A stretch of DNA of 64,000 nucleotides, from contig NZ_RKIE01000001.1 of NCBI RefSeq assembly GCF_003751785.1, forward strand, positions 124,001 through 188,000, in the 5' to 3' direction. How positions within the stretch are numbered: the first letter of the stretch is position 1; each line of letters begins with the position of its first letter. Below are positions 1-64,000 of the stretch, piece after piece. Both the position numbers and the translations under genes were made by a program. Source of the stretch: Frigoribacterium sp. PhB160. Its GTDB lineage: Bacteria > Actinomycetota > Actinomycetes > Actinomycetales > Microbacteriaceae. The notes beneath the pieces were generated by a model. It made no database searches. It was not told the origin of the DNA and was given only the letters and a program-made list of their open reading frames with translations.

Positions 1-2
1 CT

Positions 3-77
3 GCACCCCCTGTCCCGACGGTGCGACGCCGGTCCGACGGTGCGACGCCGGTGCGACGGTGCGACGGTGCGACGCCG
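3..77. repeat. Degenerate GACGGTGCGACGCC tandem repeat, left copy of a dispersed repeat
   Basis: The 3' flank of the TetR gene is made of imperfect tandem units of GACGGTGCGACGCCGG. Its first 45 or so bases (from position 3) match 4270-4314 almost base for base, apart from small indels after each GGTGC. The window starts inside the unit, so its left limit is unknown. Confidence 0.6.
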
Positions 78-662
78 CTAGAGCAGCCGCTCGAGGAGGC
101 GCAGGGTCGCCGAGATGTCCACGCGGCGGTCGAGCAGCCACTGCACCTGCAGGCCGTCGAACGCGGCGATGATCAGCGAGGCGACCTGGTCGAGGTCGAG
201 GTCGGTGTGCCGACCGGCGGCGGCGAGCTCGGCGGCGAGCTCCCTCGCGAGGCCGGCCCGCGCCTCCTCGAACCGGCGGGCGAAGAACTCGCGCGACTTG
301 TCGTTGCCGGGCTCGACCGAGGTCGCGAGCATGGTCGTGTACAGGGTGGCGAGGCCGGGCACCGTGACGTTGTCGTCGGCGGCGAGTCCGAGGCGGGCGA
401 AGGCGCCGACCGTGTCGCCCATGACGACGCCCGAGTGCGCGTCGCGCTCGCGGAGCACCTCGAGCAGCAGCTCCTCGCGCGAGTCGAAGTAGTGCCGCAG
501 GGCGGCGTGCGAGACGCCTATCGCCTCGCCGATGGCCCGCAGGGAGGCGCCGTCGATGCCTCGCGAGGCCACCACGTCGAGGGTGCGGTCGAGGATCTCC
601 TGACGGCGCTGGACGCCCTTCGCGTACGGGCCGCGCTCGCGGGTCTCGCCGGTCGTGGACAT
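78..662 (-). CDS. TetR/AcrR family transcriptional regulator
   Basis: A 194-aa DNA-binding repressor. The N-terminal TetR helix-turn-helix (about residues 17-63) contains ILDRTLDVVASRGIDGASLR and VSHAALRHYFDSREELL; the rest is the variable helical ligand domain. I chose the ATG at 662 because the HTH then lies at the usual distance from the N-terminus and because TACTGT sits 6 nt upstream on the minus strand, fitting a leaderless mRNA. It diverges from a sugar-type MFS transporter operon, which it probably controls in response to the imported compound or a metabolite. A 22-bp imperfect palindrome lies in the shared intergenic region. The ligand is unknown. Confidence 0.9.
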   Translation of the reverse strand: MSTTGETRERGPYAKGVQRRQEILDRTLDVVASRGIDGASLRAIGEAIGVSHAALRHYFDSREELLLEVLRERDAHSGVVMGDTVGAFARLGLAADDNVTVPGLATLYTTMLATSVEPGNDKSREFFARRFEEARAGLARELAAELAAAGRHTDLDLDQVASLIIAAFDGLQVQWLLDRRVDISATLRLLERLL

Positions 663-668
663 CGCACG

Positions 669-674
669 ACAGTA
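669..674 (-). promoter_or_regulatory. -10 box TACTGT of the TetR gene (leaderless)
   Basis: TACTGT is followed by 6 nt and then the ATG at 662, so transcription should start at or beside the start codon. Confidence 0.55.
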
Positions 675-708
675 CCCCGCAGGAGCGCCCGGAGAAGTCC
701 GGGCGGCG

Positions 709-730
709 AAAACCCCCACGTGGCTGTTTT
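709..730. promoter_or_regulatory. Palindromic operator candidate for the TetR regulator
   Basis: AAAAC and GTTTT arms flank a central CCACGTGG, with two mismatched base pairs per half-site. It lies between the divergent TetR and MFS genes, where a TetR dimer site is expected. Binding is inferred from position and symmetry only. Confidence 0.5.
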
Positions 731-840
731 CGGTGCTACTGTCCTGCCACTGCACTGAATCCCACTCGGCTTTCAGGACGCAGCCGCTGCCGACAGGCAC
801 CGGGAACGGGCCCAGGCCCCTGATGACTCAAGGAGGAGTC

Positions 841-2166
841 ATGACGACACCGACGTCGATGGACGACCCGAAAGACGGCATCGCCAGCACGGCCCCCGTG
901 CCCGGCAGCCTGATCGACGAGGGCGTCACGCAGCCCGTCGCGACGATCAAGGTCACGCGCACGTACATCTTCGGGCTGGGCCTCGCCCAGTTCGGCCTCT
1001 TCATCGCCCTGCTCTCGCCGGTCTTCGTGAGCATGTCGCTCAAGGCCCAGCAGCTGAACCCGGACGACCCCGCGTCGATCATCGGCTCCGTGCTGCCGAT
1101 CGGGGCCTTCGGAGCGCTCTTCGCCAACCCGCTGGCCGGCGCGCTCTCCGACCGCACCCGCACCCGGTTCGGCCGCCGCCGCCCCTGGATGCTCGGCGGC
1201 GTGCTCGTGTTCGTCGCCTCGCTGGCGTACATCGCCTACGCCGACACCGTCGGCCAGCTGACGATCGGCTGGCTCGTCGCGCAGATCTCGGCCAACGCGG
1301 TCTTCGCGGCCCTGACGGCGAGCTTCGCCGACAACGTGCCCGAGATGCAGCGCGGCCGGGCCTCGAGCGCGATCGCCCTCGCCCAGAACATCGCCATCCT
1401 CGCCGGCCTCTACCTCGCGGTGTACCTGGTCGGCAACCTGCCCGTGCTGTTCATCGCGCCCGGCGTCATCGCCATCGCGCTGATCCTCGTGTACTGCTTC
1501 ATCGCCCGCGACGAGCTGCCGACCTACACGCTGAAGAAGTTCAGCCTGGTCACGATCGTCAGCTCGTTCTGGACCAACCCGTTCAAGAACCCCGACTTCG
1601 GCTGGGCCTGGTGGGGCCGGTTCCTCATCACGTTCGGCACGTTCATGTTCACGACGTACCGCCTGCTCTACATGCAGGACCACATCGGGCTCGACGTCCA
1701 GTCGGCGACGTCGGCCGTCGCCTTCGGCGTGCTGCTCTACACGATCGCCCTCATGGTCAGCGCGGCCCTCTCGGGCTGGGCGTCCGACAAGCTCGCCCGG
1801 CGGAAGGTCTTCGTCTGGGGCTCGACGGCCCTCACGGCGGTGGGCCTCGTCGTGCTGGCGCACTCCGACACGGTGGGCATGTTCTACGTGGCCGAGATCA
1901 TCATGGGCTTCGCCTTCGGCATCTACACCGCCATCGACACGGCCCTGATCGTCGACGTGCTGCCGAACGCCGACCGCCCCGGCAAAGACCTGGGCGTCAT
2001 CAACATCGCGAACGCCCTGCCGCAGTCGCTCGCCCCGGCGGCCGGCCTGTTCCTGCTCCACGTCGGCAGCACCGCAGGCGAGAACTACACGCTCATGCTC
2101 TGGGGGGCCGGCGTCGCCGTCCTCCTCGGCGCGATCGCCGTCTTCCCGATCAAGTCGGTCCGATGA
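841..2166 (+). CDS. MFS transporter, sugar-type (GPH/SLC45-like)
   Basis: A 441-aa, roughly 12-helix permease of the inner membrane. The loop between helices 2 and 3 reads GALSDRTRTRFGRRRPWM (residues about 100-117), the form of MFS motif A typical of disaccharide and glycoside:cation symporters. The start at 841 is set by a strong AAGGAGG Shine-Dalgarno at 829-835; longer in-frame extensions run through the promoter. Its stop overlaps a possible ATG of the next frame (ATGA), and the next two genes encode a sugar-phosphate isomerase-like and a Gfo/Idh/MocA enzyme. It is therefore probably the uptake step of a small sugar, polyol or glycoside pathway. The substrate cannot be read from sequence. 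Confidence 0.88.
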   Translation: MTTPTSMDDPKDGIASTAPVPGSLIDEGVTQPVATIKVTRTYIFGLGLAQFGLFIALLSPVFVSMSLKAQQLNPDDPASIIGSVLPIGAFGALFANPLAGALSDRTRTRFGRRRPWMLGGVLVFVASLAYIAYADTVGQLTIGWLVAQISANAVFAALTASFADNVPEMQRGRASSAIALAQNIAILAGLYLAVYLVGNLPVLFIAPGVIAIALILVYCFIARDELPTYTLKKFSLVTIVSSFWTNPFKNPDFGWAWWGRFLITFGTFMFTTYRLLYMQDHIGLDVQSATSAVAFGVLLYTIALMVSAALSGWASDKLARRKVFVWGSTALTAVGLVVLAHSDTVGMFYVAEIIMGFAFGIYTAIDTALIVDVLPNADRPGKDLGVINIANALPQSLAPAAGLFLLHVGSTAGENYTLMLWGAGVAVLLGAIAVFPIKSVR

Positions 2167-2207
2167 CCGCGCAGCCCGCTCCCGACCGCCCCGAGAGGAC
2201 CCGCACC

Positions 2208-3017
2208 ATGACGCCCACCATCTCGCTCCAGCTCTACACGGTGAACGCCGCGCTCGAGCCCGACCTCGACGGCGGCCTCGCCCGCCTGGCCGCGATCGGC
2301 CTCGACACCGTCGAGGCGTTCGACTTCGTCGGCCGCGCCCCCGAGCTGAGGGCGGCCTTCGACCGGCACGGCATCAGCGCGAAGACCGGCCACGCGTTCC
2401 TCGTCTCGGAGCAGATCCCCCTGCCCGACGGCACGGTCATGACCGCGCCGACGCACGCCGAGGTGTTCGCCGCCGCGACGACCCTCGGCCTCGAGATCGT
2501 CATCGACCCGTTCGTCGCCCCCGACGAGTGGACGACCCGCGAGGGCGTCGAGCGCATCGCCGAGCGCCTCAACGCGGCGGCCGCCGAGGCCGCCGAGCAC
2601 GGCCTCCTCGTCGGCTACCACAACCACGACCACGAGCTGCGGCCGCAGATCGACGGCGTGCCCGCCCTCGAGCACCTCGCCGGGCTGCTCGACGACCGCG
2701 TCGTGCTCGAGGTCGACCTGTACTGGGCCACGGCCGCCGGCGTCGACGCCCCGGCCCTCCTCGAGCGCCTCGGCGACCGCGTCGTCGCCGTCCACGTCAA
2801 GGACGGCCCGATGCGCGGCGACGTCTCGACCGCGAACGTGCCCACCGACCAGACGCCCGCCGGCCAGGGCGACGTGCCCCTCGCCGCGGCCCTCGCCGCC
2901 GGTGAGCACCTGCGGTACGCCGTGATCGAGTTCGACGGCCAGCAGGGCGACGTCTTCGAGGCGGTCGCCGCGAGCCACGCCTGGCTCTCCGCGCAGTTCG
3001 AGGCGGTGTCCGCCTGA
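2208..3017 (+). CDS. Sugar phosphate isomerase/epimerase (TIM barrel, AP-endonuclease-2 fold)
   Basis: A 269-aa member of the xylose-isomerase-like TIM-barrel superfamily. Visible metal or substrate positions are YHNHDHEL (about residue 134), EVDLYWA (about 168) and VHVKDG (about 195). The start at 2208 follows GAGAGGA at a good spacing; an alternative ATG at 2163 would overlap the transporter stop and add 15 unconserved-looking residues. The stop overlaps the ATG of the dehydrogenase (ATGA), indicating translational coupling. Such isomerases pair with Gfo/Idh/MocA oxidoreductases in inositol, keto-sugar and glycoside catabolism. The exact reaction is unknown. Confidence 0.85.
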   Translation: MTPTISLQLYTVNAALEPDLDGGLARLAAIGLDTVEAFDFVGRAPELRAAFDRHGISAKTGHAFLVSEQIPLPDGTVMTAPTHAEVFAAATTLGLEIVIDPFVAPDEWTTREGVERIAERLNAAAAEAAEHGLLVGYHNHDHELRPQIDGVPALEHLAGLLDDRVVLEVDLYWATAAGVDAPALLERLGDRVVAVHVKDGPMRGDVSTANVPTDQTPAGQGDVPLAAALAAGEHLRYAVIEFDGQQGDVFEAVAASHAWLSAQFEAVSA

Positions 3018-4168
3018 TGGCCCGCACCGGACGCGTCGGCGTCGGCATCGTCGGCGCCGGCATGATCAGCGAGCAGTACCTCGAGAACCTGACCCGGTTC
3101 CCCGACGTCGAGGTCGTCGCGATCGGCGACATCGACACCGAGCGCGCCGCGGCGTCGGCGGCGACGTGGGGCGTGGCCCGGTCGGGCACGGCCGACGACG
3201 TGCTGGCCGACGACGACGTCGAGATCGTCGTGAACCTCACGATCCCGGCCGCGCACGTCGCCGTCTCGACGGCCGCGCTCCGGGCGGGCAAGAGCGTCTG
3301 GTCCGAGAAGCCCATCGGCATCGACCGCGAGTCGGCCTCCGGGCTCGTCTCGCTCGCCGCCTCCTCGGGCCTGCTGCTCGGCATCGCGCCCGACACGGTG
3401 CTCGGCCCGGGCTGGCAGGCCGCCAAGCGCGCCGTCGAGGCGGGGGCCATCGGCACGCCGCTGACGGCCGTGACGAGCTTCCAGTGGCAGGGGCCGGACA
3501 TCATCCACCCCGCCGCCGACTTCCTCTACGCCGAGGGCGCGGGCCCGCTGTTCGACATGGGCCCGTACTACTTCACGGCGCTCGTGCACCTGCTCGGCCC
3601 GATCGCCTCGGTCGTCGCGACCGGCACCAAGGCGCGCGACACCCGACAGATCGTCGTCGGCCCCCGCGCCGGCGAGGAGTTCCCGGTCGAGGTGCCCACC
3701 CACCTCTCGGTGCTGACGAGCTTCGAGCAGGGCGGCGCCGCGCAGAGCCTGCTGAGCTTCGACACGCCCCTGTTCCGCCACGGCGTGTTCGAGGTCAACG
3801 GCACCGAGGGCACGATCGTGCTGCCCGACCCGAACACGTTCGGCGGAGGCCACCCGATCCGCGTCGCGCGGCCCGTGACGGAGTTCGCGTTCCCGATCGA
3901 GAACCCGTGGGAGACCCTCGTCGACGAGGAGCCCGGCGTCGGCCGCGGCCTCGGCGTGCTCGACATGGCCCGGGCGCTCCGCGGCGGCGGCGCGCACGTC
4001 GCCACCGGCGAGGTCGGGTACCACGTGCTCGACACGATGGTCGCCGTCGAGGAGTCGATCGCGACCCGCTCGTTCGTCGACGTCGCCAGCACGGTCGACG
4101 CCGTGCCGTCGCTGCCCGAGGGCTTCGACCCGTTCGCCGCGACGCTGACCGAGGCCGTCACGGCCTGA
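3017..4168 (+). CDS. Gfo/Idh/MocA family NAD(P)-dependent oxidoreductase
   Basis: A 383-aa cytosolic dehydrogenase. The N-terminal Rossmann fold opens with VGIVGAGMISEQYLENL (GxGxxx dinucleotide motif), and SEKPIGID carries the conserved EKP catalytic lysine near residue 97. The C-terminal half is the alpha/beta substrate domain, with GPLFDMGPYY as its typical Asp-containing segment. It is the last gene of the operon begun at 841 and overlaps the isomerase by the ATGA motif. A perfect 13-bp hairpin follows the stop. It probably oxidises or reduces a hydroxyl of the sugar imported by the MFS protein. Confidence 0.9.
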   Translation: MARTGRVGVGIVGAGMISEQYLENLTRFPDVEVVAIGDIDTERAAASAATWGVARSGTADDVLADDDVEIVVNLTIPAAHVAVSTAALRAGKSVWSEKPIGIDRESASGLVSLAASSGLLLGIAPDTVLGPGWQAAKRAVEAGAIGTPLTAVTSFQWQGPDIIHPAADFLYAEGAGPLFDMGPYYFTALVHLLGPIASVVATGTKARDTRQIVVGPRAGEEFPVEVPTHLSVLTSFEQGGAAQSLLSFDTPLFRHGVFEVNGTEGTIVLPDPNTFGGGHPIRVARPVTEFAFPIENPWETLVDEEPGVGRGLGVLDMARALRGGGAHVATGEVGYHVLDTMVAVEESIATRSFVDVASTVDAVPSLPEGFDPFAATLTEAVTA

Positions 4169-4180
4169 CGCACCCCCATG

Positions 4181-4220
4181 CGGAGGCGCGGGCCCGGCAC
4201 GCGCCGCGCCCGCGCCTCCG
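4181..4220 (+). terminator. Strong hairpin after the sugar operon (GGAGGCGCGGG family)
   Basis: A perfect 13-bp stem, CGGAGGCGCGGGC (4181-4193) pairing with 4208-4220, with a 14-nt loop and no T-run. It can act as a terminator and is also one of the dispersed GGAGGCGCGGG inverted repeats. Confidence 0.6.
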
Positions 4221-4247
4221 CGTCGTCCCGTCCCGCGCCGCGGCGGA

Positions 4248-4314
4248 GCTGCACCGTCGGCCCGGCGCCGCACCCCCTGCCCCGACGGTGCAGCGCCGGT
4301 CCGACGGTGCAGCG
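4248..4314. repeat. Dispersed hairpin repeat, right copy
   Basis: GCTGCACCGTCGG (4248-4260) is the inverse of CCGACGGTGCAGC (4282-4294). The segment 4270-4314 nearly duplicates the start of the window (3 to about 48). Together the copies bracket the TetR/MFS/isomerase/dehydrogenase cassette. Confidence 0.6.
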
Positions 4315-4404
4315 CGCGCCTCCCCGTCGACACGGCGCCGCCTAGGATCGTCGTGGGCGTCGGGCACGACCGCCCGGCCGCCCCGAGACCCGCGAGGAGC
4401 ACGC

Positions 4405-5034
4405 GTGCAGCTCACCGACCGCCTGTTCCGCACCGACGAGTGGCGGACCGTGCCGAACGCGATCACGGCGGTGCGCCTCCTGCTGCTGCCGGTCTTCGTC
4501 GTGCTCATCGTCGGGCAGCACTACTGGTCGTCGATGGTCGTCATCGCGATCGTCTTCGTCACCGACTTCCTCGACGGGTTCATCGCGCGCCGCACCGGTA
4601 CCACGTCCGAGCTCGGCAAGTGGCTCGACCCCGTCGCCGACCGGCTCACCGTCATCGTCGTCGTGCTCGCCTTCGCCCTCGGCGGGCTCGTGCACTGGCT
4701 GACGTTCGTGCTGCTGCTGCTGCCCGACGTGCTGCTCACCTCGTACGCGCTCGTGGTGCTGCGCGGGGCGTCGTTCCCCGTCTCGTGGATCGGCAAGGTG
4801 CGCACGGCCCTCATCTTCGTCGGGCTGCTGCTGCTGCTCGTCGGCTACGCGTTCGTCTCGCAGTGGCGCGGCACCGACCAGGCCGGGCTCGACCAGGCCG
4901 GCCAGACCATGGTCGTCGTCAGCGCGGCCGTCCTCTACCTCGGGCTCGTCGGGCACTGGATCGCCGCGGTCGTCTACGCCCGGGCGCTCGTCCGACAGCA
5001 CCGCGGGCTGCGCGAGCAGCGCCGGACGGCCTGA
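4405..5034 (+). CDS. CDP-alcohol phosphatidyltransferase family membrane protein
   Basis: A 209-aa multi-pass membrane enzyme that transfers a phosphatidyl group from CDP-diacylglycerol to an alcohol. The family signature D-x2-D-G-x2-A-R-x8-G-x3-D-x3-D is complete: DFLDGFIARR followed by GKWLDPVAD. Start is GTG 4405 after GCGAGGAG. The length suits PgsA-like phosphatidylglycerophosphate synthases and related actinobacterial enzymes; the acceptor alcohol cannot be decided. The GNAT gene starts 2 nt after its stop, so the two are co-transcribed. Confidence 0.88.
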   Translation: MQLTDRLFRTDEWRTVPNAITAVRLLLLPVFVVLIVGQHYWSSMVVIAIVFVTDFLDGFIARRTGTTSELGKWLDPVADRLTVIVVVLAFALGGLVHWLTFVLLLLPDVLLTSYALVVLRGASFPVSWIGKVRTALIFVGLLLLLVGYAFVSQWRGTDQAGLDQAGQTMVVVSAAVLYLGLVGHWIAAVVYARALVRQHRGLREQRRTA

Positions 5035-5035
5035 G

Positions 5036-5563
5036 GTGAGCGACGCGGCCGGCCCCGGCCCCTCGGCCGAGACCGAGACCGAGACCGACGCCGAGATCGT
5101 CCTCGCCGAGGTCGACCCCGACGACCCGCGGGCCGCGTGGTGCCTCGGGCAGTACCTCGCCGAGATCGACGCGCGCTTCGACGTCGGCTACGACCCCGCC
5201 GCCGCCGTGCCCACCACCCCCGCCGACATGCGTCCGCCGAAGGGGCTGTTCGTGCTCGCGACGCAGGACGGCGAGCCGGTCGGCTGCGGCGCGCTCAAGC
5301 TGCACGGCGACGGCACCGCCGAGGTGAAGCGGGTCTGGACGTCGGCCGTCGTGCGCGGTCGCGGGCTCGGCCGCCGGCTGCTCCGCGACCTCGAGTCGCG
5401 GGCCGTCGCGTCGGGCCGCACCGTGCTGCGGCTCGACACGAACGCCGCGCTCGTCGAGGCGATGGCGCTCTACCGTTCTGAGGGCTGGGTCGAGGTGCCG
5501 CGCTTCAACGACGAGCGCTACGCCGACCACTGGTTCGAGAAGCACGTGCCCGCCCGCCCCTAG
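5036..5563 (+). CDS. GNAT family N-acetyltransferase
   Basis: A 175-aa acyl-CoA-dependent acetyltransferase. The acetyl-CoA pyrophosphate loop is VVRGRGLGRRLL (R/Q-x2-G-x-G/A), preceded by GCGALKLHGDGTAEVKRVW and followed by the strand/helix LRLDTNAALVEAMALYRSEGW. GTG 5036 lies 1 nt after the upstream stop. An acidic run (ETETETDAE) at the N-terminus precedes the domain. The stop codon TAG doubles as the start of the TAGGCT -10 box of the next gene. Substrate unknown. Confidence 0.85.
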   Translation: MSDAAGPGPSAETETETDAEIVLAEVDPDDPRAAWCLGQYLAEIDARFDVGYDPAAAVPTTPADMRPPKGLFVLATQDGEPVGCGALKLHGDGTAEVKRVWTSAVVRGRGLGRRLLRDLESRAVASGRTVLRLDTNAALVEAMALYRSEGWVEVPRFNDERYADHWFEKHVPARP

Positions 5564-5566
5564 GCT
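5561..5566 (+). promoter_or_regulatory. -10 box TAGGCT for the gene at 5573 (leaderless)
   Basis: TAGGCT, 6 nt, then ATG 5573. The T-A-G also serves as the stop codon of the GNAT gene. Confidence 0.55.
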
Positions 5567-5572
5567 CGCGGC

Positions 5573-6166
5573 ATGCCCTCCTCGACCGCTGCGACCGGAC
5601 GCCACGACGACTCTCCCGTGGCCGTGCTGCTGCCGGGCTCCGGCTACACCGCGCAGGCGCCGCTGCTCGCCTGGAGCGCGGCGCTCCTCGCCGAGCGCGG
5701 CTGGCACGTCGAGGTCGTGCGGTGGGTGCTCGACGACGAGGCCGGGGCCGATCCCGGGGCGTTCGTCGAGCGGGAGGCGACCGGTGCGGCGGAGGCGGCC
5801 CGCGCCTCCGGCGCTCGGGGCCCCCTGCACGTGGTCGCGAAGTCGCTCGGCACGCTCGCCCTGCCGTGGGCGGTGCGGCTCGGCGTGCCCGGCGCGTGGC
5901 TGACGCCGCTCAGCACCGAGCCCGCCCTGCGCGGGGCCCTCGCCGCGGCCGGGCCCGAGCACCTCCTCGTCGGGGGCGGCGACGACGGCTGGTGGCGGCC
6001 CGACGAGCTGCCCGCCACCCGCGCCGAGGTCGTGACGGTGCCCGGAGCCGACCACGGGCTCACCCTCACGACGAGCTGGCGCGCGTCGCTCGCCGCCCAG
6101 GCCGACGTGTTCGAGCGGGTCGACGCGTGGGCCGCGGCCCGGGTCGCGGCGGTCGCCGCGCGCTGA
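5573..6166 (+). CDS. Small alpha/beta hydrolase
   Basis: A 197-aa cytosolic protein with the alpha/beta-hydrolase plan: an oxyanion-side VLLPGSGYTAQAPLL strand-loop near residue 22, a nucleophile elbow VVAKSLGTLAL (Ser near residue 92; K in place of the usual Gly-x), and PGADHGL carrying the likely catalytic His. There is no lid domain and no signal peptide. It resembles the short hydrolases annotated only as alpha/beta hydrolase in actinobacteria. The substrate is unknown. A leaderless promoter makes it independent of the upstream gene. Confidence 0.75.
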   Translation: MPSSTAATGRHDDSPVAVLLPGSGYTAQAPLLAWSAALLAERGWHVEVVRWVLDDEAGADPGAFVEREATGAAEAARASGARGPLHVVAKSLGTLALPWAVRLGVPGAWLTPLSTEPALRGALAAAGPEHLLVGGGDDGWWRPDELPATRAEVVTVPGADHGLTLTTSWRASLAAQADVFERVDAWAAARVAAVAAR

Positions 6167-6188
6167 CGGCCCGTCCAGCGGCGCGGCC

Positions 6189-6194
6189 TACCGT
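6189..6194 (+). promoter_or_regulatory. -10 box TACCGT for the SDR at 6202 (leaderless)
   Basis: TACCGT, 7 nt, then ATG 6202. Confidence 0.45.
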
Positions 6195-6201
6195 GGCCCG
6201 C

Positions 6202-7158
6202 ATGACACGACTCACGACTCCGTTCTCCGCCGCCAGCACCGCCGCCGAGGTGGTCGACGGACTCGACCTCTCCGGGCGCCGCATGGTCGTCACCGGAGGC
6301 GGCTCGGGCCTCGGCCTCGAGACCTCGCGCGCGCTCGCCGCGGCCGGCGCGGACGTCACGCTCGCCGTCCGCAACCCCGACCAGGGCGAGGAGGCGGTGG
6401 CCGACATCCGCCGCACGACCGGCAGCGAGACGGTGCGGCACGCCCACGCCGACCTGCAGGACCGCGCCTCGCTCGAGGCCTTCGCCGCGGCCTGGACCGG
6501 TCCGCTGCACGTGCTCGTGAACAACGCCGGCATCATGGCCACGCCCCTGACCCGCACGCCGGAGGGCTGGGAGATCCAGTTCGCCAACAACCACCTCGGG
6601 CACTTCGCGCTGTCGTTGGCCCTCCGCGACGCGCTGGTGGCGGGGGCGGAGGAGTCGGGCACGCCGTCGCGGCTCGTGTCGCTGAGCTCGACCGGCCACC
6701 ACCGCTCGCCCGTCGTGTTCGACGACGTCATGTTCGAGCGCCGCGAGTACGACCCGTGGGCCGCGTACGGGCAGTCGAAGACGGCGAACTCGCTCTTCGC
6801 CGTCGGCGCCACGCAGCGCTGGGCCGACGAGGGCGTGCTCGCCAACGCCGTGCACCCGGGCGGCATCATGACGAACCTGCAGCGGCACATGCCCGAGCAG
6901 GAGATCCTCGACCGCGGCTGGCGCGACGCCGAGGGCACCCCGAACCCCGCGTTCAAGACGCCGGAGCAGGGCGCCGCGACCTCGGCGCTGCTCGCCGCGT
7001 CGCCGCTCGTCGAGGGCGTCGGCGGCCGGTACTTCGAGGACGTGGCCGAGGCCGTGCCGTTCTCGGACGAGAAGCCCGGCGTCGGCGTCAAGGCCTACGC
7101 GCTCGACCCCGAGGCGGCGGACCGGCTCTGGCAGTACACCGCGGGCCTGCTCGGCTGA
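6202..7158 (+). CDS. Short-chain dehydrogenase/reductase (retinol-dehydrogenase-like)
   Basis: A 318-aa NAD(P)H-dependent oxidoreductase. Cofactor motif VVTGGGSGLGLET (TGxxxGxG, about residues 31-43), NNAG at about residue 108, and the catalytic Ser and YxxxK as SLSSTGHH...YGQSK. The length and the NNHLGHF segment match the retinol-dehydrogenase/WWOX-like branch, which is longer than classical 250-aa SDRs. The start ATG is preceded at 7 nt by TACCGT. It is followed by a convergent terminator hairpin. Substrate unknown. Confidence 0.85.
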   Translation: MTRLTTPFSAASTAAEVVDGLDLSGRRMVVTGGGSGLGLETSRALAAAGADVTLAVRNPDQGEEAVADIRRTTGSETVRHAHADLQDRASLEAFAAAWTGPLHVLVNNAGIMATPLTRTPEGWEIQFANNHLGHFALSLALRDALVAGAEESGTPSRLVSLSSTGHHRSPVVFDDVMFERREYDPWAAYGQSKTANSLFAVGATQRWADEGVLANAVHPGGIMTNLQRHMPEQEILDRGWRDAEGTPNPAFKTPEQGAATSALLAASPLVEGVGGRYFEDVAEAVPFSDEKPGVGVKAYALDPEAADRLWQYTAGLLG

Positions 7159-7276
7159 GCGGGTCCGGGCGGGCTGCCCGGCGCCTCCCGGCGCCTCCCG
7201 GCGCAGAGCGGCTCGCGTGCCGCCGCGCTCGCGCGCGCACCCGCGCCGACGTCCGCGCCGACCCGCACCGACGAGG

Positions 7277-7309
7277 GCACCCCGCCGCCGACGAGTCGGG
7301 GCGGGGTGC
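7277..7309. terminator. Bidirectional terminator between convergent genes
   Basis: GCACCCCGCC (7277-7286) pairs perfectly with GGCGGGGTGC (7300-7309) across a 13-nt loop. It sits between the 3' ends of the SDR (+) and the small membrane protein gene (-). Upstream, 7190-7210 holds tandem CGGCGCCTCC units. Confidence 0.55.
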
Positions 7310-7335
7310 TCAGCGCGGTGCGTGGTGCACGGAGG

Positions 7336-7548
7336 TCAGGAGAACTTCTTCTCCGCCTTCTTCACGGCGACCTTGCGGGCCTTCGCGACGTTCTTCTTGG
7401 CGGTCTTGCGCGCCTTCTTCACCTGCGGGTCGTTCCAGAACGAGCCGAAGTAGTTGGCGATCTCCTTGTAGCGGCCGTGTCCGGCCTTGGCGCCGTACGT
7501 GTAGGCGACGAAGGCGATGATGGCGATGAGCAGCCAGCGAAAACTCAT
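7336..7548 (-). CDS. Small basic membrane protein, unknown function
   Basis: A 70-aa protein with one N-terminal hydrophobic segment (about residues 4-20, FRWLLIAIIAFVAYTYGAKAG). The C-terminal half is lysine-rich (KKARKTAKKNVAKARK repeated as KKA/KVA units) and probably helical. ATG 7548 follows GGGAGGA at 6 nt. A tail-anchored or nucleic-acid-associated role could be imagined, but nothing in the sequence proves it. I do not recognise a family. Confidence 0.65.
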   Translation of the reverse strand: MSFRWLLIAIIAFVAYTYGAKAGHGRYKEIANYFGSFWNDPQVKKARKTAKKNVAKARKVAVKKAEKKFS

Positions 7549-7780
7549 GAGTGTCCTCCCGTGTGGAACGAAGTGCGTGTCGTGACGACGGTAGTCCTCG
7601 GCGCTGGGCGGCGACTCGATCGCGAGGCGGAGTTCGCGGAACGGCCCCGGGTCACGGCGGACGGCGAGCCGTCCCTCCCCTGACCGCATCGTGGCGGGCC
7701 CTTCCCTCCACCGATCGCATCGCGGTCGGCCCGTCCCCGGCGCGCAACGCCGTCGAAACACCCCCGCAACACCCCGTCGC

Positions 7781-7786
7781 TAGCTT
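7781..7786 (+). promoter_or_regulatory. -10 box TAGCTT for the ATP-grasp operon (leaderless)
   Basis: TAGCTT, 6 nt, then ATG 7793. Confidence 0.5.
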
Positions 7787-7792
7787 CGACCC

Positions 7793-9604
7793 ATGGGAGA
7801 CCTCTTCGACGGATACGCGGGCCCGGCCATCGGGACCGGCACCGCCGGCGGTGCCGCCGCCCGGGCGCTGCGAGCCGTGCGCCCCGCCCGCGCCCCGCTC
7901 AGCGCCCACGCGGCCCCGCGTGCCTGGGACGAGATGTTCGACACCGACGGCCAGGCCCGCCGCGCCTACCAGGAGATCCACGCGACCCTCCAGGGCATGA
8001 CGCAGGACGACCTGCGGCACCGCACGGCCGCCCTCGCCGACTCGTACCTCGCGCAGGGCGTCACCTTCGACTTCGCCGGCGAGGAGCGCCCGTTCCCCCT
8101 CGACGCCGTGCCGCGCGTCGTCGAGCAGCCCGAGTGGGTGGGCGTCGAGCAGGGCGTGAAGCAGCGGGTCAAGGCGCTCGAGGCGTTCCTCTCCGACATC
8201 TACGGCGCTCAGCGGGCGATCGCCGACGGGGTCATCCCCGCGAGCCTCGTCACCAGCTCGAGCCACTTCCACCGCCAGGCGGCGGGCATCGAGCCCGCCA
8301 ACGGCGTACGGATCCAGGTCAGCGGCATCGACCTCATCCGCGACGAGGCCGGCGCCTGGTGCGTCCTCGAGGACAACGTCCGCGTGCCGAGCGGCGTCAG
8401 CTACGTCATCTCGAACCGGCGGGTGATGGCCCAGACGCTGCCCGAGCTCTTCGTCTCAATGAGGGTGCGGCCGGTCGGCGACTATCCCAACCGCCTCCTC
8501 GCCGCCCTGAAGAAGAGCGCGCCGTCTGGCGTCGACGAGCCCACGGTCGTCGTGCTCACCCCCGGCGTCTTCAACTCGGCGTACTACGAGCACACCCTCC
8601 TCGCCCGGCTGATGGGCGTCGAGCTCGTCGAGGGGCGCGACCTCTACTGCTCGGGCGGCCGCGTGTTCATGCGCACCACGGGCGGCCCCGAGCGGGTCGA
8701 CGTGATCTACCGCCGGGTCGACGACGAGTTCCTCGACCCGCTGCAGTTCCGCGCCGACTCGGTGCTCGGCTCGCCCGGCCTGCTGATGGCCGCGCGCCTC
8801 GGCACCGTGACGATCGCCAACGCCGTCGGCAACGGCGTCGCCGACGACAAGCTCGTCTACACGTACCTGCCCGAGCTGATCCGCTACTACCTGGGCGAGG
8901 AGGCGTTGCTGCCGAACGTCCGCACCTGGCGCCTCGAAGACCCCGGCGCCCTCGAGGAGGTGCTCGACCGGCTCGACGAGCTCGTCGTGAAGCCGGTCGA
9001 CGGCTCCGGCGGCAAGGGGCTCGTCGTCGGCCCCGCGGCCAGCCGCCGCGAGCTCGACGACCTGCGCTCGCGCCTGCAGGAGGACCCGCGCGGCTGGATC
9101 GCGCAGCCCGTCGTCCAGCTGAGCACCATCCCGACCCTCGTCGAGGACGGCCTCCGCCCCCGGCACGCCGACCTCCGCCCGTTCGCCGTGCACGACGGCG
9201 ACGACGTCTGGGTGCTGCCCGGCGGCCTGACCCGGGTCGCGCTGCCCGAGGGCCAGCTCGTCGTCAACAGCAGCCAGGGCGGCGGCTCGAAGGACACCTG
9301 GATCGTCGGCGGCGACGTCAACGCCTGGGCCGGCCACGACGTGAGCGCCCTCATCGCCGAGCAGACGACCCCGACGGAGGCGATCGCGATCATCCCGCCG
9401 GAGGTCGCGGCCGCAGCGGCCGACCACAGCCCCGACCACGCCCCGCAGGACGACCCGCGCAACGACCAGCAGGCGCAGCAGCAGCAGGAGCACGTGCAGC
9501 AGCAACAGCAGCAACGGACGCAGGAGGCGCGGGCCGGGACCGCGCGCCGCCCCGCGCCTCCCACGCCCACCGCCACCATCACCACCGAGAGGGCATCATG
9601 CTGA
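7793..9604 (+). CDS. Circularly permuted ATP-grasp family protein (DUF404/DUF407)
   Basis: A 603-aa predicted peptide or amide ligase. Recognisable family blocks: SGIDLIRDEAGAWCVLEDNVRVPSG, GVFNSAYYEHTLLARLMGVELVEGRDL, YRRVDDEFLDPL, NAVGNGVADDKLVYTYLP and the ATP-binding VVKPVDGSGGKGLVVG. The last 60 or so residues are not part of the domain: a glutamine-rich stretch (NDQQAQQQQ, VQQQQQQ) and then a tail encoded by a GGAGGCGCGGG/CCCGCGCCTCC inverted repeat. The gene overlaps the alpha-E gene by 7 nt, and a transglutaminase-like gene follows. This three-gene set is common in bacteria and is predicted to make and process a small peptide-like product; no substrate has been shown that I know of. 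Confidence 0.88.
   Translation: MGDLFDGYAGPAIGTGTAGGAAARALRAVRPARAPLSAHAAPRAWDEMFDTDGQARRAYQEIHATLQGMTQDDLRHRTAALADSYLAQGVTFDFAGEERPFPLDAVPRVVEQPEWVGVEQGVKQRVKALEAFLSDIYGAQRAIADGVIPASLVTSSSHFHRQAAGIEPANGVRIQVSGIDLIRDEAGAWCVLEDNVRVPSGVSYVISNRRVMAQTLPELFVSMRVRPVGDYPNRLLAALKKSAPSGVDEPTVVVLTPGVFNSAYYEHTLLARLMGVELVEGRDLYCSGGRVFMRTTGGPERVDVIYRRVDDEFLDPLQFRADSVLGSPGLLMAARLGTVTIANAVGNGVADDKLVYTYLPELIRYYLGEEALLPNVRTWRLEDPGALEEVLDRLDELVVKPVDGSGGKGLVVGPAASRRELDDLRSRLQEDPRGWIAQPVVQLSTIPTLVEDGLRPRHADLRPFAVHDGDDVWVLPGGLTRVALPEGQLVVNSSQGGGSKDTWIVGGDVNAWAGHDVSALIAEQTTPTEAIAIIPPEVAAAAADHSPDHAPQDDPRNDQQAQQQQEHVQQQQQQRTQEARAGTARRPAPPTPTATITTERASC
9523..9561. repeat. GGAGGCGCGGG inverted repeat inside a coding 3' end
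   Basis: GGAGGCGCGGG (9523-9533) and its exact inverse CCCGCGCCTCC (9551-9561) form an 11-bp stem within the last codons of the ATP-grasp gene. The same inverted repeat occurs intergenically at 4182-4219. Confidence 0.6.
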
Positions 9605-10527
9605 GCCGCATCGCCGAGAGCCTGTTCTGGATCGGCCGCTACATCGAGCGGTCGGACGGCACGGCGCGCATCCTCGACGTGCACCTGCAGCTGCTGCTCG
9701 AGGACCCGTGGATCGAGGAGGACGCCGCCTGCCGCAGCCTCCTGTCGGTGATGGGCAGCGACGCCCCCGCCGACGTGCAGCTGACCCGGGCCGACGTGCT
9801 CGCCATGCTCGCGGTCGACCGGCACAACCCCGCGTCGATCGCCTACTCGCTCGGCGCCGCCCGCGAGAACGCGCGCCGGGCCCGCGAGATCGTGTCGACC
9901 GAGCTCTGGGAGTGCCTCAACACCACCCGCGCCCGCATGCCGCGCAAGGTCGCGGGCGACAAGGTGCACGAGTTCTTCGGCTGGGTGCGCGAGCGCAGCG
10001 CCCTCGCCGTCGGCATCATCGAGAGCGCCACGAGCCGCGACGAGGTGTGGCAGTTCTTCACCCTCGGCCGGTCGATCGAGCGGGCCGACATGACGGCTCG
10101 GCTGCTCGCGACGCGCACGCTGACCGAGGCGTCGGGGCCCTCGTGGACCACGATCCTCCGCTCGTGCGGCGCGTACGAGGCGTACCTCCGCACGTACCGC
10201 GGGGTGCCGAGCGCCCGCAACGCGGCGGAGTTCCTGCTGCTCGACCGCCTCTTCCCGCGCAGCGTGCTCTTCGTGGTGAGCAGGGCGGAGGCCTGCCTCC
10301 GCGAGGTCGAGCCGACGAACCACCGGGTCGCGGCGTCCGACAGCGGCGTGCGGATCCTCGGGCAGATGCGCAGCGAGCTCGAGTTCCGGCCGATCGGCGA
10401 CATCATCGACGACCTGCCGGCGCAGATGGACGCCGTGCAGGCCGCGACGAGCGCCGCGTCGGAGGCGATCCGCCAGCGGTACTTCCCGACGAGCGCCGCG
10501 CCGACCTGGGTGGGGGAGCGGTCGTGA
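9598..10527 (+). CDS. Alpha-E domain protein (DUF403)
   Basis: A 309-aa all-helical protein of the alpha-E family, opening with the diagnostic MLSRIAESLFWIGRYIERSDGTARIL and containing ENARRAREIVSTELWECLN and FFTLGRSIERADMTARLL. Its role is unknown, but it is nearly always beside a permuted ATP-grasp gene and a transglutaminase, as here, so it probably acts with them. The start overlaps the ATP-grasp 3' end by 7 nt and the stop overlaps the next GTG (GTGA). Translation of the three genes is therefore likely coupled. Confidence 0.9.
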   Translation: MLSRIAESLFWIGRYIERSDGTARILDVHLQLLLEDPWIEEDAACRSLLSVMGSDAPADVQLTRADVLAMLAVDRHNPASIAYSLGAARENARRAREIVSTELWECLNTTRARMPRKVAGDKVHEFFGWVRERSALAVGIIESATSRDEVWQFFTLGRSIERADMTARLLATRTLTEASGPSWTTILRSCGAYEAYLRTYRGVPSARNAAEFLLLDRLFPRSVLFVVSRAEACLREVEPTNHRVAASDSGVRILGQMRSELEFRPIGDIIDDLPAQMDAVQAATSAASEAIRQRYFPTSAAPTWVGERS

Positions 10528-11369
10528 GCCGCCTGCGCATCCGCCACGTCACCGGCTTCCAGTACGCGGGAGAGGCCGTGGCCAGCTACAACGAGGCGCG
10601 CATGCTCCCGGCGCACACCGAGGGGCAGTACGTGCTCTCGTCGCACCTGCGCATCGAGCCCGTCGCGGGCGCCCACGAGTACGTCGACTACTGGGGCACG
10701 CGCGTCTCGTCGTTCGAGGTGCTGCTGCCGCACCGCCAGCTCTCGCTGACGGCGACGTCGCTCGTCGAGGTGCGGCCGGTGCAGCACCCCGACTCCCAGA
10801 TGGACTGGGACGACCTCGCCCGCGTCGCCGGGGCCACGACCGAGTTCGTCGAGCACCTCGAGCAGACGCCGCTGACGGCTCCGCCCGCCGACCTCGTCGC
10901 GCTGGCGATCGAGACGCGGGGCGGGCAGGCGTCGCCGTGCGCCGCGGCCCTCGCGATCTGCGAGGCGGTGGGAGGCGCGGTGCGGTACCTGCCCGGCGTC
11001 ACCAACGTGAAGACCACCGCCGCCGAGAGCTGGGCCGAGCGGGCCGGGGTCTGCCAGGACATCGCGCACATCACGGTGGGCGCGCTCCGCGCCGCGGGCG
11101 TGCCCGCCCGGTACGTGAGCGGGTACCTGCACCCGAAGCCGTCGGCCGAGCTCCGCGAGACGATCGTGGGCGAGTCGCACGCCTGGGTCGAGTACTACTG
11201 CGGGTCGTGGCACGGCTACGACCCGACGAACCTCATCGACATCGGCGAGCGCCACGTCGTCGTCGGCCAGGGCCGCGACTACCGCGACGTGCCGCCGCTG
11301 CGCGGGGTGTACGCGGGGTCGGGGGCGTCGAAGCTGTTCGTCACGGTCGAGATCACGCGCGAGGCTTAG
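10524..11369 (+). CDS. Transglutaminase-like cysteine protease family protein
   Basis: A 281-aa protein with an N-terminal beta domain (Bact_transglu_N type: RIRHVTGFQYAGEAVASYNEARMLP) and a papain-like transglutaminase core. The triad is visible: Cys in ERAGVCQDIAH (about residue 176), His in ESHAWVEYY (about 219) and Asp in WHGYDPTN (about 233). GTG 10524 overlaps the alpha-E stop. In this operon type it is thought to cleave or form an amide bond in the product of the ATP-grasp enzyme. No signal peptide is seen, so it is cytosolic. Confidence 0.9.
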   Translation: MSRLRIRHVTGFQYAGEAVASYNEARMLPAHTEGQYVLSSHLRIEPVAGAHEYVDYWGTRVSSFEVLLPHRQLSLTATSLVEVRPVQHPDSQMDWDDLARVAGATTEFVEHLEQTPLTAPPADLVALAIETRGGQASPCAAALAICEAVGGAVRYLPGVTNVKTTAAESWAERAGVCQDIAHITVGALRAAGVPARYVSGYLHPKPSAELRETIVGESHAWVEYYCGSWHGYDPTNLIDIGERHVVVGQGRDYRDVPPLRGVYAGSGASKLFVTVEITREA

Positions 11370-11396
11370 CGCGGGCGCGCCGCGAGGCGTCCGGCG

Positions 11397-12281
11397 TCAG
11401 CAGCGGGCGAACGAGTACCCGGGGTCGTCCGGCGTGACGAGGTCGCGGTCGCGCACGACCGTGCTGCGCGGCGTCGACGACCGCGAGCACAGGCCCGCGA
11501 CGGTGTCGCGCAGGTCGTCGACGTACTCGATCGCGAGGACGCGCTCGCCGTAGACGTCGGTGTAGGCGGGGCACTCGTCGTAGCGGTCGCACTCCTCCAC
11601 GACGGCGAAGTCGTAGCCGATCTCGTCCCGGCCCCGCGCCTCCAGCTCGGCGGTGTTCTTCTGGCCGGCGAGCAGGCCCGCGTCGTGCGCCTGCCCGACG
11701 AGCAGGGTCGCGAAGGCGACGGCGTCGTCGAGGCCGAAGGCGCCGTCCGAGCGCGTGTACGAGTCGAGGTTGTCGAACTCGACGGCGTCGAAGCCGTCGT
11801 CGGCGCAGGCCTGCACCGTCGCGCGCATCCGGTCGGCGACGGCATCCCGCGTCGTCGCGCTCGCCAGGTCGAAGAGGTGCTCGTCGGGCCAGCCCGGGTC
11901 GACGAGCAGCTCGCCGGAGGCGCGGTGCACCAACAGCTCGTCGGGCCACTCCACGCCGGGCTGCGTCTGGAACCCGTTCACGTAGCAGACGTCCCAGGTG
12001 CCGGGGGCGGGCTGCTCGGTGCTGTCGCGGGCGACGATGCCCGTGCCGGCCGGGGGGTCGTAGGCGCCGCCGAGCTGGTAGTCGAGGGCGGCCCCGACGG
12101 GGAAGCCGTCGGCGTCGGGCGTCGCGGTCGGGGTCGTCCCGACGACGGTCGGGTCGTCGTCGACGTCGAGGGTGAGGCTGGTCGCGCAGCCCGTCAGCGC
12201 GAGGGCCAGGGCGAGCGCCCCGACGACGGCGGCGGTGCGGCGGAGGCGGGGCGCGCCTCCTCGGGGCGGGGTGTCGGGCAT
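11397..12281 (-). CDS. GH114-type glycoside hydrolase lipoprotein (endo-alpha-1,4-polygalactosaminidase-like)
   Basis: A 294-aa exported lipoprotein: a basic N-terminus, a hydrophobic helix and the lipobox LALTGC (Cys near residue 32). The mature part is a TIM-barrel GH114 domain with WDVCYVNGFQTQPGVEWP, ACADDGFDAVEFDNLDSY (likely acidic catalytic residues) and LAGQKNTAEL, ending with VVEECDRYDECPAY. Family members cleave alpha-1,4-galactosamine polymers found in biofilm or wall polysaccharide; the specificity here is inferred. The ATG is preceded at 6 nt by TAGGCT. It converges on the transglutaminase gene. Confidence 0.85.
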   Translation of the reverse strand: MPDTPPRGGAPRLRRTAAVVGALALALALTGCATSLTLDVDDDPTVVGTTPTATPDADGFPVGAALDYQLGGAYDPPAGTGIVARDSTEQPAPGTWDVCYVNGFQTQPGVEWPDELLVHRASGELLVDPGWPDEHLFDLASATTRDAVADRMRATVQACADDGFDAVEFDNLDSYTRSDGAFGLDDAVAFATLLVGQAHDAGLLAGQKNTAELEARGRDEIGYDFAVVEECDRYDECPAYTDVYGERVLAIEYVDDLRDTVAGLCSRSSTPRSTVVRDRDLVTPDDPGYSFARC

Positions 12282-12287
12282 GCGGCG

Positions 12288-12293
12288 AGCCTA
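12288..12293 (-). promoter_or_regulatory. -10 box TAGGCT of the GH114 gene (leaderless)
   Basis: On the minus strand TAGGCT, 6 nt, then ATG 12281. Confidence 0.55.
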
Positions 12294-12389
12294 CGGCGAG
12301 CACGACGCGGACCCGCACCGCGTCTCGGCCGGGGCACCGCGCTCGTGGCTCGGCGTGGGTCACGCGGAGCCGGGGGGCCGTGACGCGGG

Positions 12390-12914
12390 TCAGTGGCGGT
12401 GGGCGCGCGCGGCGAGGACCCCGGCCGGGGCGACCCACGACGACCGCGCGGCGGCGGGAACGGGATAGGCGCTCGGCCCGGCGAGGTCCGGGGCGACGGG
12501 AGCACGGTGCTGGCCGACGGTCGGCGCGGCGCGGACGGCCCGCTCGGGCGCGACGGTCGCTGCCCGGTCGCGGTGGTCGACGGGGGCCGGCGCCGGGGAC
12601 GCGCCCGGGGTCGTCGTGGGGGGAGCGGACGCCGTGTCCCGAGCTCGACCCTCCGGTGCCGCCTCGGTCGGCGGCACCGCGCCGAGCAGTCGGTCGGCCG
12701 CCGCCACGAGCAGCACCGCCGCCCCGCCGAGCACGATGGCGACACCGAGCAGCCACACCGCCGCGGTGACGAAGTCGAGCCGGCCCGCGCGGATCCCGTC
12801 GGGGCCGAACGCCCCCTCGCGGATGAGCGCGACCGTCGCGATCCCGCAGATCGTCACGCCGACGGCGGTGGTCGCCAGGGACGCGCCCGTGGCCGTCGTG
12901 AGCCTCTTCTGCAT
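12390..12914 (-). CDS. Two-helix membrane protein with Ala/Pro-rich tail, unknown
   Basis: A 174-aa protein. Residues about 7-30 (GASLATTAVGVTICGIATVAL) and about 45-72 (FVTAAVWLLGVAIVLGGAAVLLVAAADRLL) are membrane helices. The C-terminal 100 residues are Pro/Ala/Arg-rich and of low complexity. ATG 12914 follows GGGAGG at 8 nt. I do not recognise a family. The long tail could be partly spurious reading through GC-rich sequence, but the helices and ribosome site look real. Confidence 0.5.
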   Translation of the reverse strand: MQKRLTTATGASLATTAVGVTICGIATVALIREGAFGPDGIRAGRLDFVTAAVWLLGVAIVLGGAAVLLVAAADRLLGAVPPTEAAPEGRARDTASAPPTTTPGASPAPAPVDHRDRAATVAPERAVRAAPTVGQHRAPVAPDLAGPSAYPVPAAARSSWVAPAGVLAARAHRH

Positions 12915-13094
12915 GCGGCGCCTCCCGTCGACGGGGCGGCGTCGGTCGGCGACCGCGCGGCGACTCCCTCGTCGGGGGGACTGTACGCCCGCCCCGCCCG
13001 CCGCGGAACCCCCGAGCCGCCCGACGCACCCGCCGCCGTCACACCCGACACCCGGGCCCCACCGGCACCAGGTCCGGGGACCTTCCGGAGGCGT

Positions 13095-13154
13095 CGCGTC
13101 ACGTCCTGCGCATCGCGTCACGTCCTGCCGTGACGTCACGCCCAGACCGTGACG
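13095..13154. repeat. Cluster of CGTCACG/CGTGACG motifs
   Basis: Five copies of CGTCACG, direct or inverted, lie at 13097, 13116, 13129 (inverted), 13134 and 13148 (inverted). Two belong to an exact 15-bp direct repeat CGCGTCACGTCCTGC (13095-13109 and 13114-13128). The cluster lies between the MFS exporter's 3' end and the membrane protein gene at 12914. Confidence 0.55.
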
Positions 13155-13167
13155 CGACGCCCGCGCC

Positions 13168-14610
13168 TCAGCTCGTGCGCGCTGCCGCCTCGTCGGCCTC
13201 CATCGCATCGGCCGTCTCCGCCCGCGCGGTCTCCGCCCGCGCCGCGGCGGCCCGCGCCCCGGCGGCCCCGTCCCCGTCGTGCTCGACGGCGAAGTGCGGC
13301 AGCGGCGGCAGGTGCGGCAGGTGGGGGGCACGGCGGGCGGGCGGCGCCGGGGAGCCGGCCCGCGCCTCCTGCGCGGCGGTCGGCTCGACGGGCACCCGGC
13401 GCACCCGCAGGTGCTGCGCGCGCACCAGCCACGTGATCGCGATGCCCGCCGCGACGAACCCGGCCGCGGCGGCGACGCCGATGGCCCAGCGCGGCCCGAA
13501 CGTGTTCGCCACCCAGCCGACGACCGGCGCCCCGAGCGGCGTGCCGCCCGTGAAGATCGCCATGTACAGCGCCATGACGCGGCCGCGCATCTGCGGGGCC
13601 GCGCTGAGCTGGACGGTGCCGTTCGCGGTGGTCATGAGGGTGATGGACGACAGGCCGACCGTGACGAGCACCGCGGCGAAGCTCCAGTAGGTGGGCATGA
13701 CGGCGGCGACCGCGCAGGTCACGCCGAACGCGAGGGAGGCGAGGACGAGGATGCGCATCCGTGGCCGTTCCCGTCGGGCCGAGAGCAGCGCCCCGGCCAG
13801 CGACCCCACGGCGATGCACGACGAGAGCAGGCCGAAGCCGCTCGCGTCGACGCCGAACTCGACGCTCGCCATCGTCGACGTGAAGATCGGGAAGTTCAGG
13901 CCGAAGGTGCCGATGACGAAGATCATCGTGAAGATCACCATGAGGTCGGGGCGGCCGCGGACGTAGCGGAACCCCTCCTTGATCTGGCCCTTCGCCCGCG
14001 ACACCGGCGGCTTCGCGAGCAGCTGCGCGACCCGGATGAACCGCAGCGACAGCAGCACCGCCGCGAACGACGCCGCGTTGATGAGGAACACCCACCCCGT
14101 GCCGACCGTCGCGATCAGCACCCCGGCGACGGCGGGGCCGAGGAGGCGCGCGGCGTTGAACGAGGCCGAGTTCAGCGAGACCGCGTTCGCCAGGTGCCCC
14201 GGCGGCACGAGCTCGGAGACGAAGCTCTGCCGGATCGGGGCGTCGATCGCGTTCGCCGTGCCGAGCAGGAGCGCGAAGACCCAGACCATCCAGAGCTGGG
14301 CGACGTCGGTGAGCACGAGCAGCCCCAGCGCCAGCCCCAGCAGCCCCATCGTCGCCTGCGTCAGCATCAGCATGCGTCGCCGGTCGAACCGGTCGGCGAT
14401 GAGCCCGGTGACCGGCACGAGGAGGATCGGCGGCGCGAACTGCAGCGCCATCGTGATGCCGACGGCGGTCGCGTCGTGGTCGGTGAGGTGGGTGAGGACG
14501 AGCCAGTCCTGCGCGGTCGACTGCATCCACGTGCCGGTGTTCGAGACGAGGGCGCCGCCGAACCACAGGCGGTAGTTGTAGAGGCTCAGCGAGCGGAACA
14601 TGGCGCTCAC
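13168..14610 (-). CDS. MFS transporter of the EntS-like (MFS_3) exporter group
   Basis: A 480-aa, roughly 12-helix exporter. LYNYRLWFGGALVSNTGTWMQSTAQDWLV is the hallmark N-terminus of the MFS_3 group, and VTGLIADRFDRRRMLML is motif A. I start it at GTG 14610, which overlaps the MarR stop (GTGA) and has GGAAG about 10 nt upstream; ATG 14601 is the alternative. The last 80 or so residues are a Pro/Ala/Arg-rich cytosolic tail. It is the second gene of a MarR-exporter operon, so it probably exports a toxic compound sensed by the MarR protein. Confidence 0.88.
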   Translation of the reverse strand: MSAMFRSLSLYNYRLWFGGALVSNTGTWMQSTAQDWLVLTHLTDHDATAVGITMALQFAPPILLVPVTGLIADRFDRRRMLMLTQATMGLLGLALGLLVLTDVAQLWMVWVFALLLGTANAIDAPIRQSFVSELVPPGHLANAVSLNSASFNAARLLGPAVAGVLIATVGTGWVFLINAASFAAVLLSLRFIRVAQLLAKPPVSRAKGQIKEGFRYVRGRPDLMVIFTMIFVIGTFGLNFPIFTSTMASVEFGVDASGFGLLSSCIAVGSLAGALLSARRERPRMRILVLASLAFGVTCAVAAVMPTYWSFAAVLVTVGLSSITLMTTANGTVQLSAAPQMRGRVMALYMAIFTGGTPLGAPVVGWVANTFGPRWAIGVAAAAGFVAAGIAITWLVRAQHLRVRRVPVEPTAAQEARAGSPAPPARRAPHLPHLPPLPHFAVEHDGDGAAGARAAAARAETARAETADAMEADEAAARTS

Positions 14611-15068
14611 GAGCGGGTCAGCTTCCGCAGGACGGCGGTCGCGTCGGCGAGGGTGCGACGTTCGTCGGCGCTGAGCGCGGCGAGGCGCGGCACGAGCCAC
14701 TCGTCGCGGCGACGGCGGGTCTCGAGGACGAACGCGGCGCCCGCGGGCGTCGTCTCGAGCACGACCCGGCGGCCGTCGGCGGGGTCGGGGCGTCGCGTGA
14801 GGAGGCCGGCGTCGACGAGCTTGCCGACGGTGCGGTTCATCGACGGCGGGGTGACGCCCTCGTGCTCGCCGAGCTGACCGATCGTCAGGGGCTCGGCCTG
14901 GAACACGTAGCCGAGGGCCGCCATCTGCGCGTCGGTGACCTCGGTGTCGGCCTTCTCCTGCCGCAGGCGGCGGGCGAGCCGCAGCACCGAGCCGCGCACC
15001 TCGCTCGAGAGCTGGGCGTGCGCCACCGCTCGCTTCGGGGGGTCGGTCACGTCGCTCAGGTCGGTCAT
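14607..15068 (-). CDS. MarR family transcriptional regulator
   Basis: A 153-aa winged-helix repressor. DNA-binding segment: TIGQLGEHEGVTPPSMNRTVGKLVDAGLLTRRPDPADGRRVVLETT (helix-turn-helix plus wing, about residues 57-100). It is first in the operon with the MFS exporter and overlaps it by 4 nt. TAGGCT lies 8 nt before ATG 15068. An AT-rich palindrome at 15088-15100 lies immediately upstream of that box and is the obvious autoregulatory site. The ligand is unknown. Confidence 0.9.
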   Translation of the reverse strand: MTDLSDVTDPPKRAVAHAQLSSEVRGSVLRLARRLRQEKADTEVTDAQMAALGYVFQAEPLTIGQLGEHEGVTPPSMNRTVGKLVDAGLLTRRPDPADGRRVVLETTPAGAAFVLETRRRRDEWLVPRLAALSADERRTLADATAVLRKLTRS

Positions 15069-15076
15069 CGCCGGCC

Positions 15077-15082
15077 AGCCTA
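15077..15082 (-). promoter_or_regulatory. -10 box TAGGCT of the MarR-exporter operon
   Basis: On the minus strand TAGGCT, 8 nt, then ATG 15068. Confidence 0.5.
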
Positions 15083-15085
15083 GGC

Positions 15086-15106
15086 ATTTAGCTCGGCTAA
15101 GTAAAT
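15086..15106. promoter_or_regulatory. MarR operator candidate TTAGC-TCG-GCTAA
   Basis: A perfect 5-bp inverted repeat TTAGCTCGGCTAA (15088-15100) is nested in outer ATTTA/TAAAT arms (15086-15106). It is the only AT-rich patch nearby and lies just upstream of the -10 box of the MarR gene, between it and the divergent SDR gene. Confidence 0.55.
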
Positions 15107-15212
15107 AGTTCGACCCGATAAGCGACACGTGTTGAATCGAGGAGGCGCCGGGCGTATCGTCGAGGACGGCTCACCGACGAGCCCACCACGCAGACAGAGG
15201 AAGAGGGACGTC

Positions 15213-15965
15213 ATGTCCAGGTTCGACAGCAAGACCGCGATCGTCACGGGCGGCGGCAGCGGCATCGGCGCCGCGATCTCGAAGGCGCTCGCGAGCGAGG
15301 GCGCCTCGGTCGTCGTCACCGACATCAAGCTCGACGCCGCGCAGTCGGTCGTCGACCAGATCACCGCCGCGGGCGGCACCGCGTCGGCGTTCGAGCAGAA
15401 CACCGCGGTCTGGGAGCACTCGGAGGCGGCCGTCGCGTTCGCGAAGGACACCTACGGAGCCCTGCACCTCGCCGTCAACAACGCGGGCATCGGCGCCGCG
15501 CCGCAGACGATCGGCGACTACGACATCGAGGCGTGGGACCGCGTGCGCGCGGTCGACCTCGACGGCGTCTTCTACGGCCTCAAGTTCCAGCTGCCGGCGA
15601 TCGTGGAGGCCGGCGGCGGAGCCGTCGTCAACATGGCGTCGGTGCTCGGCACGGTCGGCATGGCGCACAACGCGGCCTACGTCACGAGCAAGCACGCGCT
15701 GGTCGGCCTGACCAAGGTCGCGGCCCTCGAGTACACGGCGCAGGGCGTCCGCACGAACGCGGTCGGCCCCGGCTTCATCGACACCCCGCTCGTGCGCTCG
15801 GGCCTCTCGACCGAGCAGCTCACCGCGCTCGAGGGCGAGCACGCCGCGGGTCGCCTCGGCACCGACTCGGAGGTCGCGGCCCTCGTGCTGTTCCTCCTCA
15901 GCCCCGAGGCCTCCTTCATCTCGGGCAGCTACCACCTCGTGGACGGCGGCTACTCCGCGCACTGA
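15213..15965 (+). CDS. Classical short-chain dehydrogenase/reductase
   Basis: A 250-aa SDR of standard length. Motifs: TGGGSGIGAAI (residues 12-22), LHLAVNNAGIG, catalytic Ser in NMASVLGTVG, YVTSK (YxxxK) and the C-terminal SGSYHLVDGGYSAH typical of FabG-like enzymes. DIKLDAA after the second strand has Asp at the NAD-preferring position. ATG 15213 follows a purine-rich AGAGGAAGAGGGA. It diverges from the MarR-exporter operon and could share its regulation. Substrate unknown. Confidence 0.87.
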   Translation: MSRFDSKTAIVTGGGSGIGAAISKALASEGASVVVTDIKLDAAQSVVDQITAAGGTASAFEQNTAVWEHSEAAVAFAKDTYGALHLAVNNAGIGAAPQTIGDYDIEAWDRVRAVDLDGVFYGLKFQLPAIVEAGGGAVVNMASVLGTVGMAHNAAYVTSKHALVGLTKVAALEYTAQGVRTNAVGPGFIDTPLVRSGLSTEQLTALEGEHAAGRLGTDSEVAALVLFLLSPEASFISGSYHLVDGGYSAH

Positions 15966-16043
15966 CGCCCCGCGTCGGCGCCGCGCGCCCGCCGCGTCCG
16001 CGCCGCCGATCTGCCGAGGGCAGGCAGGCAGGCGAGCAGCGCG

Positions 16044-16060
16044 CTTCAGCGCCGCTTCAG
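16044..16060 (+). promoter_or_regulatory. Two CTTCAG direct repeats upstream of the response regulator gene
   Basis: CTTCAG at 16044-16049 and 16055-16060, start to start 11 bp (one helical turn), as for OmpR/PhoP-type sites. The same repeats recur before the PepSY gene at 18476-18502, so this is probably the regulator's own autoregulatory box. Confidence 0.6.
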
Positions 16061-16116
16061 CGGGGCCGCGCCAGGATGGGCACCGGCGGGCAGGGTGCGC
16101 GCGGGGGAGGTCGGCC

Positions 16117-16794
16117 GTGCGCGTGCTCGTCGTCGAGGACCAGGCGACCCTGGCCGAGGGCCTCCGCATGGGCCTCGAGGCCGAGGGCATGGCCGTCGAC
16201 GTGGCAGGGAACGGCGTCGACGCCCTCTGGCGCACCCGCGAGGGCCGCTACGACGTCGTCGTGCTCGACATCATGCTGCCCGGCATGAGCGGCTACGCCG
16301 TCTGCCGCGCGATGCGCGAGGGCGGCGACTGGACCCCGGTCATCATGCTCACGGCCAAGGACGGCGAGTGGGACCAGGTCGAGGCCCTCGACACGGGCGC
16401 CGACGACTACCTCACGAAGCCGTTCTCGTTCGCGGTGCTGCTCGCGCGCCTCCGGGCCCTGGTCCGCCGCGGCGCCCGTGAGCGGCCGGTCGTGCTCGAG
16501 GCCGGCGACCTCCGGCTCGACCCCGCGTCGCGCAGCGTGCACCGCGGCGACCAGCCGATCGAGCTGACCAGCCGGGAGTTCGCGGTGCTCGAGTTCCTCC
16601 TCCGCCGCGCCGGCCAGGTCGTCACGAAGCGCGAGGTGCTCGACGGCGTCTGGAACGACGACTTCGAGGGCGACCCCAACATCGTCGAGGTCTACGTCCG
16701 GCACCTCCGCAACAAGGTCGACCGGCCGTTCGGCCGCGAGGCGATCGTCACGCTCCGCGGTGCCGGATACCGTCTGGAGGCGCGGGGTGGCTGA
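16117..16794 (+). CDS. OmpR/PhoB-family response regulator
   Basis: A 225-aa two-component regulator. Receiver domain residues 1 to about 115: acidic pocket VVEDQ, phospho-acceptor Asp in VVVLDIMLPGMSG (residue 51), Thr in MLTAKD and Lys in YLTKPFS. The C-terminal winged helix (about 125-225) ends with the recognition helix PNIVEVYVRHLRNKVDRPFG. GTG 16117 follows GGGGGAGG. The kinase gene starts within its last codons (8-nt overlap). CTTCAG repeats lie about 60-70 bp upstream and also before the PepSY gene after the kinase. Confidence 0.93.
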   Translation: MRVLVVEDQATLAEGLRMGLEAEGMAVDVAGNGVDALWRTREGRYDVVVLDIMLPGMSGYAVCRAMREGGDWTPVIMLTAKDGEWDQVEALDTGADDYLTKPFSFAVLLARLRALVRRGARERPVVLEAGDLRLDPASRSVHRGDQPIELTSREFAVLEFLLRRAGQVVTKREVLDGVWNDDFEGDPNIVEVYVRHLRNKVDRPFGREAIVTLRGAGYRLEARGG

Positions 16795-18469
16795 CCGCAG
16801 CGCGCCCGTCCCCGGGGCGCCCGCCGCGCCTCCCGGGGCCCGGCCTCGTCGCCGTGCCTCCCTCCGCCGCCGCATCACGACCGCCGCGGTGCTCGCGGTC
16901 GCCCTGACGCTCGGCGTGTTCACGCTCGTCTTCGCGCTCGTGCAGCGCGCGGTGCTCGACGACGCCCCGCGGTCGGCCGCGACGTCGGACGTCGACCGGG
17001 CCGTCGCCGCCCTCGAGACGGGCTCCACGCCGGCGGCGGCGGTCGCCGGGGAGGCCGACGGTGCCGTCGTGCTCGTCGTCGACGACACCGGCGCGCTGCT
17101 CGCCGCCGGGGGAGAGGACGACCTCGTCGAGCGGGCCGGCTCCCTCGTCGACGCCTCGTCGGGCGACCGGGTGCGGCTCGACGACGAGTGGTACGTGGTC
17201 GAGCGCGACGGGGCCGACGTCGCGGTGACGGCGAGCCCGAGCCCGAGCGCGAGCCCCAGCCCGAGCACCGACCCGGCCCCGAGCGCGTCGGCCTCGTCCG
17301 GCCGCGGTTCCGACGACGCCGACGACCTCGATCCCGACGACGACCCGGCCGGTGACGACCCGACCGACGACCGCGACGACGCCGACACCGCCGACGACGC
17401 GACGGACGACGCGAGCGACGACTCGACCGAGGCCGCTGCGCCCGTCGTCGACCGCGCCTCCTGGTCGGTGGTGGCGGCGCGCAGCGTCGAGGAGTCGCAG
17501 GCGGCCGCCTCGGCGAGCCTCGTGACGCTCGGGGTCGCGATCCCCGTGGCGTTGCTCGTGCTCGGCGTGACGACCTGGCTCGTCGTCGGGCGGGCGCTGC
17601 GCCCGGTCGAGACGATGCGGCGCGAGGTCGCCGAGGTCACCGCCGCGAACCTGTCGCACCGCCTGCCCGACCCAGGCGGCGGCGACGAGGTCGCGCGGCT
17701 CGCCCGCACGCTGAACGGCATGCTCGACCGGCTCGACGCCTCGGCCACGGCGCAGCGACGCTTCGTCGGCGACGCGTCGCACGAGCTCAAGACGCCGCTG
17801 GCGACGATCCGGCAGCACGCGGAGGTCGCGCTGCTGCACCCGGAGGCGGTCGACGGCCGGGCGCTGGCGGGCACCGTCCTCGGCGAGGAGGCCCGGCTGA
17901 CGGCGCTCGTGCAGGGCCTCCTCGTGCTCGCGCGCGCCGACGAGGGCGCGCTCGGCGTCGCGCGGCGACCGGTCGACCTCGACGACCTCGTGCTGGCCGA
18001 GGCGTCCCGGCAGCGGGCAGCCGCGGCGGCGGCGTCGGCAGCAGCAGCCGAGGCCACGGCCACGCCCGCGGCGACCGGCGCCGCCGCCCCGCTCGTCGTC
18101 GACGCGACCGGCGTCGGCCCCGCCCGCGTCGTCGGCGACGAGGGCCTGCTCGGCCAGGTCGTGCGGAACCTCGTCGCCAACGCCGCCCGCCACGCCGCCG
18201 CGACCGTCGCGATCGGCCTCGTCGACCGCGACGGGCGGGCCGTGCTGACGGTGGACGACGACGGCTCCGGGGTGGCCGAGGCCGACCGAGAGCGGGTCTT
18301 CGACCGGTTCGTGCGGCTCGACGAGGCCCGCGACCGCGACGCGGGCGGCAGCGGCCTGGGGCTCGCGATCGTGCGCGAGATCGTCCGCGTCCACGGCGGC
18401 TCGGTGCGCGTCGAGGCCTCCCCGCGCGGCGGTGCGCGCTTCGTCGTCGAGCTGCCCGCGGCTGGCTGA
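16787..18469 (+). CDS. Sensor histidine kinase with Ser-Pro and Asp-rich extracytoplasmic insert
   Basis: A 560-aa membrane kinase, partner of the regulator it overlaps by 8 nt (GTG 16787). Order: basic N-terminus, TM1 (about 31-53), extracytoplasmic sensor region to about 240, TM2 (ASLVTLGVAIPVALLVLGVTTWLVVG, about 243-267), HAMP, DHp domain with phospho-His in DASHELKTPLATIRQH (about 328), then HATPase (NLVANAARH, DDDGSGVAEADRERVFDRF, GSGLGLAIVREI). The sensor region holds a low-complexity insert: SP/SA repeats (about 150-172), then an Asp-rich stretch of about 50 residues. Such acidic sequence could bind cations; that is inference. Confidence 0.92.
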   Translation: MADRSAPVPGAPAAPPGARPRRRASLRRRITTAAVLAVALTLGVFTLVFALVQRAVLDDAPRSAATSDVDRAVAALETGSTPAAAVAGEADGAVVLVVDDTGALLAAGGEDDLVERAGSLVDASSGDRVRLDDEWYVVERDGADVAVTASPSPSASPSPSTDPAPSASASSGRGSDDADDLDPDDDPAGDDPTDDRDDADTADDATDDASDDSTEAAAPVVDRASWSVVAARSVEESQAAASASLVTLGVAIPVALLVLGVTTWLVVGRALRPVETMRREVAEVTAANLSHRLPDPGGGDEVARLARTLNGMLDRLDASATAQRRFVGDASHELKTPLATIRQHAEVALLHPEAVDGRALAGTVLGEEARLTALVQGLLVLARADEGALGVARRPVDLDDLVLAEASRQRAAAAAASAAAAEATATPAATGAAAPLVVDATGVGPARVVGDEGLLGQVVRNLVANAARHAAATVAIGLVDRDGRAVLTVDDDGSGVAEADRERVFDRFVRLDEARDRDAGGSGLGLAIVREIVRVHGGSVRVEASPRGGARFVVELPAAG

Positions 18470-18475
18470 ACGTCC

Positions 18476-18502
18476 CTTCAGCGGGCTTCAGTTCCGCTTC
18501 AG
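18476..18502 (+). promoter_or_regulatory. Three CTTCAG direct repeats upstream of the PepSY gene
   Basis: CTTCAG at 18476-18481, 18486-18491 and 18497-18502, spaced 10 and 11 bp. They match the pair before the response regulator gene, suggesting direct control of the PepSY gene by this two-component system. Confidence 0.6.
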
Positions 18503-18601
18503 CGCTCCCTCGAGAAGCTGTCTCCATCAGCTCGACGACCTCCTCCGGGAGCCCCGCCGAGCCCCGACCGGCCGCCCGCGGCCCCCTCGAACGGAGACAC
18601 C

Positions 18602-19219
18602 ATGCCCACGAAGAAGACCCTCCTCATCGCCGGCGGCATCGCGGCGGCCCTCGTGCTCGCCGGCGGCGGCGTCGCCGTCGCGTCCACGGTCGGCGACGAC
18701 GACCGCGTCTCCGCCGCCACGAGCGACCAGGCGCGGGAGGCGGCGCTCGCCGAGGTCGGCGGAGGCACCGTCACCGAGGTCGACCGCCTCGACGACGGCC
18801 TGCCCGGCTACGACGTCGAGGTCACGACGACCGACGGGCGCGAGGCGCACGTGTTCCTCGACGACTCGTTCGCCGTGACCTCGAGCCGCGTCGACGACCG
18901 CCGGGACGGCGACCGCGACCGCGGCGGGGACGACGACGACCGCGACGACGCGACGTCCGCGGCGAGCCCGAGCAGCGGCGCCGGCCCCTCCGACGACGCG
19001 AGCACCGGCTCCGACGACGTCACGGGCGCCGACTACGACGACGCCTCGGCGGCCGCGATCGCCGCGGCCGGCGGCGGCACCGTGACCGACGTCGACCGTG
19101 ACGACGACGGCGACGTGGCCTACGAGGTCGACGTCCGCCTCGACGACGGCACCGAGGTCGACGTCGACCTCGACGCGGCCTTCGGCGTGCTCCGCACCAC
19201 GGTCGACGACCGCCGCTGA
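18602..19219 (+). CDS. Secreted or membrane-anchored PepSY-repeat protein
   Basis: A 205-aa protein with an N-terminal export or anchor helix (about 5-28, LLIAGGIAAALVLAGGGVAVAS) and two PepSY-like repeats: AREAALAEVGGGTVTEVDRLDDGLPGYDVEV and ASAAAIAAAGGGTVTDVDRDDDGDVAYEVDV. They are joined by a very acidic Asp/Ser-rich linker (DGDRDRGGDDDDRDD). PepSY domains are thought to modulate peptidases or sense envelope conditions. It follows the kinase gene, is preceded by three CTTCAG repeats, and shares the acidic style of the kinase's sensor insert. Start ATG follows CGGAGA. Confidence 0.82.
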   Translation: MPTKKTLLIAGGIAAALVLAGGGVAVASTVGDDDRVSAATSDQAREAALAEVGGGTVTEVDRLDDGLPGYDVEVTTTDGREAHVFLDDSFAVTSSRVDDRRDGDRDRGGDDDDRDDATSAASPSSGAGPSDDASTGSDDVTGADYDDASAAAIAAAGGGTVTDVDRDDDGDVAYEVDVRLDDGTEVDVDLDAAFGVLRTTVDDRR

Positions 19220-19273
19220 CCCGCGGGGGCCGCGCCGCGCCTCCCCGGGGCGGTCGGGTGCGACACTGGCCGC

Positions 19274-20140
19274 ATGCCCGTCTTCTCCGCAGCCCGCGGC
19301 GACCACACGTTCGTCGATGCCCACGGCGTCACCGTCCACTACTACGTCTGGCGGGCGGGGGCGCCCCGTGGCGTCGTGCAGCTGCTGCACGGCGTCGGCG
19401 AGCACGCGCTCCGCTACGAGCGCCTCGCGCAGGAGCTCGTCCGCGCCGGCTACACCGTCTACGCCGACGACCACCTCGGGCACGGCGCCACCGGCCTCGG
19501 CCAGTGGGACGGCGACCACGCGAAGCTCGGCCGCCTCGGCCCCTCGGGCCTCGCGGGAGCGGTGGAGGCGGTGGTCCGGCTCACGGGCATCGTCCGCGAG
19601 CAGGAGCCGGGCCTGCCCCTCGCGGCGCTCGGCCACTCGTGGGGCTCGCTCATGCTGCAGAAGATCGTGAACCGGCAGGCGTCGCTCTACGACGCGGTGG
19701 TGCTGAGCGGCACCGCGTACCGGATGCCCGGCAGCATGAACGGCGGCGACCTCAACGCCCGCCACGCCCACCTCGGCAGCACGGGGTTCGAGTGGCTGAG
19801 CCGCGACCCGGCCGTCGCCGAGGCGATGAGCGTCGACCCGCTCGCCGTCGACGCCAAGGTCGCGAAGCTCTTCGGCTACCGCGACGCGGCCCGGCTCTTC
19901 GGCCGCCCGGCGAAGCAGCTCGACCGCGACGTGCCGGTGCTCATCCTCGTCGGCGACGACGACCCGCTCGGCGGTGAGGAGAGCGCCCGCAAGCTCGCCA
20001 CCGCCTACGCCTCGCGCAGCGGACTCACCGACGTCGAGCTCGTCGTCTACGCGGGTGCCCGCCACGAGGTCTTCCAGGAGACGAACGCGGACGAGGTCAC
20101 GGCCGACCTCGTCGCCTGGCTCGACGCCCGCCTAGGCTGA
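19274..20140 (+). CDS. Alpha/beta hydrolase, lysophospholipase/monoacylglycerol-lipase type
   Basis: A 288-aa serine hydrolase of the Hydrolase_4 group: YVWRAGAPRGVVQLLHGVGEHALRY (oxyanion HGxGEH) near residues 25-48, ADDHLGHGAT, nucleophile elbow ALGHSWGSLM (Ser about 120), acid in LVGDDDPLGG and His in ARHEVFQETN. There is no signal peptide. GACACT at 6 nt before the ATG is a weak leaderless -10. It probably cleaves monoacylglycerols or lysophospholipids, but specificity is unproven. Confidence 0.87.
   Translation: MPVFSAARGDHTFVDAHGVTVHYYVWRAGAPRGVVQLLHGVGEHALRYERLAQELVRAGYTVYADDHLGHGATGLGQWDGDHAKLGRLGPSGLAGAVEAVVRLTGIVREQEPGLPLAALGHSWGSLMLQKIVNRQASLYDAVVLSGTAYRMPGSMNGGDLNARHAHLGSTGFEWLSRDPAVAEAMSVDPLAVDAKVAKLFGYRDAARLFGRPAKQLDRDVPVLILVGDDDPLGGEESARKLATAYASRSGLTDVELVVYAGARHEVFQETNADEVTADLVAWLDARLG
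20133..20138 (+). promoter_or_regulatory. -10 box TAGGCT of the lipoate ligase gene (leaderless)
   Basis: TAGGCT, 7 nt, then ATG 20146; the TAG of the box lies within the last codons of the hydrolase gene. Confidence 0.55.
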
Positions 20141-20145
20141 CGACC

Positions 20146-21195
20146 ATGCACGGTGAGTACAAGGTCCCTGGCGGCAAGCTCGTGGTGGTCGACCTCGAGG
20201 TGCGTGACGGTCGCATCGCCGACTTCCGCCTCGCGGGCGACTTCTTCCTCGAGCCCGACACGGCGCTCGACGCGATCGACCGGGCGGTGAACGGCCTGCC
20301 CGCCGAGTCCGACGCCGCGACGATCGCCGACGCGGTGAAGCGCGGGCTGCCGGACGACGCCGTCATGCTCGGCTTCTCGGCCGACGCGGTCGCCGTGGCC
20401 GTCCGCCGCAGCCTCTCGCGGGCGACCGACTGGCGCGACTACGACTGGCAGGTCGTGCACGACGGCCCCGTCTCGCCGAACATGCACCTCGCCCTCGACC
20501 AGGTGCTCACCGAGGAGGTCGGGGCCGGCCGCCGCGGACCGACCCTCCGCTTCTGGGAGTGGGACCAGCCCGCCGTCGTCATCGGCAGCTTCCAGTCGCT
20601 CCGCAACGAGGTCGACCCGGAGGCCGCCGAGCGCTTCGGCTTCGAGGTCGTGCGCCGGATCAGCGGCGGCGGCGCGATGTACATGGACGCGCAGTCGATC
20701 GTCACGTACTCGCTCTACGCGCCCGGCGAGCTCGTGCAGGGCATGAGCTTCGCCGACAGCTACGCCTACCTCGACGAGTGGGTCATCACGGCCCTGAGGT
20801 CGCTCGGCATCGACGCGTTCTACCAGCCGCTCAACGACATCACGAGCGCGAAGGGCAAGATCGGCGGCGCCGCGCAGAAGCGCCTCGGCAACGGAGCGCT
20901 CCTCCACCACGCCACGATGTCGTACGACATGGACGGCGAGAAGATGGTGCAGGTGCTCCGCATCGGCCGCGAGAAGATGAGCGACAAGGGCACGACGAGC
21001 GCGGCGAAGCGCGTCGACCCGCTCCGCAGCCAGACCGGCCTGCCCCGCGCCGAGATCATCGAGCGGCTCAAGCAGACCTTCACGGGCCTGTACGGCGCCA
21101 CGCCCGGCCACGTCACCGACGCCGAGCTCGCCGCCGCGGAGGAGCTGGTGGCGACGAAGTTCGCCACGCCCGAGTGGCTGCGCCGCGTCCCCTGA
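20146..21195 (+). CDS. lplA: Lipoate-protein ligase A family, accessory domain at the N-terminus
   Basis: A 349-aa cytosolic ligase that activates lipoate with ATP and attaches it to lipoyl domains of 2-oxoacid dehydrogenases or GcvH. The first 80 or so residues (KVPGGKLVVVDLEVRDGRI...FFLEPDTALDAIDRAVNG) match the accessory domain that is C-terminal in E. coli LplA. The catalytic domain follows: NMHLALDQVL, the substrate loop RRISGGGAMY and the lysine motif NDITSAKGKIGGAAQKR. The order is therefore swapped relative to E. coli, like a fusion of the separate accessory and catalytic proteins of some archaea. An octanoyltransferase of the same superfamily is the alternative. Confidence 0.85.
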   Translation: MHGEYKVPGGKLVVVDLEVRDGRIADFRLAGDFFLEPDTALDAIDRAVNGLPAESDAATIADAVKRGLPDDAVMLGFSADAVAVAVRRSLSRATDWRDYDWQVVHDGPVSPNMHLALDQVLTEEVGAGRRGPTLRFWEWDQPAVVIGSFQSLRNEVDPEAAERFGFEVVRRISGGGAMYMDAQSIVTYSLYAPGELVQGMSFADSYAYLDEWVITALRSLGIDAFYQPLNDITSAKGKIGGAAQKRLGNGALLHHATMSYDMDGEKMVQVLRIGREKMSDKGTTSAAKRVDPLRSQTGLPRAEIIERLKQTFTGLYGATPGHVTDAELAAAEELVATKFATPEWLRRVP

Positions 21196-21200
21196 CCCGC

Positions 21201-21214
21201 GGAGGCGCGCCTCC
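21201..21214. repeat. Palindrome GGAGGCGCGCCTCC
   Basis: A perfect 14-bp palindrome just after lplA, built from the GGAGGCGCG/CGCGCCTCC motif that recurs throughout the window; another GGAGGCGCGG follows at about 21246. Confidence 0.5.
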
Positions 21215-21301
21215 TCTCCGCCGCGCCGATCGACCCGCCCCACGAGGAGGCGCGGTGCCGCCCGGCTCCGCCGCGGCGGCTCCCGGCAGGGTCGCCCTGG
21301 C

Positions 21302-21307
21302 TAGGGT
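21302..21307 (+). promoter_or_regulatory. -10 box TAGGGT of the gene at 21314 (leaderless)
   Basis: TAGGGT, 6 nt, then GTG 21314. Confidence 0.5.
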
Positions 21308-21313
21308 GTCTGC

Positions 21314-21622
21314 GTGGACCTGGTGATCGGCGGTGCGGTGGTGCTCGGGCTCGTGGTGGTCGGGACGGTGCTGCACCGGCTCGGCGTGATCGACCTCAGC
21401 GACAAGAGCCGCCGCGGCGGCTCGGGCGGGGGAGGCGTCGCCGGCATCGGCGACGAGGTGTTCTCGCCGACCCGGTACGAGGCCCAGGTCGAGCTCGACC
21501 GGCAGACGATCCTGCCGGCTCCCGCGCCCTTGCCGGGCGACGGCGACGGCCGCGGAGACCGTGGTCGGCACGTGCCCGACCTGGCGTCGCGCGTGACCAT
21601 CGACCTGCGCGACCGCGACTGA
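21314..21622 (+). CDS. Small single-pass membrane protein, unknown function
   Basis: A 102-aa protein with one N-terminal membrane helix (DLVIGGAVVLGLVVVGTVLHRLG). A Gly-rich linker leads to a conserved-looking cytosolic segment, GDEVFSPTRYEAQVELDRQTILPAPAP, which resembles small actinobacterial proteins of unknown function (DUF6191-like, from memory). GTG 21314 has TAGGGT 6 nt upstream. It stands alone between lplA and a convergent GNAT gene. No function can be assigned. Confidence 0.65.
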   Translation: MDLVIGGAVVLGLVVVGTVLHRLGVIDLSDKSRRGGSGGGGVAGIGDEVFSPTRYEAQVELDRQTILPAPAPLPGDGDGRGDRGRHVPDLASRVTIDLRDRD

Positions 21623-21689
21623 GCCGGCGGCGCGCTGCGGGACGCTACCTGCCGCGGCGGCGTCACCCGCGCCTCCGGCGTCGGGGTGG

Positions 21690-21980
21690 TCAGGGCTGGC
21701 GGCGCAGCAGCTCCTGGTAGTCGACGTGCTCGTCGATCCACTCGACGACGAACGGGCAGAGCGGCACGACGCGGCGGTCGGACTCGGCCCGCACGTCGTC
21801 GAGCGCGCCCTGCACGAGCTGCGCCCCGAGGCCCGCACGGCGGCGGCTCGGCTCGATCTCGGTGTGCGTGAACCGGATCTCGTCGCCCGCGACGTCGTAG
21901 GCGGCGAAGCCGATGGTCTCGCCGTCCTCGACGAGGGCGTACTGGTTCTGGGCGGGGCGGTTCTCGACGGTGACGCTCAT
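21690..21980 (-). CDS. Short GNAT-like N-acetyltransferase (YjdJ/Gcn5-related, PF14542 type)
   Basis: A 96-aa minimal acetyltransferase: ALVEDGETIGFAAYDVAGDEIRFTHTEIEPSRRRAGLGAQLVQGALDDVR, with the acetyl-CoA loop RRRAGLGAQL, and PLCPFVVEWIDEHVDYQELL at the C-terminus. That compact form is usual for this subfamily (about 90-100 aa). ATG 21980 is preceded by TATCCT at 7 nt. Its substrate is unknown. Confidence 0.82.
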   Translation of the reverse strand: MSVTVENRPAQNQYALVEDGETIGFAAYDVAGDEIRFTHTEIEPSRRRAGLGAQLVQGALDDVRAESDRRVVPLCPFVVEWIDEHVDYQELLRRQP

Positions 21981-21987
21981 GCGGCCG

Positions 21988-21993
21988 AGGATA
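21988..21993 (-). promoter_or_regulatory. -10 box TATCCT of the short GNAT gene (leaderless)
   Basis: On the minus strand TATCCT, 7 nt, then ATG 21980. Confidence 0.5.
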
Positions 21994-22105
21994 CGCCCGG
22001 CGGCCTGGGCCTGGGCCTGGGCCCGCGGTCCGCGGCCGGCGGTCCGTGGTCCGCCGCCTCGGTCCGCGGCCACGTCCGCCCTCCCCACCCGACAGAATGG
22101 GGGGC

Positions 22106-23008
22106 ATGCCCGTCGACTGGACCGCCGCCTCCCCGAGCCTCGTGGTGCACGGCGACAACCTCGACGCGACGCGCACCCTGCCCGACGGCGCCTTCACCGT
22201 CGTCTACCTCGATCCGCCCTTCAACACCGGGCGCGCCCAGACCCGCCGCTCGACCACCTCGACCCGCAGCGTCGAGGGCTCGATCACCAGCATCACCGGT
22301 TTCAAAGGGGTCGCGTACGAGCGCATCCGCGGCGACCTCATGCGGTACGACGACCGCTTCGACGACTACTGGACCTTCCTCGAGCCGCGGCTCGCCGAGG
22401 CCTGGCGGCTGCTCGCCGACGACGGCACGCTCTACCTGCACCTCGACTACCGCGAGGCGCACTACGCGAAGGTGCTGCTCGACGCGCTGTTCGGCCGCGA
22501 GTCGTTCCTCAACGAGATCATCTGGGCGTACGACTACGGCGCGAAGAGCCGGGCGCGCTGGCCCACGAAGCACGACACGATCCTCGTCTACGTGAAGGAC
22601 CCGCAGCGCTACTGGTTCGACTCCGAGACCGTCGACCGCGAGCCGTACATGGCGCCGGGGCTCGTCACGCCCGAGAAGGTCGCCCGGGGCAAGCTGCCGA
22701 CCGACGTCTGGTGGCACACGATCGTCTCGCCGACCGGTCGCGAGAAGACCGGCTACCCGACGCAGAAGCCCGAGGGGGTGCTGCGCCGCATCGTGCAGGC
22801 CTCGTCGCGCGAGGGCGACTGGGTGCTCGACTTCTTCGCCGGCAGCGGCACGACGGGCGCCGTCGCGGAGGCGCTCGGTCGACGCTTCGTCCTCGTCGAC
22901 AGCAACGAGGAGGCGGTGGGGGTCATGCGCCGGAGGCTCCCGTCGGCCTCGTTCGTCGTCGCCGAGCCCTCGGCGACCGGTGCCGCCCCGGAGGCGTCGG
23001 CGAGCTAG
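22106..23008 (+). CDS. Solitary DNA methyltransferase (N6_N4_Mtase family, beta class)
   Basis: A 300-aa adenine-N6 or cytosine-N4 methyltransferase. Catalytic motif IV is VVYLDPPFNTG (about residues 33-43) and the SAM-binding motif I is VLDFFAGSGTTGAVAEALGR (about 240-260). Motif IV before motif I is the beta-class order. YPTQKPEGVLRRIV (motif X region) is also present. No endonuclease or specificity gene is adjacent, so this is a stand-alone methylase, perhaps epigenetic (CcrM-like in type) or protective. CAGAAT lies 7 nt before the ATG. It overlaps the convergent MarR gene by 4 nt. Confidence 0.88.
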   Translation: MPVDWTAASPSLVVHGDNLDATRTLPDGAFTVVYLDPPFNTGRAQTRRSTTSTRSVEGSITSITGFKGVAYERIRGDLMRYDDRFDDYWTFLEPRLAEAWRLLADDGTLYLHLDYREAHYAKVLLDALFGRESFLNEIIWAYDYGAKSRARWPTKHDTILVYVKDPQRYWFDSETVDREPYMAPGLVTPEKVARGKLPTDVWWHTIVSPTGREKTGYPTQKPEGVLRRIVQASSREGDWVLDFFAGSGTTGAVAEALGRRFVLVDSNEEAVGVMRRRLPSASFVVAEPSATGAAPEASAS

Positions 23009-23526
23009 CGGGCCTCGTCGTGCCCTTGGTCGTCGACCTCGATCGCCGACGTCATCTCGGTGAGGAAGCGCACCACGGCGGCCGACTCGTCGGCGCTCAT
23101 CGACTCGGCGGCGTGGATCATGCGGGCGTGCATGCTCGCCATCGTCGCGCGCACCTCGCCGTCGGAGTCGCCGGTGGCGGTCAGCAGCACGCCGCGCTTG
23201 TCGGTCGGGTGCGCGTGCCGCAGCAGGTGGCCGCTCCGCACCAGGCGGTTGATCAGCACGGAGGTGGAGGCCGAGGTGATGCCGAGGCTGTCGGCGAGCT
23301 CCTTCGCGCTGACCGTCTCCGCGCGGCGCTGGGCCCGCAGCAGGAAGCGGATGGCGGCGAGGTCGGTCTCGCCCATCTTCATCGAGGTGCGGGTGCGCCG
23401 GCGCATCTCGGACTCGGCCGCGCGGTAGCGACGGAGGGAGTTGAGCACCTCGACCCCGCGCTCCTCGTCGGTGGAGGCGTACCAGTAACCGGAGGCGTCG
23501 TAGGTCGGGTGAGGCCGGTCAGACAT
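23005..23526 (-). CDS. MarR family transcriptional regulator
   Basis: A 173-aa winged-helix regulator: DLAAIRFLLRAQRRAETVSAKELADSLGITSASTSVLINRLVRSGHLLRHAHPTDKRGVLL (HTH and wing, about residues 55-115), flanked by dimerisation helices. TAGGCT lies 7 nt before ATG 23526, overlapping an imperfect palindrome, so it may be autoregulated. A strong terminator separates it from the upstream EmrB-type exporter on the same strand, which it probably represses (palindrome at 25669). Confidence 0.9.
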   Translation of the reverse strand: MSDRPHPTYDASGYWYASTDEERGVEVLNSLRRYRAAESEMRRRTRTSMKMGETDLAAIRFLLRAQRRAETVSAKELADSLGITSASTSVLINRLVRSGHLLRHAHPTDKRGVLLTATGDSDGEVRATMASMHARMIHAAESMSADESAAVVRFLTEMTSAIEVDDQGHDEAR

Positions 23527-23533
23527 GCTAGTC

Positions 23534-23539
23534 AGCCTA
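23534..23539 (-). promoter_or_regulatory. -10 box TAGGCT of the MarR gene (leaderless)
   Basis: On the minus strand TAGGCT, 7 nt, then ATG 23526. The box lies in the imperfect palindrome GTTAGGCTGACTAGC (23527-23541). Confidence 0.55.
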
Positions 23540-23563
23540 ACGACCCGGCCCGGGGACGAGAAG

Positions 23564-23593
23564 AGGGCCGCGCACCCGGGGGTGCGCGGCCCT
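23564..23593 (-). terminator. Rho-independent-type terminator after the drug exporter gene
   Basis: AGGGCCGCGCACCC (23564-23577) pairs perfectly with 23580-23593; on the minus strand TTCTC follows. It separates the exporter from the downstream MarR gene. Confidence 0.75.
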
Positions 23594-23715
23594 GGTCGTC
23601 TGGCCTCCCACGTGAGCTTCACGGGCAGGGTACGCCGGGGGCGAGACGACCGACTCGGGAGGCGACGAGCGCCTCCGACCCGGGCAACGTTACCCGTCCT
23701 CCGGGCCCGGCGCGG

Positions 23716-25569
23716 TCAGGAGCCTCGGAGGCTGCCGTTCTCACCCGGGCGGTCGCGATCGTCACCCGGCGCGGTCGCCGCCGTGGTCGCCGCCGCCGCC
23801 GAGGTGCGGACGCTCCCGGTGTCGGGCGCGACCAGCGCGCCGGTCGCGGCCGCCGCCTCCTGGGCCGCCACCGCTGCCGCGGCCGACGCGGCCTGGGCGT
23901 CGTCGTGGGCCTCGTCGATGGCCGACTTCTGCCGCAGCGGCGTCGCCTTGAGGAAGAAGCTCAGCACGAACGCGACCAGCACGACGGCGAGGGCGACCCA
24001 GAACACGGTGACGGCCGCGCTCGCGAACCCGTCGAGGAAGGGCGCCGCCAGGCGGCGGTCGGCCGTGTTGAGGAACGACGTGTTGCCGTTCAGCGCACCG
24101 CTCACCGACGAGGTGTCGCCGCCCTGCGCCGCCTGGTACAGCTTCAGGATCGACGCGTTTCCCGGATCGGCGACGACCGCCGGGTCGGCGAGGGCGCTCT
24201 GCACGTCGCGCTGCAGCGACGTGTCGACGAAGGCCGCCGCGATGGTCTGGGGGATGCGCGAGAACAGCACCGAGAAGAGCACGGCCGTGCCGAGGGTGCC
24301 GCCGATCTGGCGGAAGAACGTCGAGGCCGACGTCGCCACCCCGATGTCGCGCGGGCCGACCGAGTTCTGCGACGCGATGGTCAGGGTCTGCATCAGCTGA
24401 CCGAGCCCGAGGCCGACCAGCAGCATGCCGATCATCATGAACCAGTAGGGCTTGTCGTACGAGAGGTTCGTGAACCAGAAGAAGCCGAGCGACATGAACG
24501 CGGTGCCCGTGATCGGGAAGACCTTGTAGCGCCCGGTGCGCGAGATGAGCTGGCCCGAGACGATCGACGAGATCATCAGCCCGGCGATCATCGGCAGCAT
24601 CTGGAAGCCGCTCTCGGTCGGGGTCGCCCCGTTGACGAGCTGCAGGTACAGCGGCACGGTCAGCAGCGCGCCGAACATGCCGAACCCGACGAGCACGCCG
24701 AGCACGGTCGACATCGAGAAGGTCGGGCTGCGGAAGAGCTTGAGCGGGATGAGTGCGTCGTCGCCCATCGCCCGCTCGATCGCGACGAACGAGGCGATGC
24801 CGACGGCGCCGACGACGTAGCAGGCGAGCGCGCCGGGCGACGACCAGCCCCACTCGCGGCCCTGCTCGGCGACGAGCAGCAGCGGCACGGCGGCGACGAT
24901 CACGGCGGCGGCCCCGAGCCAGTCGATGCGGACGTTCTCGCGCCTCTTCTGCCCGGGGATGTGCAGGAACTTCACGACGACCGCGAGAGCGACGATGCCG
25001 ATGGGGATGTTGATGAGGAAGACCCACCGCCAGCCCGTGACGAACAAGATCTGGTCGGCGCCGGCGAACAGGCCGCCGACCAGCGGCCCGATGACGCTCG
25101 AGACGCCGAAGACGGCGAGGAAGTACCCCTGGTACTTGGCCCGCTCGCGCGGGGCGAGGATGTCGCCCATGATCGTCAGCGGCAGCGCCATGAGCCCGCC
25201 CGCGCCCATGCCCTGGATCGCCCGGAAGATCGCGAGCTGGTACATGCTCTCGCTGAACCCGGCGGCGAGCGAGCCGACCAGGAAGATCGAGATCGCGATC
25301 AGGAAGAGCGGGCGACGGCCGAAGATGTCGCTGAGCTTGCCGTAGATCGGCGTGGAGATCGTCGAGACGATCAGGTACGCCGTCGTGACCCAGGCCTGCA
25401 GGCTGAGGCCGTCGAGGTCGTCGGCGATGGTCCGCATCGAGGTGCCGACGATGGTCTGGTCGAGCGCCGAGAGGAACATGCCGGCCATCAGGCCGAAGAT
25501 CACGAACAGGATCTGCCGGTGGTTCATGAGCCCCTGGCGTTCGACGGGGGCGGTGGTCGTGCGTGACAT
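23716..25569 (-). CDS. DHA2-family (EmrB/QacA-type) multidrug MFS exporter
   Basis: A 617-aa, 14-helix drug:H+ antiporter. Visible hallmarks: MFLSALDQTIVGTSMRTIADDL (helix 1), YLIVSTISTPIYGKLSDIFGRRP (motif A) and AVFGVSSVIGPLVGGLFAG (antiporter motif C, GxxxGPxxGG). The final 60 or so residues form an Ala-rich cytosolic tail. Start ATG 25569 follows AGGAAG. A perfect palindrome, TGCGTA-G-TACGCA, lies about 100 bp upstream, and a MarR gene lies downstream beyond a terminator. Together they look like a MarR-regulated efflux unit. Confidence 0.92.
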   Translation of the reverse strand: MSRTTTAPVERQGLMNHRQILFVIFGLMAGMFLSALDQTIVGTSMRTIADDLDGLSLQAWVTTAYLIVSTISTPIYGKLSDIFGRRPLFLIAISIFLVGSLAAGFSESMYQLAIFRAIQGMGAGGLMALPLTIMGDILAPRERAKYQGYFLAVFGVSSVIGPLVGGLFAGADQILFVTGWRWVFLINIPIGIVALAVVVKFLHIPGQKRRENVRIDWLGAAAVIVAAVPLLLVAEQGREWGWSSPGALACYVVGAVGIASFVAIERAMGDDALIPLKLFRSPTFSMSTVLGVLVGFGMFGALLTVPLYLQLVNGATPTESGFQMLPMIAGLMISSIVSGQLISRTGRYKVFPITGTAFMSLGFFWFTNLSYDKPYWFMMIGMLLVGLGLGQLMQTLTIASQNSVGPRDIGVATSASTFFRQIGGTLGTAVLFSVLFSRIPQTIAAAFVDTSLQRDVQSALADPAVVADPGNASILKLYQAAQGGDTSSVSGALNGNTSFLNTADRRLAAPFLDGFASAAVTVFWVALAVVLVAFVLSFFLKATPLRQKSAIDEAHDDAQAASAAAAVAAQEAAAATGALVAPDTGSVRTSAAAATTAATAPGDDRDRPGENGSLRGS

Positions 25570-25668
25570 GGAGCTGCTTCCTGGAGCGGACTGCGGAGCG
25601 GGACCGGGCGAGAGGGGACCGCGGGAGGCGCGGTTCGGCACGGCGCGGAGGGACCGCCGCGCAGACAT

Positions 25669-25681
25669 TGCGTAGTACGCA
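25669..25681. promoter_or_regulatory. Operator candidate TGCGTA-G-TACGCA
   Basis: A perfect 6-1-6 inverted repeat in the AT-richer patch between the exporter (-) and the VanY-like gene (+). Likely site for the neighbouring MarR regulator (23526); inferred from symmetry and position. Confidence 0.55.
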
Positions 25682-25727
25682 GAAGTTACTGCACTGCACG
25701 ATCCTCCGCCAGGCGTCCAGGGCCCCG

Positions 25728-25733
25728 TAGCCT
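25728..25733 (+). promoter_or_regulatory. -10 box TAGCCT of the VanY-like gene (leaderless)
   Basis: TAGCCT, 6 nt, then ATG 25740. Confidence 0.5.
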
Positions 25734-25739
25734 GGGGGC

Positions 25740-26600
25740 ATGCCGGCGCACCGCTCGAGACCCGTCCGCGCGATCACCACGGCCGTGGGCCTCGTGCTCG
25801 TGACGGCCGTCGTCGCCGGCTGCACGGGGGGCGACGACGGCGGCGGCGGGACGACGGCCACCGGCACCGCGCCTCCGGCGGGGCCGTCGTCGTCGGCCAC
25901 GTCGAGCGCCGCGCCGACCGACGACCCGACCGACGACCCTCCGGAGGAGACCGTGGCCCCCGAGCCGAGCGAGACGCCCGCCCCGGGCTTCGACAAGACG
26001 GCGATGTCGATCGACGACCCCGCCAGCCTCTGGGTCGTCAGCGACAAGCTGCGGCCGCTGCAGCCGAGCGACTACGCGCCGAGCGACCTCGTCACGATCG
26101 CGGTGCCGTCGCAGAACCCGCCGGTCTTCCGCGCCGAGGCGGGGCAGGCGCTGCTCGACCTCGTCGCGGCGGGCGAGGCGGCGGGCGCCGGGCAGTTCCA
26201 GGTGCAGAGCGCGTACCGGTCGTACGCGACGCAGGTCAGCGTCTACGGCGGCTGGGTGCAGCGGCTCGGGCAGGCGCAGGCCGACATCCAGAGCGCGCGG
26301 CCCGGGTACTCCGAGCACCAGACCGGGCTCGTCGCCGACATCAGCCCGATCCCGCTGAGCTGCGCGCTGCAGGCGTGCTTCGGCGACACGCCCCAAGGGC
26401 GGTGGCTGGCCGAGAACGCCTGGCGGTACGGCTGGCTGCTGCGCTACCCGGCCGACAAGACGGCCGTCACCGGCTTCACGTACGAGCCCTGGCACTTCCG
26501 CTACGTGGGGGTGCCGCTCGCGACCGAGATGCACGAGACCGGCGTCACCACCCTCGAGGAGTTCTTCGGGCTGCCGGCCGCCCCGACCTACGCCGGCTGA
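25740..26600 (+). CDS. VanY-type D-Ala-D-Ala carboxypeptidase lipoprotein
   Basis: A 286-aa exported lipoprotein: signal helix and lipobox VVAGC (Cys near residue 27), then a Thr/Ser/Pro/acidic linker to about residue 85. The peptidase_M15 domain shows QSAYRSYATQ, the zinc motif SEHQTGLVADI (HxxxxxxD) and EPWHFRYV (catalytic Glu and third zinc His). It should trim D-alanine from peptidoglycan stems outside the membrane. No vanRS or vanHAX genes are nearby, so it is more likely a housekeeping carboxypeptidase than a vancomycin resistance gene. Confidence 0.88.
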   Translation: MPAHRSRPVRAITTAVGLVLVTAVVAGCTGGDDGGGGTTATGTAPPAGPSSSATSSAAPTDDPTDDPPEETVAPEPSETPAPGFDKTAMSIDDPASLWVVSDKLRPLQPSDYAPSDLVTIAVPSQNPPVFRAEAGQALLDLVAAGEAAGAGQFQVQSAYRSYATQVSVYGGWVQRLGQAQADIQSARPGYSEHQTGLVADISPIPLSCALQACFGDTPQGRWLAENAWRYGWLLRYPADKTAVTGFTYEPWHFRYVGVPLATEMHETGVTTLEEFFGLPAAPTYAG

Positions 26601-26622
26601 GCCGCGCAGGTCGGGGTCACGG

Positions 26623-27717
26623 TCACTTCTTGGGGTAGACCGCGGCGAGGCCGGCGGCGTCGCCGACGCCCTTGAGGCGCGACGAGAAGTCGCACGGGGG
26701 GATGGACGGCTTCATCGTCTGGCCGGTCGAGGCGGCGACGTGGCCGAGCCCGAGGGCGTGGCCGAGCTCGTGCGAGGCGGCCGTCGACAGGTCGTAGCGC
26801 GTGCCCTTGCAGCCGGTGGCCGACGTGCTGGAGAACCACGACTGGGTGGTCGAGAAGGCGATGTCGGCCTCGAGGATCGTCGACCCCGAGTACACGACGC
26901 AGGTCAGGCCGAGGATGCCCTTCGGGAGCTGCTGCCAGCCGACGACGTTGACCTTGTCGCGGGAGCCCGTGCACGAGCCCGCCGTGGTGATCGCGGGTCG
27001 GGCCGTCGTCGTCCCGGCGAGGACGGCGGAGGCGCGGGTCGCGACCGTCGCGCCGGCGCCGCATCGCGTCCCGCCGGAGGCCATGGACTTGAAGGCCGCG
27101 TCGATGACGGAGGTCGAGTTCGACGACGGGCGACCGCTGTCGTTCGACTTCCACGTGTAGGCGCCGGGCCACGACCGGCCGGTCTTGACGAAGGCCGTGC
27201 GGGCCGAGGCCGCGCACGAGGTCGAAGTGGGGACGGCGGCGGTGGCGGCGGTGCCGAGGGCGCCGGCGTCGGCGTGGGGCGCGTGCGCCTCGTGCGCCTC
27301 GTGCGCCTCGTGACCGAGCAGCACCGAGACGCGGCCGGCGGCGGTGCGCTGCACGACGGCGTCGGCGTCGGAGGCGTCGTCCGCTCCGCCGGCCGCGAGG
27401 GCGTCGAGCGCGAGGGTCGTGCCGGCGGCGGGCACGCCGATGGTCCGGCCGTCGCCGATGTCGATGGTCACGCCGGCGTAGTCGCAGGTGCCGGTCAGGT
27501 CGGCCGCCTGCTCGACGGTCACGACCGCCACGTCGGTGCACGCGACGGGTGCGGCGCTCGGGGTCGTCGGGGTCAGGGGTGCCGTGGCCGAGAGCACGCC
27601 GGCGACGAGCGCCACGGCGGCAGCCAGGCTGCTCACCGTCGCGACGAGGTGCGTGCGGGTCGGCCGACGACGGATCGAGGAGGCGCGCTCGGGGCTGCGC
27701 GCATCGGTGGTCTTCAC
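26623..27717 (-). CDS. Secreted matrixin-like zinc metalloprotease
   Basis: A 364-aa exported protease. The N-terminus has a twin-arginine-like basic patch (SIRRRPTRTH) and a hydrophobic signal (VATVSSLAAAVALVAGVLSA). A propeptide-like region contains a His repeat HEAHEAHEAHAPH (about residues 135-147). The metzincin motif HELGHALGLGH (HExxHxxGxxH) and Met-turn QTMKPS are near the C-terminus. Start is GTG 27717, with GGAG upstream. The domain is distantly matrixin-like; the substrate is unknown. It converges with the VanY-like gene 22 nt away, which leaves no room for a separate terminator. Confidence 0.82.
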   Translation of the reverse strand: MKTTDARSPERASSIRRRPTRTHLVATVSSLAAAVALVAGVLSATAPLTPTTPSAAPVACTDVAVVTVEQAADLTGTCDYAGVTIDIGDGRTIGVPAAGTTLALDALAAGGADDASDADAVVQRTAAGRVSVLLGHEAHEAHEAHAPHADAGALGTAATAAVPTSTSCAASARTAFVKTGRSWPGAYTWKSNDSGRPSSNSTSVIDAAFKSMASGGTRCGAGATVATRASAVLAGTTTARPAITTAGSCTGSRDKVNVVGWQQLPKGILGLTCVVYSGSTILEADIAFSTTQSWFSSTSATGCKGTRYDLSTAASHELGHALGLGHVAASTGQTMKPSIPPCDFSSRLKGVGDAAGLAAVYPKK

Positions 27718-27885
27718 GTCGGGTCGTTCTCCAGTGTCGGGGTCGGGTGGTGTGCCTGACGCCGGGTCTGCGGAGGCACGATCGCGAGCGTATGCAGACG
27801 CATGGAGTTGAGGTCGACCCCAGAACGAGGCCGTTCGGTGGCGCCCCGCATGGCTGCGTGCGGGAGTGGCCGGAGAACGAACGAA

Positions 27886-27927
27886 GGACGCCGGACCGCG
27901 GCGGTCTCCCGCTGCGGTCCGGCGTCC
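27886..27927 (-). terminator. Terminator of pgm
   Basis: GGACGCCGGACCGC (27886-27899) pairs perfectly with 27914-27927. Read on the minus strand, the hairpin is followed by TTCGTTCGTTCT. It lies about 50 bp past the pgm stop. Confidence 0.75.
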
Positions 27928-27979
27928 TCGTGGTGCCGGTGCGTGGTGGTGCTGGTGGGGCTGGTGGTGCTTGTGCCGC

Positions 27980-29599
<1,620 letters not shown>

Positions 29600-29655
29600 G
29601 GGGTCATCTTGGCACCCGCCACCGACGGCCGTCCCAGGGCGACCGGCTCGCTCAG

Positions 29656-29661
29656 TAGGCT
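29656..29661 (+). promoter_or_regulatory. -10 box TAGGCT of pheA (leaderless)
   Basis: TAGGCT, 7 nt, then ATG 29669. Confidence 0.55.
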
Positions 29662-29668
29662 CTCGGTC

Positions 29669-30625
29669 ATGCCGACCCGCGCCTCCTCGTCCTACAGCTA
29701 CCTGGGGCCGGCCGGCACCTTCACCGAGGCGGCTCTCAAGCAGGTGCCGGAGGCGGTCGGCGCCGACTGGCGGAGCGTCAACAACGTGGGGGAGGCGCTG
29801 GCCGACGTCGTCTCCGGACGCAGCACCGCCGCGATGATCGCCATCGAGAACAGCGTCGAGGGCGGCGTCTCGGCCACGCAGGACGCGCTCGCGACCGTGC
29901 CGGGGCTCCGCATCATCGGCGAGTACCTCGTCGCCGTCGACTTCGTGCTCGTGGCGCGGCCCGGCACGACGATCGACGAGGTGCACGTCGTCAACGCCCA
30001 CCCCGTCGCGTACGCGCAGACGCACCTCTGGCTCGAGGCCCACCTGCCGGGCCACGGCCATCTGCCCGCCACGTCGAACGTGGCCGCGGCGGCCGACCTG
30101 CTCGCGGGCCCGGCGGGTGCCGGTCGCGCCGACGCGGCGGTCGCGCCGCCGACGATCACCGAGCACCACGACCTCGCGGTGCTCGCCGAGGGCATCGGCG
30201 ACAACCGCAACGCGGTCACGCGCTTCGTCCTGGTCAGCCGCACGGTCCCGGTGCCCGCCGCGACCGGTGCCGACAAGACGAGCCTCATCGTCGAGCTGCC
30301 CGAGGACGGCGCCGGCGCCCTCGTCGACATGCTCGAGCAGTTCGCGACCCGCGGCATCAACCTCAGCCTGATCCAGTCACGGCCGATCGGCGACGCCCTC
30401 GGCCGGTACCGGTTCGTCATCGACCTCGAGGGCCACGTGCTCGACGAGCGGGTCGCCGACGCCCTGCTCGGGCTCAAGCGGTTCAGCCCGAACGTGATCT
30501 TCCTCGGGTCGTACCCGCGGGCCGACGGCCGACCGGTGGCCGTGTCGCCGCGCTACGACGACGAGGCGTTCGTCGACGCCCGCGACTGGCTGCGCGCGCT
30601 CGTCACGGGCGCCGAGTCGGCCTAG
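29669..30625 (+). CDS. pheA: Prephenate dehydratase
   Basis: A 318-aa monofunctional enzyme converting prephenate to phenylpyruvate in phenylalanine synthesis. The PDT domain starts YSYLGPAGTFTEAAL, has IAIENSVEGGVSATQDAL, and carries the catalytic Thr-Arg-Phe in NAVTRFVLV (about residues 184-186). The C-terminal ACT domain (KTSLIVELPEDGAGALVDMLEQFATRGINLSLIQSRP) has QSRP in place of the common ESRP, which contacts the allosteric phenylalanine. No chorismate mutase domain is present, as is usual in actinobacteria. Confidence 0.95.
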   Translation: MPTRASSSYSYLGPAGTFTEAALKQVPEAVGADWRSVNNVGEALADVVSGRSTAAMIAIENSVEGGVSATQDALATVPGLRIIGEYLVAVDFVLVARPGTTIDEVHVVNAHPVAYAQTHLWLEAHLPGHGHLPATSNVAAAADLLAGPAGAGRADAAVAPPTITEHHDLAVLAEGIGDNRNAVTRFVLVSRTVPVPAATGADKTSLIVELPEDGAGALVDMLEQFATRGINLSLIQSRPIGDALGRYRFVIDLEGHVLDERVADALLGLKRFSPNVIFLGSYPRADGRPVAVSPRYDDEAFVDARDWLRALVTGAESA

Positions 30626-30648
30626 CCGGCCTGGCCGACCTGGTCGGG

Positions 30649-31695
30649 TCAGCTGTCGCTGGGCACCCGGACGGTGAGCGCGCCCGGGTCGACGACCGCG
30701 CGCAGGGCGACGGTCTTGCCGACGGAGTCGCCGTCGATCTCGAAGTCCTGCGGGGAGTCGAGGCGGACGACGAGCTTCTTGCCCTTCGTGTAGCGGAGCG
30801 TGCGCACCTCGCGGTGGTTGGCGGCGAGGATGCGGCGACCGACCTGGCTGCGGCGCAGCACGCCGTTCTCCCACACGATCTTGAGCCAGATCTGGACCCA
30901 GCCGAAGAAGCCCTCGGGGCGCAGCGCGACGATGTCGAAGATGCCGTCGTCGACCGCCGCGTCGGGCAGCAGCATGATGTTGGCCGGCAGCAGGCCGCAG
31001 TTGCCGACGATGATCGTGTGGGCGCGCATGGTCTTGCGACCGCCGTCGTCGAGCTCGTAGCGCACGTCGATCTTGTTGTTGTCGCGCAGGGCACGGGCGA
31101 TCGCGTCGACGTAGGCGAGCCACCCGACGCGCTTCTTCAGCTCGTCGTTCGTGTTCGCGAGCATCTTCGCGTCGAGGCCGACCCCGGCCATGACGACGAA
31201 GGCGAAGGTCTCGCGCTCGCCGTTCTCGCGCTCGACGTCGACGACGCCCAGGTCGATGTCGCGGTCGCGGCCCCGGAAGGCCGTCGCGATCGAGTCGTCG
31301 AGGTTGTCGAGCGACAGGTCGAGGTTGCGGGCCAGCAGGTTGCCCGTGCCCGAGGGGAGCAGCCCGAGCGAGGCGTCCTTGCCGCGGAGCGCCTCGGCGA
31401 CCGCACGGACGGTGCCGTCGCCGCCGGCCGCGATGACCATGTCGGCACCTGCCTCGAGGGCCTCGGCCGTGACCCCGCCTCCCGGGTCTTCCTTGCTCGT
31501 CTCGTAGAACAGGGTCTCGGCCCAGCCGGAGTCGCTCTCGTGGCGGGCGATCGCGGCCTTGACGGCGTCGATGTCGACCTTGATCGGGTTGTACACGAGG
31601 GCAGCGGTCTTCTGCCCGGCACCGGCCGAGGAGGCCTGCTCGGCCTCCGGCGTCGAGGCGTGCTCGGCGGGGGAGGAGGAGGGGGAGGTCGTCAT
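30649..31695 (-). CDS. Diacylglycerol kinase family lipid kinase
   Basis: A 348-aa soluble lipid kinase (DAGK_cat/YegS/BmrU group). ALVYNPIKVD opens the catalytic domain; nucleotide motif IAAGGDGTVRAVAEAL, then GLLPSGTGNLLARNLDL (GTxNDxA-type loop) and DDGIFDIVAL. The first 28 or so residues are a low-complexity Ser/Ala/Glu extension. It phosphorylates diacylglycerol or a related lipid alcohol. TACGGT lies 6 nt before ATG 31695. It converges with pheA (23 nt apart). Confidence 0.88.
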   Translation of the reverse strand: MTTSPSSSPAEHASTPEAEQASSAGAGQKTAALVYNPIKVDIDAVKAAIARHESDSGWAETLFYETSKEDPGGGVTAEALEAGADMVIAAGGDGTVRAVAEALRGKDASLGLLPSGTGNLLARNLDLSLDNLDDSIATAFRGRDRDIDLGVVDVERENGERETFAFVVMAGVGLDAKMLANTNDELKKRVGWLAYVDAIARALRDNNKIDVRYELDDGGRKTMRAHTIIVGNCGLLPANIMLLPDAAVDDGIFDIVALRPEGFFGWVQIWLKIVWENGVLRRSQVGRRILAANHREVRTLRYTKGKKLVVRLDSPQDFEIDGDSVGKTVALRAVVDPGALTVRVPSDS

Positions 31696-31701
31696 CTGCT
31701 C

Positions 31702-31707
31702 ACCGTA
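31702..31707 (-). promoter_or_regulatory. -10 box TACGGT of the DAGK-family gene (leaderless)
   Basis: On the minus strand TACGGT, 6 nt, then ATG 31695. Confidence 0.55.
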
Positions 31708-31843
31708 CCGGCGGGGCCCGGCGGAGGTGACGGTCTCGGGGACGCGACGGGGGACGGAGCGCGGCCCGCGCCTCCCGGGGGAGGGGCGGCGTGGGGGCGG
31801 TGGGCAGCGGCTGTGGAAGGGACCCGCCGTCGGACGCGGTCCC

Positions 31844-31849
31844 TAGGAT
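31844..31849 (+). promoter_or_regulatory. -10 box TAGGAT of serS (leaderless)
   Basis: TAGGAT, 6 nt, then GTG 31856. Confidence 0.6.
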
Positions 31850-31855
31850 GGACGG

Positions 31856-33121
31856 GTGATCGATCCCCAGCTGCTCCGCGACGACCCCGACCTCCTCAAG
31901 GCGAGCCAGCGTGCGCGGGGCGACTCCGAGTCGCTCGTCGACGACGCGGTCGCCGCCGACGCCGCCCGACGTGCCGCCATCACGGCCTTCGAAGAGCTGC
32001 GCGCCGAGCAGAACGCCTTCGGCAAGACCGTCGCCAAGGCGCCGAAGGAGGAGAAGGCCGCGCTCGTGCAGCAGGCCCAGCAGCTCGCGGGTCGCGTGAA
32101 GGAGGCGCAGGCCGCGTCGACCGAGGCCGACGCGGTCTCCGACGCCGCCCTCCGCTCGCTCGGCAACCTCGTGGTCGAGGGCGTGCCCTCGGGCGGCGAG
32201 GAGAACTTCGTCACCCTGCGCGAGGTCGGCACCCGCCCGACCTTCGACTTCGAGCCGCTCGACCACGCCGACCTCGGCGAGAAGCTCGGCGCCATCGACA
32301 TCAAGCGCGGCACGAAGGTGTCGGGCTCGCGCTTCTACTTCCTCCGCGGCATCGGGGCGCGCCTCGAGCTCGGCATCATGAACATGGCGCTCGACCTCGC
32401 GCTGCAGAACGACTTCGTGCCGCTGATCACGCCGACGCTCGTCCGCCCCGAGGTCATGGCGGGCACCGGGTTCCTGGGCTCGCACGCCGACGAGGTCTAC
32501 CACCTGCCCGCCGACGACCTCTACCTCACGGGCACGAGCGAGGTGGCGCTCGCCGGGTACCACGCCGACGAGATCCTCGACGTCGAGGCCGGGCCGATCC
32601 GCTACGCCGGCTGGTCGACCTGCTACCGCCGCGAGGCCGGCGCCGCCGGCAAGGACAACCGCGGCATCCTCCGCGTGCACCAGTTCAACAAGCTCGAGAT
32701 GTTCAGCTACGTCCACCCCGACCAGGCCGAGGCCGAGCACGACCGCCTCGTCTCCTTCCAGGAGGAGATGATGCAGTCGCTCGGCCTGAACTACCGCGTC
32801 ATCGACGTCGCGGCCGGCGACCTCGGCTCGAGCGCGGCCCGCAAGTTCGACATCGAGGCCTGGGTGCCGACGCAGGGCACCTACCGCGAGCTCAGCAGCA
32901 CCTCGAACTGCACGACGTTCCAGGCCCGCCGCCTCGACATCCGCTACCGCACCGAGAGCGGCAAGACCGCGCCCGTCGCGACGCTGAACGGCACCCTCGC
33001 TACGACCCGCTGGCTCGTCGCCATCCTCGAGACGCACCAGCAGGCCGACGGCTCGGTCGTCGTGCCGGAGGCGCTCCGTCCGTACCTGGGCGGCCTCGAG
33101 GTCATCGAGCCGGTCGCGTGA
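31856..33121 (+). CDS. serS: Seryl-tRNA synthetase
   Basis: A 421-aa class II synthetase that charges tRNA-Ser. The N-terminal coiled coil (about 30-105) is the tRNA-binding arm. The catalytic core shows [12 protein letters not shown] (TSE loop for serine), motif 2 [21 protein letters not shown] and motif 3 ([15 protein letters not shown]), with [21 protein letters not shown] between. It is full length for bacterial SerRS. GTG 31856 is leaderless by position. A HAD phosphatase gene overlaps its stop (GTGA). Two tRNA-Ser genes also occur in the window, at 34114 and 59964. Confidence 0.97.
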
Positions 33122-33957
33122 GCGACGGACCCGTGGTGCCCGACCGGGCCGTGACGCCCGACGAGCAGTGGCTCGTCTGCCTCGACGTCGACGGCACGAT
33201 CATGCAAGAGAGCGGCGCCATCGGCGACGCGGTCGCCGAGCAGATCACCCGGCTCGCCGCCGAGGGGCACCAGGTCATGATCGCCACGGGGCGGTCGGCC
33301 TCGATGACCTTGCCGGTCATGGAGCGCCTCGGGCTCGTCTCCGACTACGTCGTGACGGCGAACGGCGCCGTGACGCTCGGCCGCGACCCGTCCTCGCCGA
33401 CGGGCTACAGCCAGGTGCACGTCGAAGAGTTCGACGCCACCGAGGTGCTGACGACGATCCGCTCGAACCTCTCCGCCGGCGGCTACGCCGTCGAGGACCG
33501 GAACGGCATGCTGCGGTACTGCGGCTCGTTCCCCGCGATCGAGGCGGCGGGCAACGGCGAGAAGGTCGAGTTCGAGGCCCTGTTCGAGCACCCCGCGACC
33601 CGCGTCGTCGTGGTCTCGCCCGACCACGACACCGAGGACTTCCTCGAGGTCGTCGAGCGCATGGGCCTCTCGAAGGTCAACTACAACGTCGGCTGGACGG
33701 CCTGGCTCGACATCGCCCCCGACGGCGTGACGAAGGCCACGGCGCTCGAGCGCGTGCGGGAGTGGGTCGACGTGCCGCGCAGCCGCGTGCTCGCGGCGGG
33801 CGACGGTCGCAACGACATCGACATGCTGCGGTGGGCCTCCGTCGAGGGCCGCGGAGTCGCCATGGGCCAGGCGCCCGACGACGTGCTCGAGGTCGCCAAC
33901 GAGCGCACCGGCACCGACCTCGACGACGGCCTCGCGACGGCGCTCGCGACGCTGTAG
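33118..33957 (+). CDS. HAD superfamily phosphatase, Cof type
   Basis: A 279-aa cytosolic phosphatase. Motif I CLDVDGTI (nucleophile Asp near residue 20), motif [10 protein letters not shown], motif III Lys in GVTKATAL and motif [17 protein letters not shown]. The large C2 cap between motifs II and III places it in the Cof/YidA group, which act on sugar phosphates, pyridoxal phosphate or FMN. GTG 33118 overlaps the serS stop, so the two are co-translated, an arrangement common in actinobacteria. The specific substrate is unknown. Confidence 0.9.
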
Positions 33958-34072
33958 CCGTCGGCCGCGGTCGCGGCTGCGGCAGTGTCGTGCACGGGAC
34001 GCGGTGCCGTGCGGCGAGGCGGGGGTCTCGGGGGCGGGAGCTGTCCGCCGGTGGCGGCCGCGCCTCCTCCGT

Positions 34073-34078
34073 TAGACT
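34073..34078 (+). promoter_or_regulatory. -10 box TAGACT of tRNA-Ser(TGA)
   Basis: TAGACT lies 35 nt upstream of the tRNA 5' end, leaving room for a short 5' leader. Confidence 0.4.
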
Positions 34079-34113
34079 CGGCCCGGGATGCGCGGCCTCG
34101 GTCGGGCATGCCG

Positions 34114-34198
34114 GGAGGGCTGTCCGAGCGGCCGATGGAGCTTGTCTTGAAAACAAGTGGGCAGAGATGTCTCGTGGGTTCGAATCCCACGCCCTCCG
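34114..34198 (+). tRNA. tRNA-Ser(TGA), integration target of the element
   Basis: Acceptor arm GGAGGGC (34114-34120) pairs with GCCCTCC (34191-34197), with discriminator G. The anticodon arm CTTGT-CTTGAAA-ACAAG gives anticodon TGA (serine, UCA); a long variable arm and the T-arm GTGGG-TTCGAAT-CCCAC follow. The T-arm and acceptor 3' half lie in the att repeat, so the integrated element supplies them. The next bases are CA-AA, so CCA is not encoded here, whereas at attR the chromosomal flank gives GCCA. Confidence 0.93.
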
Positions 34199-34199
34199 C
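34176..34199. repeat. attL: 24-bp integration core in tRNA-Ser
   Basis: Twenty-four bases from the T-arm (GGGTTCGAATCCCAC) through the acceptor 3' strand to GC, repeated exactly at 50073-50096. Left boundary of the 15.9-kb element. Confidence 0.88.
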
Positions 34200-34202
34200 A
34201 AA

Positions 34203-34243
34203 AGCCAGGCCCCCTGAATACCCCCGATATCGGGGGTCTGGCT
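34203..34243. terminator. Hairpin between tRNA-Ser and integrase
   Basis: CCCCCGATATCGGGGG (34221-34236) is a perfect palindrome inside outer arms AGCCAG/CTGGCT (34203-34208, 34238-34243). It lies between the convergent tRNA and int genes, so it may stop transcription both ways. Confidence 0.6.
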
Positions 34244-34248
34244 CGTCC

Positions 34249-35349
34249 TTATGAGCGTTCTGCCCACATTTTGCCCACAACTGTGTGCGCCAAGCCCTCA
34301 TCCAAACGTTCTGCAACCGCGTCCAGGTCGTCGTCGAACAGGTCGGAATAGACGTCCAAGGTCATTGACGCCGATGCGTGACCGAGCATCCGTTGTACTG
34401 CTTTGACGTTCGCCCCTGCGCTGACAGCAAGGCTCGCAGCTGTGTGTCGGAGCGTGTGCGGCGTCATGGCGGGGAGGCCGGCAAGCCTGACGGCGGCAGG
34501 GAACCAACCGTGGTCATTATGAGACCGGCGCTCGTGCGACCCGTGCCGATTTCCGAACAGCAGATCATCCCCAGATTTGCCTTCGCACTGCTGAGCAAGG
34601 GGGAAGGTCAGCAGGGCCGGGAATGGGACGCTACGGCGCTTGTGCGTCTTGGGTGTCCCGACCTCGATTCGGTCACCGACCTCGACGGCGTTGACCGTCA
34701 CGTTGATTCGACGCCGGAGCATGTCGAGGTCCTTGACCCGCAGACCCACGGCCTCACCCCAGCGGAGACCGCAGTAGGCGAGCGTCAGGACCAAGGTACC
34801 GCGATCGCCGGCAGCTATAGCCAGGGCTGACACCTGGTCATGCGTGAGATAGACGTGTTCTTTCTTCGTCTTGCGGGGGAGGTTGATGCCTCTAGCCGGG
34901 TTGCTCAGTAGCCGGCGGTCCTTAACCGCAACATCAAGGATGCCTGCCAGAACCCCGTAGACGCGGAGGACGGTGGTAGCGCCGCGCTCCCGTGACAGGT
35001 CGCTTATCCACGTCTGGACGTCGCTGTGGCGGATCTCGCTGACCTTCCGTGCACCCCACCTTGGCTCGACATACAGCCGCCATGCAATCTCGAGGGGCCG
35101 AAGTGACGACGGTTTTAGATGTGATTGGTTCGATAGCCACGGCGGCCCCAGAGCGCCAATGGTCTCCCGTGCGTCGGCAGGCTGCACGAACTCCCCGCGC
35201 GCCTTAGCGACCTCAATAGAGGCAAGGAACAGCTCGGCCTCGCGCTTTGTTTTGAAGCCACGCTTATCTGTCTGCTTTCGTTCGGGCGTGCGATACCGGA
35301 CGCGGTACCGCTTGCCGGCTGCCGATTCGTAAGGCGTGATGCTGCCCAT
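34249..35349 (-). CDS. int: Tyrosine recombinase (phage integrase)
   Basis: A 366-aa site-specific recombinase. It has an N-terminal arm-binding AP2-like region (KRYRVRYRTPERKQTDKRGFKTKREAELFLASIE), a SAM-like core-binding domain (about 60-155) and a catalytic domain with Arg196 (CGLRWGEA), His298 and Arg301 (HTLRH), His324 (LGH) and nucleophile Tyr334 (LDVYSDL). All catalytic residues are present. It sits 50 nt inside attL and is transcribed toward the tRNA. Its start overlaps the repressor stop (ATGA), so integrase and repressor are co-translated. A putative arm-type repeat lies within its last codons (34261-34279). Confidence 0.95.
   Translation of the reverse strand: MGSITPYESAAGKRYRVRYRTPERKQTDKRGFKTKREAELFLASIEVAKARGEFVQPADARETIGALGPPWLSNQSHLKPSSLRPLEIAWRLYVEPRWGARKVSEIRHSDVQTWISDLSRERGATTVLRVYGVLAGILDVAVKDRRLLSNPARGINLPRKTKKEHVYLTHDQVSALAIAAGDRGTLVLTLAYCGLRWGEAVGLRVKDLDMLRRRINVTVNAVEVGDRIEVGTPKTHKRRSVPFPALLTFPLAQQCEGKSGDDLLFGNRHGSHERRSHNDHGWFPAAVRLAGLPAMTPHTLRHTAASLAVSAGANVKAVQRMLGHASASMTLDVYSDLFDDDLDAVAERLDEGLAHTVVGKMWAERS
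34261..34279. repeat. Integrase arm-type site candidate, left
   Basis: TGCCCACAwTTTGCCCACA, a tandem of TGCCCACA, 61 bp inside attL. It matches 49951-49969 with one difference in 19 bases, in the same orientation. Confidence 0.6.
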
Positions 35350-35885
35350 CAGTCCGCCATGAAATGCGGAGTCATGTCGACTTTGAGCTGCCTCAGCGTG
35401 TGTGCCTGGCCCCGTAGTTCGAGCTCACGCACGTGCCTGTCCTCGGTTCCTTCTGGGCTGCGTGCCGCACCGTCTTCCGTGCGGAAGTATTCCGCGATGG
35501 CTGACATCATCTCGCGCGTGAATGCGCCCGCGGGCGTGGGGTCGGGGCTGCCAATGCCCCCGGGTTCGTCTTTTCCCTCAAACCATTTGGCTAGGGCCCA
35601 GGATCTGACTGCCACCAGTTCACCGGGGGAGGACACCGTTCGGACTGCTCGATACGGTTCGTCTACAGGTAGGGCCAAAACGACGGGCGGCACATCAAGC
35701 GCCCATGCCAGAGCGATAAGCTGATCGATCGTTATGTCGGTTTTGCGGCCACTCTCAATGTTCGCGATGACACCACGGCTCATCTCGCCGCCAAGGGCCT
35801 CACTCAGCTCGCGGGCACTAAGTCCAGCCAGCTTCCTGTACTTCGCGAGGCGTCGCCCGAATCCTGCGGATGCTCGTTCGCTCAT
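35349..35885 (-). CDS. XRE-family (CI-like) repressor
   Basis: A 178-aa DNA-binding protein. The N-terminal helix-turn-helix is GRRLAKYRKLAGLSARELSEALGGEMSRGVIANIESGRKTDITIDQLIALAWALDV (about residues 9-64). The C-terminal part is unlike LexA-type peptidases (no Ser-Lys pair seen), so classic RecA-driven autocleavage is not expected. ATG 35885. It is divergent from the small HTH gene at 36017 across an operator-like region and overlaps int. By position it is the lysogeny or element-maintenance repressor. Confidence 0.85.
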   Translation of the reverse strand: MSERASAGFGRRLAKYRKLAGLSARELSEALGGEMSRGVIANIESGRKTDITIDQLIALAWALDVPPVVLALPVDEPYRAVRTVSSPGELVAVRSWALAKWFEGKDEPGGIGSPDPTPAGAFTREMMSAIAEYFRTEDGAARSPEGTEDRHVRELELRGQAHTLRQLKVDMTPHFMAD

Positions 35886-35947
35886 GTCCTGATCGTAGAT
35901 GGTGTGCGTCCCTTTTGTGTTTCCCCGGACCACTTTCATTCTCCTAG

Positions 35948-36006
35948 ACACAGCCCCCAATGCGGGGTACTGTGTTTCACAGAGACAACGCGTCTCTGGC
36001 AGAGAC
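35948..36006. promoter_or_regulatory. Divergent control region with CAGAGAC operators
   Basis: CAGAGAC (35980-35986), inverted GTCTCTG (35992-35998) and CAGAGAC again (36000-36006), plus a wider ACACAG/CTGTGT pair (35948-35953, 35970-35975). They sit between the repressor and the small HTH gene and are the natural repressor operators. Confidence 0.6.
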
Positions 36007-36016
36007 AGGAGCAGAT

Positions 36017-36214
36017 ATGGACGAGTACCTGGACGGCGAGCAGGCGGCCGCTTACATCCCGGGCATGACAAAGGCCTTGCTGGCGCAGCTGAGGTTCAAG
36101 GGAACAGGGCCGGTATTTCTCAAGCCGACTCCGCGGAAGGTCATCTACCGCCGGAGCGACCTCGACAAGTGGCTAGCCGACAGTGTCCAGACGAGCACGC
36201 GAGCGTCGGCGTGA
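36017..36214 (+). CDS. Excisionase/MerR-like small HTH protein
   Basis: A 65-aa protein with a single HTH_17-type winged helix: DEYLDGEQAAAYIPGMTKALLAQLRFKGTGPVFLKPTPRKVIYRRSDLDKWLADS. This fold is typical of phage excisionases and MerR-like DNA-bending proteins. ATG 36017 follows AGGAG closely after the CAGAGAC operators; it is the first gene of the rightward operon. Excision or early gene control is likely; which of the two is not decidable here. Confidence 0.75.
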   Translation: MDEYLDGEQAAAYIPGMTKALLAQLRFKGTGPVFLKPTPRKVIYRRSDLDKWLADSVQTSTRASA

Positions 36215-36345
36215 CGCACGCACTTGCCGGGGGAGTGGCCCCGGAGGACGAGGAGCAGGCGTCTGCGTGGTGCAACGACGGATGCGAAGTCGAAGCACCC
36301 AGCGTGAGAGAGGCGGTTGCCCTACTCACCTGCACCAAGAAGAAA

Positions 36346-36375
36346 GCCGCCACTGGGGTGCAACCCAGTGACGGC
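36346..36375 (+). promoter_or_regulatory. Stem-loop upstream of the XRE-like gene
   Basis: CACTGGG (36351-36357) pairs with CCCAGTG (36364-36370) around loop GTGCAA, extended by GCCG/CGGC after a mismatch. It lies about 30 nt before the AGGAGGA of the gene at 36406 and may attenuate or stabilise the mRNA. Confidence 0.45.
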
Positions 36376-36405
36376 CAGACCGGAACCCCTACAGGAGGAA
36401 CGATC

Positions 36406-36942
36406 ATGAACAACGTTAAGACCAGTGTGGCCGAGACCGCTGACAATGCAACAGCCCCCCGTCCGGAGGTCGACCGGGAGTGGATGGTGTCGCTCCGCGA
36501 GGAGTTCGACCTCCCCGCGGAACAGCTCGCCCGTGAGCTCGACATCACCGTCACCTACCTGACCGCACTTGAGGACGGCACCCTGCCGCTCTCACGCACC
36601 ATGTACCAGCGCATCACGCGGGCCATCACCTACCGTCCGCACCCGACCATCCACATCGACTGCGTGACCCCGGGCTGCAACCTGTTCGGCCTTGGGCACG
36701 TCGTCAGCAGGATCGACTACTACCGCGGCGAGAGCGTCACCCACACGGCGTTCGAGGACAACCGAGACGAGTGGCAGGTGCAGGTCACCCTGTTCGCGCC
36801 GCACACGACGTGGGGCGTCTGGACCGCCTTCGAGACCGACACCGACCCCGGCACCACCTGCGAAGCCTGGGCCGAGTACACCGCCACCGTCACCGGAGCA
36901 TTCCAGCTCGCCGGCCAGCTGAACGAGGAGGCCGGACGATGA
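36406..36942 (+). CDS. Phage early protein with N-terminal XRE-like helix-turn-helix
   Basis: A 178-aa protein. Residues about 28-72 (MVSLREEFDLPAEQLARELDITVTYLTALEDGTLPLSRTMYQRITRAI) look like a Cro/CI helix-turn-helix; the rest (about 75-178), with a CVTPGCNLFG segment and many aromatic residues, is unrecognised. I start it at ATG 36406 because of a strong CAGGAGGA at 36392-36399. The frame stays open back to GTG 36211, which overlaps the previous stop, so a 243-aa form is possible. Likely a regulator of the element. Confidence 0.65.
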   Translation: MNNVKTSVAETADNATAPRPEVDREWMVSLREEFDLPAEQLARELDITVTYLTALEDGTLPLSRTMYQRITRAITYRPHPTIHIDCVTPGCNLFGLGHVVSRIDYYRGESVTHTAFEDNRDEWQVQVTLFAPHTTWGVWTAFETDTDPGTTCEAWAEYTATVTGAFQLAGQLNEEAGR

Positions 36943-37109
36943 AGCACAAGCAGCCCCTGGAGCACGACGTCGCCCGCGCCTTCTACGAGCTCGAGCCCGT
37001 TCGCGTCGGCGGTTTCGAGGCCAACTTCGACCAGGCTCCTCAGGCCGTCCGTCGTGCCTGCTACGACCGTGCCACGGCCACCGTGGCTGCCCTGCGAGCT
37101 GGCTGCTGA
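36939..37109 (+). CDS. Small phage protein, unknown
   Basis: A 56-aa ORF coupled to its neighbours: ATGA overlap with the stop of the upstream gene, and its own TGA overlaps the ATG of the next gene. The sequence (HDVARAFYELEPVRVGGFEANFDQAPQAVRRACYDRATATVAAL) is mixed and helical, with no membrane segment or known motif. Tight coupling on both sides is the main support. Confidence 0.55.
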   Translation: MKHKQPLEHDVARAFYELEPVRVGGFEANFDQAPQAVRRACYDRATATVAALRAGC

Positions 37110-37288
37110 TGGCGCAGGTGAAGACCGGCATGAACTGCGACGCTCAGACGGTCGTGCTCATCGCACAGCACGCGACCTGCAACATCACCGAGCACCTGAC
37201 CGCATCCGAGGCTCGCCGGTTGTCGATCGAGTTGCTGTCCGCGGCCGGTCGTGTCGAACGTGCTGACGCGCGTCCCGAGTGGCCGTAA
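37109..37288 (+). CDS. Small phage protein, unknown
   Basis: A 59-aa ORF. ATG 37109 overlaps the previous TGA (TGATG), and the TAA at 37286-37288 runs into the AAGGAGG of the replication-type gene. Sequence: MNCDAQTVVLIAQHATCNIT and ASEARRLSIELLSAAGRVE, helical and non-basic. No family recognised. Placement between coupled genes supports it. Confidence 0.5.
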   Translation: MAQVKTGMNCDAQTVVLIAQHATCNITEHLTASEARRLSIELLSAAGRVERADARPEWP

Positions 37289-37297
37289 GGAGGCTTT

Positions 37298-37975
37298 ATG
37301 ACTGATGCGCGACTTCGCGGCGAGTGGGTCAGCTCCATGAAGTTCGACAACCTCTCGGACAAGGCTTGGCGGATCTTCACGGGCGCTCTCATGTGGTCCG
37401 CCGAGAACGGGACAGACGGGTTCATTCCCGACCGCTACAGCAAGCGCCTCCACCCAGACGGCTCGGACATCCAGGCTGAATGGGAGCTGTCTGAAGCAGG
37501 TTTGTGGGAGAAGACCCGTGATGCGGACGGCAACAAGGGCATGCAGCTCGTCGACTGGGATGGCGCTCTTGGGCAGTCGCTCGCGATCCAGGTCGAGACG
37601 TACAGGGCGAATGCTCGTGGGCGTTCTCGCCGGTACCGCGAGAAGGAGCGGGCCAAGCTCGCCAAGTCGGTCGGGTTCACCGACGAGTCCGTTACGCGTG
37701 ACGTGACTGGTGACGTGACGAGTGAGGTGCGCCCGCACGTAGGCGAAGGCAAAGGCAAAGGCAGAGGCACAGGCGACGTGAACGACGAGGTTTCTCTGAA
37801 CGAGGAGACCGGAGAAGTCTCGATCCAGGGAGAACCGTTGTGGGAGACGGTGGCTATCCCATCTGGGAAGAAGTGTCGGGTGTGCCTCGACGCTCTGGCG
37901 GCTGATTTCCCGGGAGATGTCTGTTTTAGGCAGGATGCCGCTCACGTTAAGGCTCGAAGGGCTCGGGTCGCTTGA
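37298..37975 (+). CDS. Phage replication-type protein (replisome organiser-like N-terminus)
   Basis: A 225-aa protein. VSSMKFDNLSDKAWRIFTGALMWSAENGTDGFIPDRY resembles the winged-helix N-terminus of phage replication initiator or replisome-organiser proteins. A basic helical part (RGRSRRYREKERAKLAK) follows, then a linker with a GKGKGRGTG tract and a C-terminal cysteine pair (CRVCLDALAADFPGDVC). The start at 37298 has a perfect AAGGAGG. By position, in the early operon after small regulators, it probably drives replication of the excised element; a helicase or DnaC-like partner is not seen. Confidence 0.65.
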   Translation: MTDARLRGEWVSSMKFDNLSDKAWRIFTGALMWSAENGTDGFIPDRYSKRLHPDGSDIQAEWELSEAGLWEKTRDADGNKGMQLVDWDGALGQSLAIQVETYRANARGRSRRYREKERAKLAKSVGFTDESVTRDVTGDVTSEVRPHVGEGKGKGRGTGDVNDEVSLNEETGEVSIQGEPLWETVAIPSGKKCRVCLDALAADFPGDVCFRQDAAHVKARRARVA

Positions 37976-38289
37976 TGGCGGACAGGCCAGATGTTTTCGA
38001 CTCGGCGCTTTCAGACTTCGGTCGCGCTGTCCTCCCTCACCGAGATCCGACGTTCGATGCTGTCGCGCGCCTACTCGAGCGGGGAGACCCGGTCACCGAT
38101 TGGTGCATCACGGGGCCACGGACGGTCATCCCGTCCGCGGTTCCTGAGGTGTCCAACCAGCCCGTGACCATGAACCTGCAGCCGGCGGTGGCGCACGCCG
38201 TCCTGCAGTACCTCCTGCACATCGCCGAGCCGCAAGCGTCGCGCTCGGGCAAGAGCATCACTTACCGCCTGAAAGGCAGGAACCTATGA
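37975..38289 (+). CDS. Phage protein, unknown
   Basis: A 104-aa protein, ATG overlapping the previous TGA (TGATG). It contains VLPHRDPTFDAVARLLERGDPVTDWCITGPRTVIPS and ends GKSITYRLKGRNL. No motif recognised. Its stop overlaps the ATG of the next gene (ATGA), so it belongs to the early operon. Confidence 0.6.
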   Translation: MADRPDVFDSALSDFGRAVLPHRDPTFDAVARLLERGDPVTDWCITGPRTVIPSAVPEVSNQPVTMNLQPAVAHAVLQYLLHIAEPQASRSGKSITYRLKGRNL

Positions 38290-38567
38290 CCCACAGCTTT
38301 GAGGAAGCCACCGCATACGTTGAGCGGTTTCTGGCCGCGCTACACGCTGACGATCGCGCCGGGTTCGAGGCCGTCTACCAGGACGCACTTGCCACTTCCG
38401 ATCCGACGAGACCGATGTTTCGCGTAGTCAACATCTTGGTGGCCAATCTCGTGAACTTGGTGGCGGAGGGGGTGGAGAGCGACTTCAAGAATGCAGAGCA
38501 GCTCATCAGCGACGTGTTCAAGGGCATTGCCGATCCCTGGACCACATCTGAGAAGGGTGAGAAGTGA
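38286..38567 (+). CDS. Phage protein, unknown
   Basis: A 93-aa, acidic, probably all-helical protein (ATAYVERFLAALHADDRAGFEAVYQDAL, VNILVANLVNLVAEGVESDFKNAEQLI). It overlaps the upstream gene by 4 nt and is the last gene of the coupled rightward early run before a convergent membrane protein gene. Function unknown. Confidence 0.6.
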   Translation: MTHSFEEATAYVERFLAALHADDRAGFEAVYQDALATSDPTRPMFRVVNILVANLVNLVAEGVESDFKNAEQLISDVFKGIADPWTTSEKGEK

Positions 38568-38604
38568 GCCGGGGGCACAACGGAAAGGCGATGTCAGCCT
38601 GGCA

Positions 38605-39072
38605 TCACGATGTCCGCGCGGCTCCCCACCGCAACCTGAGCCGCCCGAAGCGGGTCTCGCTGAGCTTGTCGACCATGGCTTGGTGCGCGGCGGCCTCGTC
38701 GGCCTCGGCGTCGAAGGATGCGGCGAGGAACAGCAGAAACAGGGCGGCGGTCAGGACGATTCCCACGAAGCACATCCACGCGAATACGGCCAAGGCTGGC
38801 GCTCTCAGTCCGTCGAGTTGGACCCCCAGCACGGCAAGGATGAGACCGAAGAAGCCAAAGCCGAGCGCCGCAGACATGACGTACACGAACAAACTGCGGG
38901 CCCGGATGCCCAGGTGCACGTTCCGGGCTTCCAGGATGACTGTGAGAAGCAGGACTGGGAAGACCCCGGCGAGTGTCGCGCAGGTGGATGAAGTCACGGA
39001 GTCGACTGTCGGCAGCGTTCTCAGGACTGTTAGCAAGGGGGCGAGGTGAAAGCTCCGGATGCGTACCTTCAC
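38605..39072 (-). CDS. Opposite-strand membrane protein, likely lysogenic cargo
   Basis: A protein of about 155 aa on the strand opposite to its neighbours. Three hydrophobic stretches are visible: LAGVFPVLLLTVIL, LFVYVMSAALGFGFFGLILAVLGV and ALAVFAWMCFVGIVLTAALFLLFLAA. An acidic/basic helical tail (DAEADEAAAHQAMVDKLSETRFGRLRLRW) follows. G/C-ending codons support this reading rather than the plus-strand ORF covering it. The start is uncertain: GTG 39072 gives this length, TTG 39036 and GTG 38997 are alternatives, and none has a clear ribosome site. Superinfection exclusion is a common role for such genes but is unproven here. Confidence 0.5.
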   Translation of the reverse strand: MKVRIRSFHLAPLLTVLRTLPTVDSVTSSTCATLAGVFPVLLLTVILEARNVHLGIRARSLFVYVMSAALGFGFFGLILAVLGVQLDGLRAPALAVFAWMCFVGIVLTAALFLLFLAASFDAEADEAAAHQAMVDKLSETRFGRLRLRWGAARTS

Positions 39073-39435
39073 GGCGACGACGGGCCGGTCGTCATTGTGC
39101 CGGCGCGTGTGGCTGCGTTTCTCAAGCGCCACACACCGTTGGACAAGCTGCGCCTCCAAGTCCGACCTACGGGGGACAGGGAGGTCTACGACGTCCTGAA
39201 TAGCCTGCAACGAGCCGCGCTGGCTTACATGCCGCCCGACCCCGTAGCAGACGATCAACCCGCCCGAGCTCAGATGGCAACGACAGTCACCACCCGTCAA
39301 GCGGCCACCCTGCTCCACTTGTCGACCCGGGGCGTCCGAGACGCATGCGAGAAGGGGCGGCTCGAGGGGCGCCTTATTGAGGGCAGATGGATCATCAGCC
39401 TCGCCTCAGTGAAGCGGTACGCAAAACCGACCTAG
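39046..39435 (+). CDS. Helix-turn-helix (MerR/excisionase-like) phage protein
   Basis: A 129-aa protein. The N-terminal part (DGPVVIVPARVAAFLKRHTPLDKLRLQVRPTGDREVYDVLNSLQRAALAY) is unrecognised. The C-terminal part is a winged helix, TVTTRQAATLLHLSTRGVRDACEKGRLEGRLIEGRWIISLASVKRYA, the HTH_17 form found in phage DNA-binding proteins. GTG 39046 with a GGGGGCGAG upstream. It comes before the packaging genes, so it may be a late-gene or packaging regulator. Confidence 0.65.
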   Translation: MKAPDAYLHGDDGPVVIVPARVAAFLKRHTPLDKLRLQVRPTGDREVYDVLNSLQRAALAYMPPDPVADDQPARAQMATTVTTRQAATLLHLSTRGVRDACEKGRLEGRLIEGRWIISLASVKRYAKPT

Positions 39436-39540
39436 TAAAACTGCCACATGTGGCATACAAGCAGCGGGGCTAGCGGCAGTCGGGAGAACCTAGACGTAGC
39501 TGATCGACAGCACGTCTCGGCAGAACCAGGAGGTTCCCCC

Positions 39541-40146
39541 ATGCCCGCTAGCCCCGCACCCACCTACGCCAGCTCTCTTCACGAGCAGGCAGAGAAGACC
39601 AAGACCGAATTCCACCGCCGCGCGGACACCATCCGCGCAGACAACCGACTCAGCCCCCAGGGTAAGCAGCACGCGATCGCCAAGCTTTACGCGACAACTA
39701 AGCCCGCACTCGAAGCGCTCGGCGCAACCTACGACACAGGCCGCGCGGAACGACGGTCCACCCTCGAGCGTGACCTTTTCGGCCTCAAGTCCGGCGCGCT
39801 GAGCACCGACACCATCAGCTACCGCGACGCCATGGACCGAGTTGCAGGAGTGAAGGATCAAGCAGATCTTCTCCCCATCCTCCGCACTGCCAACCTCAGC
39901 GGTGACACCATCCTCGGCAAGGCAGTCCTCGCTCGAGCCTTTGAGCTGGGCGAGGTGGGCACCATTAATCAGTGCATCGAAGCAAGCCCGGCGCTCGAGA
40001 AGGACGTCGTCGAGCTGTGGGGGCTGAGCGCACCCAACGACTTCCAGAGCATGTTCAACGACACGATGTTCGCCGTGCAGAAGCCGACCGAGATCGCTGC
40101 ACTGAGCGACTCTGCGATCAATGGCATGGCCACCGCAGAGGAGTAA
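39541..40146 (+). CDS. Phage protein of unknown function preceding the HNH gene
   Basis: A 201-aa, mostly helical protein: SLHEQAEKTKTEFHRRADTIRADNRLSPQGKQHAIAKLYATTKPALEALGATY, then ALSTDTISYRDAMDRVAGVKDQADLLPIL and repeats of short Ala-rich helices. ATG 39541 is backed by AGGAGG. Proteins in this position in actinophages are usually uncharacterised. Its helical, charged style would fit a scaffold or packaging helper, but that is a guess. Confidence 0.6.
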   Translation: MPASPAPTYASSLHEQAEKTKTEFHRRADTIRADNRLSPQGKQHAIAKLYATTKPALEALGATYDTGRAERRSTLERDLFGLKSGALSTDTISYRDAMDRVAGVKDQADLLPILRTANLSGDTILGKAVLARAFELGEVGTINQCIEASPALEKDVVELWGLSAPNDFQSMFNDTMFAVQKPTEIAALSDSAINGMATAEE

Positions 40147-40150
40147 TCCA

Positions 40151-40435
40151 TTGCCTGCCAGTGGCAGTGCCTGGAACCGGCTGCGTGCCCAGCTCAAAGC
40201 ACAGTGGCAGAGGGAGGGCAGAGCCTGCGCGCTCTGCCACCAGCCCATCGACTACAACGCACCAGCCGGCAAGCCACGCGCTTTCACCCTTGACCACATT
40301 CTCGCGACCAGCCACGGCGGAGAACCGCTGCGGATCAGTAACCTCCGGGCGGTCTGCGCCTCTTGCAATAGCGCGCGAGGCAATGGAGAAGGTCGACGTT
40401 CCCGCTTCGACTACCCGACCAGTCGAACTTGGTGA
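40151..40435 (+). CDS. HNH endonuclease (packaging-associated)
   Basis: A 94-aa nuclease: WNRLRAQLKAQWQREGRACALCHQPIDY, then TLDHILATSHGGEP and NLRAVCASCNSARGNG. Zinc cysteines are at about residues 26/29 and 69/72, the metal-binding His is in LDHI (49) and the Asn is at about 64. I start it at TTG 40151, 8 nt after GAGGAG. HNH genes directly before the small terminase gene are typical of cos-type HK97-like phages, where the nuclease helps terminase cut DNA. It is therefore part of a packaging module, not a homing nuclease. Confidence 0.8.
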   Translation: MPASGSAWNRLRAQLKAQWQREGRACALCHQPIDYNAPAGKPRAFTLDHILATSHGGEPLRISNLRAVCASCNSARGNGEGRRSRFDYPTSRTW

Positions 40436-40554
40436 CCCCCACCCCCCACGCCCTAGCCGCATCCAAGCGGAGTACCACCGGGGCGTCGTCGCTTCTGCCC
40501 GTCACCCTGAAATGACCGACCCTTGGGCGCTGATTACCCTGAAAGGACAACGAA

Positions 40555-40926
40555 GTGAGCGAAACGAACTCACCCCAAATGCCCCCTCCGACGCCTCGCA
40601 ACCTCAACGCCGCTGGGCGCAAGCTTTGGGACGCATCGACGGATCCGGAGGCATTTGAGTGGGCGCAGCACGAGCTGGCGATCCTCGAAGAGGCTTGCCG
40701 GACTCGAGACCGCATTGTGCAGCTCGATCAGGCGGTGGCTAGTGATGGCGTGATGATCTCGTCGTCACAAGGCAGCCGCGTGCATCCAGCCATTGGCGAG
40801 AGTCGGCAGCAGCGACTTGCGCTTGCACGTCTCCTGTACACCCTTGGGATCCCGCCGCTTGAAGATGACGTGTTGCCAAAAACTGCTGGCGTCCGTGGCT
40901 TTTACCGCGGTAGCGCCACGCGCTAA
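40555..40926 (+). CDS. Phage terminase small subunit, P27 family
   Basis: A 123-aa DNA-recognition subunit. PPPTPRNLNAAGRKLWDAST...EWAQHELAILEEACRTRDRIVQLDQAVASDGVMI...HPAIGESRQQRLALARLLYTLGIPP is the P27/Terminase_4 layout (helical bundle, then HPxxxExR). GTG 40555 follows GAAAGGA. In a complete phage the large terminase gene follows; here it is absent. A small terminase without its large subunit is what PICI-type satellites use to divert helper packaging. It is also what a deletion could leave. Confidence 0.75.
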   Translation: MSETNSPQMPPPTPRNLNAAGRKLWDASTDPEAFEWAQHELAILEEACRTRDRIVQLDQAVASDGVMISSSQGSRVHPAIGESRQQRLALARLLYTLGIPPLEDDVLPKTAGVRGFYRGSATR

Positions 40927-41174
40927 TGGTGCGCCGTCGTCCAGCCCGCACGGGTCTCGACGTGCCGGCCTGGGTTGCCACCTTCGAGCCGGCAGCGTGG
41001 CCGCTGGGAGTCACCGAATGGCGAGAAGCAGTGAGAACTTACTGCCGTCGTCAAGATCTCCTTCACTCCGATGTTGAACTCTGGTTGCGCGTGGTGTCCG
41101 AAACGCATGCCATACGCCTAGGTGTCATTCGCGAGGATCGCGTACGAGTCACCGTGACGCAGCTCGAGGCCTAG
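40926..41174 (+). CDS. Small protein after the terminase small subunit, unknown
   Basis: An 82-aa ORF; ATG 40926 overlaps the previous TAA (TAATG). The sequence has PAWVATFEPAAWPLGVTEWREAVRTYCRRQDLLHSDVELWLRVVSETHAIRLGVI, with no known motif and no large-terminase ATPase motif. It occupies the place where the large terminase should begin, but it is not a fragment of one that I can recognise. Confidence 0.5.
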   Translation: MVRRRPARTGLDVPAWVATFEPAAWPLGVTEWREAVRTYCRRQDLLHSDVELWLRVVSETHAIRLGVIREDRVRVTVTQLEA

Positions 41175-41575
41175 CGCCTCCGCATAAACGCGAGGGTGAG
41201 GACGGCAACCGCGACCGCGTACGAACGAAACGTCATGGGCTGGAGGGGTGGCGTTGGTGCCCCCCGGGTCGATGGGGGCGTGTTGAAGTCCCTGCGCCTT
41301 CTCCAGGCCTCTAAGGCCACTTGGCTCAGGGCTAGCCCCACCGCTGCGCCGGAAGCGCAGTACAGCACAATGCCGTCCCGTCCACTGATCGTGATGTCGT
41401 TGGCGACTAAAAGCACGTAGGCAACAATGACGCCGAGCAACGCCATCAGGAACACCATGAACAGCCATATTGGTACGCCCTTTCTACCTGCGACGGAGTC
41501 GAGGAGGGCATAGACGAGAAACGTCGTAAGGAGGAGGCCCGCCACAAGCGAGGCCACGGCGGGCGTGAAGTCCAT
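41171..41575 (-). CDS. Opposite-strand four-helix membrane protein
   Basis: A 134-aa protein with hydrophobic segments VASLVAGLLLTTFLVYALLDSV, IWLFMVFLMALLGVIVAYVLLVAND, DGIVLYCASGAAVGLALSQVALEAW and SYAVAVAVLTLAFM. ATG 41575. It converges with the gene at 40926 (4-nt stop overlap). It lies exactly where head and tail-tube genes are missing, so it may have come in with, or marks, the rearrangement. Role unknown; superinfection exclusion or anti-phage membrane activity are possibilities. Confidence 0.6.
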   Translation of the reverse strand: MDFTPAVASLVAGLLLTTFLVYALLDSVAGRKGVPIWLFMVFLMALLGVIVAYVLLVANDITISGRDGIVLYCASGAAVGLALSQVALEAWRRRRDFNTPPSTRGAPTPPLQPMTFRSYAVAVAVLTLAFMRRR

Positions 41576-41623
41576 GTCGTCAAAGTATCGCCATCTAATC
41601 CAAACCTGAGAATTCAGCAAATC

Positions 41624-41652
41624 AAGGACCCGCCAATGTCGCGGGTCCTTTT
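41624..41652 (+). terminator. Rho-independent terminator just before the tape measure gene
   Basis: AAGGACCCGC (41624-41633) pairs with GCGGGTCCTT (41641-41650), followed by TT. It faces rightward and lies 40 nt before the tape-measure start, without a visible promoter between. Confidence 0.8.
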
Positions 41653-41691
41653 CAGCGCCCGGAACAGGCGCACAGCCCTTAGGAGGCACCA

Positions 41692-44373
41692 ATGGCAGCC
41701 AACAGGACGACCCGCGTAAGCCTGGTCGCAGAAGTCAGCTCGTACGTCGCTGGAATGGAACGTGCGGCCCGTTCCACCCGTCAGACGGGCGACGCAGCGC
41801 AGCAGCTCGCGCAGCGCCGCGAGGGCATCGACACCCTCGGCAAGACCATGTTTGCCGCTGGGGCCGTCATGGCCGCGGGGGTCGGTTTGGCCGTGGCTAA
41901 GTTCGCTGAGTTCGACCAGGCCATGTCCGCCATTCAGGCGGCGACGCACGAGACCGAAGCGAACATGGGCCTGCTCCGACAGGCGGCGATCGACGCGGGC
42001 GGGGCGACCGCTTTCTCGGCTACCGAAGCCGCCGGCGCGATCGAGGAACTTGCTAAGGCGGGGCTCTCGACTGCCGAGATCCTCAGCGGTGGTCTGGCGG
42101 GCGCCCTCGACCTCGCCGCCGCCGGCGGGCAGAGCGTCGCTGACGCCGCGCAGACGACCGCGATTGCCATGAAGCAATTCGGGCTCGAGGGCGACAAGGC
42201 CTCGCACGTGGCCGACCTCCTTGCAGCCGGTGCGGGCAAAGCTGTCGGTGACGTGTCCGACATGGCCGCAGCTCTGGGTCAGGCGGGTCTGGTCGCGAAT
42301 CAGACCGGGCTGAGCATCGAGGAAACGACCGGTGTCCTGGCGGCTTTCGCTGATCAGGGTCTGCTCGGTTCTGACGCTGGTACGTCGCTCAAGACGGCCC
42401 TGCAGGCGCTTACCCCGTCGTCGAAGGAAGCGGCCCGGGAGATGGAACGGCTCGGGATCTCCGCGTTTGACGCTCAGGGCAATTTCATCGGGATCTCCGA
42501 GTTCGCCGGGGTGTACCAGAACGCACTCCGCGACCTGTCTCCCGAGCAGCAGGCGGCGACGTCGAAAATCATCTTTGGCTCTGACGCAGTGCGGGCAGCG
42601 AATGTCCTGTACACGAACGGTGCTCAGGGCATTCAGAAGTACATCGACCAGACCAACGACAGCGGTTATGCCGCCGAGACGGCCCGGATCAAGATGGACA
42701 ACCTGGCGGGCGATATCGAGAAGCTCGGGGGCGCGTTCGATACAGCTCTGATCCAGGGTGGGTCTGGTGCAAACGACGTTCTGCGTGAGGTCACCCAGGG
42801 CGTGACGTTCCTGGTGGACGCCGTTGGTGGTGCCCCTCAGCCCGTCCTGAATGCGGGGCTTGCCATCGCAACTGTGGGGGCAGCTGTGGGCATCGTCGGT
42901 GGTGGCGCTCTCCTGGCCGTACCCAAGGTGATTGCGTTCAAGGCCTCCCTCGACACCCTCGGCATTTCCGCCGGCCGGGCAGCCGCGGCGACCGTCGCAA
43001 TCGGTGGCGCTATCGGCCTGGCTGCGGTCGCGGTGGGGACTCTCGTGGGGCAGCAGGCGAAGGTGGCGGCGACTACCGCTGAGCTGGCTGACACGCTCGA
43101 CGAGGCGACTGGTGCGACTACCCAGTACACCCGTGCGTCTATCGCTCGGAAGCTGTCCGACGAGGGCATTTTCGACACGGCGAAGAAAGCCGGTGTGGGC
43201 CAGAAGGAACTCACTGACGCGATCCTCGAGGGCGGCGACGCACTCGAGGAAGTGCAATTGAAAATTGGTGACCTCAACACCGCTGGAAACGTGTTCAACG
43301 GCCTGGCCCTGAAGTCGGATCTTGCTGGCCGATCCATTCAGGATCTACGGCAGTCAGTCGAGAATGCCCCGACCAAGTTCGAGGATCTGAAGAAAGCTGG
43401 TGACGAAGCGGGCGAGGGCATGGCGAACACCGCTGATGGGCTCTCGCAGGTGCAGGCAGCTAGTGCAGATGCTGGGGCAGAGATTGACGACCTTAAGGCA
43501 ACGATTGAAGGTTTCGGTTCTGCGCAGCTCGACGTGAACTCGGCTACTCGCGACTTCGAGGCAGCCGTCGACGGGCTGACTGACTCGGTGAAAGAGAACG
43601 GGCAGAGCCTGGACGTGACCACCGCGGCGGGGCGTGAGAACGAGGCAGCTCTCGACCAGATTGCACAGTCTGCCCTGGGGCTCTCGAGTGCGACGCTGGC
43701 TCAGACAGGTTCGCAGGAGAAAGCCTCTGCGGCGCTCTCTGTGGGCCGTAAGAAGCTCATTGAGGCTCTCGGGGCACTCGGTATCACCGGGCAGGCTGCG
43801 GAGGACTACGCGGACCGCCTGGGGCTCATCCCGAGCAACATCGCAACGGCAGTGAACCTCTCCGGTGCTCAGAACGCGATCGACAAGGCCTATCAGGTTG
43901 CTTCTGCGATTCGGAACATTCCGGGTCAGCGCGACATCGTGATCAATCAGGTTGTGCGCGAGACGGATGCAGCTCGAGGTGTCGTCGGGGCCGCGTACGC
44001 CGCCGGCGGGGCAGTGCAGGGCCCCGGCCCGGTCGGGCGTGACTCCGTTGTCGCCATGCTCGCCCCTGGTGAGCACGTCCTCACGGACAAGGACGTGAGC
44101 CGTCTGGGAGGACAGTCCGGCGTCTACGCAATGCGAGCCAGCCTCGCCGCTGGAACGTTCCCCAGATACGCGAAGGGCGGTCCGGTCGGGATCAAGCACT
44201 ACACCTACGGGCAGGCTGCGGCCTATTCAGCCGCGACGGCCCCTGCCCCGCAGATCAATGTCTCGATTCAGTCGAAGGGCGGCATCGACCTGCTCAAGTA
44301 CGTGGACGTGCGGATCGACCGGGCCGACCAGGCCGCGAGCCTGTCTAACCGGATGGGCCGACAGGTCCGCTGA
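41692..44373 (+). CDS. Phage tail tape measure protein
   Basis: An 893-aa protein that sets tail length in siphophages. N-terminal segment TRVSLVAEVSSYVAGMERAARSTRQTGDAAQ, then the PhageMin_Tail core (FDQAMSAIQAATHETEANMGLLRQAAIDAGGATAFSATEAAGAIEELAKAG), central hydrophobic segments (about 380-460), long Ala/Gln-rich helices, and a C-terminus with PGEHVLTDKDVSRLGG as in actinophage tape measures. At about 0.15 nm per residue it would specify a tail of roughly 130 nm. AGGAGG precedes the ATG. The tail chaperone genes (frameshift pair) expected upstream are absent, and so is every minor tail gene but the spike. Confidence 0.9.
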   Translation: MAANRTTRVSLVAEVSSYVAGMERAARSTRQTGDAAQQLAQRREGIDTLGKTMFAAGAVMAAGVGLAVAKFAEFDQAMSAIQAATHETEANMGLLRQAAIDAGGATAFSATEAAGAIEELAKAGLSTAEILSGGLAGALDLAAAGGQSVADAAQTTAIAMKQFGLEGDKASHVADLLAAGAGKAVGDVSDMAAALGQAGLVANQTGLSIEETTGVLAAFADQGLLGSDAGTSLKTALQALTPSSKEAAREMERLGISAFDAQGNFIGISEFAGVYQNALRDLSPEQQAATSKIIFGSDAVRAANVLYTNGAQGIQKYIDQTNDSGYAAETARIKMDNLAGDIEKLGGAFDTALIQGGSGANDVLREVTQGVTFLVDAVGGAPQPVLNAGLAIATVGAAVGIVGGGALLAVPKVIAFKASLDTLGISAGRAAAATVAIGGAIGLAAVAVGTLVGQQAKVAATTAELADTLDEATGATTQYTRASIARKLSDEGIFDTAKKAGVGQKELTDAILEGGDALEEVQLKIGDLNTAGNVFNGLALKSDLAGRSIQDLRQSVENAPTKFEDLKKAGDEAGEGMANTADGLSQVQAASADAGAEIDDLKATIEGFGSAQLDVNSATRDFEAAVDGLTDSVKENGQSLDVTTAAGRENEAALDQIAQSALGLSSATLAQTGSQEKASAALSVGRKKLIEALGALGITGQAAEDYADRLGLIPSNIATAVNLSGAQNAIDKAYQVASAIRNIPGQRDIVINQVVRETDAARGVVGAAYAAGGAVQGPGPVGRDSVVAMLAPGEHVLTDKDVSRLGGQSGVYAMRASLAAGTFPRYAKGGPVGIKHYTYGQAAAYSAATAPAPQINVSIQSKGGIDLLKYVDVRIDRADQAASLSNRMGRQVR

Positions 44374-44390
44374 GCCGCTTCCACCCCTCG

Positions 44391-44420
44391 AGGGCGCACC
44401 CAACCGGGTGCGCCCTTTTT
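44391..44420 (+). terminator. Rho-independent terminator after the tape measure gene
   Basis: AGGGCGCACCC (44391-44401) pairs with GGGTGCGCCCT (44406-44416) around a 4-nt loop, followed by TTTT. Confidence 0.88.
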
Positions 44421-44445
44421 CGTACCATCCAGAAGGAGAAATCAC

Positions 44446-46167
44446 ATGGTCATGCGACTTGTAGGAGCAGACAGCCAGACCGGCAAGCTGCCCGACATTG
44501 TTCTCGACGAACTGCAGGCCCGCTTCCCCCGAAAAGCCGACATCAACGTCTACGACTACGGCGCAACCGATGTCAGCTCAATGACGGACCCTGCAATTGC
44601 CCCGTCCTCCCAGAACGCCATCGATCGGGCCGTAGCGGCGGCGGAAAAGCTTGTAGTGGGCGAAACGCGGGTATGGATCTCGATCCCCTACGGAGCCATC
44701 AAAGGCACCATCACGGTGCAGTCGCCGTTCATCTGCGTCACGGGACCGGGTTCCCTCGTCGAGGGTCAGCTCGTGTTCCAGCCCCCGGCAACCGGACAGC
44801 AGCTTCGATTCCATTCCGTTGTCTTCAACATGGGTTTCCGCCCCCTAAACGCGTCCGTCAACCGTGGGGAGAACGGCATCCGTGTCGTGGCTGGGGCTTC
44901 GATCGAGATCATGTCGTGCCGGTTCCGTGACATGCCCAAGGCCGTGCATCTCGACAGTTGGGCCGACACCACGGGGCAGCAGAACAAGACAATCGACGTG
45001 CATCACAACCAGATGACCAACGTCGACTACGGCCTCTACGCCCCCTTGAAAGGTGCGAACACGTGGGACACCCACGCCGACTCGAAGTTCAACGAGAACG
45101 TCGTGCGGCTCGCGTACGTCTCGCATGTGTGGGTCGGTGGGGCGGATGGTTTCGACGTCCACGGAAACACCCTGTTCCACGTTGGACGGGACTCGACCGA
45201 TCTCAGCCGACGGAACCAGAAGGAAGACTCGATCTACTTCGGACCTCGCTCCAACTTCCTCAAGATCGGAACCAACCAGATCTTTGAGGCTGGACGCTCT
45301 GGCATCTTCCTTGATCGGGTTACAGACGCGAACGTGGTCGGCAACACCCTCGCCTGGTGCGGCCAGAACCTGCAGGTACCCGCCATCCGGCTCGTGACCA
45401 GCTCCACGTCTCTGACCGCCGCCATCCTCATCGACGCGAACATTGTCGAAGAGTGCACCCATCATGGAATCGGCATCAGCGGTGACGGCAACGCAGGCAA
45501 CATCACCATCACCGACTCGAACGTCATCCGTCTTATTGGCGACAGCGCCCGAAACGTCTACCGGGGCGACTCCATGGGCAACGGCCCACTCGTTACCAAC
45601 GACATCGCGCGCATTTTCGTCGCCTCGACCGTGACCGTCGTCCCACGGCTGACCATCACCCAGATGCCGCGCGGCAGCCGAAACGGTGTTGTGTCCATCA
45701 AGGGGATGTACTCGAGCGCGCGCAGTCAGCCCTTTGCAGACAACTACGAGACGACCATCAACCTCACGAAGACCGTCGCTCAGGGAACGGCTACAACAGT
45801 TGGTGTCCTTCGGTCCGCGGGCGACAACCCTTCCGAGACGACCTTCGTCGGGCTGGTGACCGTAGTAGTGAAGAACACCACCGCGAACTTCGTGGGGCGC
45901 TATGAGTTCACTGCGGCCTCGAACGGCACCAACAAGAGCGTGCAGAATCTGCGCACGGCAGGATCAGTTTCGGCGATCACAGACGGCACGACTCCGGCAT
46001 TCGTTTTCACCATCGCGTCGTCCGGCAGCAGTGTTATTGCCACCCCTCAGGGCAACACGGCGGGCACATTCGAATTCACAGTGACGGCGACTGGCTACCT
46101 GCAGACCAGTTACACGCAGGCAGAGTTCAACGGCCTGCAGCTCATCACCTCCCTCTCGACGAGCTGA
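44446..46167 (+). CDS. Tail spike-like protein with right-handed beta-helix (pectate-lyase-like)
   Basis: A 573-aa protein. The short N-terminus (MRLVGADSQTGKLPDIVLDEL) looks like a particle-attachment peptide. DINVYDYGATDVSS begins a pectate_lyase_3-type beta-helix, with repeated turns such as IEIMSCRFRDMPKAVHL, IDVHHNQMTNVDYGLY, FDVHGNTLFHVG and ANVVGNTLAWCGQ. A C-terminal beta-rich domain (about 410-573) follows. It probably binds or cuts host surface polysaccharide. ATG 44446 follows AGAAGGAGA. It comes straight after the tape measure terminator, without distal-tail genes between. Confidence 0.8.
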   Translation: MVMRLVGADSQTGKLPDIVLDELQARFPRKADINVYDYGATDVSSMTDPAIAPSSQNAIDRAVAAAEKLVVGETRVWISIPYGAIKGTITVQSPFICVTGPGSLVEGQLVFQPPATGQQLRFHSVVFNMGFRPLNASVNRGENGIRVVAGASIEIMSCRFRDMPKAVHLDSWADTTGQQNKTIDVHHNQMTNVDYGLYAPLKGANTWDTHADSKFNENVVRLAYVSHVWVGGADGFDVHGNTLFHVGRDSTDLSRRNQKEDSIYFGPRSNFLKIGTNQIFEAGRSGIFLDRVTDANVVGNTLAWCGQNLQVPAIRLVTSSTSLTAAILIDANIVEECTHHGIGISGDGNAGNITITDSNVIRLIGDSARNVYRGDSMGNGPLVTNDIARIFVASTVTVVPRLTITQMPRGSRNGVVSIKGMYSSARSQPFADNYETTINLTKTVAQGTATTVGVLRSAGDNPSETTFVGLVTVVVKNTTANFVGRYEFTAASNGTNKSVQNLRTAGSVSAITDGTTPAFVFTIASSGSSVIATPQGNTAGTFEFTVTATGYLQTSYTQAEFNGLQLITSLSTS

Positions 46168-46179
46168 GCGATAGTTCTT

Positions 46180-46204
46180 GGGGCTCAGCGTCGTGCTGAG
46201 CCCC
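46180..46204. terminator. Terminator after the tail spike gene
   Basis: GGGGCTCAGC (46180-46189) pairs perfectly with GCTGAGCCCC (46195-46204) around a 5-nt loop. Confidence 0.7.
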
Positions 46205-46250
46205 AGGCCCGTTCGACGGTCGTGCCTGGGCGCACCAGGCAGCGCTTATC

Positions 46251-46256
46251 TAGGCT
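46251..46256 (+). promoter_or_regulatory. -10 box TAGGCT of the secreted cargo gene
   Basis: TAGGCT lies 30 nt before ATG 46286, with GAGAGG at 46271-46276, so this gene has its own promoter and a normal leader. Confidence 0.5.
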
Positions 46257-46285
46257 TGGGGAAACCCGACGAGAGGCTGACACCG

Positions 46286-46876
46286 ATGTCCCTGGCAGTT
46301 ACGACCCGACGCAACTTCGCCGCCCTGGCGGCCTCGACCATGGCAGTGACCTTGCTCCTCGCCGGCACACCCGCTCAAGCCGCCGAAACGGGACCATCGA
46401 TCAAGGCCACCATCTCCCGCGTCCAAGAGAAGCCCTCCTACTACCGCACCGTGGACGGTATTCGAGAGCCTGTCTACGAACTCGCCGAGGGCGACACCAT
46501 TCACGTCCGGGCGCGAATGGCCAACAACGGCAGCGACTCGTACTGGGCCATGCGCATGGACTTCGTGACCATCGGTGACGACATCTTCGACACTCCTGAC
46601 GTGCCCGCGTACATCGAGGGTCCGACGACGAATTGGGGCACGCAGTTTGGTGCTCGCTACATCGGTCAGCAAGGCCCGTACGTCCGCCGAACGATGGTCG
46701 TCTACAAGGACGTCGCCCCGGGCGAATCCTCGCTGCTTTCGTACCCGATCACAGTTGACTCGCTGCCCGTAAAGGGCAAGCTGTACAAGGCGCGGTTTGA
46801 GAACAAGAGCAGCGTCTCGGACCCCAGCCTGAAGTCGACCGCGACCTCGGAACGCATCTGGATCGTGCGCAAATAG
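46286..46876 (+). CDS. Secreted protein of unknown function (element cargo)
   Basis: A 196-aa protein with a clear Sec signal (FAALAASTMAVTLLLAGTPAQAAE, cleavage after AQA near residue 33). The mature part is beta-rich (IKATISRVQEKPSYYRTVDGIREPVYELAEGDTIHVRARMANNGSDSYWAMRMDFV...VAPGESSLLSYPITVDSLP), resembling an immunoglobulin-like or DUF11-like fold. It has its own promoter and is closed by a strong hairpin, so it can be expressed while the element is integrated. Function unknown. Confidence 0.7.
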   Translation: MSLAVTTRRNFAALAASTMAVTLLLAGTPAQAAETGPSIKATISRVQEKPSYYRTVDGIREPVYELAEGDTIHVRARMANNGSDSYWAMRMDFVTIGDDIFDTPDVPAYIEGPTTNWGTQFGARYIGQQGPYVRRTMVVYKDVAPGESSLLSYPITVDSLPVKGKLYKARFENKSSVSDPSLKSTATSERIWIVRK

Positions 46877-46909
46877 CTCTCCTGCACGCGCGAAACGACA
46901 AGCCTCTAT

Positions 46910-46943
46910 CGGCCGCCACCACTCTCAGTAGTGGTGGCGGCCG
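46910..46943 (+). terminator. Terminator after the secreted cargo gene
   Basis: CGGCCGCCACCACT (46910-46923) pairs perfectly with 46930-46943 around a 6-nt loop; TTGT follows. Confidence 0.75.
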
Positions 46944-46991
46944 TTGTCGAGTTGCCATTGTCCGTGGCTGCGTTTGTCGGGTTGGACGGCC

Positions 46992-47258
46992 ATGGGTCAG
47001 ACGCTAAGGCCGACCACCGTTGTCCCGCACGCGGCAAGCCAGCTTCGGACCGACTTGCCGCGGCACGGTCGAGATCGCCACGTCAGTGTGACGCTCAACG
47101 GACATACCGGCTGGTTTGTTCGCGGAGACTGGCCCGCAGGTCACGTCGAGGGGGAGGCCGAAGTTTTTACTCCTCGCAAGCATTCTGCAGCTCTTCCGCC
47201 GACGCCACGAGGGCCTTCCAGTCGAAGGCGGAAGCGTCCCGAGGGCTTAGGAACTTGA
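46992..47258 (+). CDS. Possible small ORF or gene remnant
   Basis: Between the hairpin at 46910 and the GntR gene the only candidate is an 88-codon frame from ATG 46992, with protein-like sequence in its first part (VSVTLNGHTGWFVRGDWPAGHVEGEAEVF) but an Arg-rich end that overlaps the convergent GntR gene by about 90 nt. There is no clear ribosome site. The first 58 codons may be the remnant of a gene cut by the arrival of the GntR cargo. Confidence 0.25.
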   Translation: MGQTLRPTTVVPHAASQLRTDLPRHGRDRHVSVTLNGHTGWFVRGDWPAGHVEGEAEVFTPRKHSAALPPTPRGPSSRRRKRPEGLGT

Positions 47259-47751
47259 CTCGAGTTCGCAGTGGCTCCTCCGTGCCGACCATGAGTGCGT
47301 TCCCGCTGGCGCGAACAAGGTGGCCCTGCACATCGAGGAACAGTCCCGGTGCCTTCAGGTCCCGTGCGGCTGCAGCCTTACGCACAGCCTTGAGGTCGTG
47401 CCTTATCTGCTTCCGATCCGCAGCGCTCAAGTTGCCAAGACCCCATTGCCGGCCGAGGCTATGGATGCCTGCGAGGAACTGGCTGGCTTCGGCGTAGAGG
47501 TCATCATCGAGAGACGCGACACGCGTGAACCTGTTGGCCTCGATCTCGACGAGGCCGTAGCTCGCGAGCTGCGCGATGGCCTCGCGGATGGGCGTACGAG
47601 ACGCACCCAACCAAGCCGACAGCTCACTGTCGTTCAGTCGCTCTCCGGGCTCGAGCGTGCCGTCGACGATGGCGGCGAGGATCTGGTCGTAGACGACGTC
47701 GCGGAGAAGGCGGCGAGGTCCGGTGGTTTCTTCCCGAGTGGGTACTGGCAT
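47167..47751 (-). CDS. GntR-family transcriptional regulator
   Basis: A 194-aa regulator. N-terminal winged helix: RRLLRDVVYDQILAAIVDGTLEPGERLNDSELSAWLGASRTPIREAIAQLASYGLVEIEANRFTRVAS (about 12-78), the classic GntR motif. The C-terminal domain (about 85-194) is helical and shorter than a full FCD domain, so it may be a reduced FadR-type ligand domain. It lies in the right-end cargo group, GC-poorer than the host. Likely controls nearby cargo; target unknown. Confidence 0.82.
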   Translation of the reverse strand: MPVPTREETTGPRRLLRDVVYDQILAAIVDGTLEPGERLNDSELSAWLGASRTPIREAIAQLASYGLVEIEANRFTRVASLDDDLYAEASQFLAGIHSLGRQWGLGNLSAADRKQIRHDLKAVRKAAAARDLKAPGLFLDVQGHLVRASGNALMVGTEEPLRTRVKFLSPRDASAFDWKALVASAEELQNACEE

Positions 47752-47803
47752 GCGCTGATCATAAGCATTGCAGTGTCTAATATGTCAAGCGAATGCTTAA
47801 GTT

Positions 47804-48460
47804 TCAACCGATCTTGGTCCAGGTGCCGCAGCGCTCAGAACTGAACGCGACATCGCCCGGCAGGATCGAAACTACCGCTGGGCCCGATGGCAGATCGTTG
47901 GCAATAAGGTCGCTAAAGTCTCCGGACGTGCCTCTTAATCTCGCCCAGTAGCAATCATCGGATCCCGTGTTCCGATATTGGCCGGGCTGGATGTCGGTAC
48001 CTACGAGGTGCACACCCGAACCGAATTCGTTAGCTTTCTTAGCGGCTTCCGCCGTCCCCACGGCCTGTTCGCGAGCAACAAGCTCGACTTCACGCGCGTC
48101 CGCAGCGGCCTGCGCCTTCTCGACTTCATTCGCCGCCTCCTCGAGCTTGCCCTTGGCGACGCGCAGTTCGCTCACCTGCTCGCGCAACTCATCGATGTCG
48201 TCGTCCTTGGCCGAGGCGGTGCGATCAAGCCGCCCCTGCAGGGCTGCGTACTCGGGCGTCTCTGTGGCAACCGGCGTGGCGCTGGCCACGATTCCAGCGC
48301 CCGCCAAACCGCCGACGACAAGGGCGACGGCAACACAGCAGGCTACAACGGCGTTCCTGCTGGTTCCCAAGTGCGTAAGGCGTGCCTTGACCTGACTGCG
48401 AACCCCACGGGCACTCGTTTTCAAGGCGTCCTCATCTCGGTCCACATACATGAGGGACAC
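47804..48460 (-). CDS. Single-pass membrane protein with coiled coil and C-terminal beta domain
   Basis: A 218-aa protein. A cytosolic N-terminus of about 37 residues leads into TM AVVACCVAVALVVGGLAGAGIVAS, then a coiled coil (LQGRLDRTASAKDDDIDELREQVSELRVAKGKLEEAANEVEKAQAAADAREVELVAREQAV) and an outward domain with GSGVHLVGTDIQPGQYRNTGSDDCYWARLRGTSGDF. That last motif recurs in secreted actinobacterial proteins of unknown function. The start may be GTG 48460 or ATG 48451; TAGTGT lies 5 nt before the latter. Cargo of the element; role unknown. Confidence 0.65.
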   Translation of the reverse strand: MSLMYVDRDEDALKTSARGVRSQVKARLTHLGTSRNAVVACCVAVALVVGGLAGAGIVASATPVATETPEYAALQGRLDRTASAKDDDIDELREQVSELRVAKGKLEEAANEVEKAQAAADAREVELVAREQAVGTAEAAKKANEFGSGVHLVGTDIQPGQYRNTGSDDCYWARLRGTSGDFSDLIANDLPSGPAVVSILPGDVAFSSERCGTWTKIG

Positions 48461-48619
48461 TACGGTTTAGCTCATTTGGTGTCGACGCCCCAGTACTGGG
48501 CCTGTCATTGGTGGTCCCCTCTCCCGCGACCACCAAATACCACCTGGGATAGACCGTTTTCACACACGGAACATCGACCGGGGATTGGTCCGGGCTGTTC
48601 GCTCCGATTGACTACTCAT

Positions 48620-49930
48620 ATGCCTCACCGTGACGACTATTTGAACGAGAAGCAGGTCACCGTCCTGAAATGGGTCGATGCCGGGGCGGACCCCAATGCA
48701 TACCCCGAGGGCGATTACGCGCATCGCATCTCTGCGCGGGGCCTCGCTAATCGCGGGTTGGTCGTTATATCTGGGCAGGGATCGACGTGGTCGGCAGCGT
48801 TGACGAGCGATGGGCACAAGCGGCTTGCTGACTTGCCACGGAACCCACCGCCAAACGTCAGCGCCGATCTCTTCGCAAGGGTCCTTGCTGCTGGCGGTTC
48901 GCTTCTCATTAGCGAAGACGACACGACGAACTACAACGCACTCGTCGAGAACTCGCTGCACAGCCCAAGCCGGCCACACGGTCAGAAGCTCGAGACGAGA
49001 AGCGAGGGGCCATGGTTCCGTGCTCGCGTTGTCGAGGTGTACTTGACCGAGTTCCCGCGCGAGCTGATCCAACCTAAGCCGGTGCCTATTGCGGCCCGCC
49101 TGCGCAACCCACACCCTGTAGTCAAGGCGTTCAAGTCAAACCCTGATGCCAGCTACGTATCGAAAGGGTCGATGGATCGCGCGGCACGTGTGTACGACGC
49201 CATTGCCAAGGAAGCCGAGCAGCGGGGCTACCGGGCACAGGACCGGGAGACATTCCTTCGCGGCCACCAGGTGAGCCTTGGGGCAGGGCACCTGGTGATT
49301 ACCGCACAGGACCACAATTTCCCCATTGCCGTGCGTGAGATCTCAGGAACGGGCGGGGCGAAGCTGGAGTACCCCGCGAAGTACAAGCAGCCAGCGTGGG
49401 TCCAAAATCGCGGCTATGAATTCGTGTCTACGGGCAAGCTCGAATTGCGCATCGATGGCCCCGGGACGCCGTACCAAGGTCAAAAGCTGCGGGAGACACG
49501 GCAGCGCTCTATCGAGGACATCTTGCCGGAGGTCTTCGTCACCATCGAAGTTGGTGGCCAGGACGCGAGGCGAGCCGAGAAGCAGCGACAGGTGCGTCTG
49601 CTCGAGCGTCAGTCGAGGTGGGAAGCGGCCATGGATGCCGCTAAGGCCAAGCACCGGGCCGTTCAAATTCAGACTTTCATCGCCTCGAAGGCAGAGGAAT
49701 GGAGGGCCGACCAGGAGCTGTCCAAGTTCCTAGATGCCCTCGAACAGCGCATGCCTGAGATGAGTCCGGAGCAGCGAGACATCGCGGCCACCTGGCTGGG
49801 CCAAGGAAGGTCCAACGTTCAAGGCCACAAACTGATCGACGAACTGCCGCCCTTGCAGGTTTTCCTTCCGCAAGCCGGCGAGCTCCGGCAGTACCTCCCG
49901 GACGCATTCACCGAGACGCGTCCGAGCTAG
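48620..49930 (+). CDS. 436-aa protein of unknown function at the attR end
   Basis: A cytosolic protein with three apparent parts: an N-terminal winged-helix-like region (EKQVTVLKWVDAGADPNAYPEGDYAHRISARGLANRGLVVISG...ALTSDGHKRL, about 8-70), a central globular part (about 100-280), and a C-terminal region with a charged coiled coil (ARRAEKQRQVRLLERQSRWEAAMDAAKAKHRAVQIQTF) ahead of a helical end. It resembles, from memory, large uncharacterised actinobacterial proteins often found on mobile DNA that end in a long charged helix. No catalytic motif is evident. It sits in the usual cargo position beside attR, divergent from the membrane coiled-coil gene. No ribosome site precedes ATG 48620. Confidence 0.7.
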   Translation: MPHRDDYLNEKQVTVLKWVDAGADPNAYPEGDYAHRISARGLANRGLVVISGQGSTWSAALTSDGHKRLADLPRNPPPNVSADLFARVLAAGGSLLISEDDTTNYNALVENSLHSPSRPHGQKLETRSEGPWFRARVVEVYLTEFPRELIQPKPVPIAARLRNPHPVVKAFKSNPDASYVSKGSMDRAARVYDAIAKEAEQRGYRAQDRETFLRGHQVSLGAGHLVITAQDHNFPIAVREISGTGGAKLEYPAKYKQPAWVQNRGYEFVSTGKLELRIDGPGTPYQGQKLRETRQRSIEDILPEVFVTIEVGGQDARRAEKQRQVRLLERQSRWEAAMDAAKAKHRAVQIQTFIASKAEEWRADQELSKFLDALEQRMPEMSPEQRDIAATWLGQGRSNVQGHKLIDELPPLQVFLPQAGELRQYLPDAFTETRPS

Positions 49931-49950
49931 GCAAGGCAGCCTCAGTTCCG

Positions 49951-49969
49951 TGCCCACAATTTGCCCACA
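49951..49969. repeat. Integrase arm-type site candidate, right
   Basis: TGCCCACAwTTTGCCCACA, 103 bp inside attR, matching the copy at 34261-34279 inside int. Confidence 0.6.
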
Positions 49970-50072
49970 TGTGAGCGCGGCCCTAGTAAGTCAAAGTTTG
50001 CGAAAGGTGGCCAAAAAGCTTGTAAGTGCCGTTCTCTCAGTAGCCCACTGTGTAGCCGCTAGGCGCTGGGCA

Positions 50073-50096
50073 GGGTTCGAATCCCACGCCCTCCGC
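50073..50096. repeat. attR: 24-bp integration core
   Basis: Exact repeat of 34176-34199. The next chromosomal bases are CA, so the undisrupted tRNA gene would have read discriminator G followed by encoded CCA. The attR copy is a tRNA 3' fragment only. Confidence 0.88.
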
Positions 50097-50114
50097 CACC
50101 GGGCGCGTGACCGG

Positions 50115-50537
50115 CTAGTCGTCGGTCGGGCGTCGGCGCTGCTTCTTCGTGGCCGAGCGCTCGGTCTTCGCGGTGAGGCGACGACGGTCCGAGCCGCGGG
50201 TGCGCCGGGTGGGCCGGCGAGGCGCGGCGTCCGGCGCGAGGCCGGCGGCGACGATCTCGGCGAGCTTCGCGAGGGCCGTCTCGCGGTTGCGCAGCTGCGA
50301 CCGCTGCTCGGACGACGTCACCGTCAGCACGCCCGCCACCAGCCGACCGTCGAGGCGGGTGAGCAGCCGCTCGCGCTGCGCCTCCGACAGGCTCTCGGCG
50401 CGGGCGACGTCCCACGACAGCTGCACGCGGCTGTCGGACGTGTTCACGTGCTGCCCGCCCGGCCCCGACGACCGCGAGAACCGCCAGCCCAGCTCGACCG
50501 CGGGGATCGTGAGCGCACGCGTCACGACCAGGTCCAT
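50115..50537 (-). CDS. arfB: Peptidyl-tRNA hydrolase ArfB (ribosome rescue)
   Basis: A 140-aa release-factor-like protein. The catalytic GGQ lies in FSRSSGPGGQHVNTSDSRVQL (GGQ at residues 27-29), and the C-terminal tail is strongly basic (RRPTRRTRGSDRRRLTAKTERSATKKQRRR), which enters the empty mRNA channel of stalled ribosomes. This short, codon-recognition-free form is ArfB/YaeJ. It is a host gene whose stop is only 18 nt from attR. Confidence 0.93.
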   Translation of the reverse strand: MDLVVTRALTIPAVELGWRFSRSSGPGGQHVNTSDSRVQLSWDVARAESLSEAQRERLLTRLDGRLVAGVLTVTSSEQRSQLRNRETALAKLAEIVAAGLAPDAAPRRPTRRTRGSDRRRLTAKTERSATKKQRRRPTDD

Positions 50538-50684
50538 GCGTCAAGACTCGCATGCCTGCCGATCGAGTCGTCGAGCGTCCACGGATCGTCGGCGTCGGCG
50601 ATCGCGGGCGACGAGACGTGGAGACCGGTCCCACCGCCGAGGGCAGGAGGCGCGCCCCGGCCCAGGACTGTCGGGGGACGTGTC

Positions 50685-50690
50685 TAGGCT
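50685..50690 (+). promoter_or_regulatory. -10 box TAGGCT of the histidine phosphatase gene (leaderless)
   Basis: TAGGCT, 6 nt, then ATG 50697. Confidence 0.6.
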
Positions 50691-50696
50691 CGCGGC

Positions 50697-51383
50697 ATGG
50701 CCACAGTGATCCTCGTGCGGCACGGCCGCACCACCGCGAACGCGAGCGGCGTCCTCGCCGGGCGCACCCCCGGCGTCGAGCTCGACGACGTCGGGCGCGC
50801 CCAGGCCGAGCGCACGGGCGAGCGCCTCGCCGCGGTGCCGCTCGTCGCCGTCGTCTCGAGCCCCCTCGAGCGCTGCCGCCAGACGGCGCAGCTCATCCTC
50901 GACCGACAAGAGGGCTCGCCCGTCACCCCGGTCGACGACGGCATCACCGAGTGCGACTACGGCGACTGGCAGGGCCGCACGCTGAAGGAGCTCAGCACCG
51001 AGCCGCTCTGGGCCACGGTGCAGGGGCAGCCCTCGGCCGTGACGTTCCCGGGCGGCGAGTCGATGGCGACCATGCAGTCACGGGCGGTCGCGGCGATCCG
51101 TCGCCACGACGCGGCCGTCGAGGCCGAGCACGGCCCGGGCGCCGTCTGGGTCGCGGTCAGCCACGGCGACATCATCAAGTCGGTGCTCGCCGACGCCCTC
51201 GGCATGCACCTCGACCTCTTCCAGCGCATCGCCGTCGGCCCGGCCTCGGTCTCGATCGTCCGGTACGGCACGGCGCGGCCCGAGGTCGTCGCCTCCAACA
51301 CCGACTCGGGCGACCTGTCGTGGCTGCGAGCCGCCGAGCCCGCCGCTGACGCGGCCGTCGGGGGAGGCGCGGGGCACGCGTGA
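50697..51383 (+). CDS. Histidine phosphatase, MSMEG_4193 family
   Basis: A 228-aa histidine phosphatase superfamily member. The phospho-His motif is ILVRHGRTTANASG (LxRHGxT, residues 5-18), the second Arg/His set SSPLERCRQTAQ and VAVSHGDIIKSVLAD, and the acid ITECDYGDWQG. Its position directly before a DUF3090 gene and an SCO1664-family gene identifies it as the MSMEG_4193-type member of this conserved actinobacterial trio. The substrate is unknown; the kinase-like partner suggests a shared small-molecule phosphate. Confidence 0.9.
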   Translation: MATVILVRHGRTTANASGVLAGRTPGVELDDVGRAQAERTGERLAAVPLVAVVSSPLERCRQTAQLILDRQEGSPVTPVDDGITECDYGDWQGRTLKELSTEPLWATVQGQPSAVTFPGGESMATMQSRAVAAIRRHDAAVEAEHGPGAVWVAVSHGDIIKSVLADALGMHLDLFQRIAVGPASVSIVRYGTARPEVVASNTDSGDLSWLRAAEPAADAAVGGGAGHA

Positions 51384-51471
51384 GCCCCGTGGCCGCACCG
51401 GCCCCGGCACGCCCTCCGCGCCTCCGGCCGTGAGACCGCGAACGACCTGAACACCGCCCCCGACCCGCTCG

Positions 51472-51477
51472 TAGGAT
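51472..51477 (+). promoter_or_regulatory. -10 box TAGGAT of the DUF3090 gene (leaderless)
   Basis: TAGGAT, 7 nt, then ATG 51485; this argues against the earlier in-frame ATG at 51476, which overlaps the box. Confidence 0.55.
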
Positions 51478-51484
51478 GGCCGGC

Positions 51485-52153
51485 ATGCCCACCATCGTCC
51501 ACGGATTCGACTGGCCCGACCGCATCGTCGTCGGCACGATCGGTCGACCCGGCCAGCGTGAGTTCTACCTGCAGGTCCGCGACGGCGCCCGCGTCGTCAG
51601 CGTCGGCCTCGAGAAGCAGCAGTCGGCCGTGCTCGCCGAGAAGATCGACGAGATCCTCGACGAGCTGGCCACCCGGGCGGGCGACGCCCTGAGCATCCCG
51701 TCCTCCATCCCGCTCGAGCTCGTCGACAACGAGCCGCTCGACCAGCCCGTCGAGCCCGAGTTCCGCACCGGCGCCATGAGCCTCGGCTGGGACCCGACGA
51801 CGGCCCAGGTCGTCATCGAGGCCTTCCCGATCATCGAGGTCGACGACGACGACCCCTTCGACGACGTCGTCGGGGCCGACACGGCCACGGGCTCGCCCAG
51901 CGACGCCGTGCTCGACGCCCTCCGCGCGCTCGACCTCGACGACGCCGACGTGGAGGTCGAGGCCGTCGAGGCCGACGTCGAGATCGTCGAGGCGCCCGAG
52001 ATCCTGCGCGTGCGGATCCCGGTCGGCACGGCCCGCGCCTTCGCCGCCCGCACCCTCGAGATCGTCGGCGCCGGCCGCCCGATCTGCCCGATCTGCGGCA
52101 CCCCGATCGACCCCGAGGGGCACGAGCACGTCGTGCCCGGCCACGACGTCTGA
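51485..52153 (+). CDS. DUF3090 family protein
   Basis: A 222-aa actinobacterial protein of unknown function: IVHGFDWPDRIVVGTIGRPGQREFYLQVRDGARVVSVGLEKQQSAVLAEKIDEILDEL, a Glu/Asp-rich middle (DDDDPFDDVV; EVEAVEADVEIVEAP) and the C-terminal RAFAARTLEIVGAGRPICPICGTPIDPEGHEHVVPGH, whose CxxC and His residues look like a metal site. Second gene of the histidine phosphatase/DUF3090/SCO1664 trio. I start it at 51485 because of the leaderless promoter. Confidence 0.9.
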   Translation: MPTIVHGFDWPDRIVVGTIGRPGQREFYLQVRDGARVVSVGLEKQQSAVLAEKIDEILDELATRAGDALSIPSSIPLELVDNEPLDQPVEPEFRTGAMSLGWDPTTAQVVIEAFPIIEVDDDDPFDDVVGADTATGSPSDAVLDALRALDLDDADVEVEAVEADVEIVEAPEILRVRIPVGTARAFAARTLEIVGAGRPICPICGTPIDPEGHEHVVPGHDV

Positions 52154-52160
52154 CGCCGAC

Positions 52161-53009
52161 GTGACGAGGCCCGACCCCGCGGGGCCGCCCGACGACGCGA
52201 CGACGGCCGAGCCGACGGCCGTGCCGGCAGCCGAGGGCGACGTCGCTGCCGACGACCTCCTCGACGGCGAGCTCGTCCTCGAGGGCCGCATCGCGGTCGC
52301 CTCGAACGACACGTTCCTCGGGCGGATCGGCACGACCGTCGTCGTCTACAAGCCCGTCGCCGGCGAGGCACCCCTCTGGGACTTCCCCGACGGCACGCTC
52401 GCCGGCCGCGAGGTCGCCGCGCACCTCGTCTCCGAGTCGTTCGGCTGGAGCGTCGTGCCGCGCACGTGGCTCCGCGACGGCCCGCTCGGCCCCGGCATGG
52501 TGCAGCTCTGGCAGGACGTCGACCCCGACGCCGACGCCGTCGACCTGGTCTCCTCCGACGAGGTGCCCGAGGAGGGCTGGTGCACCGTCCTCGACGGCAC
52601 CGACGAGCGCGACCTGCCCGTCACCCTGATCCACGAAGACAGCACCGCCCTGCGCCGAATGGCCGTCTTCGACGTCGTCGTCAACAACGCCGACCGCAAG
52701 GGCGGCCACGTGCTCGCCCTGCCGAACGGGCACCGGCACGGCGTCGACCACGGCCTCACCTTCCACGTCGAGCACAAGCTGCGCACGGTGCTCTGGGGCT
52801 GGCTCGGCGAGCCGCTGCGCGACGACGAGCTCGAGGGGCTCGACCGCGTCGCGGCCGACCTCGCCGGCGACCTGGGGGAGGCGCTGCTCGCCCACGTCTC
52901 CCCGCTCGAGGTCTCGGCGCTGGCGGCGCGCTGCGACCAGCTGCGGTCGGCGGCCCGCTTCCCGGCGCCCCGCGGCCACATGCCCGCCGTGCCCTGGCCG
53001 TTGTTCTAG
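52161..53009 (+). CDS. SCO1664 family protein, PI3/PI4-kinase-like fold
   Basis: A 282-aa protein. EGRIAVASNDTFLGRIGTTVVVYKPVAGEAPLWDFPDGTLAGREVAAHLVSE gives the nucleotide-binding Lys region. VFDVVVNNADRKGGHVLALPNGHRHGVDHGLTF gives the catalytic D-x4-N-x-DR and the metal-binding VDHG, as in the PI3/PI4 kinase-like superfamily. Start GTG 52161, 7 nt after the DUF3090 stop. Third gene of the conserved trio. It probably phosphorylates a small molecule or protein; the substrate is unknown. Confidence 0.9.
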   Translation: MTRPDPAGPPDDATTAEPTAVPAAEGDVAADDLLDGELVLEGRIAVASNDTFLGRIGTTVVVYKPVAGEAPLWDFPDGTLAGREVAAHLVSESFGWSVVPRTWLRDGPLGPGMVQLWQDVDPDADAVDLVSSDEVPEEGWCTVLDGTDERDLPVTLIHEDSTALRRMAVFDVVVNNADRKGGHVLALPNGHRHGVDHGLTFHVEHKLRTVLWGWLGEPLRDDELEGLDRVAADLAGDLGEALLAHVSPLEVSALAARCDQLRSAARFPAPRGHMPAVPWPLF

Positions 53010-53043
53010 GCGAGGCCGGCGGCACGACCCGCACCGCGACCGG

Positions 53044-55137
53044 CTAGCGTCCGGAGCCCCGGCCGCGCCGTCGCCGGCCGCCGCCGGTCTCGTCGCCCGG
53101 CCCCGCGCCTCCGCGTCCGGGTCGGCGGTCGTCGAGGTACGAGCCGACCACCGCGGCGCCCAGGTCGTCGGCCTCGGGCGCGACGACCGAGCCGCCGACG
53201 CGACGGGCCATCGCCGCGACGAAGCGGGCGAGCCCCGGGTCGTCGCCCAGCCGGAAGATCGTCGTGTGCGCCCCGAGCCGCATGCTCGCGTCGAGCTCGC
53301 GCACCGTGTGGGCGATCGTGACGGGGTCGGGCGGGTAGCTGAACCAGACCTCGCCGTCGGGCTCGAGGTGCGACGTGGGCTCGCCGTCGGTGACGACGAG
53401 CAGCACGGGCTGCGCCGTCGGGTGCTTGCGGAAGTGCCGGTTCGCGAGCAGCAGCGCGTGGTGCAGGTTCGTGCCCTTGTCCCACTTCGCGTCGAGTCCG
53501 ACGAGCTGCTCGATGTCCATGACCTCGGCGTGCCGCCCGAAGCCGATCAGCTGCAGGTCGTCGCCGCGGAACCGGCTCGTGACCAGCGTGTGCAGCGCGA
53601 GCGCCGTGCGCTTCATCGGCACCCAGCGGTCGTCCATCGCCATCGAGAACGAGGTGTCGACGAGCAGGGCGACGCAGGCCTGGGTGCGGGCCTCGGTCTC
53701 CTGCACCTCGACGTCGCCGATCTCGATGCGCACGCCGCGCGTGCCGGGCGACCCGACCCCGCCGGAGGCGCCTCCCGCCTCGGCCGCGGAGGCCCCCGCC
53801 GTCCGCGTGATCGCATTCGTCACCGTGCGGGTGACGTCCCACGGCTCGGTGTCGCCGAACTCCCACTCGCGGGTCGCGCCGGAGCGCTCGCCCGCCGCGC
53901 CCGCACGCCGCACGTCGCGCGATCCCTGGCGCCCGGTGACGCTCTCCGCGATGTCGCGGAGCAGGGCCTTGCCGAGCTGGCGCATGGCCTTGGGGGTCAG
54001 CCGCAGCTGCCCGTCGGCGGCGCGCTTCATCGCCCCGGAGTCGCGCAGGGCCCGCTCGAGCTCCTGCAGCGCGCGGGCGTCGACGGCGGCCTCGTCGCCG
54101 AGCTGCCGGGCGAGCGCGTCGAGGTCGAGGTCGTCGAGCTGCGAGCCGGGCTGCGCCTGGGCGAGCTGCTCGGCCAGGTCGTCGAGGTCGGCGACGTCCT
54201 GCAGCACGCCCGTGCCGTCGCCGAGCCCGAGTCCGCGCTCGCCGTCCATCGCCTCGGAGCCGCCCCAGTCCTCGCCGGGCCGCAGCGAGCGCAGCTGGTC
54301 GTCGAGCCGTCCGAGCTCGGCCATGAGGTCGGGGGATCCGAAGGCCTGCTGCGCGAGGGCGTCGAGCTCGTCGCGCTGCTCGGGCGTCAGCGAGTTGCGG
54401 AGCCGCTGGGCCGCCGCGGCCCGACGGGCGAGCGAGTCGAGCAGCTCGTCGACGTCGCGGGGCGCGTCGGGGAAGGCGTCGCCGTGGGCCGCCATGAACT
54501 CGTCGAACATCTCCGGCGTGTCCTCGCCGCGGGCGTGCGCCGCGAGCAGCTCGTTGAGGTCGCGCATCATCGCGGCCACCCCGGCGCGGTCGGCGTCGGT
54601 GGCCCCCTCGAGGGCCTGCTTCATGCCGGCGAAGCGCTGGTCGAGCAGCTCGCGGCCCAGGAGGTCCTTGATGGCCTCGTAGTCGCGGCGGGCGTCGGGG
54701 CTCGTCCAGTCGTAGCCCGCCAGGTCGCTCACGGCCGCGGCCGGAGACGGCGGCAGGCTGTCGAGCTGCAGCTCGGCGAGGGCCCGCACGTCGTCGTCGA
54801 GCTCGACGTCGCGGGCGAGCTGCCGACGCTCGGCGAGCACCGCGCGGTCGAGCAGCTCCCTGACCTGCTGCAACGTGCCGTCGAGGTTGTTCTCCCTCGT
54901 CAGCTGTCGCCTCTTCTCCGCGACGCGGCGGGCGAGGTCGTCGAGTCCCGGCCGGTCGCGGCCGCCCCGACGGAGGAACTCGCGCAGGGCGCGCTCGGGC
55001 GCCGTGCCGGCCATGACGTCCTCGCCGATCGCGTCGAGCGCCTCCCGCACGTCGGCCGGCGGCGCGAGCGGGTCGGGCCCGCCGTCGTACCGCTGGTAGC
55101 GGGCGTCGCGAGCCAGCCGCCGGTTCGGCCTAGCCAT
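53044..55137 (-). CDS. VWA-domain protein partner of a MoxR-type ATPase
   Basis: A 697-aa cytosolic protein. The long N-terminal part (about 1-400) is helical and charged. The C-terminal von Willebrand A domain begins ACVALLVDTSFSMAMDDRWVPMK (MIDAS DxSxS, about residue 492) with VVTDGEPTSH downstream. The last 40 or so residues are Gly/Arg-rich. It overlaps the MoxR gene by 8 nt (ATG 55137 inside the ATPase 3' end). MoxR-VWA pairs are chaperone-like metal-insertion or complex-remodelling systems related to magnesium chelatase; the client is unknown. Confidence 0.88.
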   Translation of the reverse strand: MARPNRRLARDARYQRYDGGPDPLAPPADVREALDAIGEDVMAGTAPERALREFLRRGGRDRPGLDDLARRVAEKRRQLTRENNLDGTLQQVRELLDRAVLAERRQLARDVELDDDVRALAELQLDSLPPSPAAAVSDLAGYDWTSPDARRDYEAIKDLLGRELLDQRFAGMKQALEGATDADRAGVAAMMRDLNELLAAHARGEDTPEMFDEFMAAHGDAFPDAPRDVDELLDSLARRAAAAQRLRNSLTPEQRDELDALAQQAFGSPDLMAELGRLDDQLRSLRPGEDWGGSEAMDGERGLGLGDGTGVLQDVADLDDLAEQLAQAQPGSQLDDLDLDALARQLGDEAAVDARALQELERALRDSGAMKRAADGQLRLTPKAMRQLGKALLRDIAESVTGRQGSRDVRRAGAAGERSGATREWEFGDTEPWDVTRTVTNAITRTAGASAAEAGGASGGVGSPGTRGVRIEIGDVEVQETEARTQACVALLVDTSFSMAMDDRWVPMKRTALALHTLVTSRFRGDDLQLIGFGRHAEVMDIEQLVGLDAKWDKGTNLHHALLLANRHFRKHPTAQPVLLVVTDGEPTSHLEPDGEVWFSYPPDPVTIAHTVRELDASMRLGAHTTIFRLGDDPGLARFVAAMARRVGGSVVAPEADDLGAAVVGSYLDDRRPGRGGAGPGDETGGGRRRRGRGSGR

Positions 55138-56515
55138 AGACGGCCTGCCCCTCCCCGGTCTCCTTGCTGATGCGGCGCGAGAGCCAGAGGCCCTCGAGCG
55201 CCAGCTCGACCGCCCCGGCGCGCTCGCCGTCGGTCGTCGCCCCGAGGCGCTCGCCGACGACGTCGTAGAGGTCGGACTCGCCGAGCGAGGGCAGCCCCGC
55301 CAGCACGTCGCGGGCCGTCACCTGTTCGCCCGTCGTCACCATGACGCCGCTCTCGAGCGCGCTGACGAGCGGGGAGAAGTCGACGCCGCGGAAGTGCGCG
55401 CGCACCACCTCGGCCGTCGCGGTGCGCAGCAGGTGGTCGAGGATCTCCTCCTCGCGCCCCTCCTCGCCCGACTCGAACTCGATCTTGCCGCCGAGCACGT
55501 CGACCGCGGTCTCGAGGTCGATCGGCCGGGCGACGGCCTCGGCCTCGCCCTGGCGGGCGGCGCGGTGCAGGGCCGCGGCGGCGATCGTCTCCGCGCCCGC
55601 GATGGCGAACCGCGCGCTCACGCCGCTCCGCTGGTCGACCGAGGGCGAGTCGCGGAGCGCGCGGGTGAAGCGGGCGAGCACCTCGACGAGCACGTCGGGC
55701 ACGGCGGCCACGAGGTCGGCCTCCTGCCGGATCACCGCGACCTCGTCGTCGAGCTCGATCGGGTAGTGGGTGCGGATCTCGGCGCCGAAGCGGTCCTTCA
55801 GCGGCGTGATGATGCGCCCGCGGTTCGTGTAGTCCTCCGGGTTGGCGCTCGCGACGACGAGCACGTCGAGCGGCAGCCGCAGCACGTAGCCGCGGACCTG
55901 CACGTCGCGCTCCTCCATCACGTTGAGCATCGCGACCTGGATGCGCTCGGCGAGGTCGGGCAGCTCGTTGATCGCGACGATGCCGCGGTGGCTGCGGGGG
56001 ATCAGCCCGAAGTGGATCGTCTCGGGGTCGCCGAGGCTGCGGCCCTCGGCCACCTTCATCGGGTCGACGTCGCCGATGAGGTCGGCGACGCTCGTGTCGG
56101 GCGTGGCCAGCTTCTCGACGTAGCGCTCGTCGCGGTGGCGCCACGAGACGGGCAGGGCGTCGCCGAGCTCGGCCGCCCGCTGCCGGCTCGCGGTCGTGAT
56201 CGGGTCGTACGGGTGCTCGCCGAGCTCGGAGCCGTCGACGACGGGCGTCCACTCGTCGAGCAGGCCGGCGAGGGTGCGCAGCAGGCGGGTCTTGCCCTGG
56301 CCGCGCTCGCCCAGCAGCACGATGTCGTGCCCGGCGAGCAGCGCCCGCTCGACCTGAGGCACGACGGTGGTCTCGAAGCCGTGCAGCCCGGGCCACGGGT
56401 CGCGGCCCTCGCGGAGGGCGCTCAGCAGGTTGTCTCGGATCTCGGCGCGCAGGCTCTTCTGCTCGTGCCCCGCAGCGCGGAGCTCGCCGACGGTGGTCTC
56501 GGGGGGTCGGGTCAC
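55130..56515 (-). CDS. MoxR/ChlI-type AAA+ ATPase
   Basis: A 461-aa ATPase. Walker A LLGERGQGKTRLL (about 68-80), Walker B-type GIVAINELPDL, a pre-sensor insertion (MLNVMEERDVQVRGYVLRLPLDVLVVASANPEDYTNRGRIITPLKDRFGAEI, ChlI-like) and sensor 2 in the C-terminal lid. The start is GTG 56515, with TAGCGT 7 nt upstream. Translationally coupled to the VWA protein. It probably acts with it as a two-subunit remodelling machine. Confidence 0.9.
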   Translation of the reverse strand: MTRPPETTVGELRAAGHEQKSLRAEIRDNLLSALREGRDPWPGLHGFETTVVPQVERALLAGHDIVLLGERGQGKTRLLRTLAGLLDEWTPVVDGSELGEHPYDPITTASRQRAAELGDALPVSWRHRDERYVEKLATPDTSVADLIGDVDPMKVAEGRSLGDPETIHFGLIPRSHRGIVAINELPDLAERIQVAMLNVMEERDVQVRGYVLRLPLDVLVVASANPEDYTNRGRIITPLKDRFGAEIRTHYPIELDDEVAVIRQEADLVAAVPDVLVEVLARFTRALRDSPSVDQRSGVSARFAIAGAETIAAAALHRAARQGEAEAVARPIDLETAVDVLGGKIEFESGEEGREEEILDHLLRTATAEVVRAHFRGVDFSPLVSALESGVMVTTGEQVTARDVLAGLPSLGESDLYDVVGERLGATTDGERAGAVELALEGLWLSRRISKETGEGQAVYG

Positions 56516-56522
56516 GCGGGCG

Positions 56523-56528
56523 ACGCTA
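56523..56528 (-). promoter_or_regulatory. -10 box TAGCGT of the MoxR-VWA operon (leaderless)
   Basis: On the minus strand TAGCGT, 7 nt, then GTG 56515. Confidence 0.5.
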
Positions 56529-56566
56529 CGCCTCGACCTCGTGCGCCACCAGGGGCCGGGCCCACC

Positions 56567-56572
56567 TAGGCT
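56567..56572 (+). promoter_or_regulatory. -10 box TAGGCT of the PIG-V-like gene (leaderless)
   Basis: TAGGCT, 6 nt, then GTG 56579. It is back to back with the MoxR promoter. Confidence 0.55.
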
Positions 56573-56578
56573 CGGGTC

Positions 56579-57772
56579 GTGCGCGACGTCATCACGAGGG
56601 GGGTGCGCGACGCGCCTCCGGTGCTCGTGGTGCTGGTGCTCTACGCCGTCTCGCGCCTCGTCTCGAGCGCCTGGCTCGGTGGCCTGTTCGCCCTCGCGAC
56701 GTCGCGCGGGTGGGAGTTCGCGAGCCACCGGGCCGACCCGGGCTTCGCCTCGTTCTCGGGCTCGTGGGACTCCAGCTTCTACCGCACGATCGCGCAGCAG
56801 GGCTACCCGACCGAGCTGCCGACCGACGCCGACGGGCAGGTGACGCCGAACCCGTGGGCGTTCCTCCCGGTCTTCCCGCTCGTCGTGCGCGGCGTGGCGA
56901 CGCTGCTGGGCGTGGAGCTCGCGGGCAACGCCTTCTTCGCGATCGGGGTCGTCGTGGCCACGATCGCCGGAGGCGCGGCGGTCGTCCTCCTGCACCGCGT
57001 CGTCGCCGAGACGGTCGGCCCCGCGAGCGCCCTCTGGGCCGCGGCGCTCTTCTGCTTCGGCCCGATGTCGTTCGTGCTGCAGGTCGCCTACGCCGAGAGC
57101 CTCATGCTCGCGCTGACCTTCGCCGCCCTGCTCATGATGATCCGGCGGCGGTACCTGCTGATGATCCCGTTCGGCGTCGTGGCGGCGTTCACGCGGCCGG
57201 GCGTCCTGGCGCTGGCGCTCGCGCTCGCGGTGACGGCCCTCGTGCGGCTGCGCCGCGAGGGGCGGGGCTTCCGGAGGCGCGACCGGGCCTCCGTCGTCGT
57301 GGCCGGCCTCGTGATCGCGGCCGCGGGCCTCGCGTGGTCGCCGATCGCCGACGCCGTGACGGGGCGGCCGGGCGCGTACCTCGACACCGAGCTGTCGTGG
57401 TGGGTCGGCTTCGTCGGGCGACGGCACTTCGTGCCGCTGACGCCGTGGTTCGTGATGGCCGAGACCTTCCTCGGCGTCGCGGGGATCGTGCTGGTGGTCG
57501 TCGTGCTGGTCGGCGCCGCGTGGTTCCTGACGCGTCGGTCGACCCGGCGCCTCGGGATCGAGGTCGTCTCGCACGCGGGCAGCCACCTGCTCTACCTGGT
57601 GGCCGTGTTCCTGCCGCAGCAGAGCCTGCCGCGGCTGCTGCTGCCCGTCGCACCGCTGCTCGGGCACCCCGCGATCGCGGCCTCGCCGCGCCTCCGGACG
57701 GCCCTGCTGGCGACGGGTGCGGCCCTGCAGCCGGCGGCGATCGTGCTGCTCTGGTTCGTCGGCTACCCCTGA
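56579..57772 (+). CDS. PIG-V-like integral membrane mannosyltransferase
   Basis: A 397-aa protein with about 9-10 membrane helices. FSGSWDSSFYRTIAQQGYP (WDxxxY with an acidic residue after helix 1), NPWAFLPVFPLVVR and VAYAESLMLALTFAALL match the PIG-V/GT-C glycosyltransferase layout. Such actinobacterial enzymes use polyprenyl-phosphate mannose to extend envelope lipids; the acceptor is inferred only. GTG 56579 is leaderless and divergent from the MoxR operon. Confidence 0.8.
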   Translation: MRDVITRGVRDAPPVLVVLVLYAVSRLVSSAWLGGLFALATSRGWEFASHRADPGFASFSGSWDSSFYRTIAQQGYPTELPTDADGQVTPNPWAFLPVFPLVVRGVATLLGVELAGNAFFAIGVVVATIAGGAAVVLLHRVVAETVGPASALWAAALFCFGPMSFVLQVAYAESLMLALTFAALLMMIRRRYLLMIPFGVVAAFTRPGVLALALALAVTALVRLRREGRGFRRRDRASVVVAGLVIAAAGLAWSPIADAVTGRPGAYLDTELSWWVGFVGRRHFVPLTPWFVMAETFLGVAGIVLVVVVLVGAAWFLTRRSTRRLGIEVVSHAGSHLLYLVAVFLPQQSLPRLLLPVAPLLGHPAIAASPRLRTALLATGAALQPAAIVLLWFVGYP

Positions 57773-57953
57773 CCGGAGCCTGCCCCCAGAGGAGGGCTGA
57801 TCGGGCCGGATCCTCCCCAGGACTGAGGCGGGCACCGAGGCGGGTCGCTTACGATGCCTCTCTGCCCGCCCATCGCGCGGGGTCCGTCGCCCGCCGCCGA
57901 CACCACCGTCGGCCCCGGTCGTCGCGGGCCCGCGTCGACCGAGAGGACTCCGC

Positions 57954-59423
57954 TTGAGCGACACCCGTGACGACCGCGACCCCCGTGCCGACGGCTTCGC
58001 CGACGGCGACCGGCCCGGCTCCGCGCCGGGCTCGGCGCCCGGCTCCGCGCCCGTGAGCGAGCGGCGTGCCGCCGCCGCCGCGTCGGCCCCGACGTCGCGT
58101 CGCACGGCCCGCACGGCCGGCACCGGAGGGGCCCGCCACGGCCGCCTGCGCCGCAGCCGGCCCCTCGTCGGGGCCGCCAAGGTGCTCGCCGGCGCGCTCG
58201 CCGTGCTGCTCGTCAGCGGCGCCTCGGTCGGGGCCATCGCGGCCTACCAGGTGCGCAGCGACCTCGGCGAGGGCGTCGCCCTGCCCGCGGCGGAGGGGCA
58301 GACGGCCGCGCCCACGCAGCAGTCGATCGCGGCCTACGAGGGCGGGTTCAACGTGCTCGTCGTCGGCACCGACAACGACGCCTCGCAGGACGAGTCGGCC
58401 TTCGGCAAGCGTGACGCGACGCTCAACGACGTCAACATCCTGCTGCACGTCTCGGCCGACCACACGAACGCGACGGCCGTCAGCATCCCGCGCGACATGG
58501 TGGTGCCGATCCCCGCCTGCGCGAAGGAGGACGGCAGCGGCTACTACTCGGCGATGTCGGCCCGACCGATCAACGAGGCCTGGTCGTACGGCGGGCTCAG
58601 CTGCGTGGTGTCGACCGTGCAGTCGTTGACCGGCCTCGAGATCCCCTTCGCGGGCATGATCTCGTTCAACGGCGTCATCGAGATGTCGAACGCGGTCGGC
58701 GGCGTGCCGGTCTGCGCCGCGACGCCGATCACCGACCGCCACACGGGCCTCGACATCCCCGCCGGCGAGACCGTGCTCTCGGGCAGCGACGCCCTCGCGT
58801 TCCTCCGCACCCGCTACGGGGTCGGCGACGGGTCCGACCTCGGGCGAATCAGCAGCCAGCAGGTCTACCTCTCGTCGCTGCTGCGCACCGTGAAGAGCGC
58901 CGACACCCTCTCGAGCCCCGCCAAGCTCTACAGCCTGGCCCGTGCCGCGGCGAGCAACATGTCGCTCTCGGAGCAGCTGACCGACGTCACGACGATGGTG
59001 CAGATCGGCTCTGCCCTGAAGGACCTGCCGCTCGACGCGGTCAACTTCGTGCAGTACCCCGGCACCACCGACGGCACCGGCGTCTACGCCGGCAAGGTGC
59101 AGCCGACGACCGCGGTCGCGACGCAGCTCTTCGACGCGATCAAGGCCGACGTGCCGTTCACGCTGCCCGAGGGCAGCACGGGCATCGGGTCGGAGTCCGC
59201 GGCGGCGGCGGGCGACCCCCCGGCGGGAGACGCGGCCGCGGGCGAGGCGGCGACCGGCGACGCGGCCGCCCCGACGGGCGACGCGGCGACCGGCGGGGCC
59301 GGGACGCCGACCGGCGAGGCCACGGCCCCGGCGGCCGCGGGCACGGGATCGACCGAGGTCATCTCGGGCCTCACCGGCCAGACCGCGGCGGACCAGACCT
59401 GCTCGGTGGCGAACGACGGCTGA
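57954..59423 (+). CDS. LytR-CpsA-Psr (LCP) family wall-polymer ligase
   Basis: A 489-aa type II membrane protein. A 70-residue Ala/Arg/Gly-rich cytosolic part is followed by a TM helix (VLAGALAVLLVSGASVGAIAAY, about 77-98) and the LCP catalytic domain (FNVLVVGTDNDA, DVNILLHVS, SIPRDMVVPIP, GVPVCAATPITDRHTGLDIPAGETVLSGSDALAFLRTRYGVGDGSDLGRISSQQVYLSSLLR). The C-terminal tail (about 405-470) is an Ala/Gly/Thr repeat rich in GDAA and GEA units. It transfers lipid-linked glycopolymers to peptidoglycan. Start TTG 57954 with GAGAGGA; TACGAT at 57849 is a possible -10. Confidence 0.9.
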   Translation: MSDTRDDRDPRADGFADGDRPGSAPGSAPGSAPVSERRAAAAASAPTSRRTARTAGTGGARHGRLRRSRPLVGAAKVLAGALAVLLVSGASVGAIAAYQVRSDLGEGVALPAAEGQTAAPTQQSIAAYEGGFNVLVVGTDNDASQDESAFGKRDATLNDVNILLHVSADHTNATAVSIPRDMVVPIPACAKEDGSGYYSAMSARPINEAWSYGGLSCVVSTVQSLTGLEIPFAGMISFNGVIEMSNAVGGVPVCAATPITDRHTGLDIPAGETVLSGSDALAFLRTRYGVGDGSDLGRISSQQVYLSSLLRTVKSADTLSSPAKLYSLARAAASNMSLSEQLTDVTTMVQIGSALKDLPLDAVNFVQYPGTTDGTGVYAGKVQPTTAVATQLFDAIKADVPFTLPEGSTGIGSESAAAAGDPPAGDAAAGEAATGDAAAPTGDAATGGAGTPTGEATAPAAAGTGSTEVISGLTGQTAADQTCSVANDG

Positions 59424-59438
59424 GGCCCGGGCTGGGAA

Positions 59439-59473
59439 GTCGTCCCGGTGAGTAACCAGCTCACCGGGACGAC
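59439..59473 (+). terminator. Terminator after the LCP gene
   Basis: GTCGTCCCGGTGAG (59439-59452) pairs perfectly with 59460-59473 around a 7-nt loop, 15 bp past the stop. Confidence 0.75.
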
Positions 59474-59963
59474 CCGTAGCTCACACGGCGGCCCGAACGC
59501 GCGCGCGTGAGGACCCCGCGCTGCCGGGATCAGGGGTACGGCACCGCGGGGGGCGGAGGTCGACGTCAGTGTCGCCAGGCGTGCCCGTCGAGGTCGCCAG
59601 GGGGACGATCTCGACCGATGTCGGGTCGGGGCACGTGACGGGCTGGGCGGCGGGACCACGTCCGGCAAGGGAGCGGACGCGACCCGTGCTGTCGGGTCGC
59701 TGGTGCCTCCGCCGTCGCCGGCGTCAGGGGTACTCTATGTGTCCGCATATTGACCGACAAGGCGCGGGGTGACCCTAGAACGGGGGGTTCGCGGGTGAAC
59801 CGGGGGTGGTAGCCCGTTCCCGCCCTCGTCGCGACCCCCCTGTCGCGTCGGCCGCGCGGTCGGGTCGGCCGGAGGACGCAGCCGGGGAGGCGCGGTTCGG
59901 CAGATCGCGCGACTCCCGCTATGATCGGGGGTGCGCGTTCGCGTCCCGCACGAGATCACGCAT
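59474..59963. other. 490-nt intergenic stretch without a convincing gene
   Basis: No ORF with a ribosome site or leaderless start and protein-like composition is seen. The stretch holds a GC-poorer patch with TACTCT at 59731-59736, a small hairpin GGTTC-GCGGGT-GAACC (59788-59803) within G-rich sequence, and the -10 box TATGAT (59920-59925) of the following tRNA. A small RNA starting near 59742 is possible but unproven. Confidence 0.4.
59920..59925 (+). promoter_or_regulatory. -10 box TATGAT of tRNA-Ser(GCT)
   Basis: TATGAT lies 38 nt upstream of the tRNA 5' end. Confidence 0.5.
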
Positions 59964-60053
59964 GGAGCCGTCGCATAGTTCGGCCTAGTGCACCACCCTG
60001 CTAAGGTGGAGTTCCCTTTGTGGGAACCGTGGGTTCAAATCCCACCGGCTCCG
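59964..60053 (+). tRNA. tRNA-Ser(GCT)
   Basis: Acceptor GGAGCCG (59964-59970) pairs with CGGCTCC (60046-60052), discriminator G 60053. Anticodon arm CCACC-CTGCTAA-GGTGG gives anticodon GCT (serine AGC/AGU). A long class II variable arm is followed by T-arm GTGGG-TTCAAAT-CCCAC. CCA is not encoded. No repeat of its 3' end is seen nearby. Confidence 0.94.
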
Positions 60054-60130
60054 CTGGACTGGCCATGTCGCAACTCTCTCTCGCCAGAGGTGTTGCGGGG
60101 TGGCCTTTCCTCATTTCGGGGGGGATGCGC

Positions 60131-60790
60131 TCATTCCTGGGCGCGTGCGTCGTCCGTGACCCGCGCCTCCTCGACGCCCCCGCGTCCTCGCCGGCCGAGC
60201 GCCGTCGTCGCCAGGGCCAGCAGGGCCAGCGCGACGATCAGCGCGAGCAGGTAGAGCGCGACGCCGCCGGCTCCGCCCTGCACCGCCGGGTCGAAGAACG
60301 GGTACGGGTAGAAGCCGTCGAGCGAGCCGCGCACGAGGGCGACCGCGCAGTAGACGACCGGCACCGCGACGGCCACGGCGATCGACCACCAGGGCAGCAC
60401 GCGGCGCCCGGGCGGCGTCACGAGCCAGTCGACCAGCACGGCCACGGGCGTGATCATGTGCACGACGACGTTGACCTGGGGCAGCATGCCGCCGAGGCTG
60501 CCGCCGCTCAGCAGCAGGTTGAAGACGAGGCCGATGAACACGAGCGACACCGTCGTCACGGCGCGCACCACCGCCCAGCGCCGGGAGTCGGGCCGCCGGC
60601 GGAAGAGCCGCGCGGCACCGACGAGCAGCACGACGACGGCCCCCGTGTTGCCGATGTTCGTGTAGTACGAGTAGAAGCCGACGAGGGTGTCGCCGTAGGC
60701 GAGGTTCAGCAACAGCTGTCCGCCGACGGCGACCAGGGCCAGCAGGCCGAACACGAGGCGGTAGACGGCCATGGGCCTCGCGAGCTGCAT
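60131..60790 (-). CDS. Pr6Pr family membrane protein
   Basis: A 219-aa protein with about six membrane helices: YRLVFGLLALVAVGGQLLL, FYSYYTNIGNTGAVVVLLVGAARLF, TTVSLVFIGLVFNLLLSG, VNVVVHMITPVAVLVDWLV, SIAVAVAVPVVYCAVALVRG and VALYLLALIVALALLALATTAL. FSYYTN and HMxTPxxVxxDW are diagnostic of the bacterial Pr6Pr (FAR-17a/AIG1-like) family. Function unknown. TAGGCT lies 6 nt before ATG 60790. It diverges from kdpD. Confidence 0.85.
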   Translation of the reverse strand: MQLARPMAVYRLVFGLLALVAVGGQLLLNLAYGDTLVGFYSYYTNIGNTGAVVVLLVGAARLFRRRPDSRRWAVVRAVTTVSLVFIGLVFNLLLSGGSLGGMLPQVNVVVHMITPVAVLVDWLVTPPGRRVLPWWSIAVAVAVPVVYCAVALVRGSLDGFYPYPFFDPAVQGGAGGVALYLLALIVALALLALATTALGRRGRGGVEEARVTDDARAQE

Positions 60791-60796
60791 GGGACG

Positions 60797-60802
60797 AGCC
60801 TA
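60797..60802 (-). promoter_or_regulatory. -10 box TAGGCT of the Pr6Pr gene (leaderless)
   Basis: On the minus strand TAGGCT, 6 nt, then ATG 60790. Confidence 0.55.
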
Positions 60803-60922
60803 GGCGCGCCTCCTCGTCGCGAGGCGGTGCCGTGCCGGTCGCGGCGCCCGCGGCCGAGACCCTCACGGCATCCTCACGCCGTGCGACCGCGGGCGGGGCC
60901 CGGGGGTGCGATGCTGGCGGAC

Positions 60923-63394
60923 ATGACACGAGGCAGGCTGCGGGTGCTGCTGGGCGCGGCCCCGGGCGTCGGCAAGACCTACACGATGCTGGAGGAGGGG
61001 CTGCGGCTGCGCGCCGAGGGCAAGGACGTCGTCGTCGCGGTCGTCGAGACCCACGGCCGCGCCGCGACGGCCGCCGTGCTCGGCGACCTCGAGGTCGTGC
61101 CGCGCCGACGCCTCCGGCACCGCGGGGTCGACCTCGACGAGATGGACGTGGAGGCGGTGCTCGCCCGCCGTCCCCAGCTCGCCCTCGTCGACGAGCTGGC
61201 CCACACGAACGCGCCGGGCAGCGCCTCCGAGAAGCGCTGGCAGGACGTCGAGACCCTCCTCGCCGCGGGCATCTCGGTCGTCTCGACGGTCAACGTGCAG
61301 CACGTGGAGTCGCTGAACGACGTCGTCACGAGCATCACCGGCGTCGCGCAGCACGAGACGGTGCCCGACCGCGTGCTGCGCTCGGCCGACCAGCTCGAGG
61401 TCGTCGACCTCGCCCCGCAGGCGCTCCGCGACCGGCTCGCCGCGGGCGACGTCTACCCGGCGGCCCGCGTCGACGCCGCGCTGTCGAACTACTTCCGGCT
61501 CGGCAACCTGACGGCGCTGCGCGAGCTCGCCCTGCTCTGGCTCGCCGACGAGGTCGACACGGCCCTGCAGGCCTACCGCGACGAGCACGGCATCGACCGG
61601 CCCTGGCAGGCCCGCGAGCGCGTGGTGGTGGCCCTCACCGGAGGCGCGGAGGGCGACACCCTGATCCGTCGCGCCGCGCGCATCGCGGCCCGCTCGGCCG
61701 GCGGCGAGCTCGTCGCCGTGCACGTCAGCAGCCAGGACGGCCTCCGGCAGGGCGCCCCGGGTGCCCTGGCCTCGCAGCGCGCCCTCGTGGAGAAGCTCGG
61801 CGGCACGTACCACCAGGTCGTCGGCGACGACGTGCCGCGGGCGCTCGTCGACTTCGCCCGGGGCGTCGACGCGTCGCAGCTCGTCATCGGCGTCAGCCGT
61901 CGCGGCCGCTTCGCGACGGCGGTCACCGGGCAGGGCATCGGCGCGACGGTGATCCGCGAGTCGGGGCAGATCGACGTGCACATCGTCACGCACGACGCGG
62001 CCGGCCGCGGCTGGGCGCTGCCGCGCATCGGCGGGGCCCTGTCGCGGGGCCGCGTGCTCGCCGGCTTCGGGCTCGCCCTCGTCGTCGGCCCGCTGCTCGC
62101 CCTGCTGCTCGTCGGCACCCGCAGCGAGGACTCCATCGCCGGCGACGTGCTGCTCTTCCAGCTGCTCGTCGTCGTGGTCGCCGTCGTGGGCGGCCTCTGG
62201 CCCGCGCTCTTCGCCGCCCTGCTCTCCGGGGTGACGCTCGACGTGCTCTTCATCGCGCCGGTCTACGAGCTGACGATCGCCGAGCCCCTCCACCTGCTGG
62301 CGCTCGTGCTCTACGTCGTCAACGCCCTGCTCGTCAGCTGGGTCGTCGACCAGGCGGCCCGGCGCAGCAGGGCCGCGGCGCGGGCCGTCGCCGAGACCGA
62401 GCTGCTCGCCACGGTCTCGGGCAGCGTGCTGCGCGGCCAGGACGCCGTTCAGGCGCTCGTCAGCCGCACCCGCGAGGCGCTCGGGCTGTCGCGCGTGCGG
62501 GTGCTGCAGGGCGACGTCGAGGTCGCCGTCGACGGGGCGCCCGCGAGCGGCGACGCCGTCTCCCTGGTGAGCGCCGGCGAGGGCACCTCGCTCGAGCTCT
62601 CCGGCGGCGAGCTGCACGCCGCCGACCGCCGGCTGCTCGCCGTCGTCGCGGCCCAGGTCGAGGCCGCGCTCGAGCACTCGGCGCTCAGCCGCGAGGCCGG
62701 GCAGGTGGCCCCGCTCGCCGAGGTCGACCGGATGCGCAGCGCGCTCCTCGCCGCCGTCGGGCACGACCTCCGGCGCCCCCTGGCCGCCGCGACCGCCGCC
62801 GTCAGCGGGCTGCGGCAGGCCGACGTGACCTGGAGCGACGCCGACCGCGACGAGCTGCTCAGCACCGCGTACGAGAGCCTCGAGTCGCTCGCGACCCTCG
62901 TGACGAACCTGCTCGACGTCAGCCGCGTGCAGGCCGGGGCGCTCGCCGTGACGACGACCGACGTCGACGTCGACGACGTCGTGCTCGGCGCCCTCGACGA
63001 GCTGGCGCTCGGGCCGGCCGAGGTCGAGCTCGCGCTGCGGGCCTCGGTGCCGCTCGTGCGGGCTGACCGGGTGCTGCTGCAGCGGGTGCTCGTCAACCTG
63101 CTCGACAACGCGCTGCGCTACTCGCCGAGCGGCGAGCGGGTGCGCATCTCGTCGAGCGCGTTCGCGGGCCGCGTCGAGGTGCGCGTCGTCGACCGCGGGC
63201 CGGGCGTCCCCGAAGAGCGTCGGGGCGAGATCATGGCGGCGTTCCAGCGCCTCGGCGACACCGACAACGCGGCGGGCCTCGGGCTCGGCCTCGCCCTGAG
63301 CAAGGGGTTCACCGAGGCGATGTCGGGCACGCTGACGCTCGACGACACCCCGGGCGGCGGGCTCACGATGGTCGTCTCGCTGCCGGAGGCGTGA
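60923..63394 (+). CDS. kdpD: Sensor kinase KdpD
   Basis: An 823-aa membrane kinase for potassium limitation. The N-terminal KdpD domain has Walker A LLGAAPGVGKTYTMLEEG and Walker B LALVDELAHTNAPGS; then a universal-stress-protein-like domain (about 225-355), four TM helices (about 375-480), a GAF-like region, the DHp His in LLAAVGHDLRRPLAAATAAVSGL and a HATPase (NLLDNALRYSP, GLGLGLALSKG). I start at ATG 60923, with GATGCT 7 nt upstream; ATG 60911 is possible. kdpE follows after 72 nt. Full length for the actinobacterial form (E. coli has 894 residues). Confidence 0.95.
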   Translation: MTRGRLRVLLGAAPGVGKTYTMLEEGLRLRAEGKDVVVAVVETHGRAATAAVLGDLEVVPRRRLRHRGVDLDEMDVEAVLARRPQLALVDELAHTNAPGSASEKRWQDVETLLAAGISVVSTVNVQHVESLNDVVTSITGVAQHETVPDRVLRSADQLEVVDLAPQALRDRLAAGDVYPAARVDAALSNYFRLGNLTALRELALLWLADEVDTALQAYRDEHGIDRPWQARERVVVALTGGAEGDTLIRRAARIAARSAGGELVAVHVSSQDGLRQGAPGALASQRALVEKLGGTYHQVVGDDVPRALVDFARGVDASQLVIGVSRRGRFATAVTGQGIGATVIRESGQIDVHIVTHDAAGRGWALPRIGGALSRGRVLAGFGLALVVGPLLALLLVGTRSEDSIAGDVLLFQLLVVVVAVVGGLWPALFAALLSGVTLDVLFIAPVYELTIAEPLHLLALVLYVVNALLVSWVVDQAARRSRAAARAVAETELLATVSGSVLRGQDAVQALVSRTREALGLSRVRVLQGDVEVAVDGAPASGDAVSLVSAGEGTSLELSGGELHAADRRLLAVVAAQVEAALEHSALSREAGQVAPLAEVDRMRSALLAAVGHDLRRPLAAATAAVSGLRQADVTWSDADRDELLSTAYESLESLATLVTNLLDVSRVQAGALAVTTTDVDVDDVVLGALDELALGPAEVELALRASVPLVRADRVLLQRVLVNLLDNALRYSPSGERVRISSSAFAGRVEVRVVDRGPGVPEERRGEIMAAFQRLGDTDNAAGLGLGLALSKGFTEAMSGTLTLDDTPGGGLTMVVSLPEA

Positions 63395-63454
63395 GGCGGG
63401 GGATCCTCACGGGATCCTGACGCGGGGGAGCCGACCCGCGCCTCCCCGGTCGGG

Positions 63455-63460
63455 TACGGT
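63455..63460 (+). promoter_or_regulatory. -10 box TACGGT of kdpE (leaderless)
   Basis: TACGGT, 6 nt, then GTG 63467, so kdpE has its own promoter behind kdpD. Confidence 0.55.
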
Positions 63461-63466
63461 CTCGAC

Positions 63467-64000
63467 GTGGCCCCCGTGACGATCCTCATCGCCGACGACG
63501 ACCCGCAGATCCTGCGAGCGTTGACGGTGACGCTCGGGGCGCGCGGCTACGTGATCCACACCGCGGCCGACGGGCGCGAGGCGCTCGACGGGGTCGTGGC
63601 GCACCACCCCGACGTCGTCATGCTCGACCTCGGCATGCCGCGGCTCGACGGGGTGCAGGTGATCGAGGGCATCCGCGGCTGGTCGACCGTGCCCATCCTC
63701 GTCGTGTCCGGGCGCACCGACGCGGCGTCGACCGTGCAGGCGCTCGACGCCGGCGCCGACGACTACGTCACGAAGCCCTTCGCGATGGAGGAGCTGCTCG
63801 CCCGCCTCCGCGCCCTCGTGCGCCGGCTGGCGCCGGGCGACGACGACGCGCCCGTCGTGGCCTTCGGCGACGTGCGGGTCGACCTCTCGGCGACGACCGT
63901 CACGCGGGGCGGGGCGCCCGTGCGGCTGACCCCGACGGAGTGGCGCGTGCTCGAGCTGCTGCTGCAGAGCCCCGGGCGGCTCGTCACGCGCGAGACGATC
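63467..64000 (+). CDS. kdpE: Response regulator KdpE (truncated by the window end)
   Basis: 178 codons are visible. Receiver domain: TILIADDDPQILRAL, phospho-acceptor Asp in VVMLDLGMPRLDG (about residue 54), VVSGRTD and DDYVTKPFAMEELLARL (Lys about 104). Then the start of an OmpR-type winged helix (PVRLTPTEWRVLELLLQSPGRLVTRETI). GTG 63467 is 72 nt after kdpD. It activates the KdpFABC K+ pump in known systems; kdpFABC genes are not in the window and may lie to the right. Confidence 0.93.
   Translation, partial: MAPVTILIADDDPQILRALTVTLGARGYVIHTAADGREALDGVVAHHPDVVMLDLGMPRLDGVQVIEGIRGWSTVPILVVSGRTDAASTVQALDAGADDYVTKPFAMEELLARLRALVRRLAPGDDDAPVVAFGDVRVDLSATTVTRGGAPVRLTPTEWRVLELLLQSPGRLVTRETI

Follow-up and report, generated by a model that had tools for sequence, protein, structure and literature searches.

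A tRNA-integrated element of Frigoribacterium with its own tape measure gene probably belongs to a widespread family of actinobacterial phage satellites

Results

The DNA analysed here, a stretch of 64,000 nucleotides from Frigoribacterium sp. PhB160 (the window), carries an element of 15,897 bp flanked by exact 24-bp att repeats. The integration target is a tRNA-Ser(TGA) gene (34114–34199); the attL core (34176–34199, + strand) lies at its 3' end and is repeated exactly in the attR core (50073–50096, + strand), which confirmed the repeats described in an initial annotation of the sequence. The same-genus comparison covered 16 genomes, the element's own included, and the right flank adjoining the site aligned in five others (L153–L157), all with an empty tRNA-Ser(TGA) site in which the tRNA runs to the right flank within ~100 bp; the remaining genomes matched only farther right and are uninformative on site occupancy. 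The GC fraction of 1-kb blocks was 0.605–0.658 in the element and 0.683–0.803 in the remaining window. The gene list accounts for 91% of the element, the widest gap being 290 bp.

The left end encodes a tyrosine integrase of 366 aa (34249–35349, - strand; PF00589 E 1e-22, phrog_1 E 4e-68), 60% identical to that of a related element in Microbacterium sufflavum (L177), followed by an HTH repressor (35349–36071, - strand; HTH_3 E 4e-12) whose real start is probably farther inside the ORF. A small HTH/excisionase-like gene (35960–36214, + strand; weak match to phrog_66, E 6e-4) is divergent from the repressor. Downstream are an HTH regulator-like protein (36406–36942, + strand; weak HTH_31/HTH_3 matches, E 6e-4, below curated cut-offs), a replication-initiation-type (Rep-type) protein of 225 aa (37298–37975, + strand; phrog_2447 E 1e-15) with homologues in three of 148 other genomes, among them a satellite host (G026), and an HTH_17 protein (39046–39435, + strand; PF12728 E 1e-6). 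Divergent regulators and an own replication gene, as in PICI-type satellites, are thus present, with the excisionase-like gene being the weak member of the set.

The packaging region starts with a gene that is conserved in satellites upstream of terS (39541–40146, + strand), 77% identical in L057, 39% in L042 and 30% in L041. Its product was predicted to be all-helical (pLDDT 80.6); a fold search with the model returned nothing at E <= 0.001, and none of 50,697 phage records matched at E <= 0.01. A role as scaffold mimic was considered and rejected on the all-helical structure, the absence of a fold match and a C-terminus that, by eye, is unlike those of proteins upstream of phage major capsid protein (MCP) genes. 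An HNH endonuclease of 104 aa (40121–40435, + strand; PF01844 E 2e-9, phrog_338 E 3e-22) and a terminase small subunit (TerS) of 123 aa (40555–40926, + strand; phrog_1496 E 3e-17) follow. The next small terS-linked gene (40926–41174, + strand) is unlikely to be a tail chaperone because its profile also matches satellites without a recognized tape measure protein (TMP), and no tail assembly chaperone was recognized in the element. An uncertain hydrophobic ORF of 173 aa (41171–41692, - strand), called as an ORF only, showed no family match, and a similar ORF was absent from the other loci compared. Scanning 20 element proteins against PHROGs and Pfam recognized no large terminase (TerL), portal, major capsid, tail tube or lysis protein, in agreement with the initial annotation, so that packaging functions comprise an own TerS with no recognized TerL, portal or capsid, as in a PICI-like satellite. 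A search of this genome with one TerL family gave a sole match, in a distant resident prophage.

The TMP (41692–44373, + strand) is intact at 893 aa (PF10145 E 2e-44, phrog_1533 E 2e-90), and its profile also matches the tape measures of known structure 9g8s and 8zdo. Its best segments (residues 1–890) share 64% identity with phage L052 and 60% with phage L054, and 72% is shared with phage L056 across 508 N-terminal columns. The resident full-length prophage is unsupported as TMP donor, since its own TMP is of a different class, which neither the satellite TMP query nor the corresponding profile retrieved, and only one TMP match was found in the genome. Next to the TMP, a tail-spike-like protein of 573 aa (44446–46167, + strand) is 49–51% identical to the spike of that prophage, where the relative is the gene ending the tail module. 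Its first 29–31 aa are shared with phage tail-end genes (71–76% to genes of L052 and L054), and this N-terminus and the TMP indicate the same phage type. The uninterrupted ORF and the prophage relationship uphold the spike of the initial annotation, but the assignment is weaker than the other gene calls: the Pfam Beta_helix score of 25.3 bits falls slightly under the gathering cut-off of 25.9, no match was found in PHROGs or among PDB sequences, and the structure model was unusable (pLDDT 33.8).

The right part contains cargo genes. A 232-aa protein (46178–46876, + strand; an ORF with a likely signal peptide judged by eye) had no match in Pfam or PADLOC searches. A GntR-family regulator (47167–47751, - strand; PF00392 E 9e-15) is 61% identical to a gene of phage L076 and 55% to one of satellite L042. 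A membrane/coiled-coil protein of 218 aa (47804–48460, - strand) gave only weak Rz-like spanin matches (E 0.006 and 0.03), and a 437-aa protein of unknown function (48617–49930, + strand) gave one Pfam match, below cut-off, and none in PHROGs or PADLOC. PADLOC found nothing convincing by way of defence genes among the cargo. Of the related elements whose ends were measured, this one is the largest, and the others lack most of its cargo. The integrase, repressor, HTH genes, replication-type gene, HNH, TerS and 893-aa TMP listed in the initial annotation are all present and uninterrupted.

The compact arrangement of terS and TMP was found in 11 other loci with differing flanks. The TerS–TMP gap measured 108–1214 bp in these 12 loci (window included) versus 8543–12563 bp in 10 phage-type loci. 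The sibling contig L129 closes on itself at 10,239 bp through a 127-bp exact terminal repeat, and contig L089 repeats itself with a period of 10,178 bp, at 97% identity across 5.9 kb of the available part. Profiles for TerL, portal and MCP matched neither contig; applied to 43 phage-type loci with at least 8.5 kb upstream of the TMP, the same profiles recovered a head gene in 40. Another 14 related elements, 8.1–15.3 kb long, are flanked by direct repeats, and in most of them one of the two copies lies within or next to a tRNA or tmRNA gene. These repeat searches used self-chosen zones at 12 + 10 loci, to the exclusion of L057, L089, L129, L141, L144, L146, L147, L150, L165 and L178. The repeat of L167 is multi-copy and was dropped, and that of L173 is just 17 bp; no repeats >15 bp were found for L042, L043 and L045, which were placed by layout and TerS, and the search gave none for L181 and L182.

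The TerS proteins of the related elements belong to one lineage; what accompanies them is a TMP in some elements, a capsid-protein homologue in others and neither of these in the rest. A TMP stands beside terS in 18 of the 35 catalogued elements; one of these, L173, is a weaker match (profile E 6e-25, PHROGs only 2e-5), and 17 remain if it is set aside. Reading frames are kept except in L170, where the frame is shifted. Neither gene was recognized in 12 of the 35, so that the TMP appears to be optional. The catalogue stems partly from TMP-based searches and is therefore biased towards TMP carriers; a scan by TerS only, free of this bias, gave 15 loci, six with a TMP (L165, L168, L170, L173, L176 and L177), two with an MCP homologue (L172 and L178) and seven with neither recognized. 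Capsid-protein homologues occur beside terS in L144, L148, L149, L172, L178 and L182. A strict alternative of TMP or capsid protein, expected from the first 33 elements, was dropped because scaffold, MCP and TMP genes occur together in L182. Both L089 and L129 encode a short protein with the C-terminal fragment of a phage head scaffold, which may be comparable to the SaPI scaffold mimic CpmB; neither such a fragment nor a capsid homologue was recognized in the window element. A survey of gene order gave 38 TerS places in 35 of 327 genomes. Regions of 17–20 kb were inspected for 17 of these 35 genomes (G000, G040, G123 and G100 among them), the places outside the inspected regions being mostly weak matches, and G407 and G100 proved to be full phages.

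TerS and TMP have separate histories. The window TerS is 74% identical to that of a Frondihabitans satellite (L042/L168; omega 0.17 against L042) and only ~36% identical to the TerS of phage L056, the owner of the nearest TMP on the tree, so that terS and TMP did not both stem from one such phage. On the TerS tree, the phage label needs two changes (shuffled mean 8.3, 0/500 as low), and phages, lying in two groups, are nearly separate from satellites; a single phage clade is compatible with the data, in that it is not rejected (p-AU 0.138). The TMP tree was first built with 86 rows, 76 of them non-satellite rows taken as phage by default, and then repeated with the 45 of these whose locus also has TerL, portal or MCP. 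In the repeated tree the satellite TMPs are scattered among phages: the 10 included require 10 changes, and a single clade is rejected (p-AU 2e-14). Each version contains 10 satellite TMPs, with L165, L170 and TMPs of other classes left out. The TMPs of satellites are of independent origins. The sibling satellites L089 and L129 share 86.5% identity across a 3.4-kb stretch, but BLAST finds their TMPs only 37% alike (42% by MAFFT); the L089 TMP is 91% and 90% identical to those of phages L086 and L092, and the L129 TMP 80% identical to that of phage L119, all contigs of metagenome 3300042934. TMPs evolve under purifying selection, with omega values of 0.12–0.29 in six comparisons. The higher value of 0.50 for L089 versus L129 is less favourable to the satellite reading, and the values are rough since dS exceeded 1 in several pairs.

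Discussion

The gene content and relatives of the element make it quite probable that it belongs to a widespread family of actinobacterial phage satellites, similar to TerS-type PICIs, which would build hybrid tails with genes borrowed from a helper. Integrated at tRNA-Ser, it would be kept silent by its repressor until a helper siphophage grows, then excise and replicate via its own Rep protein. Its TerS (with HNH) may steer the large terminase and heads of the helper onto satellite DNA, and the helper may supply tube and baseplate to tails in which ruler and spike come from the satellite. The TMP would be a helper-matched gene, replaced through exchange with phages. Such an element would depend on a helper, redirect its packaging and incorporate its own TMP into virions, and it may also affect tail length, ejection or how it competes with the helper.

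The initial annotation had left the choice between a satellite and a siphoprophage from which the head genes and most tail genes, located between terS and TMP, had been deleted. A simple internal deletion would leave just the order HNH–TerS–(gap)–TMP–spike, and the same genome holds a full-length prophage with a related spike. The named genes of the element are nevertheless intact, and a one-off deletion, for which full-length siblings and no short form elsewhere had been anticipated, is at odds with the compact order recurring in 11 other loci under different flanks, two of them closing into 10.2-kb circles. This conserved short form largely refutes the deletion, and with the differing histories of TerS and TMP it led us to reject a remnant, for which the probability is now very slight. 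As a repeatedly recruited gene within a recurrent short form, the TMP speaks for a satellite rather than for a remnant beside its original terS.

Among readings that accept a satellite, the TMP could act as a weapon, entering helper tail assembly non-productively, blocking helper tails and protecting the host population. Interference with tail assembly is a known defence of satellites and prophages, as reported for Tai (PMC11364771) and PLE11 Rta (PMC12987554), and satellite TMPs match particular phages. A blocker could be shorter, however, and full-length TMPs under purifying selection suggest a function in assembly; the phage-type peptide at the N-terminus of the spike likewise suits a part in building virions. 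This reading is thus considered unlikely. It is less likely still that TMP and spike are passive cargo that recombination brought to a hot spot at terS and that plays no part in transfer. The 12 elements with neither gene recognized and the variable flanking cargo would suit such an origin, but the same gene class was recruited independently beside terS in about half of the catalogue, its frames were kept in all but L170, and omega is well under 1 where measured.

Extending the satellite reading to the family, we give roughly even credence to the proposal that satellites of actinomycetes keep a position beside terS for exchangeable assembly genes. Single virion genes (tape measure, capsid protein, tail end of a scaffold, spike) would be recruited there from surrounding phages and swapped when the helper changes, the TMP being a helper-specific, cassette-like adaptor for hybrid virions. 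Relatives in which a capsid-protein homologue takes the place of the TMP suggest that the same position in the genome may redirect either head or tail assembly. Within the literature searched, satellite tail piracy has been demonstrated in one system only, the Vibrio PLE (2026); the present data add an unrelated family, from another phylum, that has recruited tape measures repeatedly and independently. It thus becomes testable in harmless soil bacteria whether a satellite needs a ruler of its own and whether ruler and helper have to match, and L089 and L129, siblings with different TMPs in one sample, offer a natural experiment. Many small actinobacterial ‘remnant prophages’ may likewise be satellites; a satellite nature has been suggested for elements <15 kb (PMC10023795).

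Among known systems, TerS-type PICIs and SaPIs share with the window element its size, an integrase with divergent regulators, a replication gene, TerS and the lack of large terminase and portal (PMC10690885). The window element adds a TMP and a spike, and the likeness described here is one of gene content. Capsid-forming PICIs are also satellites with virion genes, some of them putative tmp genes, but they encode head components and both terminase subunits (PMC10690885, PMC12987554). The window element has neither the complete head nor the large and small terminase pair of that type, and in its relatives one to three assembly genes are present but no TerL or portal was recognized. The capsid-protein homologues of relatives, putative in function, are comparable to Ccm of SaPIbov5-type islands (PMC8569155). 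The Streptomyces satellites MulchRoom and MiniFlayer are likewise actinobacterial phage satellites; unlike the window element, they are described as encoding capsid and both terminase subunits without replication genes, and the word ‘tape’ is absent from the text of their account (PMC10690885).

The closest precedent for the mechanism is the Vibrio cholerae PLE, like the window element an integrated satellite encoding its own TMP. The initial annotation had thought a satellite tape measure new, a view now outdated: PLEs place their TMP into chimeric tails and require it for efficient transfer, as reported in 2026, and putative tmp genes are known from some cf-PICIs (PMC12987554). The authors of that report left the benefit of tail piracy open and its breadth to gene maps (PMC12987554). 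The family and its exchangeable structural gene appear to be new. In PLE, the TMP stands in for that of the helper, and chimeric tails have been demonstrated; the PLE helper is a contractile-tailed lytic phage in Vibrio (PMC12987554), and the phage relatives of the window element infect Actinomycetes. PLE11 also encodes a tail chaperone and a hub (PMC12987554), in contrast to the window element with no chaperone recognized, and the family described here differs further from PLE in carrying TerS and in recruiting its TMPs anew from different phages.

Organisation of the window element

The window lies on a single contig of Frigoribacterium sp. PhB160 (G000), a member of the Microbacteriaceae. 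Its 15,897-bp element (34176-50096) has a lower GC content than its surroundings and carries an exact 24-bp repeat at both ends, one copy of which is the 3' end of tRNA-Ser(TGA). In the five same-genus genomes whose right flank could be aligned up to the site, it lies within ~100 bp of this tRNA, so that the integration site is empty there. The genes run from an integrase, a repressor and divergent HTH genes through one of replication-initiation type and small genes to a conserved helical protein (39541-40146), HNH and the small terminase (TerS). Next come a small gene linked to terS, a tail tape measure protein (TMP) of 893 aa, a spike-like protein of 573 aa and some 4 kb of cargo, which includes a GntR regulator. 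None of the 20 proteins scanned was recognisable as a large terminase (TerL), portal, capsid, tail tube or lysis protein. The GntR regulator (47167-47751) is 61% identical to a phage L076 gene and 55% identical to one in satellite L042. That the element is a satellite is strongly, though indirectly, supported; its transfer and the make-up of its virions are predicted.

Recurrence and diversity of the TerS-type elements

Across 149 related genomes, where TerS was matched in 12 and TMP in 20, the two lay ≤1.4 kb apart in six (G000, G019, G024, G026, G040 and G123) and at a phage-like distance of 9-11 kb in three (G100, G109 and G114). A search of 327 genomes of the order (TerS in 35, TMP in 54) gave co-located pairs that were short in four genomes (G000, G040, G123 and G226) and long in seven (G100, G109, G114, G180, G189, G218 and G411). 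Once IMG/VR and GTDB contigs were added, the short loci numbered 12, with TerS-TMP gaps of 108-1214 bp, and gaps in ten phage-type loci were 8543-12563 bp. The short TerS-TMP arrangement is a recurrent form.

Loci of the same TerS lineage amounted to 33 non-redundant satellite-type elements, to which a phylum survey added two. TMP was present in 18 of these 35, with 12 belonging to the window TMP class, five to another class (L147, L176, L177, L181 and L182) and one, L173, being a weaker match. A major-capsid homologue was found near terS, upstream or downstream, in six elements (L144, L148, L149, L172, L178 and L182); L182 combines it with a TMP and a scaffold gene (phrog_4708), of which L149 has a 43% relative. 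Neither TMP nor capsid homologue was recognised in 12 of the 35.

Direct repeats bound L041 (15.3 kb, at tmRNA), L044 (12.1 kb), L139 (10.3 kb), L140 (8.9 kb, tRNA-Arg), L142 (9.6 kb), L143 (10.2 kb), L145 (9.0 kb), L148 (10.6 kb, tRNA-Phe), L149 (10.9 kb, tRNA-Lys), L166 (10.0 kb, tRNA-Arg), L171 (9.2 kb, tRNA-Lys), L172 (8.1 kb, tRNA-Ser), L175 (8.8 kb, tRNA-Asn) and L176 (12.0 kb, tRNA-Leu); no direct repeat >15 bp was found for L042, L043, L045, L164, L170, L177, L181 or L182. Hosts of 15 TerS loci included Herbiconiux, Frondihabitans, Cryobacterium, Microcella, Microbacterium, Leucobacter, Arthrobacter, Cellulomonas, Demequina, Ruania, Sphaerisporangium and Pseudonocardia. The satellite of G026 encodes an AriA/GajA-like ATPase (L041:13108-14982; PADLOC E 7e-20), likely a defence gene. 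In a Cryobacterium element the TMP (L170:10898-13647) is split by a reading-frame shift, either real or a draft error. On the 29-kb contig L104 (22.5 kb covered), phage head genes lead into a TMP, then satellite genes, then another TMP that is cut off; the junction is genuine or else a chimera created in assembly across the TMP that both sides share.

Contrasting histories of TerS and TMP

In a TerS tree with nine rows for phages and 33 for satellites, the phage label required two changes as compared with 8.3 on average in shuffles, and a single phage clade was not rejected (p-AU 0.138). In a TMP tree of 45 phage loci with confirmed head genes and ten satellites, the satellites required ten changes, the maximum possible, and one satellite clade was rejected (p-AU 2.3e-14); an 86-row TMP tree left the picture unchanged. 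Judging by these trees, TerS and TMP have had different histories. Near neighbours in the TerS tree also differ beside terS: L164 lacks a TMP and L165 has one, L171 lacks a capsid homologue and L172 has one, and L140 lacks a TMP whereas L176 and L177 carry the other class. Thus terS is part of the backbone of the satellites, and the structural gene is recruited.

The IMG/VR contigs L089 and L129, both from metagenome 3300042934, are a natural experiment. L129 closes on itself through an exact terminal repeat of 127 bp, giving 10,239 bp; L089 does so with a period of 10,178 bp at 97% identity. Both encode an integrase, an AAA-type replication-initiation-type protein (Rep; PF13481 match in L129), a conserved 243-aa gene, TerS and TMP, and no TerL, portal or major capsid protein was detected in either using purpose-built head-gene profiles, which detected a head gene in 40 of the 43 phage-type loci whose upstream sequence was long enough. 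The two share 86.5% identity over 3.4 kb (Rep 97%, 243-aa gene 93%, integrase 81%, TerS 80%), whereas their TMPs are only 37% (BLAST) or 42% (MAFFT) alike. The L089 TMP matches that of L086 at 91% identity and that of L092 at 90%, and the L129 TMP matches that of L119 at 80%; L086, L092 and L119 all come from the same metagenome. TerL and portal are present on L092, whose structural genes are shared by L086 and L119, partial contigs on which the same profiles gave no head gene. Homology between L089 and L086 begins 15 bp inside the TMP ORF and stops 24 bp before its end, with a TMP dN/dS of 0.12.

Both contigs also encode a protein of 122-124 aa (L089:2074-2448 and L129:9073-9441), 30-44 residues of which match the C-terminus of a phage head scaffold (BLAST E about 1e-8). 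The matched phage gene is itself recognised as a scaffold (phrog_4708, E 3e-23), and the gene immediately downstream of it as a capsid gene (phrog_267, E 2e-69). In the L129 protein, residues 44-73 align with the end of scaffold family phrog_2592 (E 6e-4). By analogy with SaPIs, this protein is possibly a scaffold mimic or capsid-size decoy.

Tail genes and comparison with known satellites

The window TMP is 64% and 60% identical to those of phages L052 and L054, and its N-terminal domain 72% identical to that of phage L056. Over its first 29-31 residues the window spike shares 71-76% identity with tail-end genes of L054 and L052 (in the latter, residues 19-47 of the called ORF); TMP and spike N-terminus point to one phage type. 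The sharing of this N-terminal peptide between otherwise different spikes is what would be expected of an attachment peptide. Beyond it, the window spike resembles that of a full-length resident prophage (49-51% identity), a possible helper or spike donor. This prophage (L138, L046; G000:C1, about 1358-1394 kb) has a TerL match and a TMP of its own that belongs to another class. The small terS-linked gene is unlikely to be a tail chaperone, because it also accompanies terS in elements with no recognised TMP.

We found no description of a capsid-less TerS-type satellite family with exchangeable structural genes in Actinomycetes, in a literature search that covered few subscription papers and preprints. 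TMP-encoding satellites have been described before, namely the PLEs of Vibrio cholerae, PLE-like elements and some cf-PICIs (PMC12987554). According to the same paper, the satellite TMP of PLEs replaced the helper TMP in virions, and deletion of tmp from PLE11 lowered transduction by roughly 99.9% (PMC12987554). By analogy, the window element would form hybrid tails. The TerS satellites carrying a major-capsid homologue are reminiscent of SaPIbov5-type capsid redirection, here in a new setting.
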